Positions 1-64,000 of a stretch of 64,000 nt of DNA are shown here, piece by piece. The notes beneath the pieces were generated by a model. That model did not search any database. It saw only the letters and a program-made list of their open reading frames with translations, and was not told where the DNA came from. The position numbers were made by a program, and so were the translations under genes. Location of the stretch: contig CAUYUJ010018623.1 in assembly GCA_963575745.1 (NCBI GenBank), positions 112,001 to 176,000 on the forward strand. Reading direction: 5' to 3'. The first letter of the stretch is position 1, and each line of letters begins with the position of its first letter. The DNA comes from Prorocentrum cordatum (lineage: Eukaryota > Sar > Dinophyceae > Prorocentrales > Prorocentraceae).

Positions 1-8
1 ACCAAAGG

Positions 9-810
9 TGGGACATTGTGCGCGCCTGGGCGCCACAGGAGATGCACTACCTCCGCGAGCTGACGGACGCCTGGAAAGACAATTCTTTGGACGAGGAGAA
101 TTATTGGCTTTGCAACGCCTGGCCCAACTTGATTCCCGATGCCTCTGGCGCGCTGCGTGTGGAGTGCCTGCCCCGGGATCATCCCGGATGGGGCCCCCTG
201 CGCGAGGTGTTCGGAATCAACAGCATCCCAGAATTATTGAAGCACTTGTTCAACAAGCACGACGGGAAGGTCAGAGTTGTTCGGTACTCCGGCTGGACGC
301 GTCTGCAGCACAAGTGCGTGACTCATCCTCGAGTCTGGCATTCCCAGTTCGCCAGGACCGAGAGTTCGCTGAGTTTTTTGTATTGGAGAGACAAGACAAA
401 CTGGCTCGAGTGGCACGACGTTGACAGGATTCTCAACGAGCAGCCTGACGGCCAGACGACGCTGCTCCGTCGTGCTCCCGCTGCCACCTGGCGCGCCTCC
501 TGGGATGTTCGAGGTGGACATGCGATTGGGACAAGTCGTGACGCTCGCACAGATGTTCGCTCTGGGCGCAGAGTACTGCACTGCCTACGACATGTACAAA
601 CTGTACATGGATCTGCCCATCCTCGTCCACAAGCACAAGAGGGAGAATCATATCGACCGAGAGCGCAGGCAAGACTCGACAGCTGTCCATGCCGAACAAA
701 GGGGCCAGGACGAAGTGAGCGCGAGCGCAATGACTTCCAGCTGCCTCTGGCGCTTCTTTCCTTTCAGAACGCACTGCCTTCCAGCTGCATCTGGCGCTCC
801 TTTTCCTTAG
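9..810 (+). CDS. Gene B copy 0: unknown family, 5' end outside window, frameshifted
   Basis: The function is not recognised. This is one of three paralogues in the window; the others are at 2436-3157 and 4882-6871. The reading frame is open from position 9 and begins WDIVRAWAP, so the true start lies upstream of the window. Shared blocks are a Leu-Cys-x-Ala-Trp-Pro region near 110-125, LLKHLFNKHDG near 240-265, a Trp-His-x-Gln-Phe-Ala-Arg-Thr block near 335-365, and a C-terminal block LGQVVTLAQMFALGAEYC followed by YDMYKLYMDLPILVH near 520-635. The N-terminal part is in frame 3 and the C-terminal part in frame 1. The change falls at 480-495, where a degenerate GCTGCCTCTGGCGC motif carries one extra base. 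The tail ends PAASGAPFP and a stop at 808-810. It may be a pseudogene, or the break may hide an intron. Confidence 0.5.
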
Positions 811-860
811 CGGCGGCGCCCTGGACTGCTTCGCGGTTTCTGTTCCGCGCGCTCGCGAGA

Positions 861-928
861 AAAATCTTGCTCGTGCTGCTGTTGCTGTTGCTGCTGCTCC
901 TCAATGCTGTTCAGGCTGCTCCTCACTG

Positions 929-973
<45 letters not shown>

Positions 974-1076
974 CCTCCTCCATGCTGCTGCTGCTGCTCC
1001 TCAGTGCTGCTGAGCTGCTGCTGCTGCTGCTCCTCCTTCTCTCCTGCTCCTCCCGCTCTTCGCCTCCTCGCTCATT
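861..1076. repeat. CTG/CTC-rich simple repeat
   Basis: The tract is rich in CTG and CTC triplets, with a near-pure CTG run at about 928-972. It is open in several frames on both strands, giving poly-Leu, poly-Ala or poly-Ser/Gln translations that have no other coding support. The stretch 811-1406 otherwise holds a few GCTGCCTCTGGCGC motifs (around 792, 1242 and 1272) and no convincing gene. Confidence 0.85.
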
Positions 1077-1406
1077 CTCCTGTTGCAGGCCTCTCCTGTC
1101 CTTCCGCCGTCCTCGCTCCTTTGGTCGCAGCGTTTGTAGGCTCGAGCCGCTCGACCGTGCAGCTGCGGCCGCGCCTGGCCCCTGGCTGCCGCCCTCGCGC
1201 GTGTCGCCCGCGTCATCGTGGGGAAGCGTGGCCAGAGGTCGGCTGCCTCTAGCGCCGGGGACTGTGACTTGGCTGCCTCTGGCGCCGAGGACGACGACCT
1301 GACCAGCCGTGTGCTTCGGTGAAAGAGGGGACACCCAGCAAGAGATTATGTTAAGCCGCCGCTCCAGCATTTCCAACCGTCGGACGGACTCGGTGCTGGT
1401 ACCCTC

Positions 1407-2351
1407 GTGCACTCCGTGCGATGTGGGTTTTACTCGCGGACGAGGTTCGGGAAGTTTGCTGGCGATTTAGTTTTGATTCCCATGTCTCGGAGAGTTCCTC
1501 CGTACGTCCAGCCAGTGCTCGGAGAGTCCGCGTTGCTCGTGTATGATACCGGGCCACTTGCCTACCCAGAGCACTGTGCGATGCAGCACGCGATGAGTGT
1601 TGACCGCATGGGCGCTCTTGCGGCGACGCATCCTCTCGCGGCGACGCTCTTATCCCATGTGAAGCTGGGGTGGAGCGAGAGGGTGCGAGATAGTCGAGGC
1701 CGCGCAAACGATGGCTTCGACCAGAGCCCCTACCACCTTTCAGTCAGTTTGGCAGGCTACGGGGGTGGCAAGACCCTTTACATGGGCCGTGCCACGAAGG
1801 GTGTTCGTGACAAGGACATGTTTGGTCTCTGGTGGCATCCGACGGGTCCAGACTGGAATGACACGCACATCAGGGCTGCTCGGCAGCTTTTCTTCGACGT
1901 CTGCGAGCTGGATGTCGAGAGTGTCTTTCCAATGGACGAGGGCGATGGGCCGTCGGCTGGCGGCGACCCCGCAGCTGCCTCTGGCGCGCTCGCGGGATCA
2001 GGCGGCGAGGGGCCCACGGAGGTGGAGCGGAAGGAGACTGTACGTCGGGCGCCTACGTGTCTGGTCGACTTGGAGGAAAGCCATTCCGCGAAAGAGTCCG
2101 ACTCTGCGGAGGAGGACAACTCCGACAGCTCTGCCAACGACAGCAGCCATGGGAGCAAAGCGGACCGCGACGGCTCTGCCAGGGAAGACGCTGCCTCTGG
2201 CGCAGAAGGTGGTGCTGCCTCTGGCGCAATGCCTGCTGCTGTTTCTCCTGCTGCCTCTGGCGCAACGCGGATTAAGGTCAAAGAAGTTCATTTTGCGACT
2301 TTCCGAGGTTGGGCAAAGGAAGCAGAAACTTGGCATTGCAGTGAAACATGA
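1407..2351 (+). CDS. Gene A copy 1: unknown protein with AASGA repeats
   Basis: The family is not recognised. The ORF opens with GTG; the first ATG in frame is at 1482 (MSRRVPPYVQ). Residues before that ATG still look protein-like, so the start is uncertain. The middle contains the block QSPYHLSVSLAGYGGGKT and then FGLWWHPTGPDW, which is shared with the second copy at 4198-4875. The C-terminal third is low complexity, acidic and Ser-rich, and carries four exact copies of the motif read as AASGA at 1974, 2190, 2214 and 2250. Gene B copy 1 follows within about 90 bases, as gene B copy 2 follows gene A copy 2, so A and B form a repeated pair. AGYGGGKT formally fits a P-loop pattern, but the paralogue lacks it. 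Confidence 0.55.
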   Translation: MHSVRCGFYSRTRFGKFAGDLVLIPMSRRVPPYVQPVLGESALLVYDTGPLAYPEHCAMQHAMSVDRMGALAATHPLAATLLSHVKLGWSERVRDSRGRANDGFDQSPYHLSVSLAGYGGGKTLYMGRATKGVRDKDMFGLWWHPTGPDWNDTHIRAARQLFFDVCELDVESVFPMDEGDGPSAGGDPAAASGALAGSGGEGPTEVERKETVRRAPTCLVDLEESHSAKESDSAEEDNSDSSANDSSHGSKADRDGSAREDAASGAEGGAASGAMPAAVSPAASGATRIKVKEVHFATFRGWAKEAETWHCSET

Positions 2352-2435
2352 CGAAGAGGAGGCGACGTCACGTCTCGCGCCTCATGGTGATGTTGCACCA
2401 GGGATGCTCTCCTTCTCCGGAGCCTCTAGATATCA

Positions 2436-3157
2436 TCAACGGCATCAGGCACTTCAACGACAAGCTCAAAAACGAGCGGTGGGACATTGTGAGGGCCTTC
2501 GCGACGTAGAAGTTGCATTATTTGGCTTTTTTCAGGGTGCATTTCGACGTTCCTCTCGACGAGAAGTGTTGGCTTACCAGCGCCTGGCCACACTCGAAAC
2601 GCGCCTCTGCCGGTGATCCGCATGTCATGTGCTTGCCGCGGCATTCAGAAGATTCACCCTCGTGGATGGTGCTTCGCGATATTTTAAAGATCGGCACCGT
2701 TCCCCACTTCTTGAAGCACTTGTTCAACAAACACGACGGGGAGGTCAGACTCATCCAGGACTTCGGCTGGAAGCATCTCGAACCTACTCACGCTCTACAT
2801 CCTCGCTTCTGGCATCCCCAGTTCGCAAGGACCGCGGAGGCGCGGATCTGGCTGTCCAATCGGACATCCGACAAAAGCCTCACGTGGAGGCAGGCTGGGT
2901 GGGTTCTGGACAAAGATGGTGGCCAGACGACGCTGCTCCCTCGGGCCCCCACGCCCCCCTGGAGACCCGCTGCCTCTGGCGCGAGGGCTCCTTGGAAGGA
3001 TGACTTCGATGTGGAGATCCGAGTTGGGCAAGTCGTCGCGCTCGCCCATTTGTTCTACCTGGGCGCACAGTTATGCAGTGCTTTTGACATGTACAAATTG
3101 TACATGGATCTCCCGATCCTTGTCCACAGGCAAAGGCGGGAGTCGAACCAAGCTTGA
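2436..3157 (+). pseudogene. Gene B copy 1, interrupted by one in-frame TAG
   Basis: This is a paralogue of the ORF at 9-810. Homology begins upstream of the first usable start: the frame reads DIINGIRHFNDKLKNERWDIVRAFAT, then TAG at 2507-2509, then KLHYLAFFR. Copy 0 has CAG (Gln) at that place, so one C-to-T change explains the stop. From 2513 the frame is open to 3157 and keeps all family blocks: LKHLFNKHDGEV, HPRFWHPQFARTAEAR, GQTTLL, RVGQVVALAHLFYLGAQLC and the ending DMYKLYMDLPILVH. Unlike copies 0 and 2, the central motif (2969-2982, read AASGA) does not disturb the frame. It may be a young pseudogene, or the first exon may be spliced around the stop. Confidence 0.5.
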
Positions 3158-3199
3158 GACCCCGCGACCCGGAAATGCATCCAGAAGGAGTGAGCGGGA

Positions 3200-3520
3200 G
3201 TCTCCTTGCCTCTGGCGCTGATGCGCTTCCACGCAGCATTCGCTTGCACGCTGCCTCTGGCGCTGATGCCCTTTCACACAACAGTGGCTTGCAGGCTGCC
3301 TGTGCCGCTGCCTTCGTTTGGCGTAGGGTTCTCCAGACTAGGGCTCCGTACTAGGTGCTCTGGACTGCGCCGCTGGTGCGCAGCGCGCCGCGGGGGAGGA
3401 AACAACAAAAAAATGGGCTCATGCTCTGCCGCTGCTGCCAGCTGCTGGTACTGCTGCTGCTCCGCCTCCTCCAGCTGCTGCTCCTGTTGTTGCTGCTGCT
3501 CCTCCTCCTGCAAGCCGCTG
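3200..3520 (+). repeat. Dispersed repeat, copy 1 (downstream of gene B copy 1)
   Basis: The segment starts with the motif followed by GATGCCCTTTCACACA and a GGCTTGCAGGCTGCC block. It continues through TCGTTTGGCGTAGGGTTCTCC and a GCCGCGGG block, and ends in TGCTGCCAGCTGCTG followed by CTG/CTC triplets. The same order of blocks recurs at 8300-8545 and, shortened, at 3968-4095. It follows the stop of gene B copy 1 by about 40 bases, so it could be a shared 3' flanking or untranslated region copied with the gene. Confidence 0.7.
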
Positions 3521-3537
3521 CCCCTGCTGCCGCTGCA

Positions 3538-3860
3538 AGCAGCAGGAGAGGCTGGAGGAGCACGGCGCTGGGGGAAACGCGACGGGAAGCAGGTGCCCCC
3601 TGGGTTCGCGCAGAGGCTCAACCACGCGAGGTTCTCGCAATACCAATAGCCCGCGACTCCAAGGGTTGCCGAGCCAACCGCGGGCGCACCCGCACGTCGC
3701 GACGCCAAGGGTGCGCCAGTGGTTGGCTCGGCAACCCTTGGAGTCGCGGGCTATTGGTATTGCGAGAACCTCGCGTGGTTGAGCCTCTGCGCGAATCCAG
3801 GGGGCACCTGCTTCCCCTTGCGTTTCCCCCAGTGCCGTGCTCCTCCAGCCTCTCCTGCTG
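3538..3860. repeat. Long inverted repeat with a 17-base loop
   Basis: The left arm, 3538-3691, is nearly the reverse complement of the right arm, 3709-3860, over about 150 bases with only a few mismatches. The spacer is 3692-3708. Shared blocks include GGGAAGCAGGTGCCCCCTGG, GAGGTTCTCGCAATACCAAT and AGGGTTGCCGAGCCAACC on the left, each mirrored on the right. RNA from either strand would fold into a very long hairpin. No transposase or terminal repeats were seen. It could be a foldback element, a source of small RNA, or a local inverted duplication. Confidence 0.9.
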
Positions 3861-3967
3861 CCGCTGCTCTTGTTGCTCCTCCGCCTCCTCCAGCCTCTCC
3901 TCCTGCTGCTCCTCCACCCTCATGCTCCTCCGCCTCCTCCAGTCTCTCCTGCTGCTGCTCTTTCTCC

Positions 3968-4095
3968 CCCGCAGGCTGCCTCTGGCGCTGATATCCGTTC
4001 GCGCAGCAATGGCTTGCAGGCTGCTGCTGCCAGCTGCTGCTACTGTTGCTGCTCCGCCTCCTCCAGCTTCTCCTGCTGCTGCTCGTGTTGTTGGT
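3968..4095 (+). repeat. Dispersed repeat, shortened copy
   Basis: It matches the beginning (motif, GATATC, a CGCAGCAATGGCTTGCAGGC block) and the end (TGCTGCCAGCTGCTGCTAC and CTG/CTC triplets) of the repeat at 3200-3520, but lacks the middle. The neighbouring 3860-3967 is CTC/CTG-rich low-complexity sequence. Confidence 0.6.
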
Positions 4096-4197
4096 GCTGC
4101 TGCTGCTGGTCTCCTCGTCATCCACCTGCTCTTCCCGCAAGTCCGTGGCGTTTGCCGGCTCGAGCGGGGACGGCGCGAACGCGGCGCGTTAGCCGCG

Positions 4198-4875
4198 ATG
4201 GGTCGCCGCGGCGCGGAGAAGGCTGCCTCTGGCGCGCGTTCTTCTGCGGTGGATGACTTCGCCGTGGCGTCGGCAGCCGAGTCCTGGAGGTCCTGGCGAG
4301 AAGTACATCCCGTCCGACCTGGTGGCCCCGTTAATTTCCGGCATGGTGGACGGCCAACCAAAAACGGCCAGAGGCCTTGGTGCGCGTACACCAGTTACTC
4401 AAATGGCAAGGTCGTCCAGGAATGGTGGACGACGCCGTTCCTCGTGCTTATTCACGAGGTGACCACGATGATAGGTAACCGCGGTGTTGAGACAACGCTG
4501 CAAAAATGTTGCGTCGCTGCCTCTGGCGCGGGGCCAGAGACGCACATACGCCGGGCGGACATCTACAGGATCGCGTCTATGGCCAGGAGCCACCCCATGG
4601 TCTGTCATGCGCGGCGTGGACCCAACGACAAAGACCAACACCTAGAGAAGAAGGACACATTTCGTCGCGCAGAAAAATAGCACCAGTCTCCATTTGATCT
4701 GCACCTGTCGGTGGCGTCCCGCGTGGAGATGATCGTCGGGTGCTCTGTCAACGGGGCCGCCAAAACTGCGCGTGATGACCCTGCTGCTCATGGGCTGGTC
4801 GGTTTGTGGTGGAAGCCTGCTCGTCAGGCGAAGCTCTCGCCGGAGCAAGAGGATGTGGCCCCGGCAGTCTTTTGA
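4198..4875 (+). pseudogene. Gene A copy 2, interrupted by in-frame TAG
   Basis: The ATG at 4198 opens a frame that starts MGRRGAEKAASGARSS and has exact motifs at 4222 and 4516, both read as AASGA. A TAG stands at 4678-4680. The same frame then continues HQSPFDLHLSVASRVEMIVG and on through GLVGLWWKP to a stop at 4873-4875. This downstream part matches QSPYHLSVSLAGY...FGLWWHP of gene A copy 1, so the TAG interrupts homologous coding sequence. The N-terminal half does not clearly resemble copy 1. The gene ends seven bases before the ATG of gene B copy 2, repeating the A-B order. Confidence 0.45.
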
Positions 4876-4881
4876 GACTTG

Positions 4882-6871
4882 ATGGAAGGCGACCATCGAG
4901 TGCCAGAAATATACGCCCACGAGTTTCACGCTCTTCCAAACGTCTCCGCTGCCTCTGGCGCGTCCGCTGCCTTTGCCGCGCCCGCTGGCTCTGGCGCGTG
5001 CGCCGCTCCTGCTGCTGCTGCTGCAGCTGCTGCCGTTGCTGCTCCTGCGGCAGCTCCTGCTGCGCCAGCTGCTCCTGCGCCAGCTGCAGCTGCTGCGGTT
5101 GTTGCAGCTCCTGCGCCAGCTGCAGCTGCTGCTCCTGCTGCGCCAGCTGCTCCCGCGGCAGCTCCAGCTCAGTTCCCGCCGCTGCCGCCGGGGCTGCCGC
5201 AGGCGGCGCCACCGCCTGCCGCGGCGCCGCCGCAGGCGCCGCCGCCTGCGGCGCCTCAGAAGGCGGCGCCGCCGCTTGCCGCGGCGACTTCACAGAATAC
5301 CAGCACCGCTGCCTCTGGCGCGCGTGTCATGCCACCCCAGCATGTGGCACCGCTGGCATCGGTGAGCGCCGCCAACGCTGCTAGCTCGCCGCCGCCGCCG
5401 CGGCCGGCCGCCAGCTCGCCGCCGCCGCCGCCAGGGCAGCCTCCTGCGAGTGCCGCGCCTGCTGCTGCTGCTGCCGCCGCGCCGCTCCTGCCTGCCTCTC
5501 GCGGCTATGCTGCGCCTTCGGTAGCGACGGCCTCGGGCAGCGCGATCGCGGCGCCTCCGCCTGCAAGCCAGTCGATGGACACGACGCGACGGGGGAGACA
5601 CGAGGAGCGGACAGAAGAGCGGCGGACGAGGATGCGTTCCGAAAGCCAGCCGAGACCGACCGAGGCGGATCTGTCTGCCGTTTCTGGCGCATCTGCTGCC
5701 TCTGGCGCATCAGAATCAGGGGACGAGTCAGAGGTTGGCGCATCAGAATCAGGGGACGAGTCAGAGGTTGGTGTCTCTGGCGACCTCGACTTTGTTGCTG
5801 GTGTCACCGACGACCCCGGTTTGGTGTCACTGACGACTCCTCTGTCTGAGCCGGCCTTGTCGCGATTGCCCGAGGCTCAAAGGGCCGAGCTACGCGCGGT
5901 CTACCGATCGGACAGGCCTAGGGAGTACCATTTCGTCGGCAATTGGGCGAGTTGGGAAGCGAACGCAAGAGCTCTGGTCCGAAACTGGCAAATGCCGCAG
6001 CTCCAGGACGCAAGCGGCCATGCGCTTCTGCGCCGGCTCGACCATTTCTGCGAGCCGGTCCCTACGCTGGGGCAGTTTTTCCACGGCATGCCCCACCGAA
6101 ACGACAACCCAGACAACGCGGGGCAGATGTGGGACGTCGCGCGCGCGCTGGCCTCCAAGAAACAACACTACAAGAAGCGGCTCCAGCAGGCCCTGTGGCG
6201 TGACGCTGCCTCTGGCGCGCCTGTCGCTGCCTCTGGCGCGCCCTTCGCCGACGCATGCCCGAATGCCGTGCTCGGCGACGGGTGGGCGGCGCTCGCGCCA
6301 GAGGCCTTCGAGCAATCGAAGCGCCTAGCCGGCATTCCCAGCGACGAAAGGTACGTCCACCACATCCTCGAGAAGCACGGCGGCGAGGCGCGGCACTGGG
6401 GGGCCCGCGCATGGATCGAGGTGGACTCTGGCCACATCGCGATGCTCTTCCACGTCAATTTCTGGCATCGCCAGCTAGTCAAGACCGAGCGGGCGCGTGA
6501 GTTTCTGGTCTGGGCGAATGCGAGAAAGGGAGACGGAATTCCTGCCTCTGGAGGACATCAACACGGTCCTGCACGTGGAGGATGGCGAGACCTACGTTCT
6601 CAAGCGTGTCATCCGCGACGTCACCTCTGCCTCTGGCGAGACGTGGTACATCAGGGCGGGCAATTACGTAACACTTGCGGAGCTGTTCGACTCCGGGTGC
6701 CGCCTTTGCTCCTGCCGCTACCTGTGCACGTTGTACCTCCGACAACCGATGTTCGTGCACAGGAAAGGGCACAGCCGGTCGCAGTCGGAGCAGGTTGGTA
6801 TCAACAGGAATGCCCGGCGCCTCCAGTTTGTGGAGACAGGGAGATGGCGCCTGCCCCGGCGGCCAGGGTGA
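4882..6871 (+). CDS. Gene B copy 2: Ala/Pro-rich N-terminus plus gene B domain, frameshifted
   Basis: The function is not recognised. A long N-terminal extension of about 240 residues is rich in Ala, Pro and Gly. It is followed by a charged stretch and a duplicated 11-residue acidic block (5707-5772). The gene B homology region begins near 6280: GDGWAALAPEAF, HILEKHGGEARHW, and NFWHRQLVKTERAREFLVW near 6460-6515. The frame moves by +1 between about 6510 and 6540. The C-terminal part then reads LEDINTVLHVEDGETYVLKR, a motif copy read SASGE at 6627, NYVTLAELFDSGCRLCSC and LYLRQPMFVHRKG, and stops at 6869-6871. Exact motifs at 4948, 5308, 5695, 6205 and 6226 are all in the AASGA frame. The frameshift may be decay or an unrecognised intron. 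Confidence 0.55.
5707..5772 (+). repeat. 33-bp tandem duplication inside gene B copy 2
   Basis: Two adjacent near-identical 33-base units each encode ASESGDESEVG. They start directly after a motif copy (5695-5708), so the motif may have taken part in the slippage. Confidence 0.9.
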
Positions 6872-7109
6872 GAGCGCGGCACTGCTGGGTCGCTGCCTCT
6901 GGCGCGTCTTTGCGACACTTACTTACTTCTGCCCTAGCTGCCTCTGGCGCTTCCTTACTTCTGCGCGCAGCGCGTCGCTGCTGAGCACGCTCGCCTGCGC
7001 ACGGGCGAAAGGAAAAAAGCAGCCGACGTCATCGCCGACATCGTCCTCGTCGTCGTCATCGCCACTCGCATCATTGTGCTCTCTGTGCGTTGTGCTCTCT
7101 GTGTAATTT
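6872..7109 (+). other. Intergenic stretch with two motif copies and GTC/CAT-rich sequence
   Basis: The stretch contains exact motifs at 6892 and 6937 and a short (TCG/TCA)-rich tract near 7025-7070. I see no convincing gene in it. Confidence 0.5.
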
Positions 7110-7478
7110 TTGTTTTCCTGTTTACTGTTCTCTTGGTGTTGTTTGATTTCTCGCTTGGTGTTTGGCTCACTTCTTATTATGGTCGCGTTAAGTTTCCTCC
7201 TGGTCGTGTTTAGTGTTTTCCTGGTCGTGATTAGTTTTCTACTTGTCGTGTTTGGCTTTCCTATGGTAGTGTTTTGTTTTCTCTTGGGTTCTGCTTCGTT
7301 TTCTCCTGGTCGTGTTTAGTTATTTCCTATGGTCGCGTTTAGTTTTGTCCTGGTCGTGTTTAGTTTTACCCCGGTCGTGTTTAGTTTTCTCCTGGTCGTG
7401 TTTCGTTTTCTCATGGTCGAGTTGGGTTTGTCCTGGGTCGCGCTTAGTTTCCTCGTGTTCGCGTAGTGTTCCTGACAG
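7110..7478 (-). repeat. 21/42-bp satellite, minus orientation, degenerate array
   Basis: Degenerate 21-base units of the type GTCGTGTTTAGTTTTCTCCTG run through the segment. This is the reverse complement of the units found after 9765. It is the most divergent array in the window and probably the oldest edge. Confidence 0.8.
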
Positions 7479-7613
7479 ACAATCCATGCCCAGCTCGACG
7501 TCGTCTTTTGGGATCAAGTCACGCAAGCGCGCTGACCTTGGCATCGCTTACCGCTGGCCTCTCGCGGCTCTTCTTCTGCTCCAGCTTTCCCTCCTCGCGC
7601 AGGCGCCCGCGCC

Positions 7614-8000
7614 ATGGGGCACGCGCGAACGTCTGCTGGCGGCTGCGGCTCCGCCGCCGCAGAGTACGACGCGCGCATCCAGGAGAATCAGCAGATGGCT
7701 TTGGCGCTCGCAGAGAAGGAGCTGGAGATCCGCAAGCTCAAGGAGGATAAGTCGGAGTACAAACGCAAGTACGAAGATCTGACTTCGACTCTGAAGGCGC
7801 CGGCGGACGGCGTCGGGAACGCGGCGCTGCCTGCTGAGGCTGCCGTCGCTGCCTCCGGCGCGCGCGCGCAGGGCAAGAACGACAAGAAGGGCGACTTCCA
7901 GGACAAGAACTTCCCGCTGAAGGCCCACCGCCAGGCGAAGCCAGTGGTCGCGGACAGCTCCGGGAAGATCCACGAGAAGGTCGAGGGCCCTAACGCTTGA
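7614..8000 (+). CDS. Small coiled-coil-like ORF of unknown function
   Basis: The ORF encodes 128 residues from ATG. Residues about 20-62 are highly charged with heptad-like spacing (AEKELEIRKLKEDKSEYKRK), suggesting a short coiled coil. A motif variant near 7850 is read as AASGA, in the same frame as in genes A and B. The C-terminal part is Lys-rich. It has no recognised domain. Its strand and motif agree with the A/B genes upstream, which supports coding, but it could be an exon of a larger gene. The following 8001-8300 is GC-rich, with one exact motif at 8097 and no convincing gene. Confidence 0.4.
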   Translation: MGHARTSAGGCGSAAAEYDARIQENQQMALALAEKELEIRKLKEDKSEYKRKYEDLTSTLKAPADGVGNAALPAEAAVAASGARAQGKNDKKGDFQDKNFPLKAHRQAKPVVADSSGKIHEKVEGPNA

Positions 8001-8299
8001 CGCCTACGCCTGAAACGCGAATGGCACCGTCGCAACAAGGCAAACAGGGCGGCTCTCAGTGGACCAGGATCAGGACTTGTTCCAGCCATCGGAGACGCTG
8101 CCTCTGGCGCGCGCCGCGCTGACGACAGCTGCGGCGCAAGTTCTGCGAGGGCACAGGGCAGCGCGGGTGGGGGATGTTCAAGTGCAAGCGGCGGTGCAGC
8201 GGCAGCGGCTGCGGAGGAGGAGGACCGCCGCGACGACGAGGAGACGGCCCCCGAAGAGCCACGCAGCAAGAAGATGAATAACCGCACCGGGATCGTCGA

Positions 8300-8545
8300 C
8301 TGATCCAGGCTGCCTTTGGCGCTGATATCTTTTCACACAGAAATGGCTTGCAGGCTGCCTCTGACGCTTCCCTCGTTTGGCGCAGGGTTCTCCGCCAGAC
8401 TCGGGGCCCCGTATCAGCTAGGTGCTCTCTGCGCCGCTGGCGCAGCGTGCCGCGGGAAAAAAGGAACGCTCATGCTCTGCCGCTGCTGCCAGCTGCTGCT
8501 ACTGCTGCTGCTCCGCCTCCTCGAGCTTCTCCTGCTGCTGCTCTG
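8300..8545 (+). repeat. Dispersed repeat, copy 2
   Basis: It carries the same block order as 3200-3520: motif variant, GATATCTTTTCACACAG, GGCTTGCAGGCTGCC, TCGTTTGGCGCAGGGTTCTCC, a CGCGGGAAAAAAGGA block, CATGCTCTGCCGCTGCTGCC and CTG/CTC triplets. The two copies are on the same strand about 5 kb apart. Three more motif copies follow at 8552-8624; 8625-8860 holds nothing recognised. Confidence 0.7.
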
Positions 8546-8859
8546 CGACACACTGCCTCTGGCGAGGATGACGCAGAGTAGGCGACGCACTGCCTCTGGC
8601 GTGCCACAACGCTGCCTCTGGCGCGCCCCTTGCCACGCGAGTGGTCCCTCGAGCACTCGCTTCCGAGAGGGGCCTGGTGGCATCGGCTCTGAGGGGTGAA
8701 TTCTCGCATGAAGGTTGTCGCAGAAGTTTTTTGACTCTCACTTTTGGCCGCGCGTGACGTCCATGCGCGGAATTCTCGGCTCGGACAAAGTGATGTCGGC
8801 CCCGCTGCTGCCATCGCCGCAGGTCTCGCCAGTCACGATCTCCTCTCGATACCGTCCCC

Positions 8860-9036
8860 GACGACTCTCCGACTCCCGGACGACTTCCCGACGACTCCCC
8901 GACTCTCCGACTCTCCGACTTCCCGACTCCCCGACTCCCCGACCGAGTCCCCGACTCCCCGACTCTCCGATTCCGACTCTCCGACGACTCCCCGACTCCC
9001 CGATTCCCCGACTTCCCCGACTTCCCGACTTCCTAC
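8860..9036 (+). repeat. CCGACT-type minisatellite
   Basis: Short units such as CCCGACTC, TCCGACTC and CCGACTTC are repeated head to tail and lead directly into the minus-oriented 21/42-bp satellite. Confidence 0.85.
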
Positions 9037-9039
9037 GGT

Positions 9040-9738
9040 TTGGTTTAGTTGTTCTGATGGCCTTGTCTAGTTGTCCTAGGGTCTCGTTTAGTTTTGCTAG
9101 GGTCTTGTTTAGTTTTCGTGTGGTTTCGTTTAGTTGTGGTAGGGTCTTGTTTAGTTGTCCTAGGGTCTCGCTTAGTTTCGGCAGGGTCCTGTTTAGTTGT
9201 CCTAGGGTCTCGTTTAGTTTTGCGAGTGTCCTGTTTAGTTTTCGTAGGGTCTCGTTTAGTTTTGGTAGGGTCGTGTTTAGTTTTCCGAGGCTCTCGTTTA
9301 GTTTTGCTTGGGTCCTGTTTAGTTGTCCCAGGGTTTGGTTTAGTTGTCCTAGGGTCTTGTTTAGTTTTCTTAGGGCCTCGTTTAGTTTGGATAGGGTCCT
9401 GTTTAGTTGTCCTAGGGTCTCGTTTAGTTTTGGTAGGGTCTTGTTTAGTTGTCCGAGGTCTCGTTTAGTTGTTGCAGGGTCATGTTTAGTTTTCCCAGGG
9501 TCTCGTTTAGTTTTGTTGGGATCATGATTATTTGTTCTAAGGTCTCGCTTAGTTTTTGGTAGGGTCATGTTTAGTTTGCCTAGGGTATCGTTTAGTTTTG
9601 GTAGGGTCCTGTTTAGTTTTCCGAAGGCATCGTATACTTTTGCTCGGGTCCTGTTTATTTTTTCCGAGGGTCTCGTTTAGTTTCCGCGAGGTCTCTTTTA
9701 GTTTTGGCGGGGTCTTGTTTTTTGTTTTCTTAATCTCT
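9040..9738 (-). repeat. 21/42-bp satellite, minus orientation
   Basis: Alternating 21-base half-units, in the minus reading CTAAACGAGACCCTAGGA and CTAAACAGGACCCTACCA, build a 42-base unit. Because 21 is divisible by three and the units contain few stops, long spurious ORFs appear on both strands. Confidence 0.93.
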
Positions 9739-9740
9739 CT

Positions 9741-9753
9741 CCCCCCCCCCCCC
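9741..9753. repeat. C13 homopolymer at the satellite strand switch
   Basis: A run of 13 C separates the minus-oriented satellite on the left from the plus-oriented satellite on the right. Confidence 0.9.
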
Positions 9754-9764
9754 TCGGCCCCATG

Positions 9765-12150
9765 AAAAGTAGACGAGGCCCCAGCAGAAACCCAAGCGAG
9801 ACCCTAGGAAAACTAAACAGGACCCTGCCAAAACCAAACGAGACCCTAGGACAACTAAACAGGGCCCCACCAAACATAAACGAGACTTTGCGAAAACTAA
9901 ACAGGACCCTAGCAAAAGTATACGATACCTTAGGAAACTAAACAGGACCCCACCAAAACTAAACGAGACCCTAGACCGTAGCAGAACTAAACGAGACCCT
10001 AGGACAATTAAGCAGGACACTGAAACAATGTCAACAGGACCCTAGCAACACTAAACGAGACCTTCGGAAAACTAAACAGGACCTTGCCAACATTAAACGA
10101 TACCCTAGGACAATTAAACAGGACCCTACCACAACTAAACGAGACCCTCGGACAACTGAACAGGACCGTATCAAAACTAAACGAGACCTTAGGACAACTA
10201 AACAGGAAGGACCCCGCCAAAATTAAACGAGACCCTCGGACAACTAAACAGGACCATGCCAAAATTAATCGAGACCCCAGGGAAACTAAACATGACCCTA
10301 ACAAAATTAAACGAGACCCTACGGATGCTAAACAGGACACTAGCAAAACTAAACGAGACCCCACGAAAACTAAACAGGACCCTACCAAAACTAAACGAGA
10401 CCCTAGGACAACTACACAAGACCATAATAAAAAATATACAAGACATTAGGACAAAGAAACAGGACCCTACCAAAACTAAACGGGGCCCTGGGACAACGAA
10501 ACAGGACCCGAGCAAAACTAAACGAAACCCTAGGACAACTAAGCAGGACCCTACCAAAACTAAACGGGACCTTATGAAAACATGGCCCTAGCAAAACTAA
10601 ACGAGACCCTAGGAAAAGTAAACAGGACCCTACCAAAACTAAACGAGACCCTACGAAAACTAAACAGGACCCCACCAAAACTAAACGAGACCCTAGGACA
10701 ACTAAACAGGACCCCACCAAAACTAAAAGATACCTTAGGACAACGAAACATGACCTTAGGAAAGTTAAGCGAGACCCTAGGATAACTAAACATGACCCTA
10801 GCAAAACTAAACGAGACCCTAGGACAACTAAACAGGACTCTGCCAAATTTAAACGAGACCTTAGGAACAAATAACCAGGACCCTAGCACAACTAAACGAG
10901 ACCCTAGGACCACTCAACAGGACCCCACCAAAACTAAGCGAGACCCTCGGCAAACTAATCAGGACCCCGCCAACAATTAAACGAGACCCTCGGAAAAACT
11001 AAACAGGACCATGCCACAACTGATCGAGATCCTAGGACAACTAAACCGGATTCTAACACAACTAAACGAGACCCTAGGAAAACTAAACAGGACCTTAGCA
11101 AACGTAAACGAGACCATAGGACAACTAAACATGACCTTAGCAACCTAAACGAGACCATAGGAAAACTAAACAGGACCCTACCAAAACTAAACGAGGCCCT
11201 AGGAAAACTTAACAGGACCCTACCAAAACTAAACGAGACCCTAGCAGCAAAAAAAAACAACTGAACAGGACCCAAGCAAACCTACACGAGCCCCGAGGGA
11301 AACTAAACATCCCCACCAAAACTAAACGGAAACCTAGGAAAACTAAACAGGACCCTAACAAAAGTAAACGAGACCCTAGGAACACTAAGCAGGACCTTAC
11401 CACAATTAAACGGGACCGTAGGACAACTAAAGAGGACCCTACCAAAACTAAACGAGACCCTCGGGAAACTGAACAGGAGCCTACCAAATTTAAACGAGAC
11501 CCTAGGAAAACGAAGCAGGACCCTACCAACACCTGAACGAGACCATAGGAAAACTAAACAGGGCCCTAGCAACATTAGATACCCTGGGAAAACTAGACAG
11601 GGCCTTGCCAACACTAAACGAGACCCTCGGACAACTAAACAGGGCCCTACCAAAACTAAACGAGACCCTGGTACAACTAAACAGGACCCTACCCAATCTC
11701 AACGAGACCCTCGGATAACTAAACAGGACCCTAGCAAAATAAGCGAGACCCTAGGACATCGAAACAGGACCCGACCAAAACTAAACGAGACCCTCGGACA
11801 ACTAAACAGCACCCCGCCAAAACTAAACGAGACCATAGGACAACTAAACAGGACCCTAGCAAAACTAAACGAGACCATAGGACAACTAAACAGGGCTCTA
11901 CCAAAACTAAACGAGACCCTAGTACAACCAAAGAGGACCTTACCAAAATTGAAGGAGACCCTAGGAAAACTAAACATGACCCTACCAAAACTAACGAGAC
12001 CATATGGAACTAAACAGGACCCTACCAACATTAAACGGGACCCTAGCAAAACTAAACAGGACCTAAGCACAATTCAACGAGACCCTAGGACAACTAAACA
12101 GGGCCCTACCAAAACTGAACGATACCCTAGGGAAACGAAACGGGGAATGG

Positions 12151-12189
<39 letters not shown>

Positions 12190-13203
12190 GGGGGTGGACT
12201 AGACAAGACCATCGGAAAACTAGACAAGACCATGGAAAGACTTAGACAAGACCATAGGACAACTAGACGAGACCCCAGGAAAAGTAGACAAGGCCCCAGC
12301 AAAACTAAACGAGACCCCAGGAAAACTAAACAGGACCCTACCAACAATAAACGAGACCCGAGAAACAACTAAACAGGACCCTAGCAACAGTAAACGATAC
12401 CTTGCGAACACTAATCAGGACCCTACCAAAACTAACCGTGACCCTAGGAAACCTAAACAGGACCCTGCCAGAATTAAACGTGACCCGAGGAAAACTAAAC
12501 AGGGCCCTACCAAAACTAAACGATACCCTAGGAAAACTAAACTGGACCAAAGAAAAACTAGACGAGACCATAGGACAACTAAACATGACCATGCCGAAAC
12601 TAAACGAGACCCTAGGACAACTAAACATGACACCAGCAAAGCTAAACGAGACCCTAGGACAACCAAACATGACCCCAGCAAAACTAAACGAGATCCTGGG
12701 ACAACTAGACAAGACCTTAGGACAATTAAACCAGACACTAGGAAAATTAAACATGACCCTACCATAACTAAACGAGATCCTAGGACAAATAAACAGGTTT
12801 CACCACAAGTAAACGAGACCATGCGAAAACTAAGCAGGACCCTAGCAACACCAAGCGAGACCCTCGGATAACTAAACAGTCCCTACCAAAGCTAAACGAG
12901 ACCTCAGGAAAACATGACCCTACCAAAGCTAAACGAGACCTTAGGACAACTAAACAGGACCCTAGCAACACTAAACGAGACCCTAGGAAAACCAGACAAG
13001 ACCATAGGACAACTAAACAAGACATTAGGAAAACTAAACAGGACCCTACATAACCTTACCTAACCATAGGAAAACTAAACAGGACCCGAGCACAACGAAA
13101 CGAGACCATAGGAAAACTAAACAGGACCATACCAAAACTAAACGAGACCCGAGGACAACTAAACAAGACCCTAGCAAAACTAAACGAGACCTTAGGAAAA
13201 AAT
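9765..13203 (+). repeat. 21/42-bp satellite, plus orientation, largest array
   Basis: About 3.4 kb of 42-base units alternate CTAAACGAGACCCTAGGA-type and CTAAACAGGACCCTACCA-type halves. The + strand is strongly depleted in T. A 35-base G run interrupts the array at 12154-12188. Units just after it, and just after the C13 run at 9741, share a variant with GTAGAC(A/G)AGGCCCCAGC, so both breaks may descend from the same sequence. Confidence 0.95.
12154..12188 (+). repeat. G35 homopolymer
   Basis: An uninterrupted run of 35 G is preceded by GGGGA and followed by TGGGGGTGG. It can form G-quadruplexes, and its exact length may be a sequencing artefact. Confidence 0.85.
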
Positions 13204-13244
13204 TATCCTGGCGAAAGACCCAACCATAAGCAATTGTTGGTAAC

Positions 13245-14990
13245 GCGTTGTGGGTGCCGCTTTCGGTGGGGCTCCATATGGGGCCACGAAGCGCTGCCTT
13301 GGATGGGGGAACCGCATGCGGACTGCGCCACCGGGGCGGGCCTTCGGTGGAGCTCCCTATGGGGCTACGAAACGCTGCCCTGGGTGGGGGAACCGCATGC
13401 GAACTGCGCCACTGGGGCCTTCGGTGGAGCTCCCTATGGTGCCACGAAACGCTGCCCTGGGTGGGGGAAGCGCATGCGAACTGCGCCACGGGGGCTTTCG
13501 GTGGAGCTCCCCATGGGGCCACGAAGCGCTGCCCTGGGTGGGGGAACCGCATGCGAGAGCAGCCACTGGGGCCTCCGGTGGAGCTCCCTATGGGGCCACG
13601 AAACGCTGCCCTGGGTGGGGGAACCGCATGCGAGAGCAGCCACTGGGGCCTTCGGTGGAGCTCCCTATGGGGCCACGAAGCGCTGCCCTGGGTGGGGGAA
13701 CCGCATGCGAACACCCCCACTGGGGCCTTCGGTGGAGCTCCCTATGGGGCCACGAAGCGCTGCCCTGGTGGGGGAACCGCATGCGAACACCCCCACTGGG
13801 GCCTTCAGTGGAGCTCCCTATGGGGCTACGAAACGCTGCCCTGGGTGGGGGAACCGCATGCGAACACCCCCACTGGGGCCTTCGGTGGAGCTCCCTATGG
13901 GGCCACGAAACGCTGCCCTGGGTGGGGGAACCGCATGCGAACACCCCCACTGGGGCCTTCGGTGGAGCTCCCTATGGGGCCACGAAACGCTGCCCTGGGT
14001 GGGGGAACCGCATGCGAACACCCCCACTGGGGCCTTCGGTGGAGCTCCCTATGGGGCCACGAAACGCTGCCCTGGGTGGGGGAACCGCATGCGAACACCC
14101 CCACTGGGGCCTTCGGTGGAGCTCCCTATGGGGCCACGAAACGCTGCCCTGGGTGGGGGAACCGCATGCGAACACCCCCACTGGGGCCTTCGGTGGAGCT
14201 CCCTATGGGGCCACGAAACGCTGCCCTGGGTGGGGGAACCGCATGCGAACACCCCCACTGGGGCCTTCGGTGGAGCTCCCTATGGGGCTACGAAACGCTG
14301 CCCTGGGTGGGGGAACCGCATGCGAACACCCCCACTGGGGCCTTCGGTGGAGCTCCCTATGGGGCCACGAAACGCTGCCCTGGGTGGGGGAACCGCATGC
14401 GAACACCCCCACTGGGGCCTTCGGTGGAGCTCCCTATGGGGCTACGAAACGCTGCCCTGGGTGGGGGAACCGCATGCGAACACCCCCACTGGGGCCTTCG
14501 GTGGAGCTCCCTATGGGGCCACGAAACGCTGCCCTGGGTGGGGGAACCGCATGCGAACACCCCCACTGGGGCCTTCGGTGGAGCTCCCTATGGGGCCACG
14601 AAACGCTGCCCTGGGTGGGGGAACCGCATGCGAACAGCCCACTGGGCCCTTCGGTGGAGCTCCCTATGGGGCTACGAAACGCTGCCCTGGGTGGGGGAAC
14701 CGCATGCGAACACCCCCACTGGGGCCTTCGGTGGAGCTCCCTATGGGGCCACGAAACGCTGCCCTGGGTGGGGGAACCGCATGCGAACACCCCCACTGGG
14801 GCCTTCGGTGGAGCTCCCTATGGGGCTACGAAACGCTGCCCTGGGTGGGGGAACCGCATGCGAACACCCCCACTGGGGCCTTGCGGTGGAGCTCCCTATG
14901 GGGCCACGAAACGCTGCCCTGGGTGGGGGAACCGCATGCGAACGCCCCCACTGGGCCTTCGGTGGAGCTCCCTATGGGGCTACGAAACGC
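13245..14990 (+). repeat. 77-bp tandem repeat array
   Basis: About 22-23 head-to-tail copies of a 77-base unit contain GGGTGGGGGAACCGCATGCG, ACTGGGGCCTTCGGTGGAGC and CCACGAAACGCTGCCCT. The inner copies are nearly identical; those at the left edge (13250-13560) are more divergent, which fits array growth from the middle or right. Since 77 is not a multiple of three, the array stays open in all frames and gives long spurious ORFs that rotate frame every unit. No spacers are present, so it is not a CRISPR array. Confidence 0.96.
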
Positions 14991-15120
14991 GTGAGAGGTG
15001 TGCCGAGAGCAGAGGCAAGGAGGGGGAGGAGGGAGGAGAGGAGGAAGGAGAGGAACGCGGGGCACCGTCTCTTCAAAACGAGGACCCAACACCACAGGAT
15101 GGTTGGGAAAAAAGAAAAGT
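14991..15120. other. GA-rich linker between 77-bp and 42-bp arrays
   Basis: This unique purine-rich stretch (AGGAGGGGGAGGAGGGAGG) occupies the same relative place as the linkers after the two 90-bp arrays, between a long-unit array and a 42-bp array. Confidence 0.6.
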
Positions 15121-16388
15121 AACCAGGACCTTGCCAAAACTAAACGAGACCCTAGGAAAACGCAACAGGACCCTCGCAACACTAAACGAGACCATAGGAC
15201 AATTAAACAGGACCCTACCAAAACTAGACGAGACCCTAGGAAAACTAAGCAATACCCTAGCCAAACTAAACGGGACCTTAGGAAAACTACACAGGACCTC
15301 ACCAAAACTAAACGTGACCCTAGAACAACTAAACATGACAATGCCAAAATTAGACAAGACCTTGGGACAACTAAGCAGGACCCTACCAACACTAAACGGG
15401 ACCATAGGAAAACTAGACAGGACCCTAACAGAACTAAACGAGACCCTAGGACAACCAAATAGGACCCTACCAAAACTAAACGAGACCCTAGGACAACTGA
15501 ACATGACCCTGGCAACACTAAACGGGACCCTCGGAGAAAAAAAAAGACATGACCTAGCAAAACTAAACGAGACCCCAGGACAACTAAGCAGGACCCTACC
15601 ACAACTAAACGAGACCCTCGGACAACTAAACAGGACCCTGGCAAAACTAAACCAGACCCTAGGAACATTAAACATGACCCTCGCAAAACTAAACGAGACC
15701 CTAGGCCAACTAAACAGGACCCGACCAACACTAAACGAGACCCTCGGGAAACTGAGCAGGACCCCGCCAACACTTAACGAGACCCTAGGAAAACGGAACA
15801 GGACCCGGCCAAAACTAAACGAGACCCTAGGACAATTAAACAGGACCCTACCAAAATTAAACGAGACCCTAGGACAACTAAACATGACCCTACCACAATT
15901 AAACGAGACCCTAGGACAACTAAACAGGACCCTACCAAAACTAGGCGAGCCCGTAGGACAATTAAAGATGACCCTAGCAAAACTAGACGAGACCTTAGGA
16001 CAACTACACAGGACCCTGGCAAAACTAAGCGAGACCATATGACAACTAAACAGGACCCTACCAAAACTAAACGAGGCCCTACGACAACTAAACCAGACCC
16101 TAGCAAAACTAAACGAGACCCTAGAAACAGGTCCCTAGCAAAACTAAACGAGACCCTAGGACAACTAAACAGGACCCTACCACAACTAAACGAGACCATA
16201 GGAAAACTAAGTTGAACCCTACCAAATCTAAACGGTACCATCGGAAAACGAAACAGTACCCTAGCCAAACTAAACGACGCCCTAGGACAACTAAACAGGA
16301 CCCTGCCACAACTCCACGAGACCATAGGAAAACTATGCCAAAACTGACGAGACCCTAGGAAAAGCAAACAGGACCCTACCACAAATTA
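15121..16388 (+). repeat. 21/42-bp satellite, plus orientation
   Basis: The same 42-base unit as at 9765-13203 repeats here, followed directly by the 185-bp module. Confidence 0.94.
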
Positions 16389-16578
16389 CGCTACCGAGGA
16401 ACCCCACATACTTAATTTAAATCTTATGTGTTTGCTGGTGTATTATATATATAGAGAGATGCGCAATCCTGCGTTCTGAGCGCTCGTCGCGAATGTTCCC
16501 CATGTGTCATCCAACGCCAAATTGCTTGACCCTCCTCCCTCTTCCCAGCCTTCTTTCCTCCATCGAGGACAGATTCGA
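16389..16578 (+). repeat. 185-bp module, copy 1
   Basis: It begins ATTACGCTACCGAGGAAC, runs through an AT-rich stretch (CACATACTTAATTTAAA), TGCGCAATCCTGCGTTCTGA and GTCGCGAATGTTCCCC, and ends CATCGAGGACAGATTCGA. The same sequence, with small differences, is at 33912-34097. Here the match stops after ...GATTCGA at 16578, where the 13-kb Helitron-bearing segment starts. Confidence 0.9.
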
Positions 16579-16582
16579 TGTG

Positions 16583-16600
16583 GTCACCGAGGGCCTTTTC
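16583..16600 (+). repeat. GTCACCGAGGGCC motif at the insertion edge
   Basis: The motif reads GTCACCGAGGGCCTTTTC and starts five bases after the last base shared with the unoccupied copy of the module. The same motif occurs about 15 times inside the Helitron segment. Confidence 0.7.
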
Positions 16601-16703
16601 CTGGGGCGGTAAAAAGCAATGAGGCAATGCAAGACGATCTGCCACATCGCGCCTCGTCAGGGGGCCCACTGTGGAAGCCAGTGCCAATCAAACCCCTTGC
16701 GCA

Positions 16704-16729
16704 ATCGCTCTAGGAAGCTCTAGAGCGAT
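16704..16729. other. Perfect 10-bp hairpin near the Helitron 3' side
   Basis: ATCGCTCTAG at 16704-16713 pairs with CTAGAGCGAT at 16720-16729 across a six-base loop. On the minus strand it lies about 360 bases past the helicase stop and 125 bases inside the inferred edge. It is too far from the edge to be a canonical Helitron terminal hairpin, and may be a transcript-end structure or a remnant. Confidence 0.45.
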
Positions 16730-17087
16730 CCTTTCTCCCTCCCTCCCTTCATGTTGCATTATCCCGCACCCCTGCCTCCCCTTCTCACCTGGGCGGGCGT
16801 ACTTTTCTTAGCTTTGTCTCATGCAGTCTCCACGTGTCCCCGCGTCTCTTCGACGGAGAGTCTCTGAGCCGCGCGCGCAAAGGAGTTGCAAACCAGACAT
16901 AATCCACCTGCGTGCAATCTGCGAGTGACCTTCGATGAAAAATCTCTGGGCTGCGGTTGGCACGTGGACAACAGATGGGCGGGCGATCAGAAAACGTCAA
17001 GCAGCGGCGCATGCCGCGCGAATTTGACGCGGCTGGACAGCGCTGCCTTTGTCGGAAAGACTCGGGCGCCCGTGAACTCCAACGACC

Positions 17088-17573
17088 TCACGCCGCCGGC
17101 AAGATCCATTGGCGTTCCAGAGCGAGGGCCTCGATCTCCCGCGTCTCCGTAGCCATGCGCTCATCAAACTTCTGGAGGGCTTTGAGCACGGACGGAGGTG
17201 GGCCCTTCTGCAAGACCTCCCGTGGCGGTGGCCGAAGCAAGAGCATGTCTTCCATGCAAGTGGCTCTGCTGAGCATCACGTACAGGTGCAGCCACCAGGT
17301 CTCCTCTCTTTCCTCCGGTCTGCCGATGCTCTTGTCCTGCGCGCAATCGATGGTCACCCCCGTGCGGATCGTCTGGCCCTGTGACGCGGTGGATGTCAGG
17401 AAGCGCCCGTGCGTGAGCGCGTACCCATACCTTTTGACCCGGTGCGTTTTGTTGGCGCTTGTCCACTTGAAGTTCGCCTCCATGAGCGGGGGGCAGAACA
17501 GGCCGTTCGCCTTCTTTGTCGATTCCGAAAGAGTTGGCGAGGGCGGCGACCACGTCCGGGCTCTGCTTCTCAA
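17088..17573 (-). CDS. Helitron helicase, C-terminal part (SF1 motifs V and VI)
   Basis: This continues the PIF1-type helicase in a second frame. The block GRFLTSTASQGQTIRTGVTI corresponds to SF1 motif V, and WLHLYVMLSRATCMEDMLLL to motif VI with its arginine finger. These residues couple ATP hydrolysis to DNA unwinding in the helicase family. Downstream, LKALQKFDERMATETREIEAL looks helical, and the frame stops at 17088. The upstream helicase frame (17164-18897) loses protein character around 17520-17570, so a frameshift lies there. A further minus-strand stretch near 16785-16950 might encode residual C-terminus, but this is weak. Confidence 0.65.
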   Translation of the reverse strand: MRSRARTWSPPSPTLSESTKKANGLFCPPLMEANFKWTSANKTHRVKRYGYALTHGRFLTSTASQGQTIRTGVTIDCAQDKSIGRPEEREETWWLHLYVMLSRATCMEDMLLLRPPPREVLQKGPPPSVLKALQKFDERMATETREIEALALERQWILPAA

Positions 17574-18897
17574 ACTTGCGCACCTGCATCCGGATTCCGG
17601 CAGGCAGAAAGCGCGGGCGGAAGATCTCCCCTGGCGCGCACGCGTCGTACCTAACCTGGTCGCTGCTCTCGAACACGAAGCTCACTATGGTGGCCTTCTG
17701 CTCCTGGACCAAGCTCTTGCGCTTGGACACCTTGACGGTGAATCTCACCTCCATGCCCACGCGCGCTGGAAGAACTCCGTGCATGTGCCCCGTCTCGCAA
17801 GGGTTCGGCACGTTCAGCAGCCTTTTGCAAGCCTCCACTGTTTCCTGTGGTGTGCCGCAGGAGACGCCCTCGTCCTTTGACTGCAGGAAGACCAGCGGCA
17901 CGCCCATGGCGCGAGAGTCGACCATGGTCCGGCGAGATATCCATCGGCACAGCGTACTCCAGTACCAGGCCATCCCGAATCCGGTCGCAAACTTCTCCTC
18001 GTCGCGCCTCGGGCCCCTCACTCTGGTCGTGCAGTCGGTGGCGACCCGAGCCTGGAAGCCTGCCCAGACATAGTCGGGGATCCGTCTCGCGTGGCGCATG
18101 CAGGCGAGGAGCTCGATCAGCGGGTCGCCCGGCTTGAAGCGCTTTGCGCCCTTCAGCTCGATCCCGTGGGGCACTTTGCCGAACGCTCTAATGGCGTGCT
18201 GCACTTCCACGCTCGGAGGCGGATCCAACTTGTAATTGCCGTGCTCATCTTTCTCTTGGACGTCCCTGATGAGCCCTCTGGCTTTCGTCGGGGTGAGCTG
18301 GAGGAAGTCGCCCAAGCGAATGACGATGGGGACTCGCCCAAAATGGTGGTGGTCCTTCCTGTAGTTGGACTCGTCCACGGCGAACTCCTGGCGCCTGCCG
18401 AACATGCACCTGAAGTCCAGCATGTTGTAGAGGTATGCAGATATCATGCTGATCTCCTCCATGATGAGCACGCGCACTCGGCGCCAGCGCTGCTCCAGCT
18501 TCTTGAGCTTCGCCTGGATGGGCCGCATCTTGGCGTTCGTATACTCCTGCACGCCCATGCCTCCGGCTCCGTGCATCGTCATGGCCTCCACGTTCGCCGT
18601 CGAGGTATTCTTGGCCTGAGCGTTGGAGAAGGCCGCCACGACGAGGCTCGGACTGGCTTTGCTCTCTTCAGGCCAGATGTGGTTCACCGCCTTGAAAACG
18701 AGCTCCTGAACCACGTGCGTCTTGCCGGATCCGCCCTGGCCAAGTAGAAGGATGTGGTGGACCTTGCGCTGGTGGCAGGGGGTGCCGTTCTTCTCGTCGT
18801 GCCAGACCTGGTCACAGGGATCAGCAAAGCGCATGGCAAATATTACCTGGTCCCGAGTGAGCCGCTTTTTCTCAGGCAATCCAGCCACGAGGTCCAT
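17520..18897 (-). CDS. Helitron PIF1-like SF1 helicase, N-terminal part
   Basis: The open frame 17164-18897 shows classic PIF1/SF1 motifs. Walker A is LGQGGSGKT (residues about 52-60), Walker B is VLIMEEISMISAYLYNMLD (about 143-161), and the sensor is RLGDFLQLTPTKA (about 194-206). The protein would unwind the displaced strand during rolling-circle transposition. Its Rep partner is encoded upstream on the same strand, as in canonical RepHel proteins. The last part of the frame, past about 17520, is out of register and gives way to the frame at 17088-17573. The annotated start is simply the first Met in frame; real coding continues from 18843-19538. Confidence 0.8.
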
Positions 18898-18959
18898 GAT
18901 GTAAGCGCTCGGGGTAGCGTGCGCGCCCGCCTCGTCGAATGACGCCGGCTCGGGGTCCC

Positions 18960-19538
18960 TCCCGCGCCAGGCGCCTTCTCCTCGTCGTCAGAGTCGCTTT
19001 CGTCTGTGGTCTTGTCCTGGAATGCAAAATCCTGCAGTCTGAGCATATGGAGCTGCTTGTCCACGTGGTCCGTGCCGCTCCACACGTCCAGCATGCTGTC
19101 GTGCAGACCGCGGCATTGCAGACGCCATGCTTCCCCGTGGCCTTGGTCGAACAGGCGAACAGCGCGCGAGTGGTCGAGGAGGACGTCCTTCCAGTCCATG
19201 CACGGAAGGGCCAGCAGCTCTTTCTCGAAGGCTCGGAGCCGGGTCCTATGGCCGTAGGTCAGCGTTTTCCTGAAGTCCTCGGAACTCCTCATCCCCAGAA
19301 GGGGCAGCTCCTCGAAAGTGCCGATCTTCAACTGCGGCGCAGCGGGAGGGTCGTCCGCCGCGTCGCCCGCCCCCTCGCCGTCGCTAGGCCCGTCTCCGCC
19401 AGCGGTCATGCGGAGGCACGCCTGGTGAACGGCAGCGTCGGACTGGTACTGACGCGGGCGGTGCTCCATGCGCCCCCTCGCGAGGCCCTCCAGGTTCTGC
19501 GCGACCTGCAGCCCGGCGAGGGCGGCGCGCTGCTTCAC
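18960..19538 (-). CDS. Helitron polyprotein segment between Rep and helicase
   Basis: The open frame 18843-19538 is rich in charged residues. It contains GTFEELPLLGMRSSEDFRK, LRAFEKELLALPCMDWKD and an acidic Ser/Asp stretch (DESDSDDEEK) near residue 190. No domain is recognised. Position and strand suggest it is the linker that leads into the helicase frame, with which its end overlaps at 18843-18897. The boundary is probably a frameshift or a small intron near 18900-18960. Confidence 0.45.
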
Positions 19539-19883
19539 CTTGGCTCGCTCCTTGCTCTTGTCAGGACCTCAGGGGCACGAGAGGCGGGAAGCACGGAAGC
19601 ACACTGGCAAGCAACGCGGAATCATCCAAAACGCGGAGAGGTGGCAGCGCGCGCCGAGAGCACGCGATGGGCCCGACGAGCGGGCCTGGCGTTCTGACCG
19701 AATCCCAGGAAGAAGTGGGGGTTTCCGACGGCCGTTTTCTGGAAAACGTTAAATCCCTGAGACTCGTTCGGCATCTAAAAACCAACGACGCACGCGACGA
19801 CGCTGACGACGACCTCGACAGTCTCCTGAGATCGACAGGGCCACCGACGCAGCCGACGATCTCGAGCGGAGCATCGGTCGGGG

Positions 19884-20405
19884 CTATAGATCGGCGCCAC
19901 TGAGCGCGCGGCAATGATCCGGATCGGCTTCCCCGACGTGGCCGCGCTCCAGCCAGGCCCCGTGTTGCGCTGCAATGACCTCTTCCGTCTCCCACAGGGA
20001 TGGGTACTCGGACCTGTCCAGGAACCGCCGCCGGCCCTCTGCTGCGTCCCCCTCCATCTCCCGCTGGTAACGTATCCAATTCGCCGAGAACGCCGTGGCC
20101 GGCGTGAAGTACTCCCGGGAGCCGTCTGGCAACGGCGGACACATGGGTGCAAATGCTTCCAGTTCGGCCATCTCCTCAGTCAGAGTGTCGCTGTACGCTT
20201 TAGCCGAGGGGCGCAGCAGCAACTGCTTGTACATGGCGGCTGTTTCCGAATCCTGCGTGTGCGACGGCATCTGGAACCCATCGAACATGGGAGCTCGCAA
20301 CACGGCGGTCAACCGCTGGACTCGGGTCTTGGCGTGGGTGTATTTCGGGTCGAAGTCGGCCTCAATGGCATTGGACTTCTTCTCTGTGCCTGGAGCACAT
20401 GGCAA
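19884..20405 (-). CDS. Helitron polyprotein segment downstream of the Tyr pair
   Basis: This minus-strand frame reads GTEKKSNAIEADFDPKYTHA, then a region with YKQLLLRPSAKAYSDTLTEE, and ends near SLWETEEVIAAQHGAWLERG. No named domain is recognised. It lies between the Rep C-terminus (20740-21923) and the pre-helicase segment (18960-19538), so it is likely part of the same protein. The intervening 19540-19880 has no good minus-strand coding and may be intronic. Upstream, 20406-20735 is purine-rich repetitive sequence containing one GTCACCGAGGGCC motif and is probably an intron. Confidence 0.45.
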   Translation of the reverse strand: MPCAPGTEKKSNAIEADFDPKYTHAKTRVQRLTAVLRAPMFDGFQMPSHTQDSETAAMYKQLLLRPSAKAYSDTLTEEMAELEAFAPMCPPLPDGSREYFTPATAFSANWIRYQREMEGDAAEGRRRFLDRSEYPSLWETEEVIAAQHGAWLERGHVGEADPDHCRALSGADL

Positions 20406-20735
20406 GCAAGGGAGCCTCATTGCCTACTCCTCTCTCTCCCTCGGCCAGTCTAGGACTTCCTCGGCCCTGCGCCCGACTATCTCCGACGCCAGAGTTGTTC
20501 TCCTCCTAGCCCACCTCCTTTTCTCTCTGCTCCTGCACCTCTCTGCTCCTGCACCTCGTCTCTCTGCTCCTGCACCTGCTCTTCTCCTGCTCCTGCTCCT
20601 GCACCTGTTTCCTTCGGCCTGAAAACGGCCCTCGGTGACCTCCCCACTCTCCTCTTCGCCTCTCCCCCTGTTCCTCCTCGCGGCCCCCCCCCCTATCCCC
20701 CTTCCCCCTCCCCCTTCGGTTCCCAAGGCGCGTCC
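20406..20735 (-). other. Probable intron: GCAGGA-rich repeat plus GTCACCGAGGGCC motif
   Basis: On the minus strand this is a run of GAGGAG, GGTGCAGGAGCAGGAGCAG and AGAGAG units. The motif GTCACCGAGGGCCGTTTTC lies at about 20621-20640, in the same orientation as transcription. The flanking frames are both protein-like, while this stretch is not. Confidence 0.5.
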
Positions 20736-20739
20736 TTGG

Positions 20740-21897
20740 CAAGGAGGTGGCTTCTCGGCCGAGTAGACCCATATGGCGTAGATGTACAACGGCATGTCTT
20801 TCAGGACTGCGTGGTTCCCGCGATGCAACCAGTCGTCGACGGGCGTAGTAGTGCGCGTGCGCCTGGCCCCCTCCCTGCCCTTCTCCTCCGTCGTCTCCGC
20901 CTCTGCCTCGTTCAAGAAGCGCTGCAGCGCAGTCAGCGCTACTTTGCGCTCGTCCTTGTAAGACCCCGACGAGTTCGGGCTCTTCACGGCCACGTCGTAG
21001 TCGTAGGCAGACTGGAGGTTCCCGAGCTCGGTGCCATCTGGGTGCCGGTAGAGCTCCGCGCCGCCGTCCAGACGCACGCGCTCCCATCCCACGAGCGGAT
21101 AAGACTGCTTGTCCTTGGTGAGATACCTCAGACCAACTCCGCCGCCGTCCTTGATGCGTTTGTGTCGCACGGCCTGGCCGAACTTGTTCCGCCACGTCTG
21201 CGCAGCGAGAAAGACGGCCCTCTTGATGAACACCTTCCAGCAACGATGGGAGAAGTACGTCATGGTGTTGAACATGATTGGCATCAGTATCTCGCTCATG
21301 CCCCTATGATGGCACCGCTTGAAGGCAGACGACATAAGGTTCAGAGTCTGCAGGACTTGCCCAAACTTGTTGGGGCCCCGCCCGGGAGCTTCGGAAACAG
21401 CGCTCCCCTCTGCATCGCGGCTCTGCGTCTTCTTGGTGGCCTCCTGCATTTCCTCCCGCCTCAGCTCCAGACGCTCGATCCCCTTGCGCAGCTCCTCGAG
21501 GGTCCCCTGCATGTCCGGCAGCTGCTTGGTGGTGTACGCATTGATGTAGAAGCCCGTGTTGATGCCGTCGCACATCGCGGCCGTGGATTCTCGCTCCATG
21601 ACTGTCGCGAGCTCATTGTTCTGGGCGACTGTTGCATCGTCCGACCGCATGCACTCCAGGAGTATGGCTCTCCACTCATCGGGAGTAAACTCCTCCGTGA
21701 ATGCGTGAGGCTCGGCGGGGAGATTGCCCTTCTCGAGGGAACGTCTCGGCAAGTAGTCATTCTCTACCCACTCGTAGTTGTTCATGTACCCGAAAGTTGG
21801 CTGGTCGCCAAGGTGCGGGAGTTCCTCGTCCGGTTGGAGCCAGCGCTGCGAAGGAGGAAGGCGCCGAAGATCCTGGGAAGAGACAAGCAAAGCGGAG
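20740..21897 (-). CDS. Helitron Rep domain, C-terminal part with catalytic Tyr pair
   Basis: The frame 20424-21923 includes MCDGINTGFYINAYTTKQLP at about 21534-21570. Here YINAY matches the YxxxY active-site pattern of Helitron Rep proteins and the following Lys is also expected. These tyrosines would cut and rejoin single-stranded DNA at the element ends. Further along, FNTMTYFSHRCWKVFIKRAV and KDKQSYPLVGWERV are typical of this region, and DMPLYIYAIWVYSAEKPP is the last convincing segment. The first ten residues of the open frame are translated motif and belong to the intron-like segment at 21901-22034. Confidence 0.65.
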
Positions 21898-21900
21898 GAG

Positions 21901-22034
21901 GTCACCGAGGGCCCTTTCACCACAGATGCCCGTTATCCAGCAGAGCCCAATCCCACTCTACAACCCCCCCCCTCCTCCCCCAGGCGGTAGTCCATGCCAT
22001 TCAAGGAGGAGGGGATGTCACCGAGGGCCATTTC
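21901..22034 (-). other. Intron-like segment bounded by direct copies of GTCACCGAGGGCC
   Basis: GTCACCGAGGGCCCTTTC at 21901-21918 and GTCACCGAGGGCCATTTC at 22017-22034 are 116 bases apart in direct orientation, each preceded by a GGAGGAG-like stretch. The Rep coding sequence stops on one side and resumes on the other. The layout is that of a short inserted intron with a long terminal direct repeat, comparable to introner-type elements known in dinoflagellates and other protists. Confidence 0.5.
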
Positions 22035-22060
22035 TCGAAAGAGTGTCATCAGAACACGAC

Positions 22061-22620
22061 TCAATAACGCGAATCAGAACATCTCCAGAAAACAACGCGC
22101 CGAATTTTCGAACACACCAGCAGATCCTGCACGTCCAGGTTGCATCGCACGCAATCCAGCCCGGCGTAGTTGATGAGGCACTCGGAAGGGTGCTCCTGGA
22201 ACAAAAGCAGCCTGCCTGTCATGCCGTGTTCAGATTGGCCCACGACGACGACTGCGTTGCGGAGAGGCTCCCCTTGCCGTCGTCTCTGCCAGCCTGGTAG
22301 GCTGATGATGTAGTAGTAGCCATGCCTGCATATTTTCTGAACCTTGACGCCGCTGTACTTGAAGCAGCTCTCCCCGCACACGTGCACCAGGATCTCCTCA
22401 GCCAAGGACCTCGCGTCCTCCGTGAAAGCCTGCTCCCACGAGTGCGGGCTCTGCTCGCCGGCACTGAGATCACCGCGGCGATGAAGCGCACCGCGCCTGC
22501 GATGGTCCGGACACCTGAATACGGCAAACTCGGAGACAACCTTCGAGTACGTGGATCCGGGCTCCGGCTTGCCGTCCCCTGCCGCGCTCGTCTGCGTGAC
22601 CGACTTGGCTTTGAGGGGCA
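22061..22620 (-). CDS. Helitron Rep segment with Cys/His cluster, multiple frameshifts
   Basis: The frame 22061-22741 contains DARSLAEEILVHVCGESCFK, QKICRHGYYYIISLPG and HPSECLINYAGLDCVRCNLD followed by VQDLLV. The latter matches the position in Helitron proteins just ahead of the Tyr motif, where a His-Pro and a CNLD/ANxD-type block occur. Around 22440-22510 the better coding frame is another one (VRTIAGAVRFIAAVIS), and at about 22620 the frame changes again to join the upstream Rep frame. These breaks indicate a decayed gene. Confidence 0.55.
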
Positions 22621-22622
22621 AC

Positions 22623-23948
22623 TCAGGTCTGCTCCACGCTGCCTTTTTCGGCCGCGTCCTCGAAGAGACGACTCTGCTCCTCCGTTGGTTCCACGCTATC
22701 TCGTTGAAGATCGTCGCGCATGGCGTCGATCTCGCTGCCACCGTCGTACTTGGTCAAACTTCGCTCTGTCTTGGAACACGGGAGCGGTTCCGCGACCTGG
22801 TCGAGGTGGCCAAACCTCTGGGGCGCTCTCATCACTGAGCTCTGGCAAGTGGACTGCATGGACGACACGCACTGCTTCATCCAGGTCACCAGGCGGGTCT
22901 GCAGGGAACCAGGGTCTCGCTGCAGCATTCGCAATACGTCCGCTGGTTTTATGCCAAGTAACCACACCAGGATGTGCGGATGTAGAGAGCCCCTGTCCTG
23001 CGCTTCGATCTCCCCGCGGAAAGCAAGCACGGGGCCGAAGATGCCCTGCCCGAAAGAAGAAGCCGCGACGCCGTCCGTGCACTGATCGGCAGAGGGCCGC
23101 GCGCGACGCCGATTTTCCAAGAGTTCTGGTCGTGCTCCCAGTACGTGTATGAAGAACAGCTTCATCATCTTGTCGAACACGAGCGTCTGACCCACTGGGT
23201 CTGCGGCAAGCCTCTTCATCATGTCCCGGTACTTCGGCAGGGTCTCGTTGCCCGAGATAAAACTGTCCTCCAGACGAATCTCTTCCCCCTGGACGACGAG
23301 GAGCAGCGGCTGCTTCGTGTCCGCGAGGTTGGGAGTGCAGAACACCGCAGGCTCGCCGAACAAGGTCATGTAGGCATTCCCCTCGTACCGGCACAGTCGG
23401 CGGTGTCCGTCCGTGCCCATGACGTCGGCGTGGCCCATCTGCAAGGCATTCAGGGCCACAGAGAGGTTGTGAGGGAACTCCTGGTCGGATGCCAAGTTGC
23501 GCAGCCCATGAATACGGCCGTCCCGCGCGTGCTGCAAACGAGCGGCGGCGGCGATTTCTTCCGACGTCAACTTCAGGAGCTGCTCGGCGATTTTCATGCC
23601 GCCGCTCGTCAGGAAGGCGCACTGCGACGCGTGGCGCTCTGTGAGCCAGTAGATGGAGGAGAGCAGGTGAAGGACGAGCCGATCAGAGGCAAACCGGTTG
23701 GACAGAAGATCTGGGTCCACCTTGCACTGTTCGTCTTCTCCGTCCACAGTGTACTCCAGCTCCTCGCGCATGAGCAGGCGCGTGATCCATTCCACGGGAA
23801 GGAGCGGGACGTACGGAGCATAGGCTCGCTGCGGATCGCCAAAGGCTCCGTCTCCATAGTGCCAGAGAGTGGGTCGAGCCTGCGTCATGGCTTCCCAGTT
23901 GAACAGAGAAAACGGCCTGCTGCCCCGCGCGACCTGCAGGCGAGGCAC
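22623..23948 (-). CDS. Helitron Rep domain with HUH motif (Helitron_like_N type)
   Basis: This frame holds the core of the rolling-circle initiator. AYMTLFGEPAVFCTPN (residues about 192-207) corresponds to the FITFTCNP-type motif. FGPVLAFRGEIEAQDRGSLH, running into HPHILVWL, contains the metal-binding HUH motif as His-Pro-His (residues about 323-325). Leading sequences such as NLSVALNALQMGHADVMGTD fit the upstream part of the family. The protein would nick the transposon strand in the nucleus. The frame ends at 22623 within a stretch that still looks coding (SVEPTEEQSRLFEDAAEKG), so the stop probably results from a frameshift. Upstream it should join 24078-26870, with a break near 23950-24080. 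Confidence 0.75.
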   Translation of the reverse strand: MPRLQVARGSRPFSLFNWEAMTQARPTLWHYGDGAFGDPQRAYAPYVPLLPVEWITRLLMREELEYTVDGEDEQCKVDPDLLSNRFASDRLVLHLLSSIYWLTERHASQCAFLTSGGMKIAEQLLKLTSEEIAAAARLQHARDGRIHGLRNLASDQEFPHNLSVALNALQMGHADVMGTDGHRRLCRYEGNAYMTLFGEPAVFCTPNLADTKQPLLLVVQGEEIRLEDSFISGNETLPKYRDMMKRLAADPVGQTLVFDKMMKLFFIHVLGARPELLENRRRARPSADQCTDGVAASSFGQGIFGPVLAFRGEIEAQDRGSLHPHILVWLLGIKPADVLRMLQRDPGSLQTRLVTWMKQCVSSMQSTCQSSVMRAPQRFGHLDQVAEPLPCSKTERSLTKYDGGSEIDAMRDDLQRDSVEPTEEQSRLFEDAAEKGSVEQT

Positions 23949-24077
23949 AGTGGTCGAGGCGGACGCGGCGGCGGCGTCGGAAGGCTACGACGTGCTCGGC
24001 GCCGCGGGCGGAGCAGCCTGACAATCGACGCCACTGAGAAGCCATTGCAGCTCTGCGAGCATTTTGTGTTGCGACTG

Positions 24078-26870
24078 CTAGCTCGTAGCTTTCTGCGCGA
24101 GCTTCCGAACCTTGGCGCACTGCTCAAGAATGCGCTCTCGGCCGGCCTCGTCCTGCAGGCAGGAGTCGTTGCCGTCCAACTGCGACTCCAGGATGGACTC
24201 CGCTTCCGCCGCCACCGACCGCGCTGCGGCGGCGTCGAGCTCTTCCATCTGGTGCTGCAGGGCCGTGATCTGCATGCAGCTCTCGTGAGCCTTGGCTCCA
24301 GGAGTGTCATCGGGGTGGAAGGCGGCCACCACTCTGGACTGGCGCTCGAGCGCGACGTCCTCGTCGATCTTGTCGGCGTGCCCCGCCGCCGTGGCGTCCC
24401 CGGGCCCGCTGGACAGGACCACGCCCGGGTCGTCGGTGTCCATGGGGACCTCCACAGCAGAGTCCGAGATCGGAGGCGGCACCCGTTTCTCAATGCCCGC
24501 TGGGCACCACTGGGCCACCAGGTCGGCGTCGTAAGTGGTCTCGGCGTATGCGACGTTGGTCTTCCGAAGGTAGGCCGCCTGGGCGTCGAACACTGACTTC
24601 TCGATCTGGAGCTGAGCGATGCGGCTGACGCGGGCGCGGCCCCTGCGCTGGGCCTCGTCGGCGCCCTCGTCGCCCTGGGAGGGCGGCCCCGTGAAACTGA
24701 CGGCAAAAGACTTTCCCAGGTCAGGGGTTGGGAACCGCGTCAAGGCCTCGGTGCACGAGGCGTTCCCGAACAGCACGGCGCATCCCGTGAAGCCAGATTG
24801 GTGGAAGAGGAAGTCCCAGGAGCGCGCGGTCTGAGTGCCGGCAGTCTCAGCCTTGGAGCGCTGGTCTGGCCGCAACACAACCTTGGTGGCAACCACCCGC
24901 GCCAGGGCGAGCAGCATCTCGTGCGCCAGCGTCGTGTCTCGGAACAGCGGGAGCCAGCGGCCAATCCACATGTGGTTCGCCAGGGCGTACTTGCACATCG
25001 TGGGCGTCTTCTTCCTGAAGTTGTCGAAACACTCCTGGCAGACGTTCACTTTCTCGTGCCCGCTGGCTTGCGCATCACTGACTCGGCGCTTGTGGAGGAG
25101 CACGCGCCTGCGCCCCTGCGAGTCTCCGACCCTCTTGTTCACGGCGGACGCGAGAAGCTCTTCCTTCGGGATGAGGTTCCAGGCCTCGTGGTACGTCTCT
25201 GGGTCGAGCAGCACGGCCACGGCCTCTGGAGCCTGCATGGAACACTCCGGCCCGGCCAGGTACACTTCCTGGACGTCTTCCGACCACTGGCGTCGCGCGC
25301 AGAAGACGCACGCCTTCATACACCTGTGGTCCCACCTCTGGTCACGAGGCAATCCTTCGTCCGAGTTGGCCTGCGCCGTCATCTCTTCCGAGAACCCGTC
25401 CCAGCCCATGGCTCCGCGAGTGTAGAACTCCGTGAAGTTGCTGATGGTGAGCCTCATCTCCTGGCCGGTGGTCTTGTGCGGGCACAGCGACTCGAGCGCG
25501 AAGCGGACATTGCGGTACCTCTGTTCCCCCCCGTGTTCCTTGCTCACGTTCTCGAGCCAGTCGCCCTTGCAGATGAACTCTGTGTCCTGGCAGAGTTGAC
25601 ATGGCACAGGTTGAGTGTGTAGCGCCCGCATGTCCCAGATCTTGACCTTCTCCGTAGGTTCCTTGCGTCGAAGCTCACGAGTATGCTCATACCTGCGGAT
25701 CGGGTCCTGGGACTCAGCGAAGTGATCGAGTCGGGTGCGGTCTCGATTATCCCCCTGTCCGGATCTTGCCCACCTCTTCTTCACGTTGTCGTCTGCGAGC
25801 AGACGTGCCTTATCAGCCCGTAGGGCTTCTTTGCCACTCGCGCGTTCGTCTCGGTCCTGCTGTCGGCCGCTTCGGTCCTGCTCCCGGCCGCTCTGGGCCC
25901 GGCCGCTCTGGTCCCGGCTGCTTCGGTCTTGCTGTCGACCGCTTCTGCACCTGCCGCCTTGGCCGTGCTGCGGGCCGCCGTGGTTGCTCGCCCCAGCCGG
26001 CTCTTGCCCGCGGGCCTGGCTGGTCTGCCCTTGGGCGCGTCGATCCGGTTGCTGCAGCGCCACCGACGCGGCCTCCGCCACCCTGCTGGTCAAGAGGTCC
26101 CGCATAGTGCGGGGATCAGCCCGCGCCTGCTTGCCGCGCAGGCGCCTGCCCGTGGGTGTGTCGACGCGCGTCAAGAAGACGAGGTACTGGAAATGCTCTG
26201 GTGGCTCGCTCAGCTTGGAAACCTTACCGTCGTTCAACTTGAACCATTCGTTGTCCAAGTGCACGAACGTGAAGTAGTGGCCAGATTGCATCATCTGGTC
26301 GGCGGAGACGTCTCCATCTGCTTCGTGTGCCGCAAGCGAGTCGACGCGATACGTAGCAGTGTCTTCAGTGCCGGCCACCGTCACCTCAAATTCGGCGGTG
26401 CCCCAATCTGCCCTAGCAGTGACGGAGTGGCGGACGCCACCGAGCTCGTAAGTATTCTCAACGCGCAGCATCAACGCAGGAGAAGGCGCCGCGATGGCAG
26501 CGTCTCCGGTCAAAGATACCATCAGCATACCAGCAACATTGACTTTGCCCGCCGCCGCTGCTACCTGCGCGTCGGGAGACACCTGGCACAGGATCTGGTC
26601 CTCGACGGCCTCGGCGGCTCCCGAGCCGAACACTCGCGTGCGGAGGTCCTGGGCGTTGTCCAAGCACCCCAGCAGGAAGGTGGCGCACTCGGAGGCGTCC
26701 TGCTGTGTTCCTCCAGGATACTTACTGTGGTGGAGGAAGTAGCTGACCAGTTTCCCCAGCAGGGGCACGGTGTCCAAGCACGTGCTGGCCGGGTCTGCCT
26801 TGGCGAGACGACTGATGTCTGAATCTCGGCGGACTTCCACTTTAGAGCCGCCTCCCCCCGCCCGGACCAC
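24078..26870 (-). CDS. Helitron protein: USP-like protease C-terminal half plus DUF6570-like region
   Basis: The 930-residue frame has two parts. Residues about 30-240 match the ubiquitin-specific protease (peptidase C19) fold after its Cys box: GGTQQDASECATFLLGCLD (about 53-71), then the His box SGHYFTFVHLDNEWFKLND (about 196-214) with catalytic His198 and the usual Asn/Asp, and FQYLVFLTRVD at the end. A Gln/Arg/Ser-rich linker follows (about 270-380). Residues about 400-700 have Cys pairs (CQLCQD, CVFCARRQW, CQECFDNF) and KYALANHMWIGRWLPLF, which resemble the DUF6570 region found ahead of Helitron Rep domains. C19 enzymes cleave ubiquitin from proteins; the target here is unknown. The Cys box is encoded upstream at 28376-28984. 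Confidence 0.7.
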   Translation of the reverse strand: MVRAGGGGSKVEVRRDSDISRLAKADPASTCLDTVPLLGKLVSYFLHHSKYPGGTQQDASECATFLLGCLDNAQDLRTRVFGSGAAEAVEDQILCQVSPDAQVAAAAGKVNVAGMLMVSLTGDAAIAAPSPALMLRVENTYELGGVRHSVTARADWGTAEFEVTVAGTEDTATYRVDSLAAHEADGDVSADQMMQSGHYFTFVHLDNEWFKLNDGKVSKLSEPPEHFQYLVFLTRVDTPTGRRLRGKQARADPRTMRDLLTSRVAEAASVALQQPDRRAQGQTSQARGQEPAGASNHGGPQHGQGGRCRSGRQQDRSSRDQSGRAQSGREQDRSGRQQDRDERASGKEALRADKARLLADDNVKKRWARSGQGDNRDRTRLDHFAESQDPIRRYEHTRELRRKEPTEKVKIWDMRALHTQPVPCQLCQDTEFICKGDWLENVSKEHGGEQRYRNVRFALESLCPHKTTGQEMRLTISNFTEFYTRGAMGWDGFSEEMTAQANSDEGLPRDQRWDHRCMKACVFCARRQWSEDVQEVYLAGPECSMQAPEAVAVLLDPETYHEAWNLIPKEELLASAVNKRVGDSQGRRRVLLHKRRVSDAQASGHEKVNVCQECFDNFRKKTPTMCKYALANHMWIGRWLPLFRDTTLAHEMLLALARVVATKVVLRPDQRSKAETAGTQTARSWDFLFHQSGFTGCAVLFGNASCTEALTRFPTPDLGKSFAVSFTGPPSQGDEGADEAQRRGRARVSRIAQLQIEKSVFDAQAAYLRKTNVAYAETTYDADLVAQWCPAGIEKRVPPPISDSAVEVPMDTDDPGVVLSSGPGDATAAGHADKIDEDVALERQSRVVAAFHPDDTPGAKAHESCMQITALQHQMEELDAAAARSVAAEAESILESQLDGNDSCLQDEAGRERILEQCAKVRKLAQKATS

Positions 26871-26875
26871 CGAGG

Positions 26876-28090
26876 CGACCCTGGCGGCCGATCAGACAGA
26901 GCGAGAAGCTCGTGGAGGGCCGTCTGCAAGGGTGGGCAAACAGCGATGGGCGTCACCGAGGGCCGTTCCCCGGAGAGCTAGAGGGCGAGGGGGTCACCGA
27001 GGGCCGTTCCTGGGGGGGCCAGGGGCGAGGGGCCACCGAGAGCCGTTTCCCCATGGGACAAGAGGCGAAGGGGTCACCGAGGGCCGTTTCGCTGAATTCG
27101 AACGGAGCTGCGTTGCACCATTTGAGATATGCAAGGACGCAAGTTGCCTGACTCGCCCTTTGACGGAAAGCCTCTGGGCATGGCGATCAGCGAAGCCTTT
27201 CAATGGAAAATCTCCAGGCGCACGCCGGATCGCTCGCGTGGAAGAACCCTTGGAACTGGGCCAGAGAGGATCGAGATCAGAGACCCTGGCGGCCGATCAG
27301 ACAGAGCGAGAAGCTCGTGGAGGGCCGTCTGCAAGGATGGGCAAACAGCGATGGGAGTCACCGAGGGCCGTTCCCCGGAGAGCTAGAGGGCGATGGGGGT
27401 CACCGAGGGCCGTTCCTGGGAGGGCCAGGGGCGAGGGATCACCGAGGGCCGTTTCCCCATGGGACAAGAGGCGAGGGGGTCACCGAGGGCCGTTTCGCTG
27501 AATTCAAACGGGGCTGAGTGGCACCATTTGAGATATGCAAGGACGCAAGTTGCCTGACTCGCCCTTTGACGGAAAGCCTCTGGGCATGGCGATCAGCGAA
27601 GCCTTCCAATGGAAAATCTCCAGGCGCACGCCGGAGCGCTCGCGTGGAAGAACCTTTGGAACTGGCAGAGGATCGAGATCAGAGACCCTGGGGGCCGATC
27701 AGACAGAGCGAGAAGCTCGTGGAGGGCCGTCTGCAAGAATGGGCAAACAGCGATGGGAGTCACCGAGGGCCGTTCCCCGGAGAGCTAGAGGGCGATGGGG
27801 GTCACCGAGGGCCGTTCCTGGGGGGCCCAGGGGCGGGGGGTCACCGAGAGCCGTTTACCCATGGGACAAGAGGCGAGGGGGTCACCGAGGGCCGTTTCGC
27901 TGAAATCGACAAGAGCTGAGTGTCACCATTTGAGAGACGCAAGGACGCAAGTTGCCTGACTCGCCCTTTGACGGAAAGCCTCTGGGCATTGCGATTGGCG
28001 CAGCCTTTCAATGGAAAATCTCCAGGCGCACGCCGAATCGCCCGCGTGGAAGAACCCTTGGAACTGGGCCAGAGAGGATCGAGATCAGAG
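26876..28090 (-). repeat. Three tandem copies of a ~405-bp unit with nested motif repeats
   Basis: Units start near 26880, 27283 and 27688. Each begins with GGCCGATCAGACAGAGCGAG, whose minus-strand translation is LQTALHELLALSDR, a plausible USP segment. Each then has four tandem GTCACCGAGGGCCGTTCC-type subunits of about 40 bases, followed by a shared stretch with CAAGTTGCCTGACTCGCCC and AATCTCCAGGCGCACGCCG. The segment separates the USP Cys box from the rest of the protease domain and is most simply a large intron with a triplicated exon-intron unit. Confidence 0.85.
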
Positions 28091-28375
28091 CTCGTCTGAG
28101 GCCCGGGCATACGAGAGAACGTAGCGCCTCAGGCACTGGCCGAGCGGCGTCAGGTCGGCCTCGCCGTTGCGAAGAATCTCCAGCCTGGCAGACGCAGACG
28201 CACCGTGCTCTCGACGCGACCAAGTCCCATGAATACGGGGCAAGGGAGGGGGGAGGAGCGTGTTACCAAATCATATCGTACCCCACGACTAGAGTCGCTG
28301 GCCGTGGTAACCGAGCACTGAATCGGGAGCTCAGCGGTAGCCCAGGGCCGCTTTTTCAAAACGCAATGCGATGCG

Positions 28376-28984
28376 TCATGGGACTCGCAGCGCCGGAGCA
28401 ACTGTGCGGAACGACGCGCTCGTTTGGATTGAAACATCCCGACGCCTCCAAGGCTTGCAGTGGATCAGGGCCTGCACCACGGCGTTGAGGTAGCACGTAT
28501 TCCCGAAGATGGGCATGCACACGGACGTCAGGTAGAGGTTCGACAGGTCGTCTGTGACGTTGGCAAAGAAATCACATATTCTCTCCTTTGCGAACGAGAA
28601 CGAATCCGCGTGGGCGAGGCTAATGCGTCTGAAGTCCGTCCAAGCAGCGAGCACCTGTGCGATGCGCCTGGCCCTGACTGGGTCGGGGCGCGGGTCCTCC
28701 TGGTCAGCCGCGTAGAGAAACTTCACCGCCTCCAGCCGCTCTGCCAGGGCAGCCTGCCGCGAGGGGCGCGCTGGGCCTTCCACGTCACGCAGAGAGTCGA
28801 TGCCATGATGCTCCGCGGCGGTTCGAAAGGTCCAACGCCAGGGGGCGACGTCGCTGACCTCCCCGTAGTACTTGGCGCTAGCTACGCCGAGCATGTCAGG
28901 CTGCGCAATGCGAACAGACGAAGGGTAGGTACATCCACTCTGTAGGATCCAGCGTTCGTGGAGCACTTGTAAAGCGCCTGCCAC
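28376..28984 (-). CDS. Helitron protein: USP-like Cys box segment
   Basis: The 202-residue frame contains MPIFGNTCYLNAVVQALIHC (residues about 157-176), the Cys box of ubiquitin-specific proteases, with the nucleophile Cys at residue 164 (about 28493-28495). Real families read G-x-x-N-T-C-Y-x-N-S/A-x-x-Q, which is met. Convincing coding ends about residue 180, after KPW. Beyond it lies the repeated intron-like region, and the protease fold resumes at 26870. The preceding ~150 residues (for example FFANVTDDLSNLYL) are not recognised. An upstream frame change near 28900-28930 links to the N-terminal ORF. Confidence 0.7.
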   Translation of the reverse strand: MAGALQVLHERWILQSGCTYPSSVRIAQPDMLGVASAKYYGEVSDVAPWRWTFRTAAEHHGIDSLRDVEGPARPSRQAALAERLEAVKFLYAADQEDPRPDPVRARRIAQVLAAWTDFRRISLAHADSFSFAKERICDFFANVTDDLSNLYLTSVCMPIFGNTCYLNAVVQALIHCKPWRRRDVSIQTSASFRTVAPALRVP

Positions 28985-29676
28985 AAATCGGCATCGTCGC
29001 CCCTCCTCGACGGCAAGTATTCTGGATCAGAAGCTCGCTTGGCCGCGAATGCCTCGTGCCATTTGACTGCTTTCGCATCCGCTTTCGTCAACGGGTTCTC
29101 GAGCTGAACTGATTCTCGCAGGCCTTGCGACCAAGGTACTTCTGCCCAACGGCGGTCCGTCTGAGCCAGCTCAGGGGACAGCTGAATGCGAGGGGTACCC
29201 GTGGAACGAGCAGAGGTAGCAAGCAGAAGTGCTGGGGGCCGCTGAGGAGTGAAGGCCTGCATGGGCGTGCACTTGATAGGCGTGTCCTGCGCGGGCGTGG
29301 CAACGCCCCCGTTGCCGGCGTCGCCGACCCGCCGAACTTTCGCCAACGGCGAGCCATCGCCATCCTCTGCACTGCCCCCCGGCTGATCAGCCGGGAACCC
29401 GCCGGACGAAGGGTTCAGCAAGTATGCCACCAGGCACTGCCTCCTCCTGCTATCGTCGTTCGCACCTGGGTGCGGCAACTCGTTATACCTCATGTAAAGC
29501 GTCTCGGGCCACCAATTCTTCAGTTGACGGTGATAGGCATCGAATGCGTTTCTTATCAGAGGCCCCTCGCAGCCACGCAAGCCTTCCAGGCTTACATCGT
29601 CGCCCATGTCAGTCAGTGCGTTCTTCAGCTTCACGCGCGGAGGCGGCAGCTGTCCAATGTCAATTTTGGGCGGCAT
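28930..29676 (-). CDS. N-terminal segment of the Helitron protein, unknown
   Basis: The minus-strand frame runs 29829-28882; the ATG at 29676 (MPPKIDIGQLPPPRVKLKNA) is the best start, since residues before it are basic and lack protein character. It includes AFDAYHRQLKNWWPETLYMR and then a low-complexity Pro/Gly/Ala region. The segment ADAKAVKWHEAFAAKRASDP and DADLWQALYKCST precede a frame change near 28900-28930 into the USP Cys-box frame. No domain is recognised. It is assigned to the Helitron because it is contiguous, on the same strand and inside the inferred insertion edges. Confidence 0.45.
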
Positions 29677-29837
29677 TGCTGCCGCGCGTAGGCCGGGCGG
29701 TTGTTGCCCGCAAGTTGGAGCACAGACAAACTTGCGTAAATGCGCAGTCGTGCCGCGCCGGCTTGAGCCGCGATGTTTACGGATCAGGGTAAGACGCAAG
29801 CTCTCACGCGCAATGCGGTGGATAATCACTGCACCAA

Positions 29838-31470
29838 GAGATCCCCCCCTGCGCTGGCCCTATAGTCCCGGAAGAGTGCCACGCCTGCTAAGCTTTGCGA
29901 CAGTGTCGTGGGTGGCGGCCGCGCTCAGAGACCCCCTGTGGTGTCGAGAAAGTTCCGCGCCTACTAGGCTTCGCGCCGGTGTCGTGGATAGCGACCGAGC
30001 TGAGAGACCACCCCCTGCGCACCCCCTGCGGTGTCGAGAAAGTGCCACGCTTGCTAGGTTTGCGCCAGTGTCGTGGATAGCGGCCGAGCTGAGAGACCAC
30101 CCCCTGCGCACCCCGTGTGGTGTCGAGAAAGTGCCACGCCTGCTCGGCACCCCCTGTGGTGTCGAGAAAGTGCCACGCCTGCTAGGCTTTGCGCCAGTGT
30201 CGTGGATAGCGGCCGAGCTGAGAGACCACCCCCTGCCCACCCCCTTTGGCGTCGAGAAAGTGCCGCGCCTGCTAGCCTTTGCGTGCGCCAGTGTCGTGGA
30301 TAGCGGCCGAGCTGAGAGACCACCCCCTGCGCACCCCCTGTGGTGTCGAGAAAGTGCCACGCTTGCTAGATTTTGCGACAGTGTCGTGGATAGCGACCGA
30401 GCTGAGAGACCACCGCCTGCGCACCCCCTGTGGTGTCGAGAAAGTGCCACCCTTGCTAGGCTTTGCGCCAGTGTCGTGGATAGCGGCCGAGCTGAGAGAC
30501 CCCCCCCTCCGCACCCCGTGTGGTGTCGAGAAAGTGCCACGCCTGCTAGCCTTTGCGCCGGTGTCGTGGATAGCGACCGAGCTGAGAGACCACCCCCTGC
30601 GCACCCCCTGTGGTGTCGAGAAAGTGCCACGCTTGCTGCGCCAGTGTCGTGGATAGCGGCCGAGCTGAGAGACCACCCCCTGCGCACCCCGTGTGGTGTC
30701 GAGAAAGTGCCACGCCTGCTCGGCACCCCCTGTGGTGTCGAGAAAGTGCCACGCCTGCTAGGCTTTGCGCCAGTGTCGTGGATAGCGGCCGAGCTGAGAG
30801 ACCACCCCCTGCCCACCCCCTTTGGTGTCGAGAAAGTGCCGACTGCTAGCCTTTGCGTGCGCCAGTGTCGTGGATAGCGGCCGAGCTGAGAGACCACCCC
30901 CTGCGCACCCCCTGTGGTGTCGAGAAAGTGCCACGCTTGCTAGATTTGCGACAGTGTCGTGGATAGCGACCGAGCTGAGAGACCACCCCTGCGCACCCCC
31001 TGTGGTGTCGAGAAAGTGCCACCCTTGCTAGGCTTTGCGCCAGTGTCGTGGATAGCGGCCGAGCTGAGAGACCCCCCCTCCGCACCCCGTGTGGTGTCGA
31101 GAAAGTGCCACGCCTGCTAGCCTTTGCGCCAGTGTCGTGGATAGCGGCCGAGCTGAGAGACCACCCCCTGCGCACCCCCTGTGGTGTCGAGAAAGTGCCA
31201 CGTCTGCTAGGCTTTGCGCCAGTGTCGTGGATAGCGGCCGAGCTGAGAGACCACCCCCTGCCCACTCCTTTTGGTGTCGAGAAAGTGCCACGCCTGCTAG
31301 GCTTTGCGCCAGTGTCGTGGATAGGGACCGCGGTGAGAGACCACCCCCTGCTGCGCACCCCCTGTGGTGTCGAGAGAGTGCCACGCCTGCTAGGCTTTGC
31401 GCCGGTGTCGTGGATAGCGGCCGAGCTGAGAGACCACCCCCTGCGCACCCCCTGTGGTGTCGAGAAAGTG
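29838..31470 (+). repeat. 90-bp tandem array, copy 1
   Basis: About 18 copies of a 90-base unit contain CCACGCCTGCTAGGCTTTGC, GCCAGTGTCGTGGATAGCGG, CCGAGCTGAGAGACCACCCC and GGTGTCGAGAAAGTG. Because 90 is divisible by three, 30-residue periodic ORFs appear in several frames on both strands, but frequent indels and shortened units break all of them, so coding is unlikely. The left edge (29838-29950) is the most divergent. Confidence 0.96.
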
Positions 31471-31617
31471 CCACGAGCTGTGCTGCGCTGTGCTGAGCTG
31501 AGCCGTGCTGGGCTGTGCTGAGCTGTGCTGAGCTGAGCCGAGCTGTGCTGTGCTGAGCTGAGCTGAGCTGTGCTGTGCTGTGCTGAGCTGAGTTGAGCTG
31601 AGCTGAGCAGTGCTGTG
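31471..31617 (+). repeat. GCTGA/GCTGT pentamer block, copy 1
   Basis: Pentamers GCTGA, GCTGT, GCCGA and GCTGG repeat head to tail directly after the 90-bp array. The first ~100 bases are almost identical to the block at 35785-35890. Confidence 0.93.
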
Positions 31618-31772
31618 ACGAGGGGGGGGGGGGGGGGGAGTGAAGTGCGCGTGTGTGTGTGTGTGTGTGTGAGTGAGAGGAGGAAGAAAGAGAGAGGAGG
31701 GGAGGTGCGAGGAGACGCGGGTGCGGCGCGGCAGGGAAGAAAACCAGCACCCCACGAAGCATGTGGGGAACT
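31618..31772. other. Linker with G17, (GT)n and GA-rich sequence, copy 1
   Basis: It contains 17 G at 31622-31638, a (GT)n run at about 31650-31671 and an AG-rich stretch, then GCGGCGCGGCAGGGAAGAAA and ACCAGCACCCCACGAAGCAT. The last part recurs at 35920-35974; the homopolymer and GT run do not. Confidence 0.8.
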
Positions 31773-31774
31773 AC

Positions 31775-33911
31775 GAGACCCTAGGAAAACTAAACAGGAC
31801 CCTAACAAAACTTAACGAGACCCTCGGAAAGTAAACAGGACCCTGCCAAAACTAAACGAGACCATCGGGAACTAGACAGGACCCTAGCAAAACTAAACGA
31901 GACCCTAGGAAATTTCAACAGGACCCCACCAAAACTAAACGAGACCTTAGGACAACTAAACATGACCCTAGCCAAACTAAACGAGACCCTAGGAAAACTA
32001 AACAGGACCCTAGCAAAACTAAACGAGACCGTAGGACAACTAAACAGGACCCTAGCAAAACTAAACGAGACCCTAGGACAACTAAACAGGACCCTAGCAA
32101 AACGAAGCGAGACCTTAGGACATCTAAACAGGATCCTACCAAAACTAAACGAGACCCTAGGCAAGTTTAACAGGACCCTAGCAAAACTAAGCGAGACCCT
32201 AGGACAGTTAAACATGACCCTACCAAAACTAAACGAGACCCTTAAAATAATAATAATAATAATTATAAAGGACCCTAGCACAACTGAACGAGACCCTGGG
32301 CAAACTAAACAGGACCCTCGCAAAACTAAACGAGACCCCAGGACAATTAAAAAGGATCCTAGCACAAGTAAACGAGACCCTAGGACAACTAAACAGGACC
32401 CTAGCAAAACGAAACGAGACCCTAGGACAACTAAACAGGACCCTACCAAAACTAAACGAGACCATAGGAAAACTAAACATGACCATAGAAAAACTAAACG
32501 AGACCCTAGGAAAACTAAGCAGGACCCCGCCAAAACTAAACGAGGCAGTAGGAAAACTAAACAGGACCATGCCGAAACTAAACGGGACCCTAGGCAAACT
32601 ATGCAAGACCCGAACAAAACTAAGCGAGACCGTAGGAAAACTAAACCGGACCATACCAAATTTAAACGATACCCTAGGAAAGCTAAAGAGGACCTTAGCA
32701 AAACTAAACGAGACCCTAGGACAACTCAATAGGACCCGAGCAAAACTAAACGAGGCCCGCGGAAAACTAGAAACATGACCCTACCGAAACTAAGCGAGGC
32801 CATAGGAAAACTGAACAGGACTCTACCAGAACTAAACGAGACCATCGGAAAACTCAACAGGACCTTACCAAAACTAAACGAGATCCTAGGACAACTAAAC
32901 AGGACCCTGCCAAATTATAAACGAGACCCTAGGACAACTAAGCAGGACCCTACAAAATTGAACGAGACCCTAGGACAACTAAACATGACCCTAGCCAAAC
33001 TAAACGAGACCCTAGGAAAACTCAACAGGACCCTACCAAAATTAAACGAGGCCCTCGGAACACTAAACAGGATCCTCGCAAAACTAAACGAGACCCTAGG
33101 ACAACTAAACAGGACCCTACCAAAACTACACAAGACCCTAGGACAACTAAACAGGACCCTGGCGCAACTCAACGAGACCCTAGGCAAACTACACAGGACC
33201 CTGCCAAAACTAACGAGACCCTAGGACAATTAAGCAAGACCCTACCAAAACTAAACGAGACCTTAGCGGAAACGAAAGCAAGCAGGACCCTGCTAACACT
33301 AAGCGAGACCCTAGAAAAAAAACTTAAACAGGACCCTCGCAACACTAAGCGAGGCCATAGGAACACTAAACAGGGCCCTCGCAAAACTGAGCGAGACCCT
33401 CGGAAATTCAAACAGGACCCTAGCAACACTAAACGAGACCCTAGGGCAACTAAACAGGACCCTGCGAACACTAAACGAGACCCTATGACAACTAAACAGA
33501 ACAATGCCAACACTAAACGAGACCTTGGGAAAACTAAGCAGGACCCCACCAACACTAAACGATACCATAGGAAAGCTAAACATGACCCTAACAAAACTAA
33601 ACGAGACCCTAGGACAACTACATAGGGCCCTACCATAACTAAACGAGACCCCAGGACAACTAAACAGGACCTTCGCAAAACTAGACGAGACCCTAGGACA
33701 AACTAAACAGGACCCTGCCAAAACTAAACGAGACCATAGGACAATTAAACAGGACCCTTCCAAACTTAAACGAGACCATAGGAACACTAAACAGGACCCT
33801 AGCACAACTAAACGAGACCCCAGGAAAACTAACCAGGACCCTATGAAAACTAAACGAGGCCCTAGGACAATTAAAAAGGACCCTAGCAAAACTAAACGAG
33901 ACCATAGGAAA
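31775..33911 (+). repeat. 21/42-bp satellite, plus orientation
   Basis: The same 42-base unit repeats here, with an (AAT)n insertion at about 32244-32268, and passes directly into the second 185-bp module. Confidence 0.94.
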
Positions 33912-34097
33912 ATTACGCTACCGAGGAACTCCACATACTTAATTTAATATTATGTGCTTGCTTAAAGTTATCATATATGCGCAATTCTGCGTTCTCAGCC
34001 CTCGTCGCGAATGTTCCCCTCTGTGTCATCCAACGCCATATTGCTTGAACCTCCTTCCTCTTCCCAGCCTTCTATCCTCCATCGAGGACAGATTCGA
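33912..34097 (+). repeat. 185-bp module, copy 2 (unoccupied junction)
   Basis: It matches 16389-16578 from ATTACGCTACCGAGGAAC to CATCGAGGACAGATTCGA. Here it is followed at once by the 90-bp array (GCCAGCCAGCGGCCGCGG), whereas in copy 1 the Helitron segment intervenes. Confidence 0.9.
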
Positions 34098-35785
34098 GCC
34101 AGCCAGCGGCCGCGGTGAGGGACCACACCCTGCGCACCCTCTGTGGTGTCGAGAAAGTGCCACGGCTGCAAAGCGTTGCGCCAGTGTCGTGGATAGCGGC
34201 CGAGCTGAGAAACCACCCCCTGCCCACCCCCTTTGGTGTCGAGAAGGTGCCACGCCTGCTAGCCTTTGCGCCAGTGTCGTGGATGGCGGCCGGGCTGGGA
34301 GACCACCCCCTGCGCACCCCCTGCGGTGTCGCGAAAGTGCCACGCCTGCTAGGTTTTGCGACAGTGTCGTGGATAGCGGCCGAGCTGAGAGACCACCCCC
34401 TGCGCACCCCCTGTGGTGTCGAGAAAGTGCCACGCCTGCTAGGCTTTGCGCCAGTGTCGTGGATAGCGGCCGAGCTGAGAGACCACCCCCTGCGCACCCC
34501 CTGTGGTGTCGAGAAAGTGCCACGCCTGCTAGGTTTGCGCCAGTGTCGTGGATAGCGGCCGAGCTGAGAGACCACCCCCTGCGCACCCCCTGTGGTGTCG
34601 AGAAAGTGCCACGCCTGCTAGGCTTTGCGCCAGTGTCGTGGATAGCGGCCGAGCTGAGAGACCACCCCCTGCGCACCCCCTGTGGTGTCGAGAAAGTGCC
34701 ACGCCTGCTAGCTTTGCGCCAGTGTCGTGGATAGCGGCCGAGCTGAGAGACCACCCCCTGCGCACCCCCTGTGGTGTCGAGAAAGTGCCACGCCTGCAAA
34801 GCGTTTGCGCCAGTGTCGTGGATAGCGGCCGAGCTGAGAGACACCCCCCTGCGCACCCCGTGGTGTCGAGAAAGTGCCACGCCTGCTAGGCTTTGCGCCA
34901 GTGTCGTGGATAGCGGCCGAATTGAGAGACCACCCCCTGCGCACCCCCTGTGGTGTCGAGAAATTGCCACGCCTACTAGGCTTTGCGACAGTGTCGTGGA
35001 TAGCGGCCGAGCTGAGAGACCACCCCCTGCGCACCCCGTGTGGTGTCGAGAAAGTGCCACGCCTGCTAGGCTTGCGCGGCAGTGTCGTGGATAGCGGCCG
35101 AGCTGAGAGACCACCCCCTGCGCACCCCCTGTGGTGTCGAGAAAGTGCCACGCCTGCTAGCTTTGCGCCAGTGTCGTGGATAGCGGCCGAGCTGAGAGAC
35201 CACCCCCTGCGCACCCCCTGTGGTGTCGAGAAAGTGCCACGCTGCTTTTGCGCCAGTGTCGTGGATAGCGGCCGAGCTGAGAGACCACCCCCTGCCCACC
35301 CCCTTGTCGTGTGTGCGGTGTCGAGAAAGTGCCACGCCTGCTAGGCTTTGCGCCAGTGTCGTGGATGGCGGCCGAGCTGAGAGACAACCCCCTGCGCACC
35401 CCCTGTGGTGTCGAGAAAGTGCCACGCCTGCTAGGCTTTGCGCCAGTGTCGTGGACAGGGACCGCGGTGAGATACCACCCCCTGCGCACCCCCTGTGGTG
35501 TCGAGAAAGTGCCACGCCTGCTAGACTTTGCGACAGTGTCGTGGGTAGCGGCCGAGCTGAGAGGCAACCCCTTGCCCGCCCCTTTTGGCGTCGAGAGAGT
35601 GCCACGCCTGCTGGGCTTTGCACCAGTGTCGTGGATAGCGGCCGAGCTGAGAGACCACACCCTGCCCACCCCCTTTGGTGCCGAGAGAGTGCCACGCCTG
35701 CCAGGCTTTGCGCCAGTGTCGTGGATAGCGGCCGAGCTGAGAGACCAACCCTTGCGCACCCCCTGTGGTGTCGAGAAAGTGCCAC
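34098..35785 (+). repeat. 90-bp tandem array, copy 2
   Basis: About 18-19 copies of the 90-base unit described for 29838-31470 repeat here, on the same strand, with scattered short deletions and one small insertion near 35307-35318. Confidence 0.96.
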
Positions 35786-35897
35786 GAGCTGTGCTGTGCT
35801 GTGCTGAGCTGAGCCGTGCTGGGCTGTGCTGAGCTGTGCTGAGCTGAGCCGAGCTGTGCTGTGCTGAGCTGAGCTGAGCTGGGCTGTTCTGTGCTGA
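35785..35897 (+). repeat. GCTGA/GCTGT pentamer block, copy 2
   Basis: It is nearly identical to the first ~100 bases of the block at 31471 and follows the second 90-bp array in the same way. Confidence 0.92.
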
Positions 35898-35974
35898 GGA
35901 GGGGAGGCGTGAGGTGAGGTGAGACGCGGGCGCGGCGCGGCAGGGAAGAAAACCAGCACCCCACGAAACATGTG
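35898..35974. other. Linker, copy 2
   Basis: It holds GAGGGGAGGCGTGAGG, then GGCGCGGCAGGGAAGAAAAC and CAGCACCCCACGAAACATGT, matching the end of the linker at 31700-31772 but lacking the G17 and GT runs. Confidence 0.8.
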
Positions 35975-36992
35975 GGGATCTAAACATGACCCTACCAAAA
36001 CTAAACGAGACCCTAGGCAAACGAAACAGGACCCTGTCAAAACTAAACGAGACCCTAGGCAAACTCAACAGGGCCCTAGCGGAACGAAGCGAGACTTTAG
36101 GATAACTAAACAGGACCCTACCAAATTTAGCGAGGCCCACGGAAAACTAGACATGGCCCTACCAAAACTAAACGAGGCCATAGGAAGACTAAACAGGGCC
36201 CTAGCAAAACAAAACGAGACCATATGACAACAACACGGGACCCTACCACGACTAAGCGAGACCTTCGGACAACTAAACAGGACCCTACCAAAACTAAACG
36301 ATACCCTAGGACAACTAAACAGGACCCTACCAAAACTAAGCGAGACCCTAGGACAACTAAACAGGACCATACCAAAACTAAACGAGACCCTGGGACAACT
36401 AAACAGGACCGTAGAACAATGAAACGAGACCCTGGGCAAACTAAACAGGACCCTACCAACACTAAACGAGACCCCAGGACAACTAAGCAGGACCCTACCA
36501 GAATTGAACGAAACCTTAGGAGAAAAACAAACTAAACAGGACCCTACCAAAACTAAACGAGACCCTAGGACAACTACACAGGACCCTCGCAAAACTGAAC
36601 GAGACCCTAGGAAAAATAAACAGGACCCTACCAAAACTAACGAGACCCTAGGACAACTAAACAGGACCCTACCAAAACTAAACGAGACCCTAGGAACACT
36701 AAACAGGACCTGACCAAAACTAAACGAGACCCTAGGACAACTAAACAGGACCCTCGCAAAACTGAGCGAGACCCTCGGACAACTAACAGGACCCTACCAA
36801 AACTAAAGGAGACCCACGGACAACTAAACAGGACCCCACCAAAACTAAACGACGAGACCCTAGGAAAACTAAACAGGACCCTAGCTAAACGAAACGAGAC
36901 CCTAGGACAATTAAACAGGACTCTACCAAAACTAAACGAGACCATAGGAACACTAGACCCTACGAAAACGAATAAAAAGACCTTAGGAACAA
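35975..36992 (+). repeat. 21/42-bp satellite, plus orientation, right-hand array
   Basis: The same unit repeats here; it is the last plus-oriented array before the second strand switch. Confidence 0.94.
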
Positions 36993-37300
36993 CAAAATAA
37001 ACAATAGTGTATTTTCGTAGTTTTCTCCAGGGTCTTGTTTAGTTTTCCGACGGTATTGTCTAGATTACCTACGGTATTGTCCTCTAGGGTCGCGTTGAGG
37101 CTTCACTGGGGTATTCTTCAGTTTTCGTAGTGTCGCGTTTAGTTTCCCCTATGGTCGTCTTTAGCTTTCCTAGGGTCGTGTTTAGTTTTCCTCGGGTCGT
37201 TTTAGTTTTCGCCAGGGTCGCGTTCCGTTTTCTCCTTGTCGCGTTTAGTTTTCTCCCCCTTTATTGTGTTTAGTTTTCTCCAGGGTCGCGTTTAGTTTTC
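36993..37300 (-). repeat. 21/42-bp satellite, minus orientation, degenerate
   Basis: After an AT-rich junction (AAACAATAGTGTATTTTCG) the units run in the opposite sense (GGTCGCGTTTAGTTTTCTCC). They are divergent, as in the array at 7110-7478. Confidence 0.8.
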
Positions 37301-37413
37301 TCACGTGGGGTTGAAGTCCCCACTTGTTTCCGTAGCGCTTCGTGGCTCGAGGTCGTTTGGAGCCATTCTTATCGCAAGTTATCCATTTTGCTTGTCTCGC
37401 CGTTCGCCGCAGA

Positions 37414-38058
37414 ATGTCACTGGTTCGCGAACTCGCTGACGGGCAGCTCTCGGTGAAAGGGCCAATCATCACCATCAATTTGCGGAGGCTCCCCGCTGGG
37501 CATTGCCGCGGCAAGGAGCTGCTGGTGCAGGTTCCGGTCAAGATCAACTTGCGTGCCAGGTCAGCCGAGGCCCCAGAAGGTCCGCCAGAGGTTCCTGAAG
37601 GTGATGGCCAGCGCGCCAAAGCGCTGAAGGCCCAGCCTGAGACTGAAGCGGCTTCACTGCCTCTGGCGCGCACGCTCTCTCCACGGATGGCGAGCGCGGT
37701 GGTGCCGCCGCCGACTCGCGACCCGCTGGAGACGCCGACGCCGTCGTCTCTGATCAGATCGCCGACGCTGGAGACGCCGGCGCCGAGGGCGGACGAGAAC
37801 GACGCTGAGCTGGCTAGCAGCAGCAGTCGTGCTCATTCTGGCCCAAGGGAGGGCGTTCCGAGCGCAGGCTCTGCAATTCACGAGAACCTGCTGCCTTTGG
37901 GGGCAATCATGGTAAAGGATTCCCCCACGCATGAGACGGCTGCCGTTGGCGCTCGCTCGTCGCGCGGCCTAGTCGCAGCGGCCTACGATGGCCCCCCGAC
38001 GATGCCTCCCGACGATTCGCAGCAGCTCTACGACAGCAATGGCAACTTCATCGGATAA
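37414..38058 (+). CDS. Unknown protein with Pro/Ala/Ser-rich C-terminus
   Basis: The ATG at 37414 (MSLVRELADGQLSVKGPIIT) is preferred; the frame is open upstream to 37342 without protein character. The first ~70 residues look globular, with INLRRLPAGHCRGKELLVQV and PVKINLR. The remainder is low complexity, rich in Pro, Ala, Ser and Glu, and ends QQLYDSNGNFIG. A motif copy at about 37660 is read LPLA here, not AASGA, an exception among the better ORFs, so the frame in that part is less certain. The gene lies at the far side of the satellite domain in the same orientation as genes A and B. Confidence 0.45.
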   Translation: MSLVRELADGQLSVKGPIITINLRRLPAGHCRGKELLVQVPVKINLRARSAEAPEGPPEVPEGDGQRAKALKAQPETEAASLPLARTLSPRMASAVVPPPTRDPLETPTPSSLIRSPTLETPAPRADENDAELASSSSRAHSGPREGVPSAGSAIHENLLPLGAIMVKDSPTHETAAVGARSSRGLVAAAYDGPPTMPPDDSQQLYDSNGNFIG

Positions 38059-38344
38059 AGTTGTTCGAGCGCGCTCCGCTGCCACTGGCGCGCCGCTGCC
38101 TCTGGCGCGCCAAATTTTGAAGCCGAGGGTGGTTGGCCTCATCCCTTATCAAGTCGATGAGGGGGGGTTATTCAGAGGCCTTGAGTGTGAGATGATGTTG
38201 TTCACATTCTGCGTAGTCAGCTCCGTTGCTACTCTCCGCGCAGGGCATGGTCGGCGCATGCTCGACGCGCGAACCTGTCGCCGCAGATTGGCCACGGTAA
38301 AAAAAGAAGAGCTTTCGAAGGCTCTTGCGTCCCTGGTCGTGCTT

Positions 38345-38465
38345 ACTTCTTCCTATGGTCGTGTTTAGGTTTTCTGTAGTTTAGTTTTTCCATGGTCGCG
38401 TTTAGTTTCCTCCTGGTCGTGTTTAGTTTTTCCCCCCCCCCAGGTCGTGCCTGATCTTTCCGCGG
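38345..38465 (-). repeat. 21/42-bp satellite remnant, minus orientation
   Basis: A few units of GGTCGTGTTTAGTTTTTCC type with a C10 run at about 38435 lie between two motif-bearing ORFs. Upstream, 38059-38344 has two motif copies and no convincing gene. Confidence 0.75.
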
Positions 38466-38608
38466 TCGGATTTTGTTTTTGCGTCGCATGTCGGCTCGAA
38501 CCCGCTGATGCTCAGCGTTCCTCGCTTCGCCACTAGCGCACTCGCTTCGCCTTATTCCGCCGCGCGCGAAGCCGCTGCCTCTGGCGCGTCGCGCGCTGCG
38601 CGGTCCCC

Positions 38609-39250
38609 ATGGCGGCGCCATGGCCGAACTTCGAGGCCTCGCGCGTCGAGGCGGTCGAAGCGTACCTGCTGGAGCAACGCGTCAGCGACAAGAAGATCAG
38701 CTGGCGCACCGTGCTGAATAACCATGCCTCGACGCGCCCTAAAGAGCACGGAGGCGCTTTGGTCCGAGCCGCCACCAATTGCAAGGTATTCGCTGCCTCT
38801 GGCGCGGGCTGGCGGTGCACCCTGACTTTGCCGAACAGCTTTGCGCCGGGAGATGGCCGTCGGCTCGTTGCGATCGGGGAAAGCGAGACGAAAAACTAAG
38901 CGTCGGAACTCGCTTGCCTCCGAGCCGTCGCTTCGCTCGTCATCGAAAACCCAGGCCAGGTTGTGTTCCGACCGGTGCACTGGAAGGTGACGCCCGACGT
39001 GCTCGTGGCCAATCTGCCCGGCGTCGCCGCCGACCCTGCCTCTGGCGGGCACGCGCTGCCAGTGCGCACCCCTGCGCGCCTCCAGGGCGCGGGCTCGGAG
39101 GCTGACGCGCATGACGCTGACGCGCGCTTGGTTGAACTCGTGGAGGACATTCCCAAAACGCACGGCGGCGAGTTCGATCCGTCGCGGATTTCCCGGAAGA
39201 AGGTGCGTTGGCGCGACGAGCGCCCGTGGGGCACATTCAGTAAGCTTTAA
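38609..39250 (+). pseudogene. Unknown ORF interrupted by one in-frame TAA
   Basis: The ATG at 38609 opens MAAPWPNFEASRVEAVEAYL, runs through a motif read FAASGAGW at 38792 and LTLPNSFAPGDGRRLVAIGE, and reaches TAA at 38897-38899. The same frame continues with good protein character, SLVIENPGQVVFRPVHWKVT and PDVLVANLPGVAADPASGG. It goes on to DARLVELVEDIPKTHGGEFD and stops at 39248-39250. The family is not recognised. The total length, 214 codons, is close to that of gene B copy 1, and the phrase THGGEF weakly recalls KHDGEV/KHGGEA of gene B, which I treat as suggestive only. Confidence 0.4.
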
Positions 39251-39627
39251 TGCCTGGGGGGCTGAAGGGCTTCCTCGACAAACGCTCCGATAAATTCGCC
39301 CGGCGCGCGCACGCAGGCAACAAAGGCGTGCTCATCACATGGGCGAACTGGGCGGCGCAGGAGGGGCGCGTCCCGCCACCATGGGAGCGCCCCGCCACGG
39401 GCGAAGTCGCGCTGCCTCTGGCGTGCCCCGCAATAGCGACAGCGCCCCAACAGGGAGTGGCCTCAGGAAGCGGCCTGAAGCGGCCTGGGGGCGCCCCGCC
39501 AACTCGCCGCCCTCAGGAAGCGGCCTCGGGAAGCGGCCAGAATGCACTGCCCCTGGCGTCGCCCGACAATTCACCGCCCTCAGGAAGCGGCCAGGATCAG
39601 AGCAACCCTTGGGAAGACCCTGCCTAG
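39250..39627 (+). CDS. Small ORF, basic start and Ser-Gly/Pro-rich tail, unknown
   Basis: The ORF encodes 125 residues. Its ATG overlaps the preceding stop as TAATG. The N-terminus reads GGLKGFLDKRSDKFARRAHA and GVLITWANWAAQEG; the C-terminal half is built on repeated AGGAAGCGGCC-type units giving GSG-rich sequence. It may be the downstream part of the ORF at 38609-39250 after a frame change rather than a separate gene. Confidence 0.35.
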   Translation: MPGGLKGFLDKRSDKFARRAHAGNKGVLITWANWAAQEGRVPPPWERPATGEVALPLACPAIATAPQQGVASGSGLKRPGGAPPTRRPQEAASGSGQNALPLASPDNSPPSGSGQDQSNPWEDPA

Positions 39628-39817
39628 GCCTCTGGCGTGGCCGAGTCGCTGCCTCTGGCGTGCCGCTGCCTCTGGCGCGTCTTCTGAGGCCAACGCGGCG
39701 TCGCGGCAGCCGTTGCCTTGCCTAGGCCTCTGGCGTGGCCGAGTCACTGCCTCTGGCGTGCCGCTGCCTCTGGCGCGTCTTATGAGGCCAACGCGGCGTC
39801 GCGGCAGCTGTTGCGAG
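39622..39817 (+). repeat. 98-bp tandem duplication carrying motif copies
   Basis: Two adjacent 98-base units start at 39622 and 39720. Each holds GCCTAGGCCTCTGGCGTGGC, two more CTGCCTCTGGCG motifs and GAGGCCAACGCGGCGTCGCG. They differ at only a few positions, so the duplication is recent. Confidence 0.9.
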
Positions 39818-39825
39818 CGGAAAAA

Positions 39826-40186
39826 CTCGTCGTCGCCATCACCACCATCGTAGTCGCCATCATGACCACCGACATCATCAGCAAAATCAGCGACGTCATG
39901 ACCACCGACATCCTGACCATCGTCATCATGACCACCGTCATCATGACCACCGGCATCACGACCATTGTCATCATGACCACCGACATCCCATGGCATCATC
40001 AGCGCCAACGTCATCATCATCATCATCATCATCCCCATCATCGCAATCATCATCATCCGTAGCCAGGGGAGCAATGCCCTCGCAGAGCAAGGCAAGACAC
40101 GCGTACAAATAGCGGAGCAGGCCCAGCAGAAGGCGCGGAAGAAACCATCATCATCATTATCATCACCATTACCATCACCACGCCAA
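39826..40186. repeat. CATCAT/ACC trinucleotide-rich stretch
   Basis: Repeats of ATCATGACCACC type fill 39826-40060, and a further ATC run lies at about 40145-40186. The remainder up to 41096 contains a G17 run at 41009-41025 and no convincing gene. Confidence 0.8.
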
Positions 40187-41096
40187 GTTCGCATCATATT
40201 AGCGCCGCGGATCCTTAATATGATGTTCGACCCCTTGGTGGACCAGTCAGGTCGGGATCGCGCCCATTGGTCTGCCCCAAGCCCTCGCCGCCCGAACGGC
40301 GCACGACCGAGACATGCACCCGAAATGGGCGCGTGGCCCGCAACCCAAAAGACACAAACTGTTTTTCTCAAACCCAAAGTTCAAGATGCCGCGATGTCGT
40401 TCTTCGTGACTTGATTGGCGTGTGCCATGCGGGCTGCGCGTCGGCCCATCGGCAGCAGTATTCTAGCCGCTTTTGCTCGAGAAGGGTACCCGACATCCGA
40501 CATTCGTTTGCTTGCCGGTATCTTTCTCCAGTCACGGCGATGGTTGCGCGGGCAGCTGCCATGCAGATGCTTGCGCAAAACCCATCGGGCGACATAATGC
40601 CGCAGCCGATAGGCGTGGATCCCGAGGTGGATCTCTGGGGGAATCGGAACCCACGCGATTGTTGATGATGAGAGGTGGGGAGGGGGTGGGGCGGGGTGGG
40701 ATTGAGGCCCGCTTCGGTTTCGACATCCATCGAACATATGTGGGATAACGATTGCCCCGAAGCCGGCTGGATGCAGGGGGGCCTCGAGAACGACGGCGGG
40801 GCTGGCCTCAGAGCGCATTTATTGCGCAGGTGGAAGGAAGGCAAGATGGCATCCAAGGGTCGATGGCTGAACCAACCGCCCTAAACATAGTCCCTCAGAA
40901 GATGCGGATGCCAAACGTGCCAGCGAATCGCACGGATGGACCAAATCAGGCCATTGACTTGAAACAGAATCGCCCCTTTGAGTGCGCGGGGGGAGGTGGG
41001 GAAGAGGCGGGGGGGGGGGGGGGGGCGAGCAGCGCAAGCTGGATATTGAGGGTCTTGTTCGGGCGTGGGACATTTCAGCCATAGGATGCATGCGCG

Positions 41097-42955
41097 GTGG
41101 CGTGGCACGCGATGAAAGCAGGAGGCAATGGGGCGGGGGATCTGGCATTGCCCCCAGAGTCATCGCACCGCACGCAGCACATTCGCGGCGCTTTTAATTT
41201 GCGGAGTCGGGGGCGCCTCTCCAGCGCGGCCGCTCCAGTCTGGGACAAAGCAACAGAGACCAGACAGGAGATTCAGTTCCCGTTGCCCCTGCCACGCGAA
41301 GCATTCGCATCGAGCTTTGCCGCGAACCTTGGCGATTTCAGCCTGCAGCAGCTGCCCCCAGATGAGATGCCACAGCAGTACCATACTCATCCGGCCACAG
41401 CCGTTCACGGTGACAAGTCGTTTCCCATAGGCTTCTACAGTGACGGAGTTCCGATCTCCAAGAAAGATGCATTTTTTTGCGTTTTTACTGGTCAAACATC
41501 AAGTCACAGGCTCGGCACTTAAGCATATCAGTTCGTAAGTCTGACTGTTGTTACTGCGGCTGCAAGGGCGCCTGCGCACTCGGGGCCATCCTGAGGGTTA
41601 TCGCGCGGTCTCTGAACGTGCTCGCTGGCGGCGTCTTCCCGTCCACGGACCACAGCGGGGCGCCGTTTTCTTCGGAGGAACGTGAACTGAACAGAGGGTT
41701 CGAACTAGCCAATGGCCTTCGTGGGGCCTTAGTTGAGTACCGTGCTGACTTATTGGAATTACATCCAGCCCTCGGTGTAAAACGGTGGGGCAGCCTGGAG
41801 TCCCAGTTTTTTGGTGTATATATATACTGATGTGTTGCTTATGTTGTTTATTTCTTTTCTGCGACTGTCGGAGGGCAGGTTTGCATGCGTGCCCACTTTC
41901 TTGTGCTGGCTACAACTAGAATACATGCACGGCTGATGTGTATGACGCTATGGTTCGTTCCTGTATCAAGGCAACCCGCATCGCCAGTAAACGGCAGCTG
42001 AACACACTTTGTAGATTGTACGAGGCGCGATCCAGGGATCGGCGGCTACGGCCTTTGGCGCGCATGCCCAGAACTAGGTTTGACCTCGGGGTGGCGCCTG
42101 GAACAGACAGGCCCAATCACAAACACCTACAATATCATGGACATCGAGTGTTTGATACGTGCGCCAGCTGAACATACTTTTTTCGACTCTGGGAATCATT
42201 TCGGGCTGAGTTTTATGGCCCCATTGTTTCTGTACCTGGTTTTACGATAGGTATGATTGCTTTAGATATTATGCACGTCGTGGGTTTAGGCATCGGCCAG
42301 TTCCTGCGCGGAAAAGCCCCGAGCATTCTCGCGGAGGGAAATTTCGCCAACAGCCAGTCGCGCACGCTCATCCTCAGACGCAATGAGAATAGACTTTATC
42401 TTCGTCGGCGCACGAAGGCGCATTACATCGCGAACCAGGCGATGTTTAGGCGCGGTCCGATGAGCCAGATATTCACAATCTCGCTCAAGCAGCTTTGCCC
42501 TCCCAGTAACCCACGACTGCATGCCAAAGCTGCAGAGACGCGCCACATGATGTGTTTGTTGCCCGAGTTGTGCAGAGAACACCCTGGTTTGTTCAGAGGC
42601 CTTGGGTTGTAATTGCCGCACTGTTGCGACCAGATGCAGCAATTCCAGATTATTGTTGCAACGAACCCCAGGCGCTTGTCCCGTGAAGCCCAAAGGGATC
42701 ACTTCGTGCACTTTGGGAAGAGAGCAGGCGGTCACGACGGTCACAAGGTGATCAAGCACCATATGTTTATCCATCTCGTGCAGCGTGCGCGCGTGATGGG
42801 AAATACCAGCAAGCATTGGACATATCTAGACGCAGGGGAGAACCGTGCGATGCGTGACATAGCCAGATCGTTGAATCACGGTTCCAATGTTTGCTTCAGT
42901 TTTCTGGAGAAGGTTATCCCTGATATGTGCGGAGAAAGCAAGCGAGGGGGGCAGG
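41097..42955 (+). pseudogene. Transposase-like relic (dinoflagellate repeat family), heavily broken
   Basis: Successive + strand frames read as parts of one protein. They are VWDKATETRQEIQFPLPL through FPIGFYSDGVPISKKDAFF (41230-41490), CCYCGCKGACALGAILRV and LRGALVEYRADLLELHPALG (41540-41790), and MIALDIMHVVGLGIGQFLRG (42253-42312). The last are AAETRHMMCLLPELC and KVIKHHMFIHLVQRARVMGN (42620-42800). The DGVP, Cys-rich, LDIMH and KHH...HL blocks in this order resemble large transposase-like proteins that are abundant in dinoflagellates, with a loose resemblance to CACTA/Tnp2-type enzymes. That assignment is from memory of the pattern and weak. No terminal repeats were found. Confidence 0.35.
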
Positions 42956-43021
42956 CGAGAGAGGGAACGAGCAACTTCTGGGGGCGGAGGGGGAGTGGAG
43001 GATTTCGAGTATTAGGTGCGT

Positions 43022-43068
43022 GCATGCGTATGCGTGTGTGTGTGTGCGTGTGTGCGTGTGTGCGTGTG

Positions 43069-43100
<32 letters not shown>

Positions 43101-43108
43101 CGTGTCTG
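43022..43108 (+). repeat. (GT)n microsatellite
   Basis: A nearly pure GT/GC dinucleotide run. Confidence 0.9.
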
Positions 43109-43109
43109 G

Positions 43110-43440
43110 TGCGTTATGTAGATGGAGGAGGAGGAGGAGGAGCTGGAGGACTCATCCAACCTCCGCGCCAGCACGCACAGAGAGGGTGCAGCTCGGCTGG
43201 GCGTTCCTCGTGCGTCGTCGTCGCCGCCTCTCTCCTTGAGCCCGTTCCTCCCCCCTCTTCCTCTTCTCCCTTTTCCTCCTCCCATCCACTGTCTCCCCCT
43301 GGGTCCTCATATGCTGACTCCCCCTCCCTATGTTTTCTCGGAAGCTCGAGCCTTCCGTCCTTTTCCTCCTCCTCCTCCTCCTCCTTCACGTCCTCCTCTT
43401 CCTCCTCCCCCTCCTCACCTTTGCCCCCATCAGGGGGAGA
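43110..43440. repeat. GGA tract followed by CT-rich polypyrimidine stretch
   Basis: A short GGAGGA run at about 43120-43150 leads to a CTC/CCT-rich stretch at 43240-43430. ORFs here are low complexity. Confidence 0.7.
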
Positions 43441-43544
43441 GCTTCAGCGCGGAGGGCGGCCGAAAGGGCGGCTAGCCATGACCATGCGTCCGGTGCTTGC
43501 TTCCTGCTTCAGGCATAACTCAATTTACAGGTTCCGCCGCGCGG

Positions 43545-43585
43545 GGCCGAAGGGCGATCGATCCACGATCGATCGCCTTTCGGCC
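43545..43585. other. 18-bp hairpin with a five-base loop
   Basis: GGCCGAAGGGCGATCGAT (43545-43562) pairs with 43568-43585 at 17 of 18 positions around the loop CCACG. It is the strongest compact hairpin seen outside the repeats. Confidence 0.85.
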
Positions 43586-43689
43586 GTGCACTCCCGCCCC
43601 CGGCGCCGAGGCTCACCCCGACCCCGTGCGCGCGGCTCGCTCCCTGAGCGGAAGTGAATCGACGTGTGGCCATCACACCTGTCGGCACC

Positions 43690-44310
43690 ACCACCATATA
43701 CATTTAGATATGTATGTGTACATATATATGCATACATACGTACATACATACATGCATACACGCATGCATACTTATATACATACATGCACACATACATACA
43801 TATATATATATACATACATACATATGCACACATACATACATACACACATACATGCCTAAACACATACATACCGACAGACCGACAGACACACAGACAGACC
43901 GACATACTTGCATACATACACGCATACATACATACACACATATATGCACATGCAGGCATATACGTAAACGTACATGTATAGATGCGCACACGCATGCATA
44001 GACACTTGCATGCATATGCACATACATGTGTTCACACACGTGCAAGTATACACGCATACATAACATAGCAATGCGTAACCCACCATAACATATAAACACC
44101 TTACATACCATACAGCACAGCCGCTACAATCCCATAACACAACAGAGCATGCCATAACACAATATATCATATCATACCAACATTTATCATACCATAACAT
44201 ACCATACACACATGTTACGTACATGCCCGCATGAATGCATGCATGCGTACATACATGCGTGAACGTCCGTAGGTATGTGTACCTATACACATGTATGCAT
44301 ACATACATAT
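43690..44310. repeat. (ACAT/ATGC)n tetranucleotide-rich region
   Basis: Long runs of CATACATA, CATGCATA and related tetramers fade into imperfect ACCATA units. ORFs within it are artefacts of the repeat. Confidence 0.9.
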
Positions 44311-44476
44311 GTGAATACGTGGCACCCCGCAGATGCGGATAAGAGTGTGTGTGTGTGGGGGGGGGGGTCGTCGGCAGTCTGCGAAACTCTAGAGAAGCCC
44401 GCCGCAAGCGCCAAAGTTTCACACATTACATAACGAGCCCTCCGCAAGCGCAGTCTTTGTATAAAAAAATGCGGCT

Positions 44477-44755
44477 GGGGCGCGGATGGGTCGCAAATGG
44501 CTCGCGGCTGGGTCGTTGGCGGGTCGCGGGTGGGTCGCGGAGTGGGTCGCGGGTGGGTTGCAAGTGGGTCGCGGATGGGTCGCGGGGGTGGGTCGCGGGT
44601 GGGTTGCAAGTGGGTCGCGGGCGGGTCGCGGATGTGTCGCGGGTGGGTCGCGGGGTGGCTCGCGGGTGGATCGCGGCATGGGTCGCGGTTGGTTCGTGGG
44701 GTGGTTCGCGGGGTGGGCCGCGGGGTGGGTCGCGGGGTGGGTGACGGGGTGACTA
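44477..44755 (+). repeat. GGGTCGCGGGTG-type minisatellite
   Basis: Units of about 12 bases (GGGTCGCGGGT, GGGTCGCGGAT, GGGTTGCAAGT) repeat head to tail; the run is strongly G-rich on the + strand. Confidence 0.92.
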
Positions 44756-45024
44756 CATTGCATTGCATTGCAGTGTTAAAGATTGAACACACTTGTGCAT
44801 GCGAACAATTACGATACTTGGAATACGAAGACTAAACATCATAACAATGATGATTGTACCGTTACATTTAACATGACAATACGTGCAATATGCGTCTAGG
44901 TCATACTTGTTGTTTGTTGGCATATATGATGGGCGCGAACTTGTCAATGTGTTTGCATGGTTGTATGCACACTGTCAACATAACAACATCTCTATGCCTT
45001 GATGGTTTCTATGACGTCTTCATT

Positions 45025-45235
45025 TTTTCCAACCCTCCTTGATTGGGTATTCCTCTTGAATAAGTGACTGTGGTCTCCACCTTCCGTCCTCCCGCCTCCC
45101 TCCCTCCTCATGCGTCCTGTTTCCTGCTTTATTCCCAACCCTCCTTGGTTGGGTATTCGGTTTGAATAGAGCACTGCTCGCGCGTCTCCTCCCGCCTGCC
45201 TCCTGCCTCCTGCCTGCCTCCTCCTGTCTTGCCTG
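45025..45235 (+). repeat. Two imperfect copies of a CCAACCCTCCTTG unit
   Basis: CCAACCCTCCTTGATTGGGT and CCAACCCTCCTTGGTTGGGT, each followed by ATTC and TTTGAATA/CTTGAATA, lie about 100 bases apart and precede the 101-bp array. The upstream stretch 44756-45024 holds nothing recognised. Confidence 0.65.
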
Positions 45236-47160
45236 CGGGGGGCTGCGACCTGTGAAACTGTCGCTACTTTTGAGGCCTGCTGGGGGGGGCAGCACAGTGA
45301 CGCCACGCGCGGACCCAGATTCGACCTCGCCATCCCTGGGGGCTGCGATCTGTGAAACTGTCGCCACTTTCGAGGCCTGCTGGGAGGGCCCAGCGGAGTG
45401 GGGCCATACGCAGATTCAGATTAGACCTCGCCATCCCTGGGGGGGCTGCGACCTGTGAAACTGTCGCCACTGTCGAGGCCTGCTGGGGGTGGGCAGCACA
45501 GTGACGCCACGCGCGGACCCAAATTAGACATCGCCATCCCTGGGGGCTGTGATCTGTGAAACTGTCGCCACTTTCAAGGCCTGCTGGGAGGGCCCAGCGG
45601 AGTGGGGCCATACGCAGATTCAGATTAGATCTCGCCATCCCTGGGGGGCTGCGACCTGTGAAACTGTCGCCACTTTCGAGGCCTGCTGGGAGGGCCAGCA
45701 CAGTGACGCCACACGCAGATTCAAATTAGACCTCGCCATCCCTGGGGGGGTGGGGGGGCTGCGATCTGCGGAACTGGCGCCACTTTCGAGGCCTGCTGGG
45801 GGGCCCAGCACAGTGAGGCCACACGCAGACCAAAATCAGACCTCGCCATACCTGGGGAGATGCGATCTGTGAAATTGTCGCCACTTTCGAGGCCTGCTGG
45901 GGGGTCCAGCGGAGTGACGCCCCACGCTGACTCAGATTAGACCTCGCCGTCCCTGGGGGGCTGCGATCTGTGAAACTGTGGCCACTTTCGAGGGCTGCTG
46001 GGGGGTCCAGCGGAGTGACGTCATACGCGGACTCAGATTAGACCTCGCCATCCTTGGGGGGCTGCGATCTGTGAAACTGTGGCCACTTTCGAGGGCTGCT
46101 GGAGGGTCCAGCGGAGTGATGCCCTACGCAGATTCAGATTAGACCTCGCCATCCCTGTGGGGCTGCGACCTGCGAAACTGTCGCCACTTTCGAGGGCTGC
46201 TGGGGGGCCCAGCGGAGTGACGTCATACGCAGATTCAGATTAGACCTCGCCATCCCTGGGGGGCTGCGATCTGCGAAACTGTCGCCACTTTCGAGGGCTG
46301 CTGGGAGGGCCCAGCGGAGTGGGGTCATACGCAGATTTCGATAAGACCTCGCCATCCCTGGGGGGCTGCGATCTGCGAAACTGTCACCGCTTTCGAGGGC
46401 TGCTGGGGGGCCCAGAGGGTGGGGTGGGGTCATGCGCAGATTCAGATTCGACCTCGCCATCCCTGGGTGGTTGCGATCTGCGAAACTGTCACCACTGTCG
46501 AGGGCTGCTGGGGGGTGGGGCAGCGGAGTGACGCCCTACGCAGATTCAGATTAGACCTCGCCATCCCTGGGGGGCTGCGATCTGCGAAACTGTCACCACT
46601 GTCGAGGGCTGCTGGGGGGCGCAGCGGAATGACGCCCTACGCAGATTCAGATTAGACCTCGCCATCCCTGGGGGGCTGCGATCTGCGAAACTGTCACCAC
46701 TTTCGAGGGCTGCTGGGGGGCCCAGCGGAGTGACGTCATACGCAGATTCAGATTAGACCTCGCCATCCCTGGGGGGCTGCGACCTGCGAAACTGTCGCCA
46801 CTTTCGAGGCCTGCTGGGGGGCCCAGCACAGTGAGGCCACACGCAGACCAACATTCGACCTCGCCATACCTGGGGGGCTGCGATCTGTGAAAATGTCGCC
46901 ACTTTCGAGGCCTGCTGGAGGGTCCAGCGGAGTGGGGGCCATACGCAGATTCAGATTAGACCTCGCCATCCCTGGGGGGCTGCGATCTGTGAAACTGTGG
47001 CCACTTTCGAGGGCTGCTGGGGGGTCCAGCGGAGTGACGTCATACGCGGACTCAGATTAGACTTCGCCATCCCTGGGGGGCTGCGATCTGCGGAACTGGC
47101 GCCACTTTCGAGGGCTGCTGGGGGGCCCAGCGGAGTGACGTCATACGCAGATTCAGACTA
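45236..47160 (+). repeat. 101-bp tandem repeat array
   Basis: About 19 copies of a unit of 101-103 bases contain CTGCGATCTGTGAAACTGTC, GCCACTTTCGAGG, GCTGCTGGGGGG, CAGCGGAGTGACGTCATACG and GACCTCGCCATCCCTGGGG. Copies vary in two alternating flavours (GGCCTGCTGG with CAGCACAGTG, and GGGCTGCTGG with CAGCGGAGTG). The second half is more homogeneous. Most units contain a TGACGTCA or related palindrome. Confidence 0.95.
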
Positions 47161-47164
47161 CCCC

Positions 47165-48580
47165 CCATTCCATCCTTCTCCTGCCCCTCGTTCCTGTCCC
47201 CGCTATTCTTCAAGCCTGGGGCTTCAATCCTCGTTTTTTCGATCGTCGTCCTGTGAGTCGTGCAGCGCATGCGCATCCCATGTAGTTTGTGCAGCAATTC
47301 ACCGCGTCTACACTGTCGCGGTTCCTGCTAATGTTGGCCTACTCCTCTTGCCGCTTGATGCACGTGGGTTGGGTACGTCGCAGGGTAATTTCTATGTTGT
47401 CTTGTTTTGTTGCTCGCGTCTTGATTTTAAATCAAGTCGTTTGCACACGTTTCAATTAAGTTGAAACGCTCGGATGACAGGGTTCGATGGCTGGTGGTGG
47501 CAGGACACCCAATAGTCGAGCGGGTCATCGTGGACTGCCGACCTCCCGGGGCAGGAGAGGAGGCCCGCGGAACTGCTACACCACTGGCTGCCAGTCGGGT
47601 CCGCGCTCGCCAACGGTGCCCCATAAATTCCGTGCGAGAGCCCCGCAGAGGGCCCGCGACTCCGCCGAGGCAGTCTGAGCCTGGTCTTCGCCGCAGCCAC
47701 GACGCAGGCAGCCGCAAGGGCGAAGATTGCGAGGCGGGACGACAACGCGTTCTGGCGACTGGCTTCTTTAGCAATGTATTGGTCCGTGCTGCCGCGCCGA
47801 TTGCAGCCCCCGCTGAGCAGGTAATCGGCCTGGTCGCAGATTCGTCATTGACTTACGCCATGCCTTTGCGCCAGCGTGTCCTACACTCTCGGGGACGCAC
47901 GCAGATCCCTGAGGACGACGTTTGGGGGCATGCGGTCGCCGCTGCGCTCATTGGACCTGATTCCGAACGCCGGTGCGATCTCGGGCGTCCTCGGGCCATT
48001 TCTGTTCGGACATCTGGACAACGATGCCGGAGTGCGCCGCCAAGTCGATATGCGAGAAGGACGAGTCCAGTGAATTGTCGGCGGAACAATTGCGAAGGCT
48101 TCGCGCGGAGTTCGCCGGTCTGTTTGGAGGCGTCGACTTCGCAGCGGCCCGGTCCGACTCGCGCACCGGCGACAGCTGCCATGGGTTGTTGGCCGGCTTG
48201 GCCAGCCGAGCAGAGGGCCCCAGAGCATCCGTGACACGTGCTTCTTGGCGGGGGCACCGGCCAGGATTGAGCTCCAGCCGGAGGTCGATGCAGTCTTCCC
48301 AGTTGAGGATGTGAATAGAACCCGTATTATACCCTCATATATATATATATATATATATACTCCTTATCTTCACTCTCCTGCGCCTGGCCGTTTGGGCTCA
48401 GGTATTGGATTAGATACATCAGACATTTGATCGTGCAGGAGGAACAGATATCCATTTTTCCTTCTTTTCCTCTACCAGTGGATCAGGGGTTCTGTACCTT
48501 TGTACTTCAACCCATACACAGGTTATCAGCCCTTAAAGGTCACAGTTCATCGAACCCCGCGTCGCGATCTCGCACGCGGC
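47165..48580 (+). other. Region without a supported gene; (TA)n at 48331-48358
   Basis: Several overlapping ORFs of 100-257 codons exist (for example 47461-48234), but none shows recognisable domains or consistent composition. An AT-rich (TA)n run lies at about 48331-48358. If the copia element has a 5' LTR it should be in the right part of this stretch; I could not match it to sequence after 57.17 kb. Confidence 0.4.
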
Positions 48581-48584
48581 CTCG

Positions 48585-50345
48585 ATGGAACCCAAGCGGC
48601 GCATGCGCCGTAAGGGGTCCGTCGGGGTCTCGCGTCCGAGCTCTCCGACGGCGCGACGGCTCGGTGATGAGTTGGAGAGCCTTACAGTGGACCGTGTGGG
48701 TGTCCCAGATACCCCCCCCAACTCAAACGGACCCGAGGCGCGGCTAGCTGCTGAACTTCACCGCCACGCCGCCCGCGGGGGGACAGGAGAAGGAGTAGGA
48801 GCAGGCAGTCGAGAATTTCACACGCCTACCTTCGCACCTCCATCTCCTCTTCCGTCGGGAGCAATCCCAACTGCTTCGGGCGCGAGCCCCACTGGTCCCG
48901 ATACTCCAGGGCGCTTCCGCGCTAGCCGCCGATGGAACACCGGTACTGGCCCGACCAGTCCCGCGACCGTCCCCGTAGCGGAGCACGTTGCTGCTTTTGA
49001 GGAGCTCGGTAGACCAGTGTCGGCACAGCCTCAGCCGCAGTACCCCCAGGTATCATCTCGTCAGACACCACACACACGGCCCTAGCCGCAGCTCGTCCTT
49101 GCGTAACCGTCGTGAGGCCACAGGCCCATACGACGAGAAAAGGTCGAGCCCGCGCGCCGCCTCTCAGAGGCCATACACTCCTCGCGAGAGGATGCAGCAG
49201 GGGACTGACGCTCCCCATCTCTCCCTCTCAGACGACCTGCTGGCGGTGACGTCCGCTGCAGGTGAGATTGCTGAGCTCAGAGACCAGGTTGAAACCTTCG
49301 TGCCCAGGCAGTACTCTGGACCGATGCAGAGCGTTCAGACGAACGCTGCCAACACTGCTGCGCTACGTCAAGATTTTGACGGCGCCTTGGCGATCATATA
49401 TTCCAGGATCGCTGAAGATAGCCGCATCTTAGGTGAGCTGCAGTATCAGGTTGACCGTGAGGTGTCACACCCAGGTGAAGGGTCAGCGACGGTCGAGCAC
49501 CTGCGCAACTACCTCGCGCAGATGGAGCAACAGCTTGTGATCGTCCGTGACACGGGCGTTTCAGCGGTCAGGATCCTACATGATGAGATCCACGACCAGC
49601 TCCGAAACCGACCGCCTCCAGCTGAGGCAACCGACCTTGGCGACGTCCAGTCTCATATCAATGATCTTCGATCCCACATGGGCCACGCTACGGCGACGCT
49701 TCGCGCTGAAGCGAACGCCAACTCGTCGAACCTGAACGGCGCGTTGCAAAACGCTGAGAGAGTTATCGCTCAAAGGCTTGACGCGGCGAACGCTGTCGTG
49801 CAGCCACTCACTAACCGGATCTCTGAAATCGAGCAGCGTTTCCCTAGTGCACAGGGCGCCCTGGCAGAGTTGCGTGTCGGACGAGCCCAGACTGATCAGC
49901 TGGGATCTCCTCCTGCGGTTTACGATTTCGCCCACCTCACTGACAGGTTGCAGGAGGTTGAGACGGCGGCGGGCCACGCGCAGTCTGAGCTCCCCCAGGC
50001 TATTCGCGAGAGAGATGCTGAAAAGGTACGTGTCGAGGAGTGTCTCACACGTCTGGACAGTGAAATGGAGGCACACAGCGCCCGTCTCCGAGCCCACGAG
50101 CAACGACTTGATCGGCATTCACAACGCTCCCGGGATACTGAGGGCCAAAAAGTGGACCAGATACACGAGGATTTGACAAGCTGGACAAATCAGTTGATTG
50201 ACCGCGCCAACGACACTACACTTCACCTTCAGCCTACAACCGGCCTGTCCAGGCCGACGGCAGCGTCCGCTGAAGCACCGCGCGCTTTTGCAGGACAACA
50301 ACGACGTACGTCACCAGGAGCAGCCCCGCGGCAGCTTCGGCGCAG
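48585..50345 (+). CDS. Copia gag, N-terminal coiled-coil region
   Basis: Two overlapping frames contribute: 48585-49085 (MEPKRRMRRKGSVGVSRPSS, Pro/Ser-rich) and then 48988-50742, in which protein character is good from about 49140 to 50270. The latter is mostly alpha-helical and rich in Glu, Gln, Arg and Ala, with heptad-like stretches such as LRNYLAQMEQQLVIVRDTG and HLTDRLQEVETAAGHAQSEL. This suggests a long coiled coil that would drive particle assembly. The frame change near 49085-49140 and another near 50300 are breaks or introns. There is no direct homology I can name; the assignment rests on position ahead of the gag core. Confidence 0.55.
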
Positions 50346-50409
50346 ACACGCCACGTGTCACCCGTGCGCACAGAACCAGCTACCGACGGTGTACCGATAC
50401 CCTCACAAC

Positions 50410-50846
50410 CACTGTCTGCGATTTCGGTCAATACTATTACTCCTATCAAGGAGTCAGACACCGTCCGAGTCCCCGTCTTGCCTAAGATCACACAACTGCT
50501 TGAGTGGCAGCGAAAGGTACGGAAGAATTTTGGGGCCGCTTCAGGGCGACCATCCAAAGCATATGCTTTCCTATGCGTGGCTGAACCGCCCGAATGTACC
50601 TTTGAGGACTTACAAGACAGCGGGGACTTCGAGAGCGTCGATTGCAAACTCGCTACCGCTTTCAGCGACATCTTCTCCTCCGATCTGCGTTGCCAGATCA
50701 GGCTCGTCGAGACCAGAGAGCACAAAGCAGGACGCATGCTGAAAGGACGCCGGATCTACTGGCACATCCTGCAGTCCTACAAAGTGACAGAGGTTGATGA
50801 CGACCTACACGATTTTGAGCGCCTCAAAGAACTGAGGATGAGATGA
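50410..50846 (+). CDS. Copia gag capsid-like core
   Basis: The frame 50355-50846 contains VRVPVLPKITQLLEWQRKVR, VDCKLATAFSDIFSSDLRCQ and AGRMLKGRRIYWHILQSYKV. This is the pattern seen in capsid-like regions of dinoflagellate copia gag proteins: a Trp-Gln/Arg-Lys helix, a DxKLxTA helix, and a KGRxxYW element. It stops at 50846 within a segment (DLHDFERLKELRM) that should join the next ORF, so a frameshift lies at 50840-50850. Confidence 0.55.
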
Positions 50847-50850
50847 GGAT

Positions 50851-51654
50851 TTGCAACGATTCATTACCGACTGGTGCGCTTTACTGTTGGATTGCCGAGA
50901 GGCACCCGACCCGCAGATCTTGGAATCTCTGTTTCGCACGCAGATTCGCCGACATGCCTGGATGAAACAGGATATGTACGAGTACCAGCGCATGAAGATA
51001 AGCGACCCGAATCGTACCTATGATTGGCTCCGGCAGCGCGTTCTAGACGTACTGGAGCTCAACCAACTCGAGAAGAATCATAACAAGTTGAGGTACGAGT
51101 ACGAGAACCGTTCTCAGGCGAACATCTGCGCAGCATGGAAGAAAGGCAATTGTCGCAACGATGAACGCTGCAAGGTTTTACATACCTTTTCCAGGGATGG
51201 GAAGGGCAGCAGATCTTCCCGAGCATCGAACGCTGGCGGCAACACTCGCCGTAGCGTCTCAGCCCCTGCGAGTTCCAAGAGGCCAGGATCGAAGCCGTGT
51301 TGTTTCGAGTTCGCCAAGCGCAGCTCTTGCGCACGCGGCGACACGTGCAGCTTCCCACATACGGTGCAGCGCAGTTACTTCGCACAGAACAAGCGCCACA
51401 AGGGTGACAAATGCAAGCGCGCTCACCTGGCACCTGGTACGAAGACAACTGAGAGAAGCCCCAGCCGCCCACGGACTTCCAGCCAGGATAGTCGTGGCCG
51501 ACCGCCATCCCGCGGATCAGGGAGCCGACGCTCTCCACAACGCGGGGGGGTTCGACGTGCCGGGGGCTCGCACAACGGACGTGACAACCGATGCCACTAC
51601 GACCGATCTCGATCATTCTCCGGGAAATTTACAGACGTCGAGAGGCCGATCTGA
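50851..51654 (+). CDS. Copia gag C-terminal part with two CCCH zinc fingers
   Basis: After a helical segment (TDWCALLLDCREAPDPQILE, LRQRVLDVLELNQLEKNHNK), two CCCH-type fingers are seen: CAAWKKGNCRNDERCKVLH near 51127-51183 (C-x7-C-x5-C-x3-H) and CFEFAKRSSCARGDTCSFPH near 51300-51360 (C-x8-C-x5-C-x3-H). A third, partial Cys/His set (HKGDKCKRAH) follows. CCCH fingers usually bind RNA, so they probably replace the CCHC knuckle for packaging element RNA. The C-terminal tail is Arg/Ser-rich. The next frame, with the protease, overlaps from 51591. Confidence 0.75.
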   Translation: MQRFITDWCALLLDCREAPDPQILESLFRTQIRRHAWMKQDMYEYQRMKISDPNRTYDWLRQRVLDVLELNQLEKNHNKLRYEYENRSQANICAAWKKGNCRNDERCKVLHTFSRDGKGSRSSRASNAGGNTRRSVSAPASSKRPGSKPCCFEFAKRSSCARGDTCSFPHTVQRSYFAQNKRHKGDKCKRAHLAPGTKTTERSPSRPRTSSQDSRGRPPSRGSGSRRSPQRGGVRRAGGSHNGRDNRCHYDRSRSFSGKFTDVERPI

Positions 51655-51759
51655 TAGATCATCACGATCATCTCCCCGAGGACGAGACGGGCGTGGCGGA
51701 GGGCGCGGCAATCCACGTGGCCGCGACAGATCATATGGCAGCGACAGGACGTGACCGAC

Positions 51760-52571
51760 ATTCCACGAGCCGCGGTTCTTCCCGTGGCTCCCAGAAGTTC
51801 AGGGCACGCTCTCCCGCTACCTATCGCCGCCCGCGCCACTCCGACCGCAGTTACGTCATACATGACAAGACTCTCATGGCCGTCCACAAGGCCAAGACAG
51901 CATCTACCAAACCACGGCGTCGGATACGTTTTGACACACATACCGTGGAATACTACCCGTACATCGTCTCTGGCAAGTCCACTCTGGACAGGTGGATGGA
52001 GAAGCCAAACGAGGGCGATATCGTCAAAGTACCAGACCCGCTGCCACAATGGTGGTGGAAACAGAGTGCAGACGCCCTACGACGTTGTCAACGGGAGGCC
52101 ACATTATGGTATCAGGACCTACACGGCTACCGACACGACACGGTGTTGGTGGAGACGCCAATTGCGATTCCAGAGTCTGGCGACTCTACCACAGAGTCCT
52201 CCGAGACACACCAGGAGACGACAGTGACTCAGAAAGTCGACCCACCACGATCGACAGCTGCACTTACACGTTCCTGGGTTCTCGACAGTGGATCTGCGCA
52301 CCATATTCAGGATAAGCACGAGCTGACGCGGACCGAATCTGATCGCATATCTATTTGCGAGGAGCATATTCTGGAAACTGCAAATGGTGATCGTACTGTC
52401 AACGAGCACTACGACATCCAACTACCTGAAGTGGGCTTGAGGAGTTCAGCCCTCGCCTTGCCAGATTGCCCATCGTTATTCTCAGTTGGCCAATTGATTG
52501 AAATTGATGGCTTTCGGCAGCTTTGGGACGCAGATCTGGGCTACATGCTGCAGGATCCGGGGGGCCAATGA
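51760..52571 (+). CDS. Copia aspartic protease region
   Basis: The frame 51591-52571 starts in the RS-rich tail of gag and carries the retropepsin motif as SWVLDSGSAHHIQDKHEL at about 52270-52325. DSG is the catalytic Asp loop and His-His-Ile matches the Ty1/copia version WxLDSGAxxHM/I. Following LETANGDRTVNEHYDIQLPE and LPDCPSLFSVGQLIEIDGF fit the flap and the LxxVPxLxxNLLSV-like end of copia proteases. The enzyme would cleave the gag-pol precursor. The frame ends at 52571 and integrase begins about 50 bases later in another frame. Confidence 0.8.
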
Positions 52572-52619
52572 TATAAGGTTCCCGTCAACAACAGAGTTCC
52601 AGAATTACGCCTCGACGAT

Positions 52620-53498
52620 TTGGTGAAGATACCACCACCACGATCGTGCACTTCATCAGCACCCAGACGTCGTCAGCGCAAGCGTTCTTCTGCGCGCTGC
52701 AACGACATATGCTGGCGTTGCAAGACTCCAGGGCAGTCACCACCTACAGATGAGCTGCGGCCCCACCTAGGGACCTGTCCCAAGAGACAACGCGTCGGCG
52801 AGGGAGGAGGAGCGCGGACCCCTACGGTCGACGAACCTCCCGACACAGATAATGCCGAGTCCACTGTGGATGCACACAGCGGCTCGCCTACGTCTCCGAT
52901 GCAGCGTTCTCCTCCCGCATGCGGGGGGCCTACCAAGACCCGCGGGGACACCCCAGGTACAGCTCAAACAGATACCGACATCACGTCGACCTCCCTCGAG
53001 GATCTGCAGGTGGAGACGCTTCCCAAAGTGCACTGTGATGGTGATCGTGTTCTTCCAAACCGAAAGAAGAAGCCAATCGACCCTATGCATTGCATGACCC
53101 ACAGTCCAAAACATCCAGACTGTGAGATTTGCTCTCGCACCATGGCGCAGAACGCCCCGTGCAGGCGACAGCGCAAACCACATCCACCGGCAGCCCCCAC
53201 GGACGAAGACACCGCCTACGAGGCTTTCGTCCCGAAGAAATTCGGGGAGGCTCTAACTGCCGACCATGTCGTTCTGGCCAAAGACAATGCCGCGGACAAG
53301 CACGGTGACAAGTATGCACTTGCCGTACTGGATAGATATGCCGGCATCTTCATGTCGTACCCAGCAGTGCATAAAGGCGCAGCTACTACGAAGGCATCCT
53401 TCCAGCAGTTCATCGCCGCAAACGATGAGGTGAAGCACTTATATACGGATAATTCTGGAGCTTCAGAAGACGTGCCGCCAACTGGGATGGATACATGA
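52620..53498 (+). CDS. Copia integrase, zinc-binding and first half of catalytic core
   Basis: The first part is a Pro/Thr-rich linker. Then HCMTHSPKHPDCEICSRTMA at about 53086-53145 provides the H-x-H-C-x-x-C zinc-binding region of integrase. FGEALTADHVVLAKDN near 53240-53290 holds the first catalytic Asp, and AANDEVKHLYTDNSGA near 53420-53465 the second (xSDNGxE-type). The enzyme inserts the cDNA into chromosomes. The frame stops at 53496-53498, and the core continues after a frameshift at 53578-53853. Confidence 0.8.
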   Translation: MVKIPPPRSCTSSAPRRRQRKRSSARCNDICWRCKTPGQSPPTDELRPHLGTCPKRQRVGEGGGARTPTVDEPPDTDNAESTVDAHSGSPTSPMQRSPPACGGPTKTRGDTPGTAQTDTDITSTSLEDLQVETLPKVHCDGDRVLPNRKKKPIDPMHCMTHSPKHPDCEICSRTMAQNAPCRRQRKPHPPAAPTDEDTAYEAFVPKKFGEALTADHVVLAKDNAADKHGDKYALAVLDRYAGIFMSYPAVHKGAATTKASFQQFIAANDEVKHLYTDNSGASEDVPPTGMDT

Positions 53499-53577
53499 CG
53501 CTAGCACCCCTCATCGTCCACAAACAAATGGATTCATCGAACGCATTGTCAAGATCGTCATCCTCGGTACGAGAGCT

Positions 53578-53853
53578 GTGTTACATATGTCTGGTCTGGG
53601 ACACGAGTGGTGGAAAGAGGCCATGCAAGCCTTTTGCAGTGGACACAACTTTGTGCATCCATCCACGGGCGTTGCCGCTCTCAGCGATGAGCATACTGAC
53701 AAGACAGCTCGCGAAATACGTTTTGGTGAAAGTTTTCCCGGGCACTGCATACCATTTGCTGCTCGAATATTTTGGGAATGCTTCAATCCCGAGATTAACA
53801 ATGAAACCGCAAAGTTCAAAGAGAATACTCGGGAGGGGTTATTCATGGGTTAA
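53578..53853 (+). CDS. Copia integrase, C-terminal continuation
   Basis: MLHMSGLGHEWWKEAMQAFC and then HNFVHP correspond to the LxxxGLPxxFWxxAxxxAxxxxN region that follows the DDE core in copia integrases. FKENTREGLFMG resembles the GYSxxxKGYxxxxP-like tail segment. The catalytic Glu region between 53498 and 53578 is in yet another frame and is not cleanly readable. Confidence 0.6.
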   Translation: MLHMSGLGHEWWKEAMQAFCSGHNFVHPSTGVAALSDEHTDKTAREIRFGESFPGHCIPFAARIFWECFNPEINNETAKFKENTREGLFMG

Positions 53854-53895
53854 GATTTACACTCAGGTGGACGTTGGTCTGGTGATTTTCTCGTC

Positions 53896-54960
53896 TTGGA
53901 TACGGCTGCATGCGCCAAGAACCCAGACGGCGACCTGCGTCACGTACACAGAGTCAAAGATATTATTATCCCCGACGGCAAGTTCACCTTCCCTGTGAAG
54001 GGCGGTACCCTACGACATCACAACCCAGAGGCACACGACGAGGTCAAGGCAACTACTTCTCGTCCTTTGGGCGACAAACCTATGCCGGACCTTCCACTTG
54101 CCTACCCAAAGGAGTGGGGCGATCCATCGATGATGACGCTGGACGACGATGCCGCTGATACTCACCCATCGGCTCCAGAGGTTGCTGCAACAGCACCGGA
54201 GCCTGACTACTGGGAACAGCGTGGATACTGCATCATCCGACACATCCGCACTCCGCGTAGAAAGTTATTCATACCAACAGACGATGTTATGAACATAGCT
54301 GCACCTGTTGATCAGCTCGATGTGACGCGAGACTTTGAGACGACTTCTACCTTCGAGGGCGAAGGTGTCTTTCGTGATGTTTGGGATGGTGTCAGCGCAG
54401 CAGACCACCGAGAGCTTAGCGAGCATTGGACCGGCCCAGTTCGGTTCCATGAGCTCCCCGAGATGTTGCCGGACGGCAAAATGGTGGTCCGCGGCCGTGA
54501 GACACGCGTACAGACTACTACGCGCCCAGACCACACTCTTCCCGAACATTGGAAGACTTTGTCTCGAGGACAACAAAAGAAGGAGATTGAGCACGCAGAA
54601 GACATTAAACAAGCTCGCGAGACCCGTGAACGAGCTGCACTTCGAGTGTGGACCCGACAGGACAAACAAGCCAACAATTTCCGCACTACTACGGTTGGTG
54701 GACCTACGTGGAATACCGTGGAACGCCGTATTACTTACGATATGGACAGCGGAGCTGTCATTCGTGACGAGGACGTCAAGGGCGCGACCAACAAGGAGAT
54801 TCTGTATGCCAAGCTACCTGGTGACCACGTGACATTACTACCGTATTGTACTACCGCCAACCCTCGCCACAGCCTGCTGGAGTCGCACGTACTCTGGTAT
54901 TTATTGACAGTGAGGGGAACGACTTCGGGACCGCGAACCCGCTCACCCGCAAGTTCACCC
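53896..54960 (+). CDS. Copia pol linker between integrase and reverse transcriptase
   Basis: The 357-residue open frame begins MDTAACAKNPDGDLRHVHRV with PDGKFTFPVKGGTLRHHNPE and continues with acidic and Pro-rich parts. It ends in a helical, charged segment (LSRGQQKKEIEHAEDIKQAR). Comparable spacer regions occur between integrase and RT in copia elements. No separate domain is recognised. The frame is replaced by the RT frame near 54850-54970. Confidence 0.6.
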
Positions 54961-54989
54961 CGTCGGTAGCAGTGCCCACTATGCCACGT

Positions 54990-55619
54990 GGCCCCACCTA
55001 CGCACCGGCACACAGAGAGAAGATTCCTGACTCACCATGGCCACGCCCAGCCCTTGTTACCAGAAATTTGAACAAGCGAGAAGTCGCCGCAGAGCCACGC
55101 GCACAGGAAGCCCTACGCAAAGAATACGAGCGCCTTGAAAAGAAGCAAACGTGGATGATAGAGATTGTTGCTGAAAAGGATAATATTGAATCAGAAGCGA
55201 TTCGTACAGGGAAGAAGGTTCACTTCTTCAGCATGTTGGAGCTATCTTCCGTGAAACATGAAGAACTTCCTCCAGAACTAGGTAAGTTCAAGGGCCGCGT
55301 GGTGGTTCAGGGCAACACTGGCAAAGACGAAACTGGCTCGGCCGCCATCTTCGCCGACGCCGCATTCAGCGCGTCGCACATTGAAGCTTCCAAGCTCTGT
55401 GACGCTACCGCATTATTGCCAAATTATGGAGGCGACCAGAGCGATGCACCTGGCGCATGCACGCAAGCCTTACTATACGGAGACGGACGAATAGACCCAG
55501 TCGGTATTTGGATTACTCTACCTAAGTGGCGTCATCCTGCATCCTGGTCTAAATACAGGAATCCCGTGCGCCGACTACGATTGGCACTGTGCGGACATCC
55601 TCTCGCAGGTGTGTTTTGA
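54990..55619 (+). CDS. Copia reverse transcriptase, fingers/palm N-terminal part
   Basis: This part of the frame 54846-55619 shows EALRKEYERLEKKQTWMIEI, ELGKFKGRVVVQGNTGKDET and AIFADAAFSASHIEASKLCD. APGACTQALLYGDGRIDPVG and IWITLPKWRHP follow. Together these match copia RT from the conserved KAR/KGRxVxxGxxxxxG segment to the DAYTQAxL and WxxLP blocks. The frame ends at 55617-55619 in TGA, directly after HPLAGVF. The same frame then reads ERKCRTCPGSVGFEPIPGLK and on into the YVDD part. Copia RTs have Trp at the TGA position, so a single TGG to TGA change is likely. Confidence 0.8.
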   Translation, partial: GPTYAPAHREKIPDSPWPRPALVTRNLNKREVAAEPRAQEALRKEYERLEKKQTWMIEIVAEKDNIESEAIRTGKKVHFFSMLELSSVKHEELPPELGKFKGRVVVQGNTGKDETGSAAIFADAAFSASHIEASKLCDATALLPNYGGDQSDAPGACTQALLYGDGRIDPVGIWITLPKWRHPASWSKYRNPVRRLRLALCGHPLAGVF

Positions 55620-56054
55620 GAACGAAAATGTCGCACGTGTCCGGGAAGTGTTGGATTTGAACCTATCCCAGGCTTGAAATGTGTGTGGAGACACAACAAA
55701 CTGGCATTGATACTTTCAGTATACGTGGACGACTTCAAACTTGCAGAGCCAGCCACCAACTTACATGCTGGTTGGGATCTGATCCGCAAAAGCGGCATTG
55801 GTTTGGACCCGCCTACTCCGTACTCTCAATACCTTGGCTGTGGACAACAGGCTCGCGACGTTCCCCAAAACGTCTTCGACAAAAGAATGTCTACCATTCG
55901 ACCTATGTTGCCTACCCACAGTGACAAGGATTATCATACAGCTAAACAAGTTCGTGGAATACGACATGACATGCTTGGCTTTACCGATCAATGTTTCGAA
56001 CGCTACCTGGAGTGCGCCTCCGAGCGTACCCAAGGGCCAGGGTCACGTCGTTAA
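55620..56054 (+). CDS. Copia reverse transcriptase, catalytic YVDD part
   Basis: The block HNKLALILSVYVDDFKLAEP at about 55695-55755 contains the YVDD active-site Asp pair that binds the metal ions of RT. It is followed by PYSQYLGCGQQ, the LGI/LGC block of the thumb region. It is in the same frame as 54990-55619, separated only by the TGA at 55617. Protein character is lost after about 56030, and the connection continues in another frame from about 56060. Confidence 0.85.
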   Translation, partial: ERKCRTCPGSVGFEPIPGLKCVWRHNKLALILSVYVDDFKLAEPATNLHAGWDLIRKSGIGLDPPTPYSQYLGCGQQARDVPQNVFDKRMSTIRPMLPTHSDKDYHTAKQVRGIRHDMLGFTDQCFERYLECASERTQGPGSRR

Positions 56055-56059
56055 CGGGC

Positions 56060-56545
56060 TGACTCCCCGAGGGCTTCGCGATCCCCATCGCCTAGCTCCT
56101 CTGGGTCGGTCGAGAGACCTACGACTGCGTCGCAATCTACGACAGTCACGTACGATGACCTACCCGACGCAGAGACTCGTGGCATCGAGGATACATCCTT
56201 CACCGAGTCCGATTACTCCGACGAGGGCATCCTCGGCCAGGATGCGGCGAGTGTACTACTGAAGATTCTCTATCTGGCACGTTGTTGTCGTGTCGATATG
56301 TTGCATCCAGTGTGCATGCTAGCCAGAGAGATTACCAAATGGAATACCACGTGTGACAAACGCCTTCATCGGCTGATATGCTACATCAAAATGACGCGTA
56401 CCCATTGTTTACATGGATGGATTGGCGATGCTTCGGATAAGCTATCCCTCATGCTCTTCACTGACGCCTCGTTTGCCGATTGCACTACCTCCTCCAAGTC
56501 CCTTACTGGCGTATTCGCGGCGCTGGTTGGACCCAATGCGTTCTT
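56060..56545 (+). CDS. Copia RT connection and RNase H, first part
   Basis: The frame that includes 56298-56705 is open and protein-like upstream to about 56060 (TVTYDDLPDAETRGIEDTSF). QDAASVLLKILYLARCCRVD and MLHPVCMLAREITKWNTTCD correspond to the LxYLxxxTRPDIxxAVxxLxR region of copia. SLMLFTDASFADCTTSSKSL near 56450-56510 holds the first catalytic Asp of RNase H and the TSR/TSKS turn. The frame loses register near 56540-56550. Confidence 0.7.
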
Positions 56546-57165
56546 CCCGTCAATGCCGTGTGCAAGAAACAGACGGTCGTTTCGCTTTCATCCACAGAGT
56601 CCGAGATCGTTGCTCTTGACTCGGCGCTACGACTGGAGGGACTACCACTACTCTCATTCTGGGGGGCTGTGGTGGAGGTTGCCGGCACCTGCAAAGAGAA
56701 GATGACATGCCTGGGCTGCCTGGGACGCGCCGCTACGGCGATATGTCCGACTCTGGCCGCCAAAAAGAAGAGGCGCAAGCCATCGCCTCGCCAGGCGTCC
56801 CCTACACGGGGATCTTCTCCTAGCCGTAGGCAGCTACCGCTGAAGACGGAGCTACCTACGCCTCCAAAGAGGCGCGCGATATCCCACGAGGGTGCGGTGC
56901 TACACGTGGACCCAGAGCCTGCTCAGGAGAGCAGCTCTCCCAAAGTGAATCTCATCGCCCTAGAGGACAACCAGGCCGTGATCAAGATTGTCCAAAAGGG
57001 ACGTACACCAGCACCTCGTCATCTTCATCGTACTCACAGCATTAACTTGGATTGGATATGTGAAACATGCCAATTCGAGCACATTGAGCTCAAGTGCGGA
57101 GGTACAAAAGAACAATTTCAGATATGATGACTAAACATTTTGAGCCGAAGAAAGCAGATCTCTGA
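56546..57165 (+). CDS. Copia RNase H, second part, and element 3' coding end
   Basis: In the frame 56480-57127, KKQTVVSLSSTESEIVALDS holds the conserved KQxxVSxSSTEAE block with the catalytic Glu. An insertion of about 80 residues rich in Lys, Pro and Ser follows, and then NLIALEDNQAVIKIVQKGRT with the next Asp and RHLHRTHSINLDWICE. The expected ending (A)DMMTKHF is encoded at about 57123-57145 after a one-base shift from the stop at 57125-57127, closing at about 57165. The basic insertion between the E and D motifs is longer than usual for copia RNase H. Confidence 0.75.
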
Positions 57166-57670
57166 AGGGATTTGTTGGAACTCTCGCCCATCTTCCCCGT
57201 TGCCCCTATGCAGTGTGCTCCGAAGAATCCTTGGAGGCCGTTGCGAGGGCCCAGGAGGCCCGATGGTTTACCTCATATCGCAGAGCCTCCGAAACTGGAT
57301 GGATGTCCGCACGCGTGCGAGATATTGCTTACCGACGAAGAAAAATGGGGGGAGACAGGGACAGCATGCGGATACATGTGTGGGACATTCCGACCATGAG
57401 GGACTACATGCATGTGCATACCATATTGGTGTTCTTGCTGCGGCTAGCGATTCTCGCCAGCCCCGAGCGAGGGCACGCTCACTACATGCTAGACACTCTC
57501 GCCATCCCTCATCGCCATCTCACAGTACAGAGAGGTCTAGGACACGTATGATACGACCCCGCCGCAGCTGTTTTACCACTCGAGCGACGACGCTCACCAG
57601 CATCTTGCTCGCTGTGCGCGAGACTCCTCACGAGAGATCGGTTCTACCCCCGACCCCCCCCGTTCCAGAG

Positions 57671-59165
57671 ATGGATCAGGCCTCGCCTCTCCACCTCGCG
57701 GGCTGGGCCGTCGGCTTCGACGCCAGCTACGACCCGGAGGCCAACGACGACGACCGCGTGGGCTTCACGTTCCACGGTCAGACGGGCCGTCCTCGTGGCG
57801 CCGAAGATGGTTTCATCTACGTGCATCACCTGCGCCTGGACCACAGCGCAGAGTACGATCTACGTGCGCCAGACGAATCCGCCCTTGTCGAGGTCACCCG
57901 TGCCGCGCCCATGGGCGTGGCGGGCTGCATCGGCAAAGCTACGGGCGGGGTCGGCGGCAACGCCCACTACGACTACAGTACGACCACGGCCACACCGTGG
58001 ATGTCGCTCCTGAAGGCCATGCGCATGATCTCCAGCCTCTTCTCGCGCAAAACATCGGTCCAGGAAAACATTCGTGGTTTGCATGACCACTTGAATGCTA
58101 CGATTCCTGGATCAGGCCGCAAGTGTCCCCCAATGGAACTTGCGACGCGAGTGTTGACAGCAGAATGGATGATGATACACAACGACTGGCCGAGAGTGGG
58201 CAGTGCATGGCTGGGGAAATATTCCTTGGACACAGTCCAGGATACAAATCAGCTGTACAAGGAGGGCCTTTCTCTGCCTCCTGACATTTACGGCGACGGT
58301 TTGTCCACCCCATGCTATGCCCCGAATCTCGATCGTGCCGGGGTCAGACTTCCAGCGCGCCCACCTGGCCTGGCCAGGACATCTGACACGGCGGGGCACC
58401 TCGGCCACATCATCGAGGACCATCTCGTCACCGAAATGCGGGCATTCTCCGGCCTCCACCAAACCAATCGCTTCCGCCGCAAGCTCGGCACGTGGCAGAG
58501 CACACGCGGAGGGTTTGGAGGGATCGGCTCGAGCCCCAAGACGGTGGCAACACCATCTGACCACCCTGACGGCTGGGTCACCCTTCCAGAACATGGCGAT
58601 CAGTACTGGCAACCATATGAGGAGGGATCTGTGCTCCCAGGAGAGCAGCCTGACGTGGAGGACCCTGGTATTACTCCAGGATCAGCCATGGACCCGCTCG
58701 AGTTGGCACAGGCAAAATACCGCGCGTTTTGTGGTGGTCGGTTGGTTACCGCTCTCCTCTCAGAGAACGGATGGCTTGGTATGATACAGGAGGACTTGGG
58801 CATGCTCCTCCACCATGCTTTCGGTCCTTCGGGACATGCGTACAAATGGACAAATTTATACACAGACTCCACGTGGATCATGCACAAGAAAGGCTCCAAA
58901 GCCGCCCCACATAAGAAGTTTCCAGGGCACGGCATCGACGAGCTCGACAGCCCACAGCAGCGAGACGCACTCGCCAGGGCATCCAATGTCGGTCTCGTGC
59001 CGCTCTTCATGCCACGCCTCAATAGAGCAGAGTACATGGGCGGCGCCACCCTCGAGCACCTGTCAATATTTATCCGTGACGACATCATGATGTGGGCGTT
59101 CTCGTACGGGAATTACAATGAATTCTTCAAACAGAACAACAGAAGGACACTCCAATTGGTCAGGA
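57671..59165 (+). CDS. Unknown protein, long ORF downstream of the copia element
   Basis: The open frame is 57140-59317; good protein character starts at the ATG at 57671 (MDQASPLHLAGWAVGFDASY). It contains HGQTGRPRGAEDGFIYVHHL, TPWMSLLKAMRMISSLFSRK, EEGSVLPGEQPDVEDPGITP, ENGWLGMIQEDLGMLLHHAF and NNRRTLQLVR. No family is recognised. Composition is closer to the copia region than to the GC-rich genes at the left of the window. Near 59165 the frame changes to that of 59170-59955, which reads on convincingly. It may be a separate gene or an extra module of a larger element. Confidence 0.5.
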
Positions 59166-59169
59166 TTGT

Positions 59170-60051
59170 ATGTTATTGCCAGAGGCTGGCGGCGACACCC
59201 GCTGCGATATGGCAAAGCTCCGTGGGCAGCCCGCCAGGGCGCAGGACAAACGTATCGCAGCTATCCTACAATCCCAATACGAGTCCACGCTTGAGCAGCG
59301 CAACAGGACCCTCATGATCCGCATGGCCAGAGCCCTATTAATGATGAACGACAATCATTCGATGGCAGAATGGCGTAAGCTGAGCGAGATCATATGGGGT
59401 CTGGGTTATTGGGCAAAAGACTTCCCTGCATACGTGAAACAGCGTCACTACAGCAGGGGCCTCAATGCCGTCGTGGTCTGGAGCGCAAACGACATTGCTT
59501 GCGCTAGCCATGGTCAGCAATGGTTGGATACACAACGTCACCACGATCGTGCTCCCACGAACGCACGTGAATTCATCAAGATGGAGTGCCAGGACAGCGT
59601 CCCGAAGCTTATGCCGGTACACGTGAAGGTGGACTTGTCACGCTTCATTGACGTGATGCAATACTTCCGTTGTCCCACCGTCATGGGTCCAGGCAAAGCA
59701 GCGCAATGGGGCGTACATTCGACCTTCGACCATCACACGAGCGACCTGACCAGAGCTACGCAATGTCGTGGTATTGTGGTACTTCCCTCCGACCATTGGG
59801 TTGAGTCGTACGACAGAGCCACGCCTACGGCCTGGCATGCCAAGCAGAACAACCACAATCTGGCAGTGATGACGACTCAATTTTGTGATGCGGTATGCTA
59901 TCGCAATTTCTGTGCGTTGATCCAGTCGTTACCATCGCAGCCGTATCCATTTTGACCTCCGCTCCTGAATGCCGTCACAGAGGAGCAAGCCTTCGCACAG
60001 GCTAAAGAGATCATGGACGCTCTTCACTTCCGCGAGAAAATGATTACATAA
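59170..60051 (+). pseudogene. Continuation of the unknown ORF, with in-frame TGA
   Basis: The frame 59170-59955 reads LLPEAGGDTRCDMAKLRGQP, TLEQRNRTLMIRMARALLMM, LGYWAKDFPAYVKQRHYSRG, VKVDLSRFIDVMQYFRCPTV and NNHNLAVMTTQFCDAVCYRN. After TGA at 59953-59955 the same frame continues PPLLNAVTEEQAFAQAKEIM followed by DALHFREKMIT to a TAA at 60049-60051, again protein-like. It most likely forms one protein with 57671-59165. The family is not recognised. Confidence 0.45.
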
Positions 60052-60081
60052 AGGAAGAGGCATCTCAGCCTCACGACGCTG

Positions 60082-60441
60082 ATGACCCAGACTGCAGGGG
60101 AAATGGCTCCTTGTGCTTGGATGGCTTCCTGCGCCAGTGGCACGTTACCCAAATCGATGCCGCTGGCAACAAGCGATCCATATATGCCCGCCCCTGGTCT
60201 CACAGAGGAGCCACCAGCAGCGGATCCAGCGCAAACCAGTCAAGATGATGATCCATATTTTGAGGCGTACAAGGAGCTGTACTACAAACTTCTCCTCCTG
60301 CTCGAGGATTACCTGGGCGTTTGGAGATCCTACAACTCGGGCGAGAAGCAGGAGCTCTTACACCCTACATGGGTAAAATGCCAAGGATGCGCATGCTCTC
60401 ACTTGGATTGTATACGAACAGTTCTTGATCCAGATCAATGA
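60082..60441 (+). CDS. Small unknown ORF
   Basis: The frame encodes 119 residues with PAADPAQTSQDDDPYFEAYK, ELYYKLLLLLEDYLGVWRSY and PTWVKCQGCACSHLDCI. The Leu-rich helix and the CxxCxC-like cluster are the only notable elements. It ends overlapping the start of the next ORF and may be its N-terminal exon in another frame. Confidence 0.4.
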   Translation: MTQTAGEMAPCAWMASCASGTLPKSMPLATSDPYMPAPGLTEEPPAADPAQTSQDDDPYFEAYKELYYKLLLLLEDYLGVWRSYNSGEKQELLHPTWVKCQGCACSHLDCIRTVLDPDQ

Positions 60442-62437
60442 TATTGCTGAGGCTAATGATGCAAATAAATCACGTCTCATTGCAGAGCGTAATGTACTGA
60501 ACTCTCATCGTGTCGGACCTCGCATTGACAACTCAGACACCACCACGGCATGCAAGGGTTTCTACACCCGGACTGCCTTAGATTGCATCGAGGTACAACC
60601 TGAGCCGCCGGAGCCGGCCGCCAGGCCTGCTGTGGCACCAGCCGCTGCAGACCCGACAACGCTCTCGGCGACTCCGCTCAGCGAGGACAGACAGCCCCTG
60701 CCACCAGGACCGCTCCCGCCCGCCACGCCAGCAGCGTCCCCAGATATGGGTCCGCATATTGCCTCGGATGAGGACGCTGACGTGGTGGCGGAGCTGGAAG
60801 CAATTCCTGCTGACACTGCGCCTACGCCTGGTCAGCAATTGGAGGCTATGCGTATACTGTCGTGGCAGGACTGCTGCGAGCGATCATACCATGTGGACGC
60901 AAGCCAGATACCGACATTCAACAGTGCATACGCTCCTCGTGAGTATAAGCTCCAGGCTGGTCTTATGGACGATCACCCATACGTACCACCCGGATTGGGG
61001 GGCACCACCGCACACAATGGCATGGACTGCCTGATGAACAACGACTGGGCTCGTCAATTGGCTTACGACGACTGCGTGATTACCCACGCGCCCGATATTG
61101 CCCAATCCGGCTGTTTCCCAGAATGGAAATGGATGTCACTTCCGCCATACGATCAGACCCGTTATGGACCAGAGTTGCTTACGCAAGAGTGGCTTGGCGA
61201 TCCTACATGCATGAGCAAGGATATCACGACCATGCTCCGCCACGCGAATCACAGCAGACCTTTTCATATTGATCAATTTGCCGACAGACGGGTCAACATA
61301 TGGTCGATGAAGGCACAGCAATCCTGGACGATTCCCAGCAATTGGAAATCTTTCCAAGATATGGTTCAATGGAAATTCGCAGAGCGTCATGGTCAATCCA
61401 ACGGACCATCCACTGAGGCGGCCGTGGCACACTGTCGTAAAGACGGCGAGTCAGAAGGATACGAATGCTGGACTGATTACTACCCGATATTCATCTTCAA
61501 CGCGTTTCAGAAACACATCGACCCGGAGAAGAATCGGATCGAGGTATATGCCAAATCAATACCTGCCGAGGGTGACCCCAGCTGCTTCGACTGGAGCAGC
61601 GTCATTGCTATCCGATGCGTTGGCGGACACAGTTCAGTCAATCCGCTCTCCAAACCATGGAATATTGGCTGGGAGAGCTTGAAATGGACAGACGTTAAAT
61701 ACCTCCATCACGGCACGACATTTCGCGCCTGGAGAAGCATCCTCAAGACCGGGATCATTCCTGGCTACGTCAACCAATCACGGAGAAACAACCGGCAAAA
61801 AGGTTCACAGCGTTCGGGGGCATTCTACAGTTCAAGCACATACGTGCACATCGCCAAACAGAATCCTCACACATCTGTTCCACCGTATAAGTTCAAGCAC
61901 TACAAGAACGAGGTGGAGCTCGCGATCGACATGCAGTTTGCCATGAACTCTGGTTGCAGATTTTGGCTCGGCGCACAGTTCGCTATCATGACTGAGGACG
62001 TGGTTCCAGCCGCCGCAATCCTTGCCATTCGCCGCGTCGCAGGGCACCGCGAAGCGGGCAAGCAGTTGTGGCCAGAGAAGGGCCCCAGCTGGGGCTATCC
62101 GCCGCTGTCGCAGAGACGACCATTGAGCAAATACGAGATTTGCGTTACTCCTCAGCAGCAATCAGGACAATATCAGATGGCACAGGAGTTCGAGGCGGAT
62201 ACGATCGCCGACCCTCCTGGGATCGCCCAGACACTACACAGTGCAGCCCCAACAGCGACGGTCTACGCCACGGCTTCACAGTTGCGAACTCAGTCTGCCT
62301 CAGCATCATCGGCACAGCGACCTAGCGCCCCTTTGCTGGGGGCGACCCCCGCTGGCCATACTGCTGACGCTGACGCTTTAGATGAGGCCATCGTCCGTGA
62401 GATGGTCAACAGTTGTGGGCACAACACACAGGATTAG
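60425..62437 (+). CDS. Unknown large protein with an HGT...ILKTGI block
   Basis: The 670-residue open frame opens by an alternative codon; protein-like sequence starts near 60440 (IAEANDANKSRLIAERNVLN). An Ala/Pro-rich linker spans about residues 60-125. A globular part follows, with WQDCCERSYHVDASQIPTFN, DHPYVPPGLGGTTAHNGMDC and HFHIDQF-like blocks. At 61697-61760 the segment YLHHGTTFRAWRSILKTGII appears, followed by GAFYSSSTYVHIAKQNPH and AIDMQFAMNSGCRFWLGAQF. HGT...W..IL..GI is reminiscent of the Tpt1/KptA or other ADP-ribosyltransferase-fold core, but the rest of that signature is not clear. After 62437 coding continues in another frame. Confidence 0.5.
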   Translation: MIQINDIAEANDANKSRLIAERNVLNSHRVGPRIDNSDTTTACKGFYTRTALDCIEVQPEPPEPAARPAVAPAAADPTTLSATPLSEDRQPLPPGPLPPATPAASPDMGPHIASDEDADVVAELEAIPADTAPTPGQQLEAMRILSWQDCCERSYHVDASQIPTFNSAYAPREYKLQAGLMDDHPYVPPGLGGTTAHNGMDCLMNNDWARQLAYDDCVITHAPDIAQSGCFPEWKWMSLPPYDQTRYGPELLTQEWLGDPTCMSKDITTMLRHANHSRPFHIDQFADRRVNIWSMKAQQSWTIPSNWKSFQDMVQWKFAERHGQSNGPSTEAAVAHCRKDGESEGYECWTDYYPIFIFNAFQKHIDPEKNRIEVYAKSIPAEGDPSCFDWSSVIAIRCVGGHSSVNPLSKPWNIGWESLKWTDVKYLHHGTTFRAWRSILKTGIIPGYVNQSRRNNRQKGSQRSGAFYSSSTYVHIAKQNPHTSVPPYKFKHYKNEVELAIDMQFAMNSGCRFWLGAQFAIMTEDVVPAAAILAIRRVAGHREAGKQLWPEKGPSWGYPPLSQRRPLSKYEICVTPQQQSGQYQMAQEFEADTIADPPGIAQTLHSAAPTATVYATASQLRTQSASASSAQRPSAPLLGATPAGHTADADALDEAIVREMVNSCGHNTQD

Positions 62438-63400
62438 GATTGGCTGCTTGCAGTGTCACGATGCAGAGAGGCTCTTCGACCCATCACAGCGAATATTTCA
62501 CATACAGGCTTGGGATCGACGGCCTATCTTCAACGATGTCCGCATGGGGGACTTCATTATCGTCAAAACTTGGGGCTCAATCAATTGCTACCATTATGAC
62601 AACCACTACCCCAAGGGCGACTACAACACGAGAGCTCGCATGAATAAGTGCCACGTCTATGGTCCAGTTATACATTTCGGAGTATTCGAAAAGTTCTTTT
62701 CAGTGCAAATACTTATCCTCAACTACGGTCTACGATGGGTAAACATATGGTATTGCAGCAAAAACCTGCCCCTCAAGGGCATTGTCTTCGCTCTGCCAGT
62801 ACGCGCTGACATTGACCCCGTCCACTTGAATGTCGCGCTCCAGGGCCCGTCTTCGTGCAGTGATCAGATCGCAGAATTTGCCAATACAGGTGCTCTGCCA
62901 TATCTGGGAATGCCGACCATATACAAGCCGCGTATCCCACGTGCGCCGCCCAGACGCCCCGCCCCTCGGACACCTGATCCCGACCAGGAGCTGGTGGCGA
63001 CACCTGCCGACGATCCCATGGCGGACGACGAGGGATCCACACGCGATGCGGGTCAATCCAATGATGCCCCAGTCGCTGTCATCATTGACACTTCTACCAT
63101 AACACTCACAGACGAGGAGAAGGCAGCCAATGATACCATGAAGGCAGAAATGACGGCGGATATGCATGCTGATGAGGACGTTGGATCTTCCATCCTCGAT
63201 AACATCATCGACCCGCCAGATAATTTCCTCAATCGCCCCGACTACGACCCAGAGGATCATACTAAATGGATTCTTTCCTCTTGCGACCACAGGGTGTATT
63301 ACTGGACATCGGCACCACTGGTGGACTCACCCATGATTCAGGTGAAACAAATCATTGAGCTACACGCTGGCAGGGCCAACCTTGTGGTGGACAAGATGTG
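62430..63400 (+). CDS. Continuation of the unknown protein in a second frame
   Basis: The frame beginning around 62430 is open to the end of the window, and protein-like until about 63400. It reads CLQCHDAERLFDPSQRIFHI, WDRRPIFNDVRMGDFIIVKT, NDVRMGDFII, HVYGPVIHFGVFEKFFSVQI and KNLPLKGIVFALPVRADIDP. A Pro-rich stretch and acidic sequence follow (DNIIDPPDNFLNRPDYDPED), then IELHAGRANLVVDKM. It directly follows 60425-62437, so the two are probably one gene separated by an indel or small intron near 62430. The family is not recognised. Confidence 0.45.
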
Positions 63401-63952
63401 TCATACTTACGATTTGAGTTCCGCTTCGGAACCAGTGCGGGCGCATACCAGATGGACTACGACCACACCCATACATGGGCACGTGATTTGCCAATATGCA
63501 ACGCAGATCATTTCTTCAAGAAGATGGTGCATTTTCTCGACCCTGAGGTTATTCCGGAGTCAACTACAAGTATCTTCCAATGGATTTCCAAAGTGTACCA
63601 AACGATCTTGTTGGATGGCATCAGGGAGCTACATCAATTTACCAACGCTTCCATCAACAAGAACCATCCTGCTCTTACTGCGTTGCGAGCACTCTTCACA
63701 GAGCGCAAAAAGACACATGGATACCCAGGCTTCCCCGCGTGGGAGGAGCCGGTGGCGACACCTGCCGCGCCTGACCAGGACGACCCAGGCGCCAGGCAGG
63801 ATATTACCCAGGACCCAGGTAGTGTTGCTTCTGCAGCCCCAGACCAAGAAACCATGGTGCAGGTCCTGGCCGAGATGCAAAACATCGACCGCGACGTGGG
63901 CCTCGCATTCGGGTGGACATGGCCGCATCCTACGAGCAGACGGACTCCATGA
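63398..63952 (+). CDS. Continuation of the unknown protein in a third frame
   Basis: The frame opens SYLRFEFRFGTSAGAYQMDY and continues with WARDLPICNADHFFKKMVHF, WISKVYQTILLDGIRELHQF and a Pro/Asp-rich linker. It ends QVLAEMQNIDRDVGLAFGWT and WPHPTSRRTP at 63952. It takes over where the frame of 62430-63400 loses protein character, so a frameshift lies at 63395-63410. No domain is recognised. The remaining ~50 bases to the window end carry no assignable feature. Confidence 0.4.
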   Translation: MSYLRFEFRFGTSAGAYQMDYDHTHTWARDLPICNADHFFKKMVHFLDPEVIPESTTSIFQWISKVYQTILLDGIRELHQFTNASINKNHPALTALRALFTERKKTHGYPGFPAWEEPVATPAAPDQDDPGARQDITQDPGSVASAAPDQETMVQVLAEMQNIDRDVGLAFGWTWPHPTSRRTP

Positions 63953-64000
63953 CTATAGACGCCTCCGAGTACACAGGACTACCGGGAGAAAGGCTATCGC

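Follow-up and report, generated by a model that had tools for sequence, protein, structure and literature searches.

A 12-base core with mutually pairing flanks in Prorocentrum cordatum genes: a candidate family of very short, mostly frame-keeping insertions

Rickettsia palindromic elements (RPEs) are bacterial repeats of about 100-150 bp. REP sequences and the ends of IS200/IS605 elements, also bacterial and mostly intergenic, are short imperfect hairpins with an unpaired base and are strand-asymmetric. Sections of PMC6649704 describe RPEs as palindromic repeats inserted in protein genes without abolishing the protein, with the identity between repeats being lost over time, and coding palindromes of nematomorph mitochondria as having a mean repeat length of 43 bp and unrelated sequences. 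Dinoflagellate introner elements, reported as enriched in the introns of Prorocentrum cordatum, are introns with inverted repeats of 8-20 nt and direct repeats of 3-5 nt at their boundaries (extracts of PMC7789003 and PMC10666404). DNA uptake sequences of Neisseria and Pasteurellaceae number hundreds to thousands of copies, spread genome-wide in both orientations (extract of PMC2346458).

The element described here was analysed in a 64,000-nucleotide stretch of P. cordatum DNA (the window, taken at its full length). Like RPEs as those sections present them, it is a repeated palindrome in coding sequence that is read in frame and whose identity is lost with time; unlike them, it has a constant part of 12 bases and a pairing part of 16, it is nuclear and eukaryotic, and it shows one orientation and a site-specific flank pairing. 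It resembles introners, going by the extracts, in being a short dispersed element with inverted repeats that spreads in dinoflagellate genes, but it lacks the boundary direct repeats of 3-5 nt, no intron was seen and the frames are open on both sides. A short motif that is present many times in genes, with one orientation commoner in reading frames, recalls DNA uptake sequences as extracted above, whereas here each cluster uses one strand and most copies lie within one cluster family. With the nematomorph palindromes, as outlined in that source, the element shares inverted repeats inside translated genes; here, however, they form a single 16-base family. The short, imperfect, bulged hairpin and its strand asymmetry are also found in REP sequences and IS200/IS605 ends.

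We counted 25 exact copies of the 14-mer GCTGCCTCTGGCGC in the window, all on the plus strand and in two clusters (0.7-8.7 and 37.6-39.8 kb), the same figures as in an earlier sequence-only reading of this DNA. With up to two mismatches there were 47 matches (1.35 expected from shuffles), and the minus strand held just two, both with two mismatches. The 12-base core CTGCCTCTGGCG occurs 33 times on the plus strand and never on the minus strand; when 20 other stretches are included, 168 cores are in sense and none in antisense orientation. Across the whole assembly (4.13 Gb) the 14-mer was found 2473 times against 122 control matches, and CACTGCCTCTGGCGTG 211 times against one. The excess over shuffles in the window and over controls in the assembly excludes a chance origin. 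A microsatellite or tandem repeat was also rejected: local duplications occur, yet most copies lie in unrelated contexts.

The copies are mostly concentrated in one large repeated gene-cluster family. Among the matches listed (about 100 places per search), motif clusters in the assembly keep to one strand per contig, unlike a DNA-uptake-type spread over the whole genome and both strands. Single copies of a form ending in GCGA were found on both strands, and the two inspected are part of an unrelated repeat. Five of 12 extracted single-copy loci belong to a single repeat, 3 kb or longer, and are 93-99% identical; flanks are complementary at six of the 12, which is no independent test because the search pattern fixed the inner pair.

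Proteins of the motif clusters, compared with Pfam in sets of 4, 9 and 3, gave nothing above the cut-off, Rfam gave no match at the gathering threshold, and among the papers listed in literature searches none dealt with this motif by title or abstract. For protein P0003, no relatives were found in the other collections searched. The 14-mer was present in at least 120 stretches of viral contigs, with one match each in the 80 listed, and the satellite word had no match there. Two cores within 30 bases were found at 20 prokaryote loci and one viral locus, each with two to seven cores on one strand.

The sequence-only reading had taken the 14-mer as the unit. Its exact copies stand, but the real element has 16 bases, NN-core-N'N', with a fixed core and two variable bases per side that pair with each other. 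It had also proposed a tiny hairpin; the hairpin is there, and is larger, with 6 bp, a bulged T and a TCT loop. Flank dinucleotides are reverse-complementary in 93 of 136 unique contexts (32.4 in shuffles), those in related clusters not being fully independent of each other. Taken separately, the two flank pairs are complementary in 121 and 104 of the 136, compared with 83.8 and 53.7 after shuffling. Complementarity stops at two bases, and a third pair outward is avoided (21/136 vs 34.0, p 0.004). First noticed in the 33 window copies, the complementarity held in a further 111 unique contexts beyond the window, and a hand count gave complementary flanks at 78 of the first 100 listed WGCTGCCTCTGGCGCW places in the genome. 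CG..CG and TG..CA are the favoured flanks.

The target-site duplication of classical DNA transposons and MITEs was not seen at the motif: the element boundary has only a two-base match from self-complementary CG/GC, plus one TG..TG, the one case of identical flank dinucleotides that are not self-complementary. Shifted direct matches are weak and absent from most copies; the largest, for 3 bases, was 9/136 vs 2.9 among 150 combinations of offset, length and orientation.

In ORFs of 250 aa or more (window and 20 stretches), 56 of 77 copies read AASGA, 13 LPLA and 8 CLWR. The expectation for AASGA is about 34%, the background frames being flat (926/929/855), and the bias has a p of 6e-12; with repeated contexts removed, the counts are 45, 10 and 7 of 62. 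The motif had been claimed to be read only as AASGA. This holds for the 13 ORF copies then named and for the variant at 7848, where AASGA is the longest open frame, while the bias as a whole is strong and not exclusive. The exception named at the time (37660, here 37656) does read LPLA. Further copies judged as coding from their reading and paralogues are those at 8097 (AASGA), 6626 (SASGE) and 39035 (PASGG); at the last two, the longest open frame differs from the paralogue-supported coding frame. Frames that stay open on both sides of the copies are at odds with a splice-site motif. An equal spread over strands and frames had been named beforehand as evidence against a frame-respecting element; the listed clusters are one-stranded and the frames biased.

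In gene A, a copy near 490-500 carries a single additional base within its loop, and the paralogous reading continues afterwards in a shifted frame. Other frame breaks and stops of the gene A region fall outside the motif. Mapped positions are listed in Table 1.

Table 1. Copies of the element, and of cores with one mismatch, mapped in the window
Position	Strand	Type	Flanks	Context
739..754	+	element	AG..CT (complementary)	near end of gene A
1271..1286	+	element	GG..CC	
1973..1988	+	element	AG..CG	AASGA frame of ORF 1323-2348
2189..2204	+	element	CG..CA	AASGA frame
2213..2228	+	element	TG..CA	AASGA frame
2249..2264	+	element	TG..CA	AASGA frame
2968..2983	+	element	CG..CG	AASGA frame of ORF 2510-3154
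3249..3264	+	element	CG..CT	past stop of ORF 2510-3154
3974..3989	+	element	GG..CT	not in clear coding sequence
4221..4236	+	element	GG..CG	AASGA frame
4515..4530	+	element	CG..CG	AASGA frame
4947..4962	+	element	CG..CG	AASGA frame of ORF 4876-6981; first of three 18-bp units
5307..5322	+	element	CG..CG	AASGA frame
5694..5709	+	element	TG..CA	AASGA frame
6204..6219	+	element	CG..CG	AASGA frame
6225..6240	+	element	CG..CG	AASGA frame; core missing in three relatives
6625..6640	+	element	CT..AG	SASGE in paralogue-supported frame
6891..6906	+	element	CG..CG	past paralogue-supported stop near 6868
6936..6951	+	element	AG..CT	45 bp after element 6891..6906
8096..8111	+	element	CG..CG	AASGA frame (ORF 8001-8300)
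8551..8566	+	element	CA..AG	
8588..8603	+	element	CA..TG	
8610..8625	+	element	CG..CG	
37655..37670	+	element	CA..CG	LPLA in ORF 37336-38055
38094..38109	+	element	CG..CG	directly past ORF 37336-38055
38573..38588	+	element	CG..CG	upstream of ORF 38609-38899
38791..38806	+	element	CG..CG	AASGA frame of ORF 38609-38899
39034..39049	+	element	CC..GG	PASGG in ORF 38900-39247
39410..39425	+	element	CG..TG	
39647..39662	+	element	CG..TG	first unit of 98-bp duplication
39664..39679	+	element	CG..CG	
39745..39760	+	element	CA..TG	second unit of 98-bp duplication
39762..39777	+	element	CG..CG	
137..152	+	one-mismatch core	CG..CG	DASGA in gene A
783..798	+	one-mismatch core	AG..CT	
1241..1256	+	one-mismatch core	GG..CC	
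3204..3219	+	one-mismatch core	CC..CT	
4983..4998	+	one-mismatch core	CG..CG	reads AGSGA
5490..5505	+	one-mismatch core	GC..GC	
6540..6555	+	one-mismatch core	TC..GA	LPLE in paralogue-supported frame
7847..7862	+	one-mismatch core (loop)	CG..CG	AASGA frame
8308..8323	+	one-mismatch core (loop)	GG..CT	
8353..8368	+	one-mismatch core	GG..CT	45 bp after core 8308..8323
38077..38092	+	one-mismatch core (loop)	CG..CG	
39545..39560	+	one-mismatch core (loop)	CA..TC	

Between the window and one relative of 87.5% identity, 26 of 27 copies are common to both. For one gene of the family, 38 closely related copies turned up. At element 6225..6240, the three relatives examined lack exactly the 12-base core and read CGCG, a clean presence/absence of 12 bp (gain or loss) that represents one independent event, located midway in CGCG. 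Loss of these 12 bases would also follow from slippage between two CG dinucleotides, and an outgroup copy differs by a further 9 bases. When 238 copies were compared with the available loci, the listed cases other than window position 6227 resembled alignment artefacts or chance. No clean empty site was found in a 76%-identical relative of the dsRBD-like gene, where the segment is altered and longer, or, for the gene around 37656, in a distant relative. The idea of a short element that spreads while respecting frame is supported by copies that are exact in nucleotides and not synonymous, the single orientation, the frame bias and one 12-bp presence/absence, with the frame being respected mostly and not always.

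We tentatively interpret the motif, giving this slightly less than an even chance, as a family of very short insertions left by an old burst of sense-strand 12-bp insertion at 4-bp palindromes and then filtered by frame. The inserted piece would be the 12-base core, with the flank bases belonging to the site; the target would be a 4-base palindrome NN^N'N', with CG^CG and TG^CA favoured, and the product the 16-base bulged hairpin. Each copy would have arisen by insertion into a site that was already palindromic, one strand being folded as a hairpin at the time, either a transcript or a strand exposed in transcription or replication. Such a single-strand intermediate would account for both the single orientation and the mutual pairing of the flanks, and a net gain of 12 bases would keep the reading frame at any landing site. 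Selection may then have purged most LPLA and CLWR copies and retained AASGA, whose small residues would be tolerated in linkers. The burst would be older than the spread of the host clusters, with the copies now probably decaying about as fast as their surroundings or a little more slowly. Against the insertion reading, slower flank change and loop-biased mismatches hint at selection on the hairpin, and a simple palindromic target does not predict the avoidance of the third pair.

That this is a new micro-insertion process of the eukaryotic nucleus, placing a fixed 12 bases in sense only at the exact middle of 4-base palindromes whose sequence is free, without target duplication and with the frame unchanged, is possible though rather doubtful. 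The flanks match each other and not a fixed sequence, which points to a single-strand or RNA intermediate with paired flanks. We know of no enzyme with a requirement for palindromic sites whose sequence is otherwise free.

It is unlikely that the 16-base stem-loop is a functional RNA hairpin acting at the transcript level (such as by binding a protein), its stem kept by selection, its orientation set by transcription and its frame bias by protein tolerance. The bulged 6-bp stem and its triloop have a folding energy of -5.7 kcal/mol, copies are found in coding as well as non-coding parts, 23 of 46 single mismatches in copies with paired flanks are at loop positions, and flank bases change somewhat more slowly than their surroundings (4.2% vs 7.5%). 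At one site, moreover, relatives carry either CG..CG or GG..CC flanks, the two forms differing by a change plus a 2-bp indel. However, the folding z-score of the 16-mer is only -1.6, and a broken core stem brings no clear loss of flank pairing (18/29 vs 90/130 with the exact core, p 0.51). The core difference of 3.5%, in cases with at least one exact copy, vs 7.4% around it is explained by that case selection alone, from which a halving is expected. In 276 pair comparisons there were 21 single changes between paired and unpaired states and no paired-to-paired double change; a looser set of 120 alignments gave three, with a local identity of 0.69-0.71 and, by eye, neighbouring non-equivalent copies aligned. 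Because the outer pairs decay mostly without compensation, flank pairing looks, on these alignments, to be mainly a birth property.

Less probable again is that the whole 16-base hairpin moved from site to site as the copied unit, through template switching or gene conversion, a few founder types giving the flank classes. Nine complementary classes do have at least two copies each, 39 of 43 non-complementary contexts have a single mismatching pair, the third-pair avoidance agrees with processing at the base of a 6-bp stem, and local tandem units show that duplication occurs. A net 16 bases would nevertheless shift the frame, which coding copies keep; the sole presence/absence is of 12 bases and not 16, and past the second flank base different sites generally have no sequence in common.

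Selection for an Ala-Ala-Ser-Gly-Ala linker without spread at the DNA level is very improbable: it would fit the dominant frame and the many AASGA copies in Ala/Ser/Gly-rich stretches, whereas exact copies use identical codons at every synonymous position, the AASGA frame puts the second flank pair on two third codon positions, and the same core is found outside long ORFs, with complementary flanks in 46 of 74 contexts, which leaves the peptide linker or processing signal once suggested as the driver unsupported. Just as hard to credit is a minimal intron-like element, its 12 bases removed from the mRNA or skipped by the ribosome: the gene A copy with the extra loop base resumes as if segment length were irrelevant, but the AASGA frame bias is unexpected for a removed segment and therefore disfavours removal, the other frame breaks and stops of that region lie outside the motif, and no splice-like ends were seen.

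About two thousand copies of a short hairpin, on the sense strand wherever examined, need explaining even under these rival readings. The flank covariation is unusual; a protein reading each half-site separately would not yield it, so that the nature of the intermediate is testable. If the insertion reading is true, genes can gain four amino acids per event in a recurrent, orientation-specific way that keeps the frame automatically, and short in-frame insertions and coding hairpins would have a new origin in eukaryotes. Micro-insertion of a fixed 12-base core in a eukaryotic nucleus may be a previously undescribed process, and the motif may mark a yet-undescribed way of inserting very short DNA.

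Among the 33 copies of the 12-base core in the window, all on the + strand and none on the - strand, the first flank position was complementary between left and right in 29 (21.8 after shuffling) and the second in 28 (18.3), with 2 of 33 at the third. A reverse-complementary flank dinucleotide was present in 13 of the 17 copies that we classed as coding and in 11 of the 16 classed as non-coding. A retest of flank pairing used 20 further stretches from this genome. These supply 111 unique contexts not in the window, and complementarity held in 100 of them for the first pair (versus 65.5) and in 83 for the second (versus 41.3), with no excess beyond the second position. The window and these loci together give 136 unique contexts, not fully independent since related clusters supply versions of one site. 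Fully reverse-complementary dinucleotides were found in 93 (32.4 after shuffling), one mismatching flank pair in 39 and two in 4, and the third pair was complementary less than expected (21 versus 34.0, p 0.004). In a scan of 150 combinations of offset, length and orientation, the signal that stood far above all others was the inverted match of two bases at the element boundary. The direct 2-base boundary match (53 versus 30.6) is due to CG..CG, GC..GC and one TG..TG; among shifted direct matches of 3 bases, the strongest was 9 versus 2.9. The element is therefore NN-CTGCCTCTGGCG-N'N', 16 bases long, and is predicted to fold into a hairpin with a TCT loop and a stem of two three-pair helices separated by a bulged T.

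The 25 exact 14-mers of the sequence-only reading were all recovered on the + strand, and 47 matches were found with up to two mismatches (1.35 expected). The assembly searched comprises 21,875 contigs and 4,128,499,153 bases, and the window is positions 112001-176000 of its contig C17774. Counted on both strands, the 14-mer is far above its reversed control (1089 + 1384 versus 53 + 69), as are the wider pattern DCTGCCTCTGGCGH (2183 + 2608 versus 386, a total to which an unrelated repeat contributes single copies), CACTGCCTCTGGCGTG (83 + 128 versus 1) and WGCTGCCTCTGGCGCW (217 + 262 versus 19). Among the places listed, about 100 per pattern, the clustered copies of any one contig share a strand. 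Cores oriented by their cluster were sense in 168 cases and antisense in none (window and 20 loci). A hand count of the first 100 places listed for WGCTGCCTCTGGCGCW, some of which are one site repeated in related clusters, gave complementary flanks as 45 TG..CA and 33 AG..CT, and non-complementary flanks as 12 AG..CA and 10 TG..CT. The core also occurs outside the clusters, in a repeat that spans 3 kb or more and is 93-99% identical between contigs (stretches L142, L143, L145, L171 and L172).

The window is a mosaic, with motif-bearing genes in two regions, 21/42-bp satellites between them, and the exact core found nowhere else in the 64 kb. The satellite arrays, of the GTTTAGTTTTCCTAGGGTC type and in both orientations, adjoin the motif genes. 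The Helitron region has a 930-aa ORF in which a ubiquitin-hydrolase-like stretch (UCH, just under cut-off) is fused to DUF6570. From about 48 kb onward we read the window as a copia-like retrotransposon; of 13 ORFs tested in this putative region, one gave a Pfam match above cut-off, to Tpt1/KptA, and none gave a transposon domain. An inverted repeat between motif-bearing genes was read from the sequence and from opposite-strand self-matches. Three diverged paralogous genes carry frame breaks or in-frame stops, and in the first gene one frame break interrupts an element copy at its loop; the in-frame stop in two further motif-region genes is absent from a related copy of each. Elements outside clear coding sequence recur in pairs or triples, near or just past stop codons.

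Features of the window and their positions
Feature	Position	Strand	Details
Motif-bearing genes	about 1-9 kb; 37.3-39.8 kb		
Diverged paralogous genes	1-700; 2345-3157; 5900-6870		
Element pairs/triples	740/784; 3205/3250/3295; 6892/6937; 8309/8354		44-45 bp apart
Inverted repeat	about 3600-3800		
Satellite arrays	9.0-13.2, 15.1-16.4, 31.8-37 kb		21/42-bp
77-bp tandem array	13262-14990		22 copies, 95% matches, open in long frames
Helitron	~17-27 kb	-	Pfam Helitron_like_N 3.4e-13, DUF6570 2.1e-11, PIF1 helicase 7.1e-9
Tpt1/KptA RNA 2'-phosphotransferase match	60425-62434 (ORF)		E 9.8e-7, above cut-off; putative copia-like region

AASGA was the longest open frame for all 13 copies previously named, as well as for the variant at 7848, and the copy at 37656 is read as LPLA, the exception already recorded. 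AASGA is strongly favoured but is not the sole frame: long-ORF copies in the window and 20 stretches (at least 250 aa, and exceeding each of the other two frames 1.5-fold in length) were read as AASGA in 56 of 77, LPLA in 13 and CLWR in 8, against a background of 926/929/855 for 4-base palindromes of the same ORFs over the three phases (p 6e-12). Removal of repeated contexts left 45, 10 and 7 of 62, respectively, and a looser 100-aa limit gave a weaker bias (91, 41 and 21 of 153). At least one exception comes from a spurious ORF, as the copy at 6627, scored CLWR, reads SASGE in the paralogue-supported frame. Where copies are read as AASGA, both bases of the second flank pair are third codon positions, and the right-hand base is always synonymous (GCN), making protein selection an unlikely source of this pair.

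A 221-bp fragment taken from the gene at 38.6 kb had 40 of its 60 candidate matches scored; 38 of the 40 span the query, on as many different contigs, with identities of 88-100%. This piece and a 191-bp piece around 6227 share order and orientation on 12 contigs, 10.6-18.0 kb apart, and are separated by 32-43 kb on the window contig and on the related contig C689. The motif-bearing genes are therefore part of a large family of dispersed clusters, sampled here as 20 large and 5 small stretches. None of 16 cluster proteins tested had a Pfam match above cut-off; one weakly resembles the Dicer_dimer domain (E 0.25, below cut-off), hence the name dsRBD-like for its gene.

At 6227, precisely the core is missing from the C689 relative, which reads CGCG there. 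Of the 40 scored matches to the 191-bp query, 9 are full-length (window included), 10 are 9-12 bases shorter at 86-89% identity, one is near full length (87%), 19 are about 18 bases shorter at 78-81%, and one is partial. Contigs C14722 and C20366 also lack the core at this site, the near-full length of the latter being due to a different insertion; presence or absence here is thus one event visible in several copies. Slippage between two CG dinucleotides could have deleted the core, and an outgroup copy misses a further 9 bases, so the event may have been an insertion or a loss. Comparison of 238 copies with the sampled loci gave no further clean presence/absence site.

The window cluster has a counterpart in the C689 relative (87.5% and 85% identical) for 26 of 27 copies examined, two of them damaged. 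In alignments of 138 copies from related clusters, differences amount to 4.8% in the core, 4.2% in the flank pairs and 7.5% over the next twelve positions. With cases limited to those having an exact copy on at least one side, the core value is 3.5% versus 7.4% for the surroundings, about half, as that choice of cases alone predicts. Flanks are paired in 90/130 exact copies and in 22/26 loop-mutated, 3/6 bulge-mutated and 18/29 stem-mutated ones, and with paired flanks the loop holds 23 of 46 single mismatches. On balance, flank pairing looks mainly like a property acquired at birth. A weak constraint, with selection maintaining the outer pairs, is possible: at one site, CG..CG of some relatives is GG..CC in others, with a 2-bp indel, and a looser set of 120 alignments contains three paired-to-paired double changes, which by eye are neighbouring, non-equivalent copies aligned at a local identity of 0.69-0.71. 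Against such selection, 276 comparisons of the outer pairs held 21 single changes between paired and unpaired states and no double change preserving pairing.

A palindromic target of a symmetric protein dimer would show a separate preference for each half-site, with no covariation. Relative to background palindromes, the 93 complementary contexts hold CGCG at 3.2 times its share, TGCA at 2.5 and GCGC at 0.39, with no GATC, AATT, ACGT, ATAT, TATA, TTAA or GTAC among them. Covariation at free sequence would imply that the two flanks pair with each other or that both match one guide. Flank covariation together with the single orientation leads us to favour a model in which a hairpin would form from one DNA strand, or from a transcript, during insertion.
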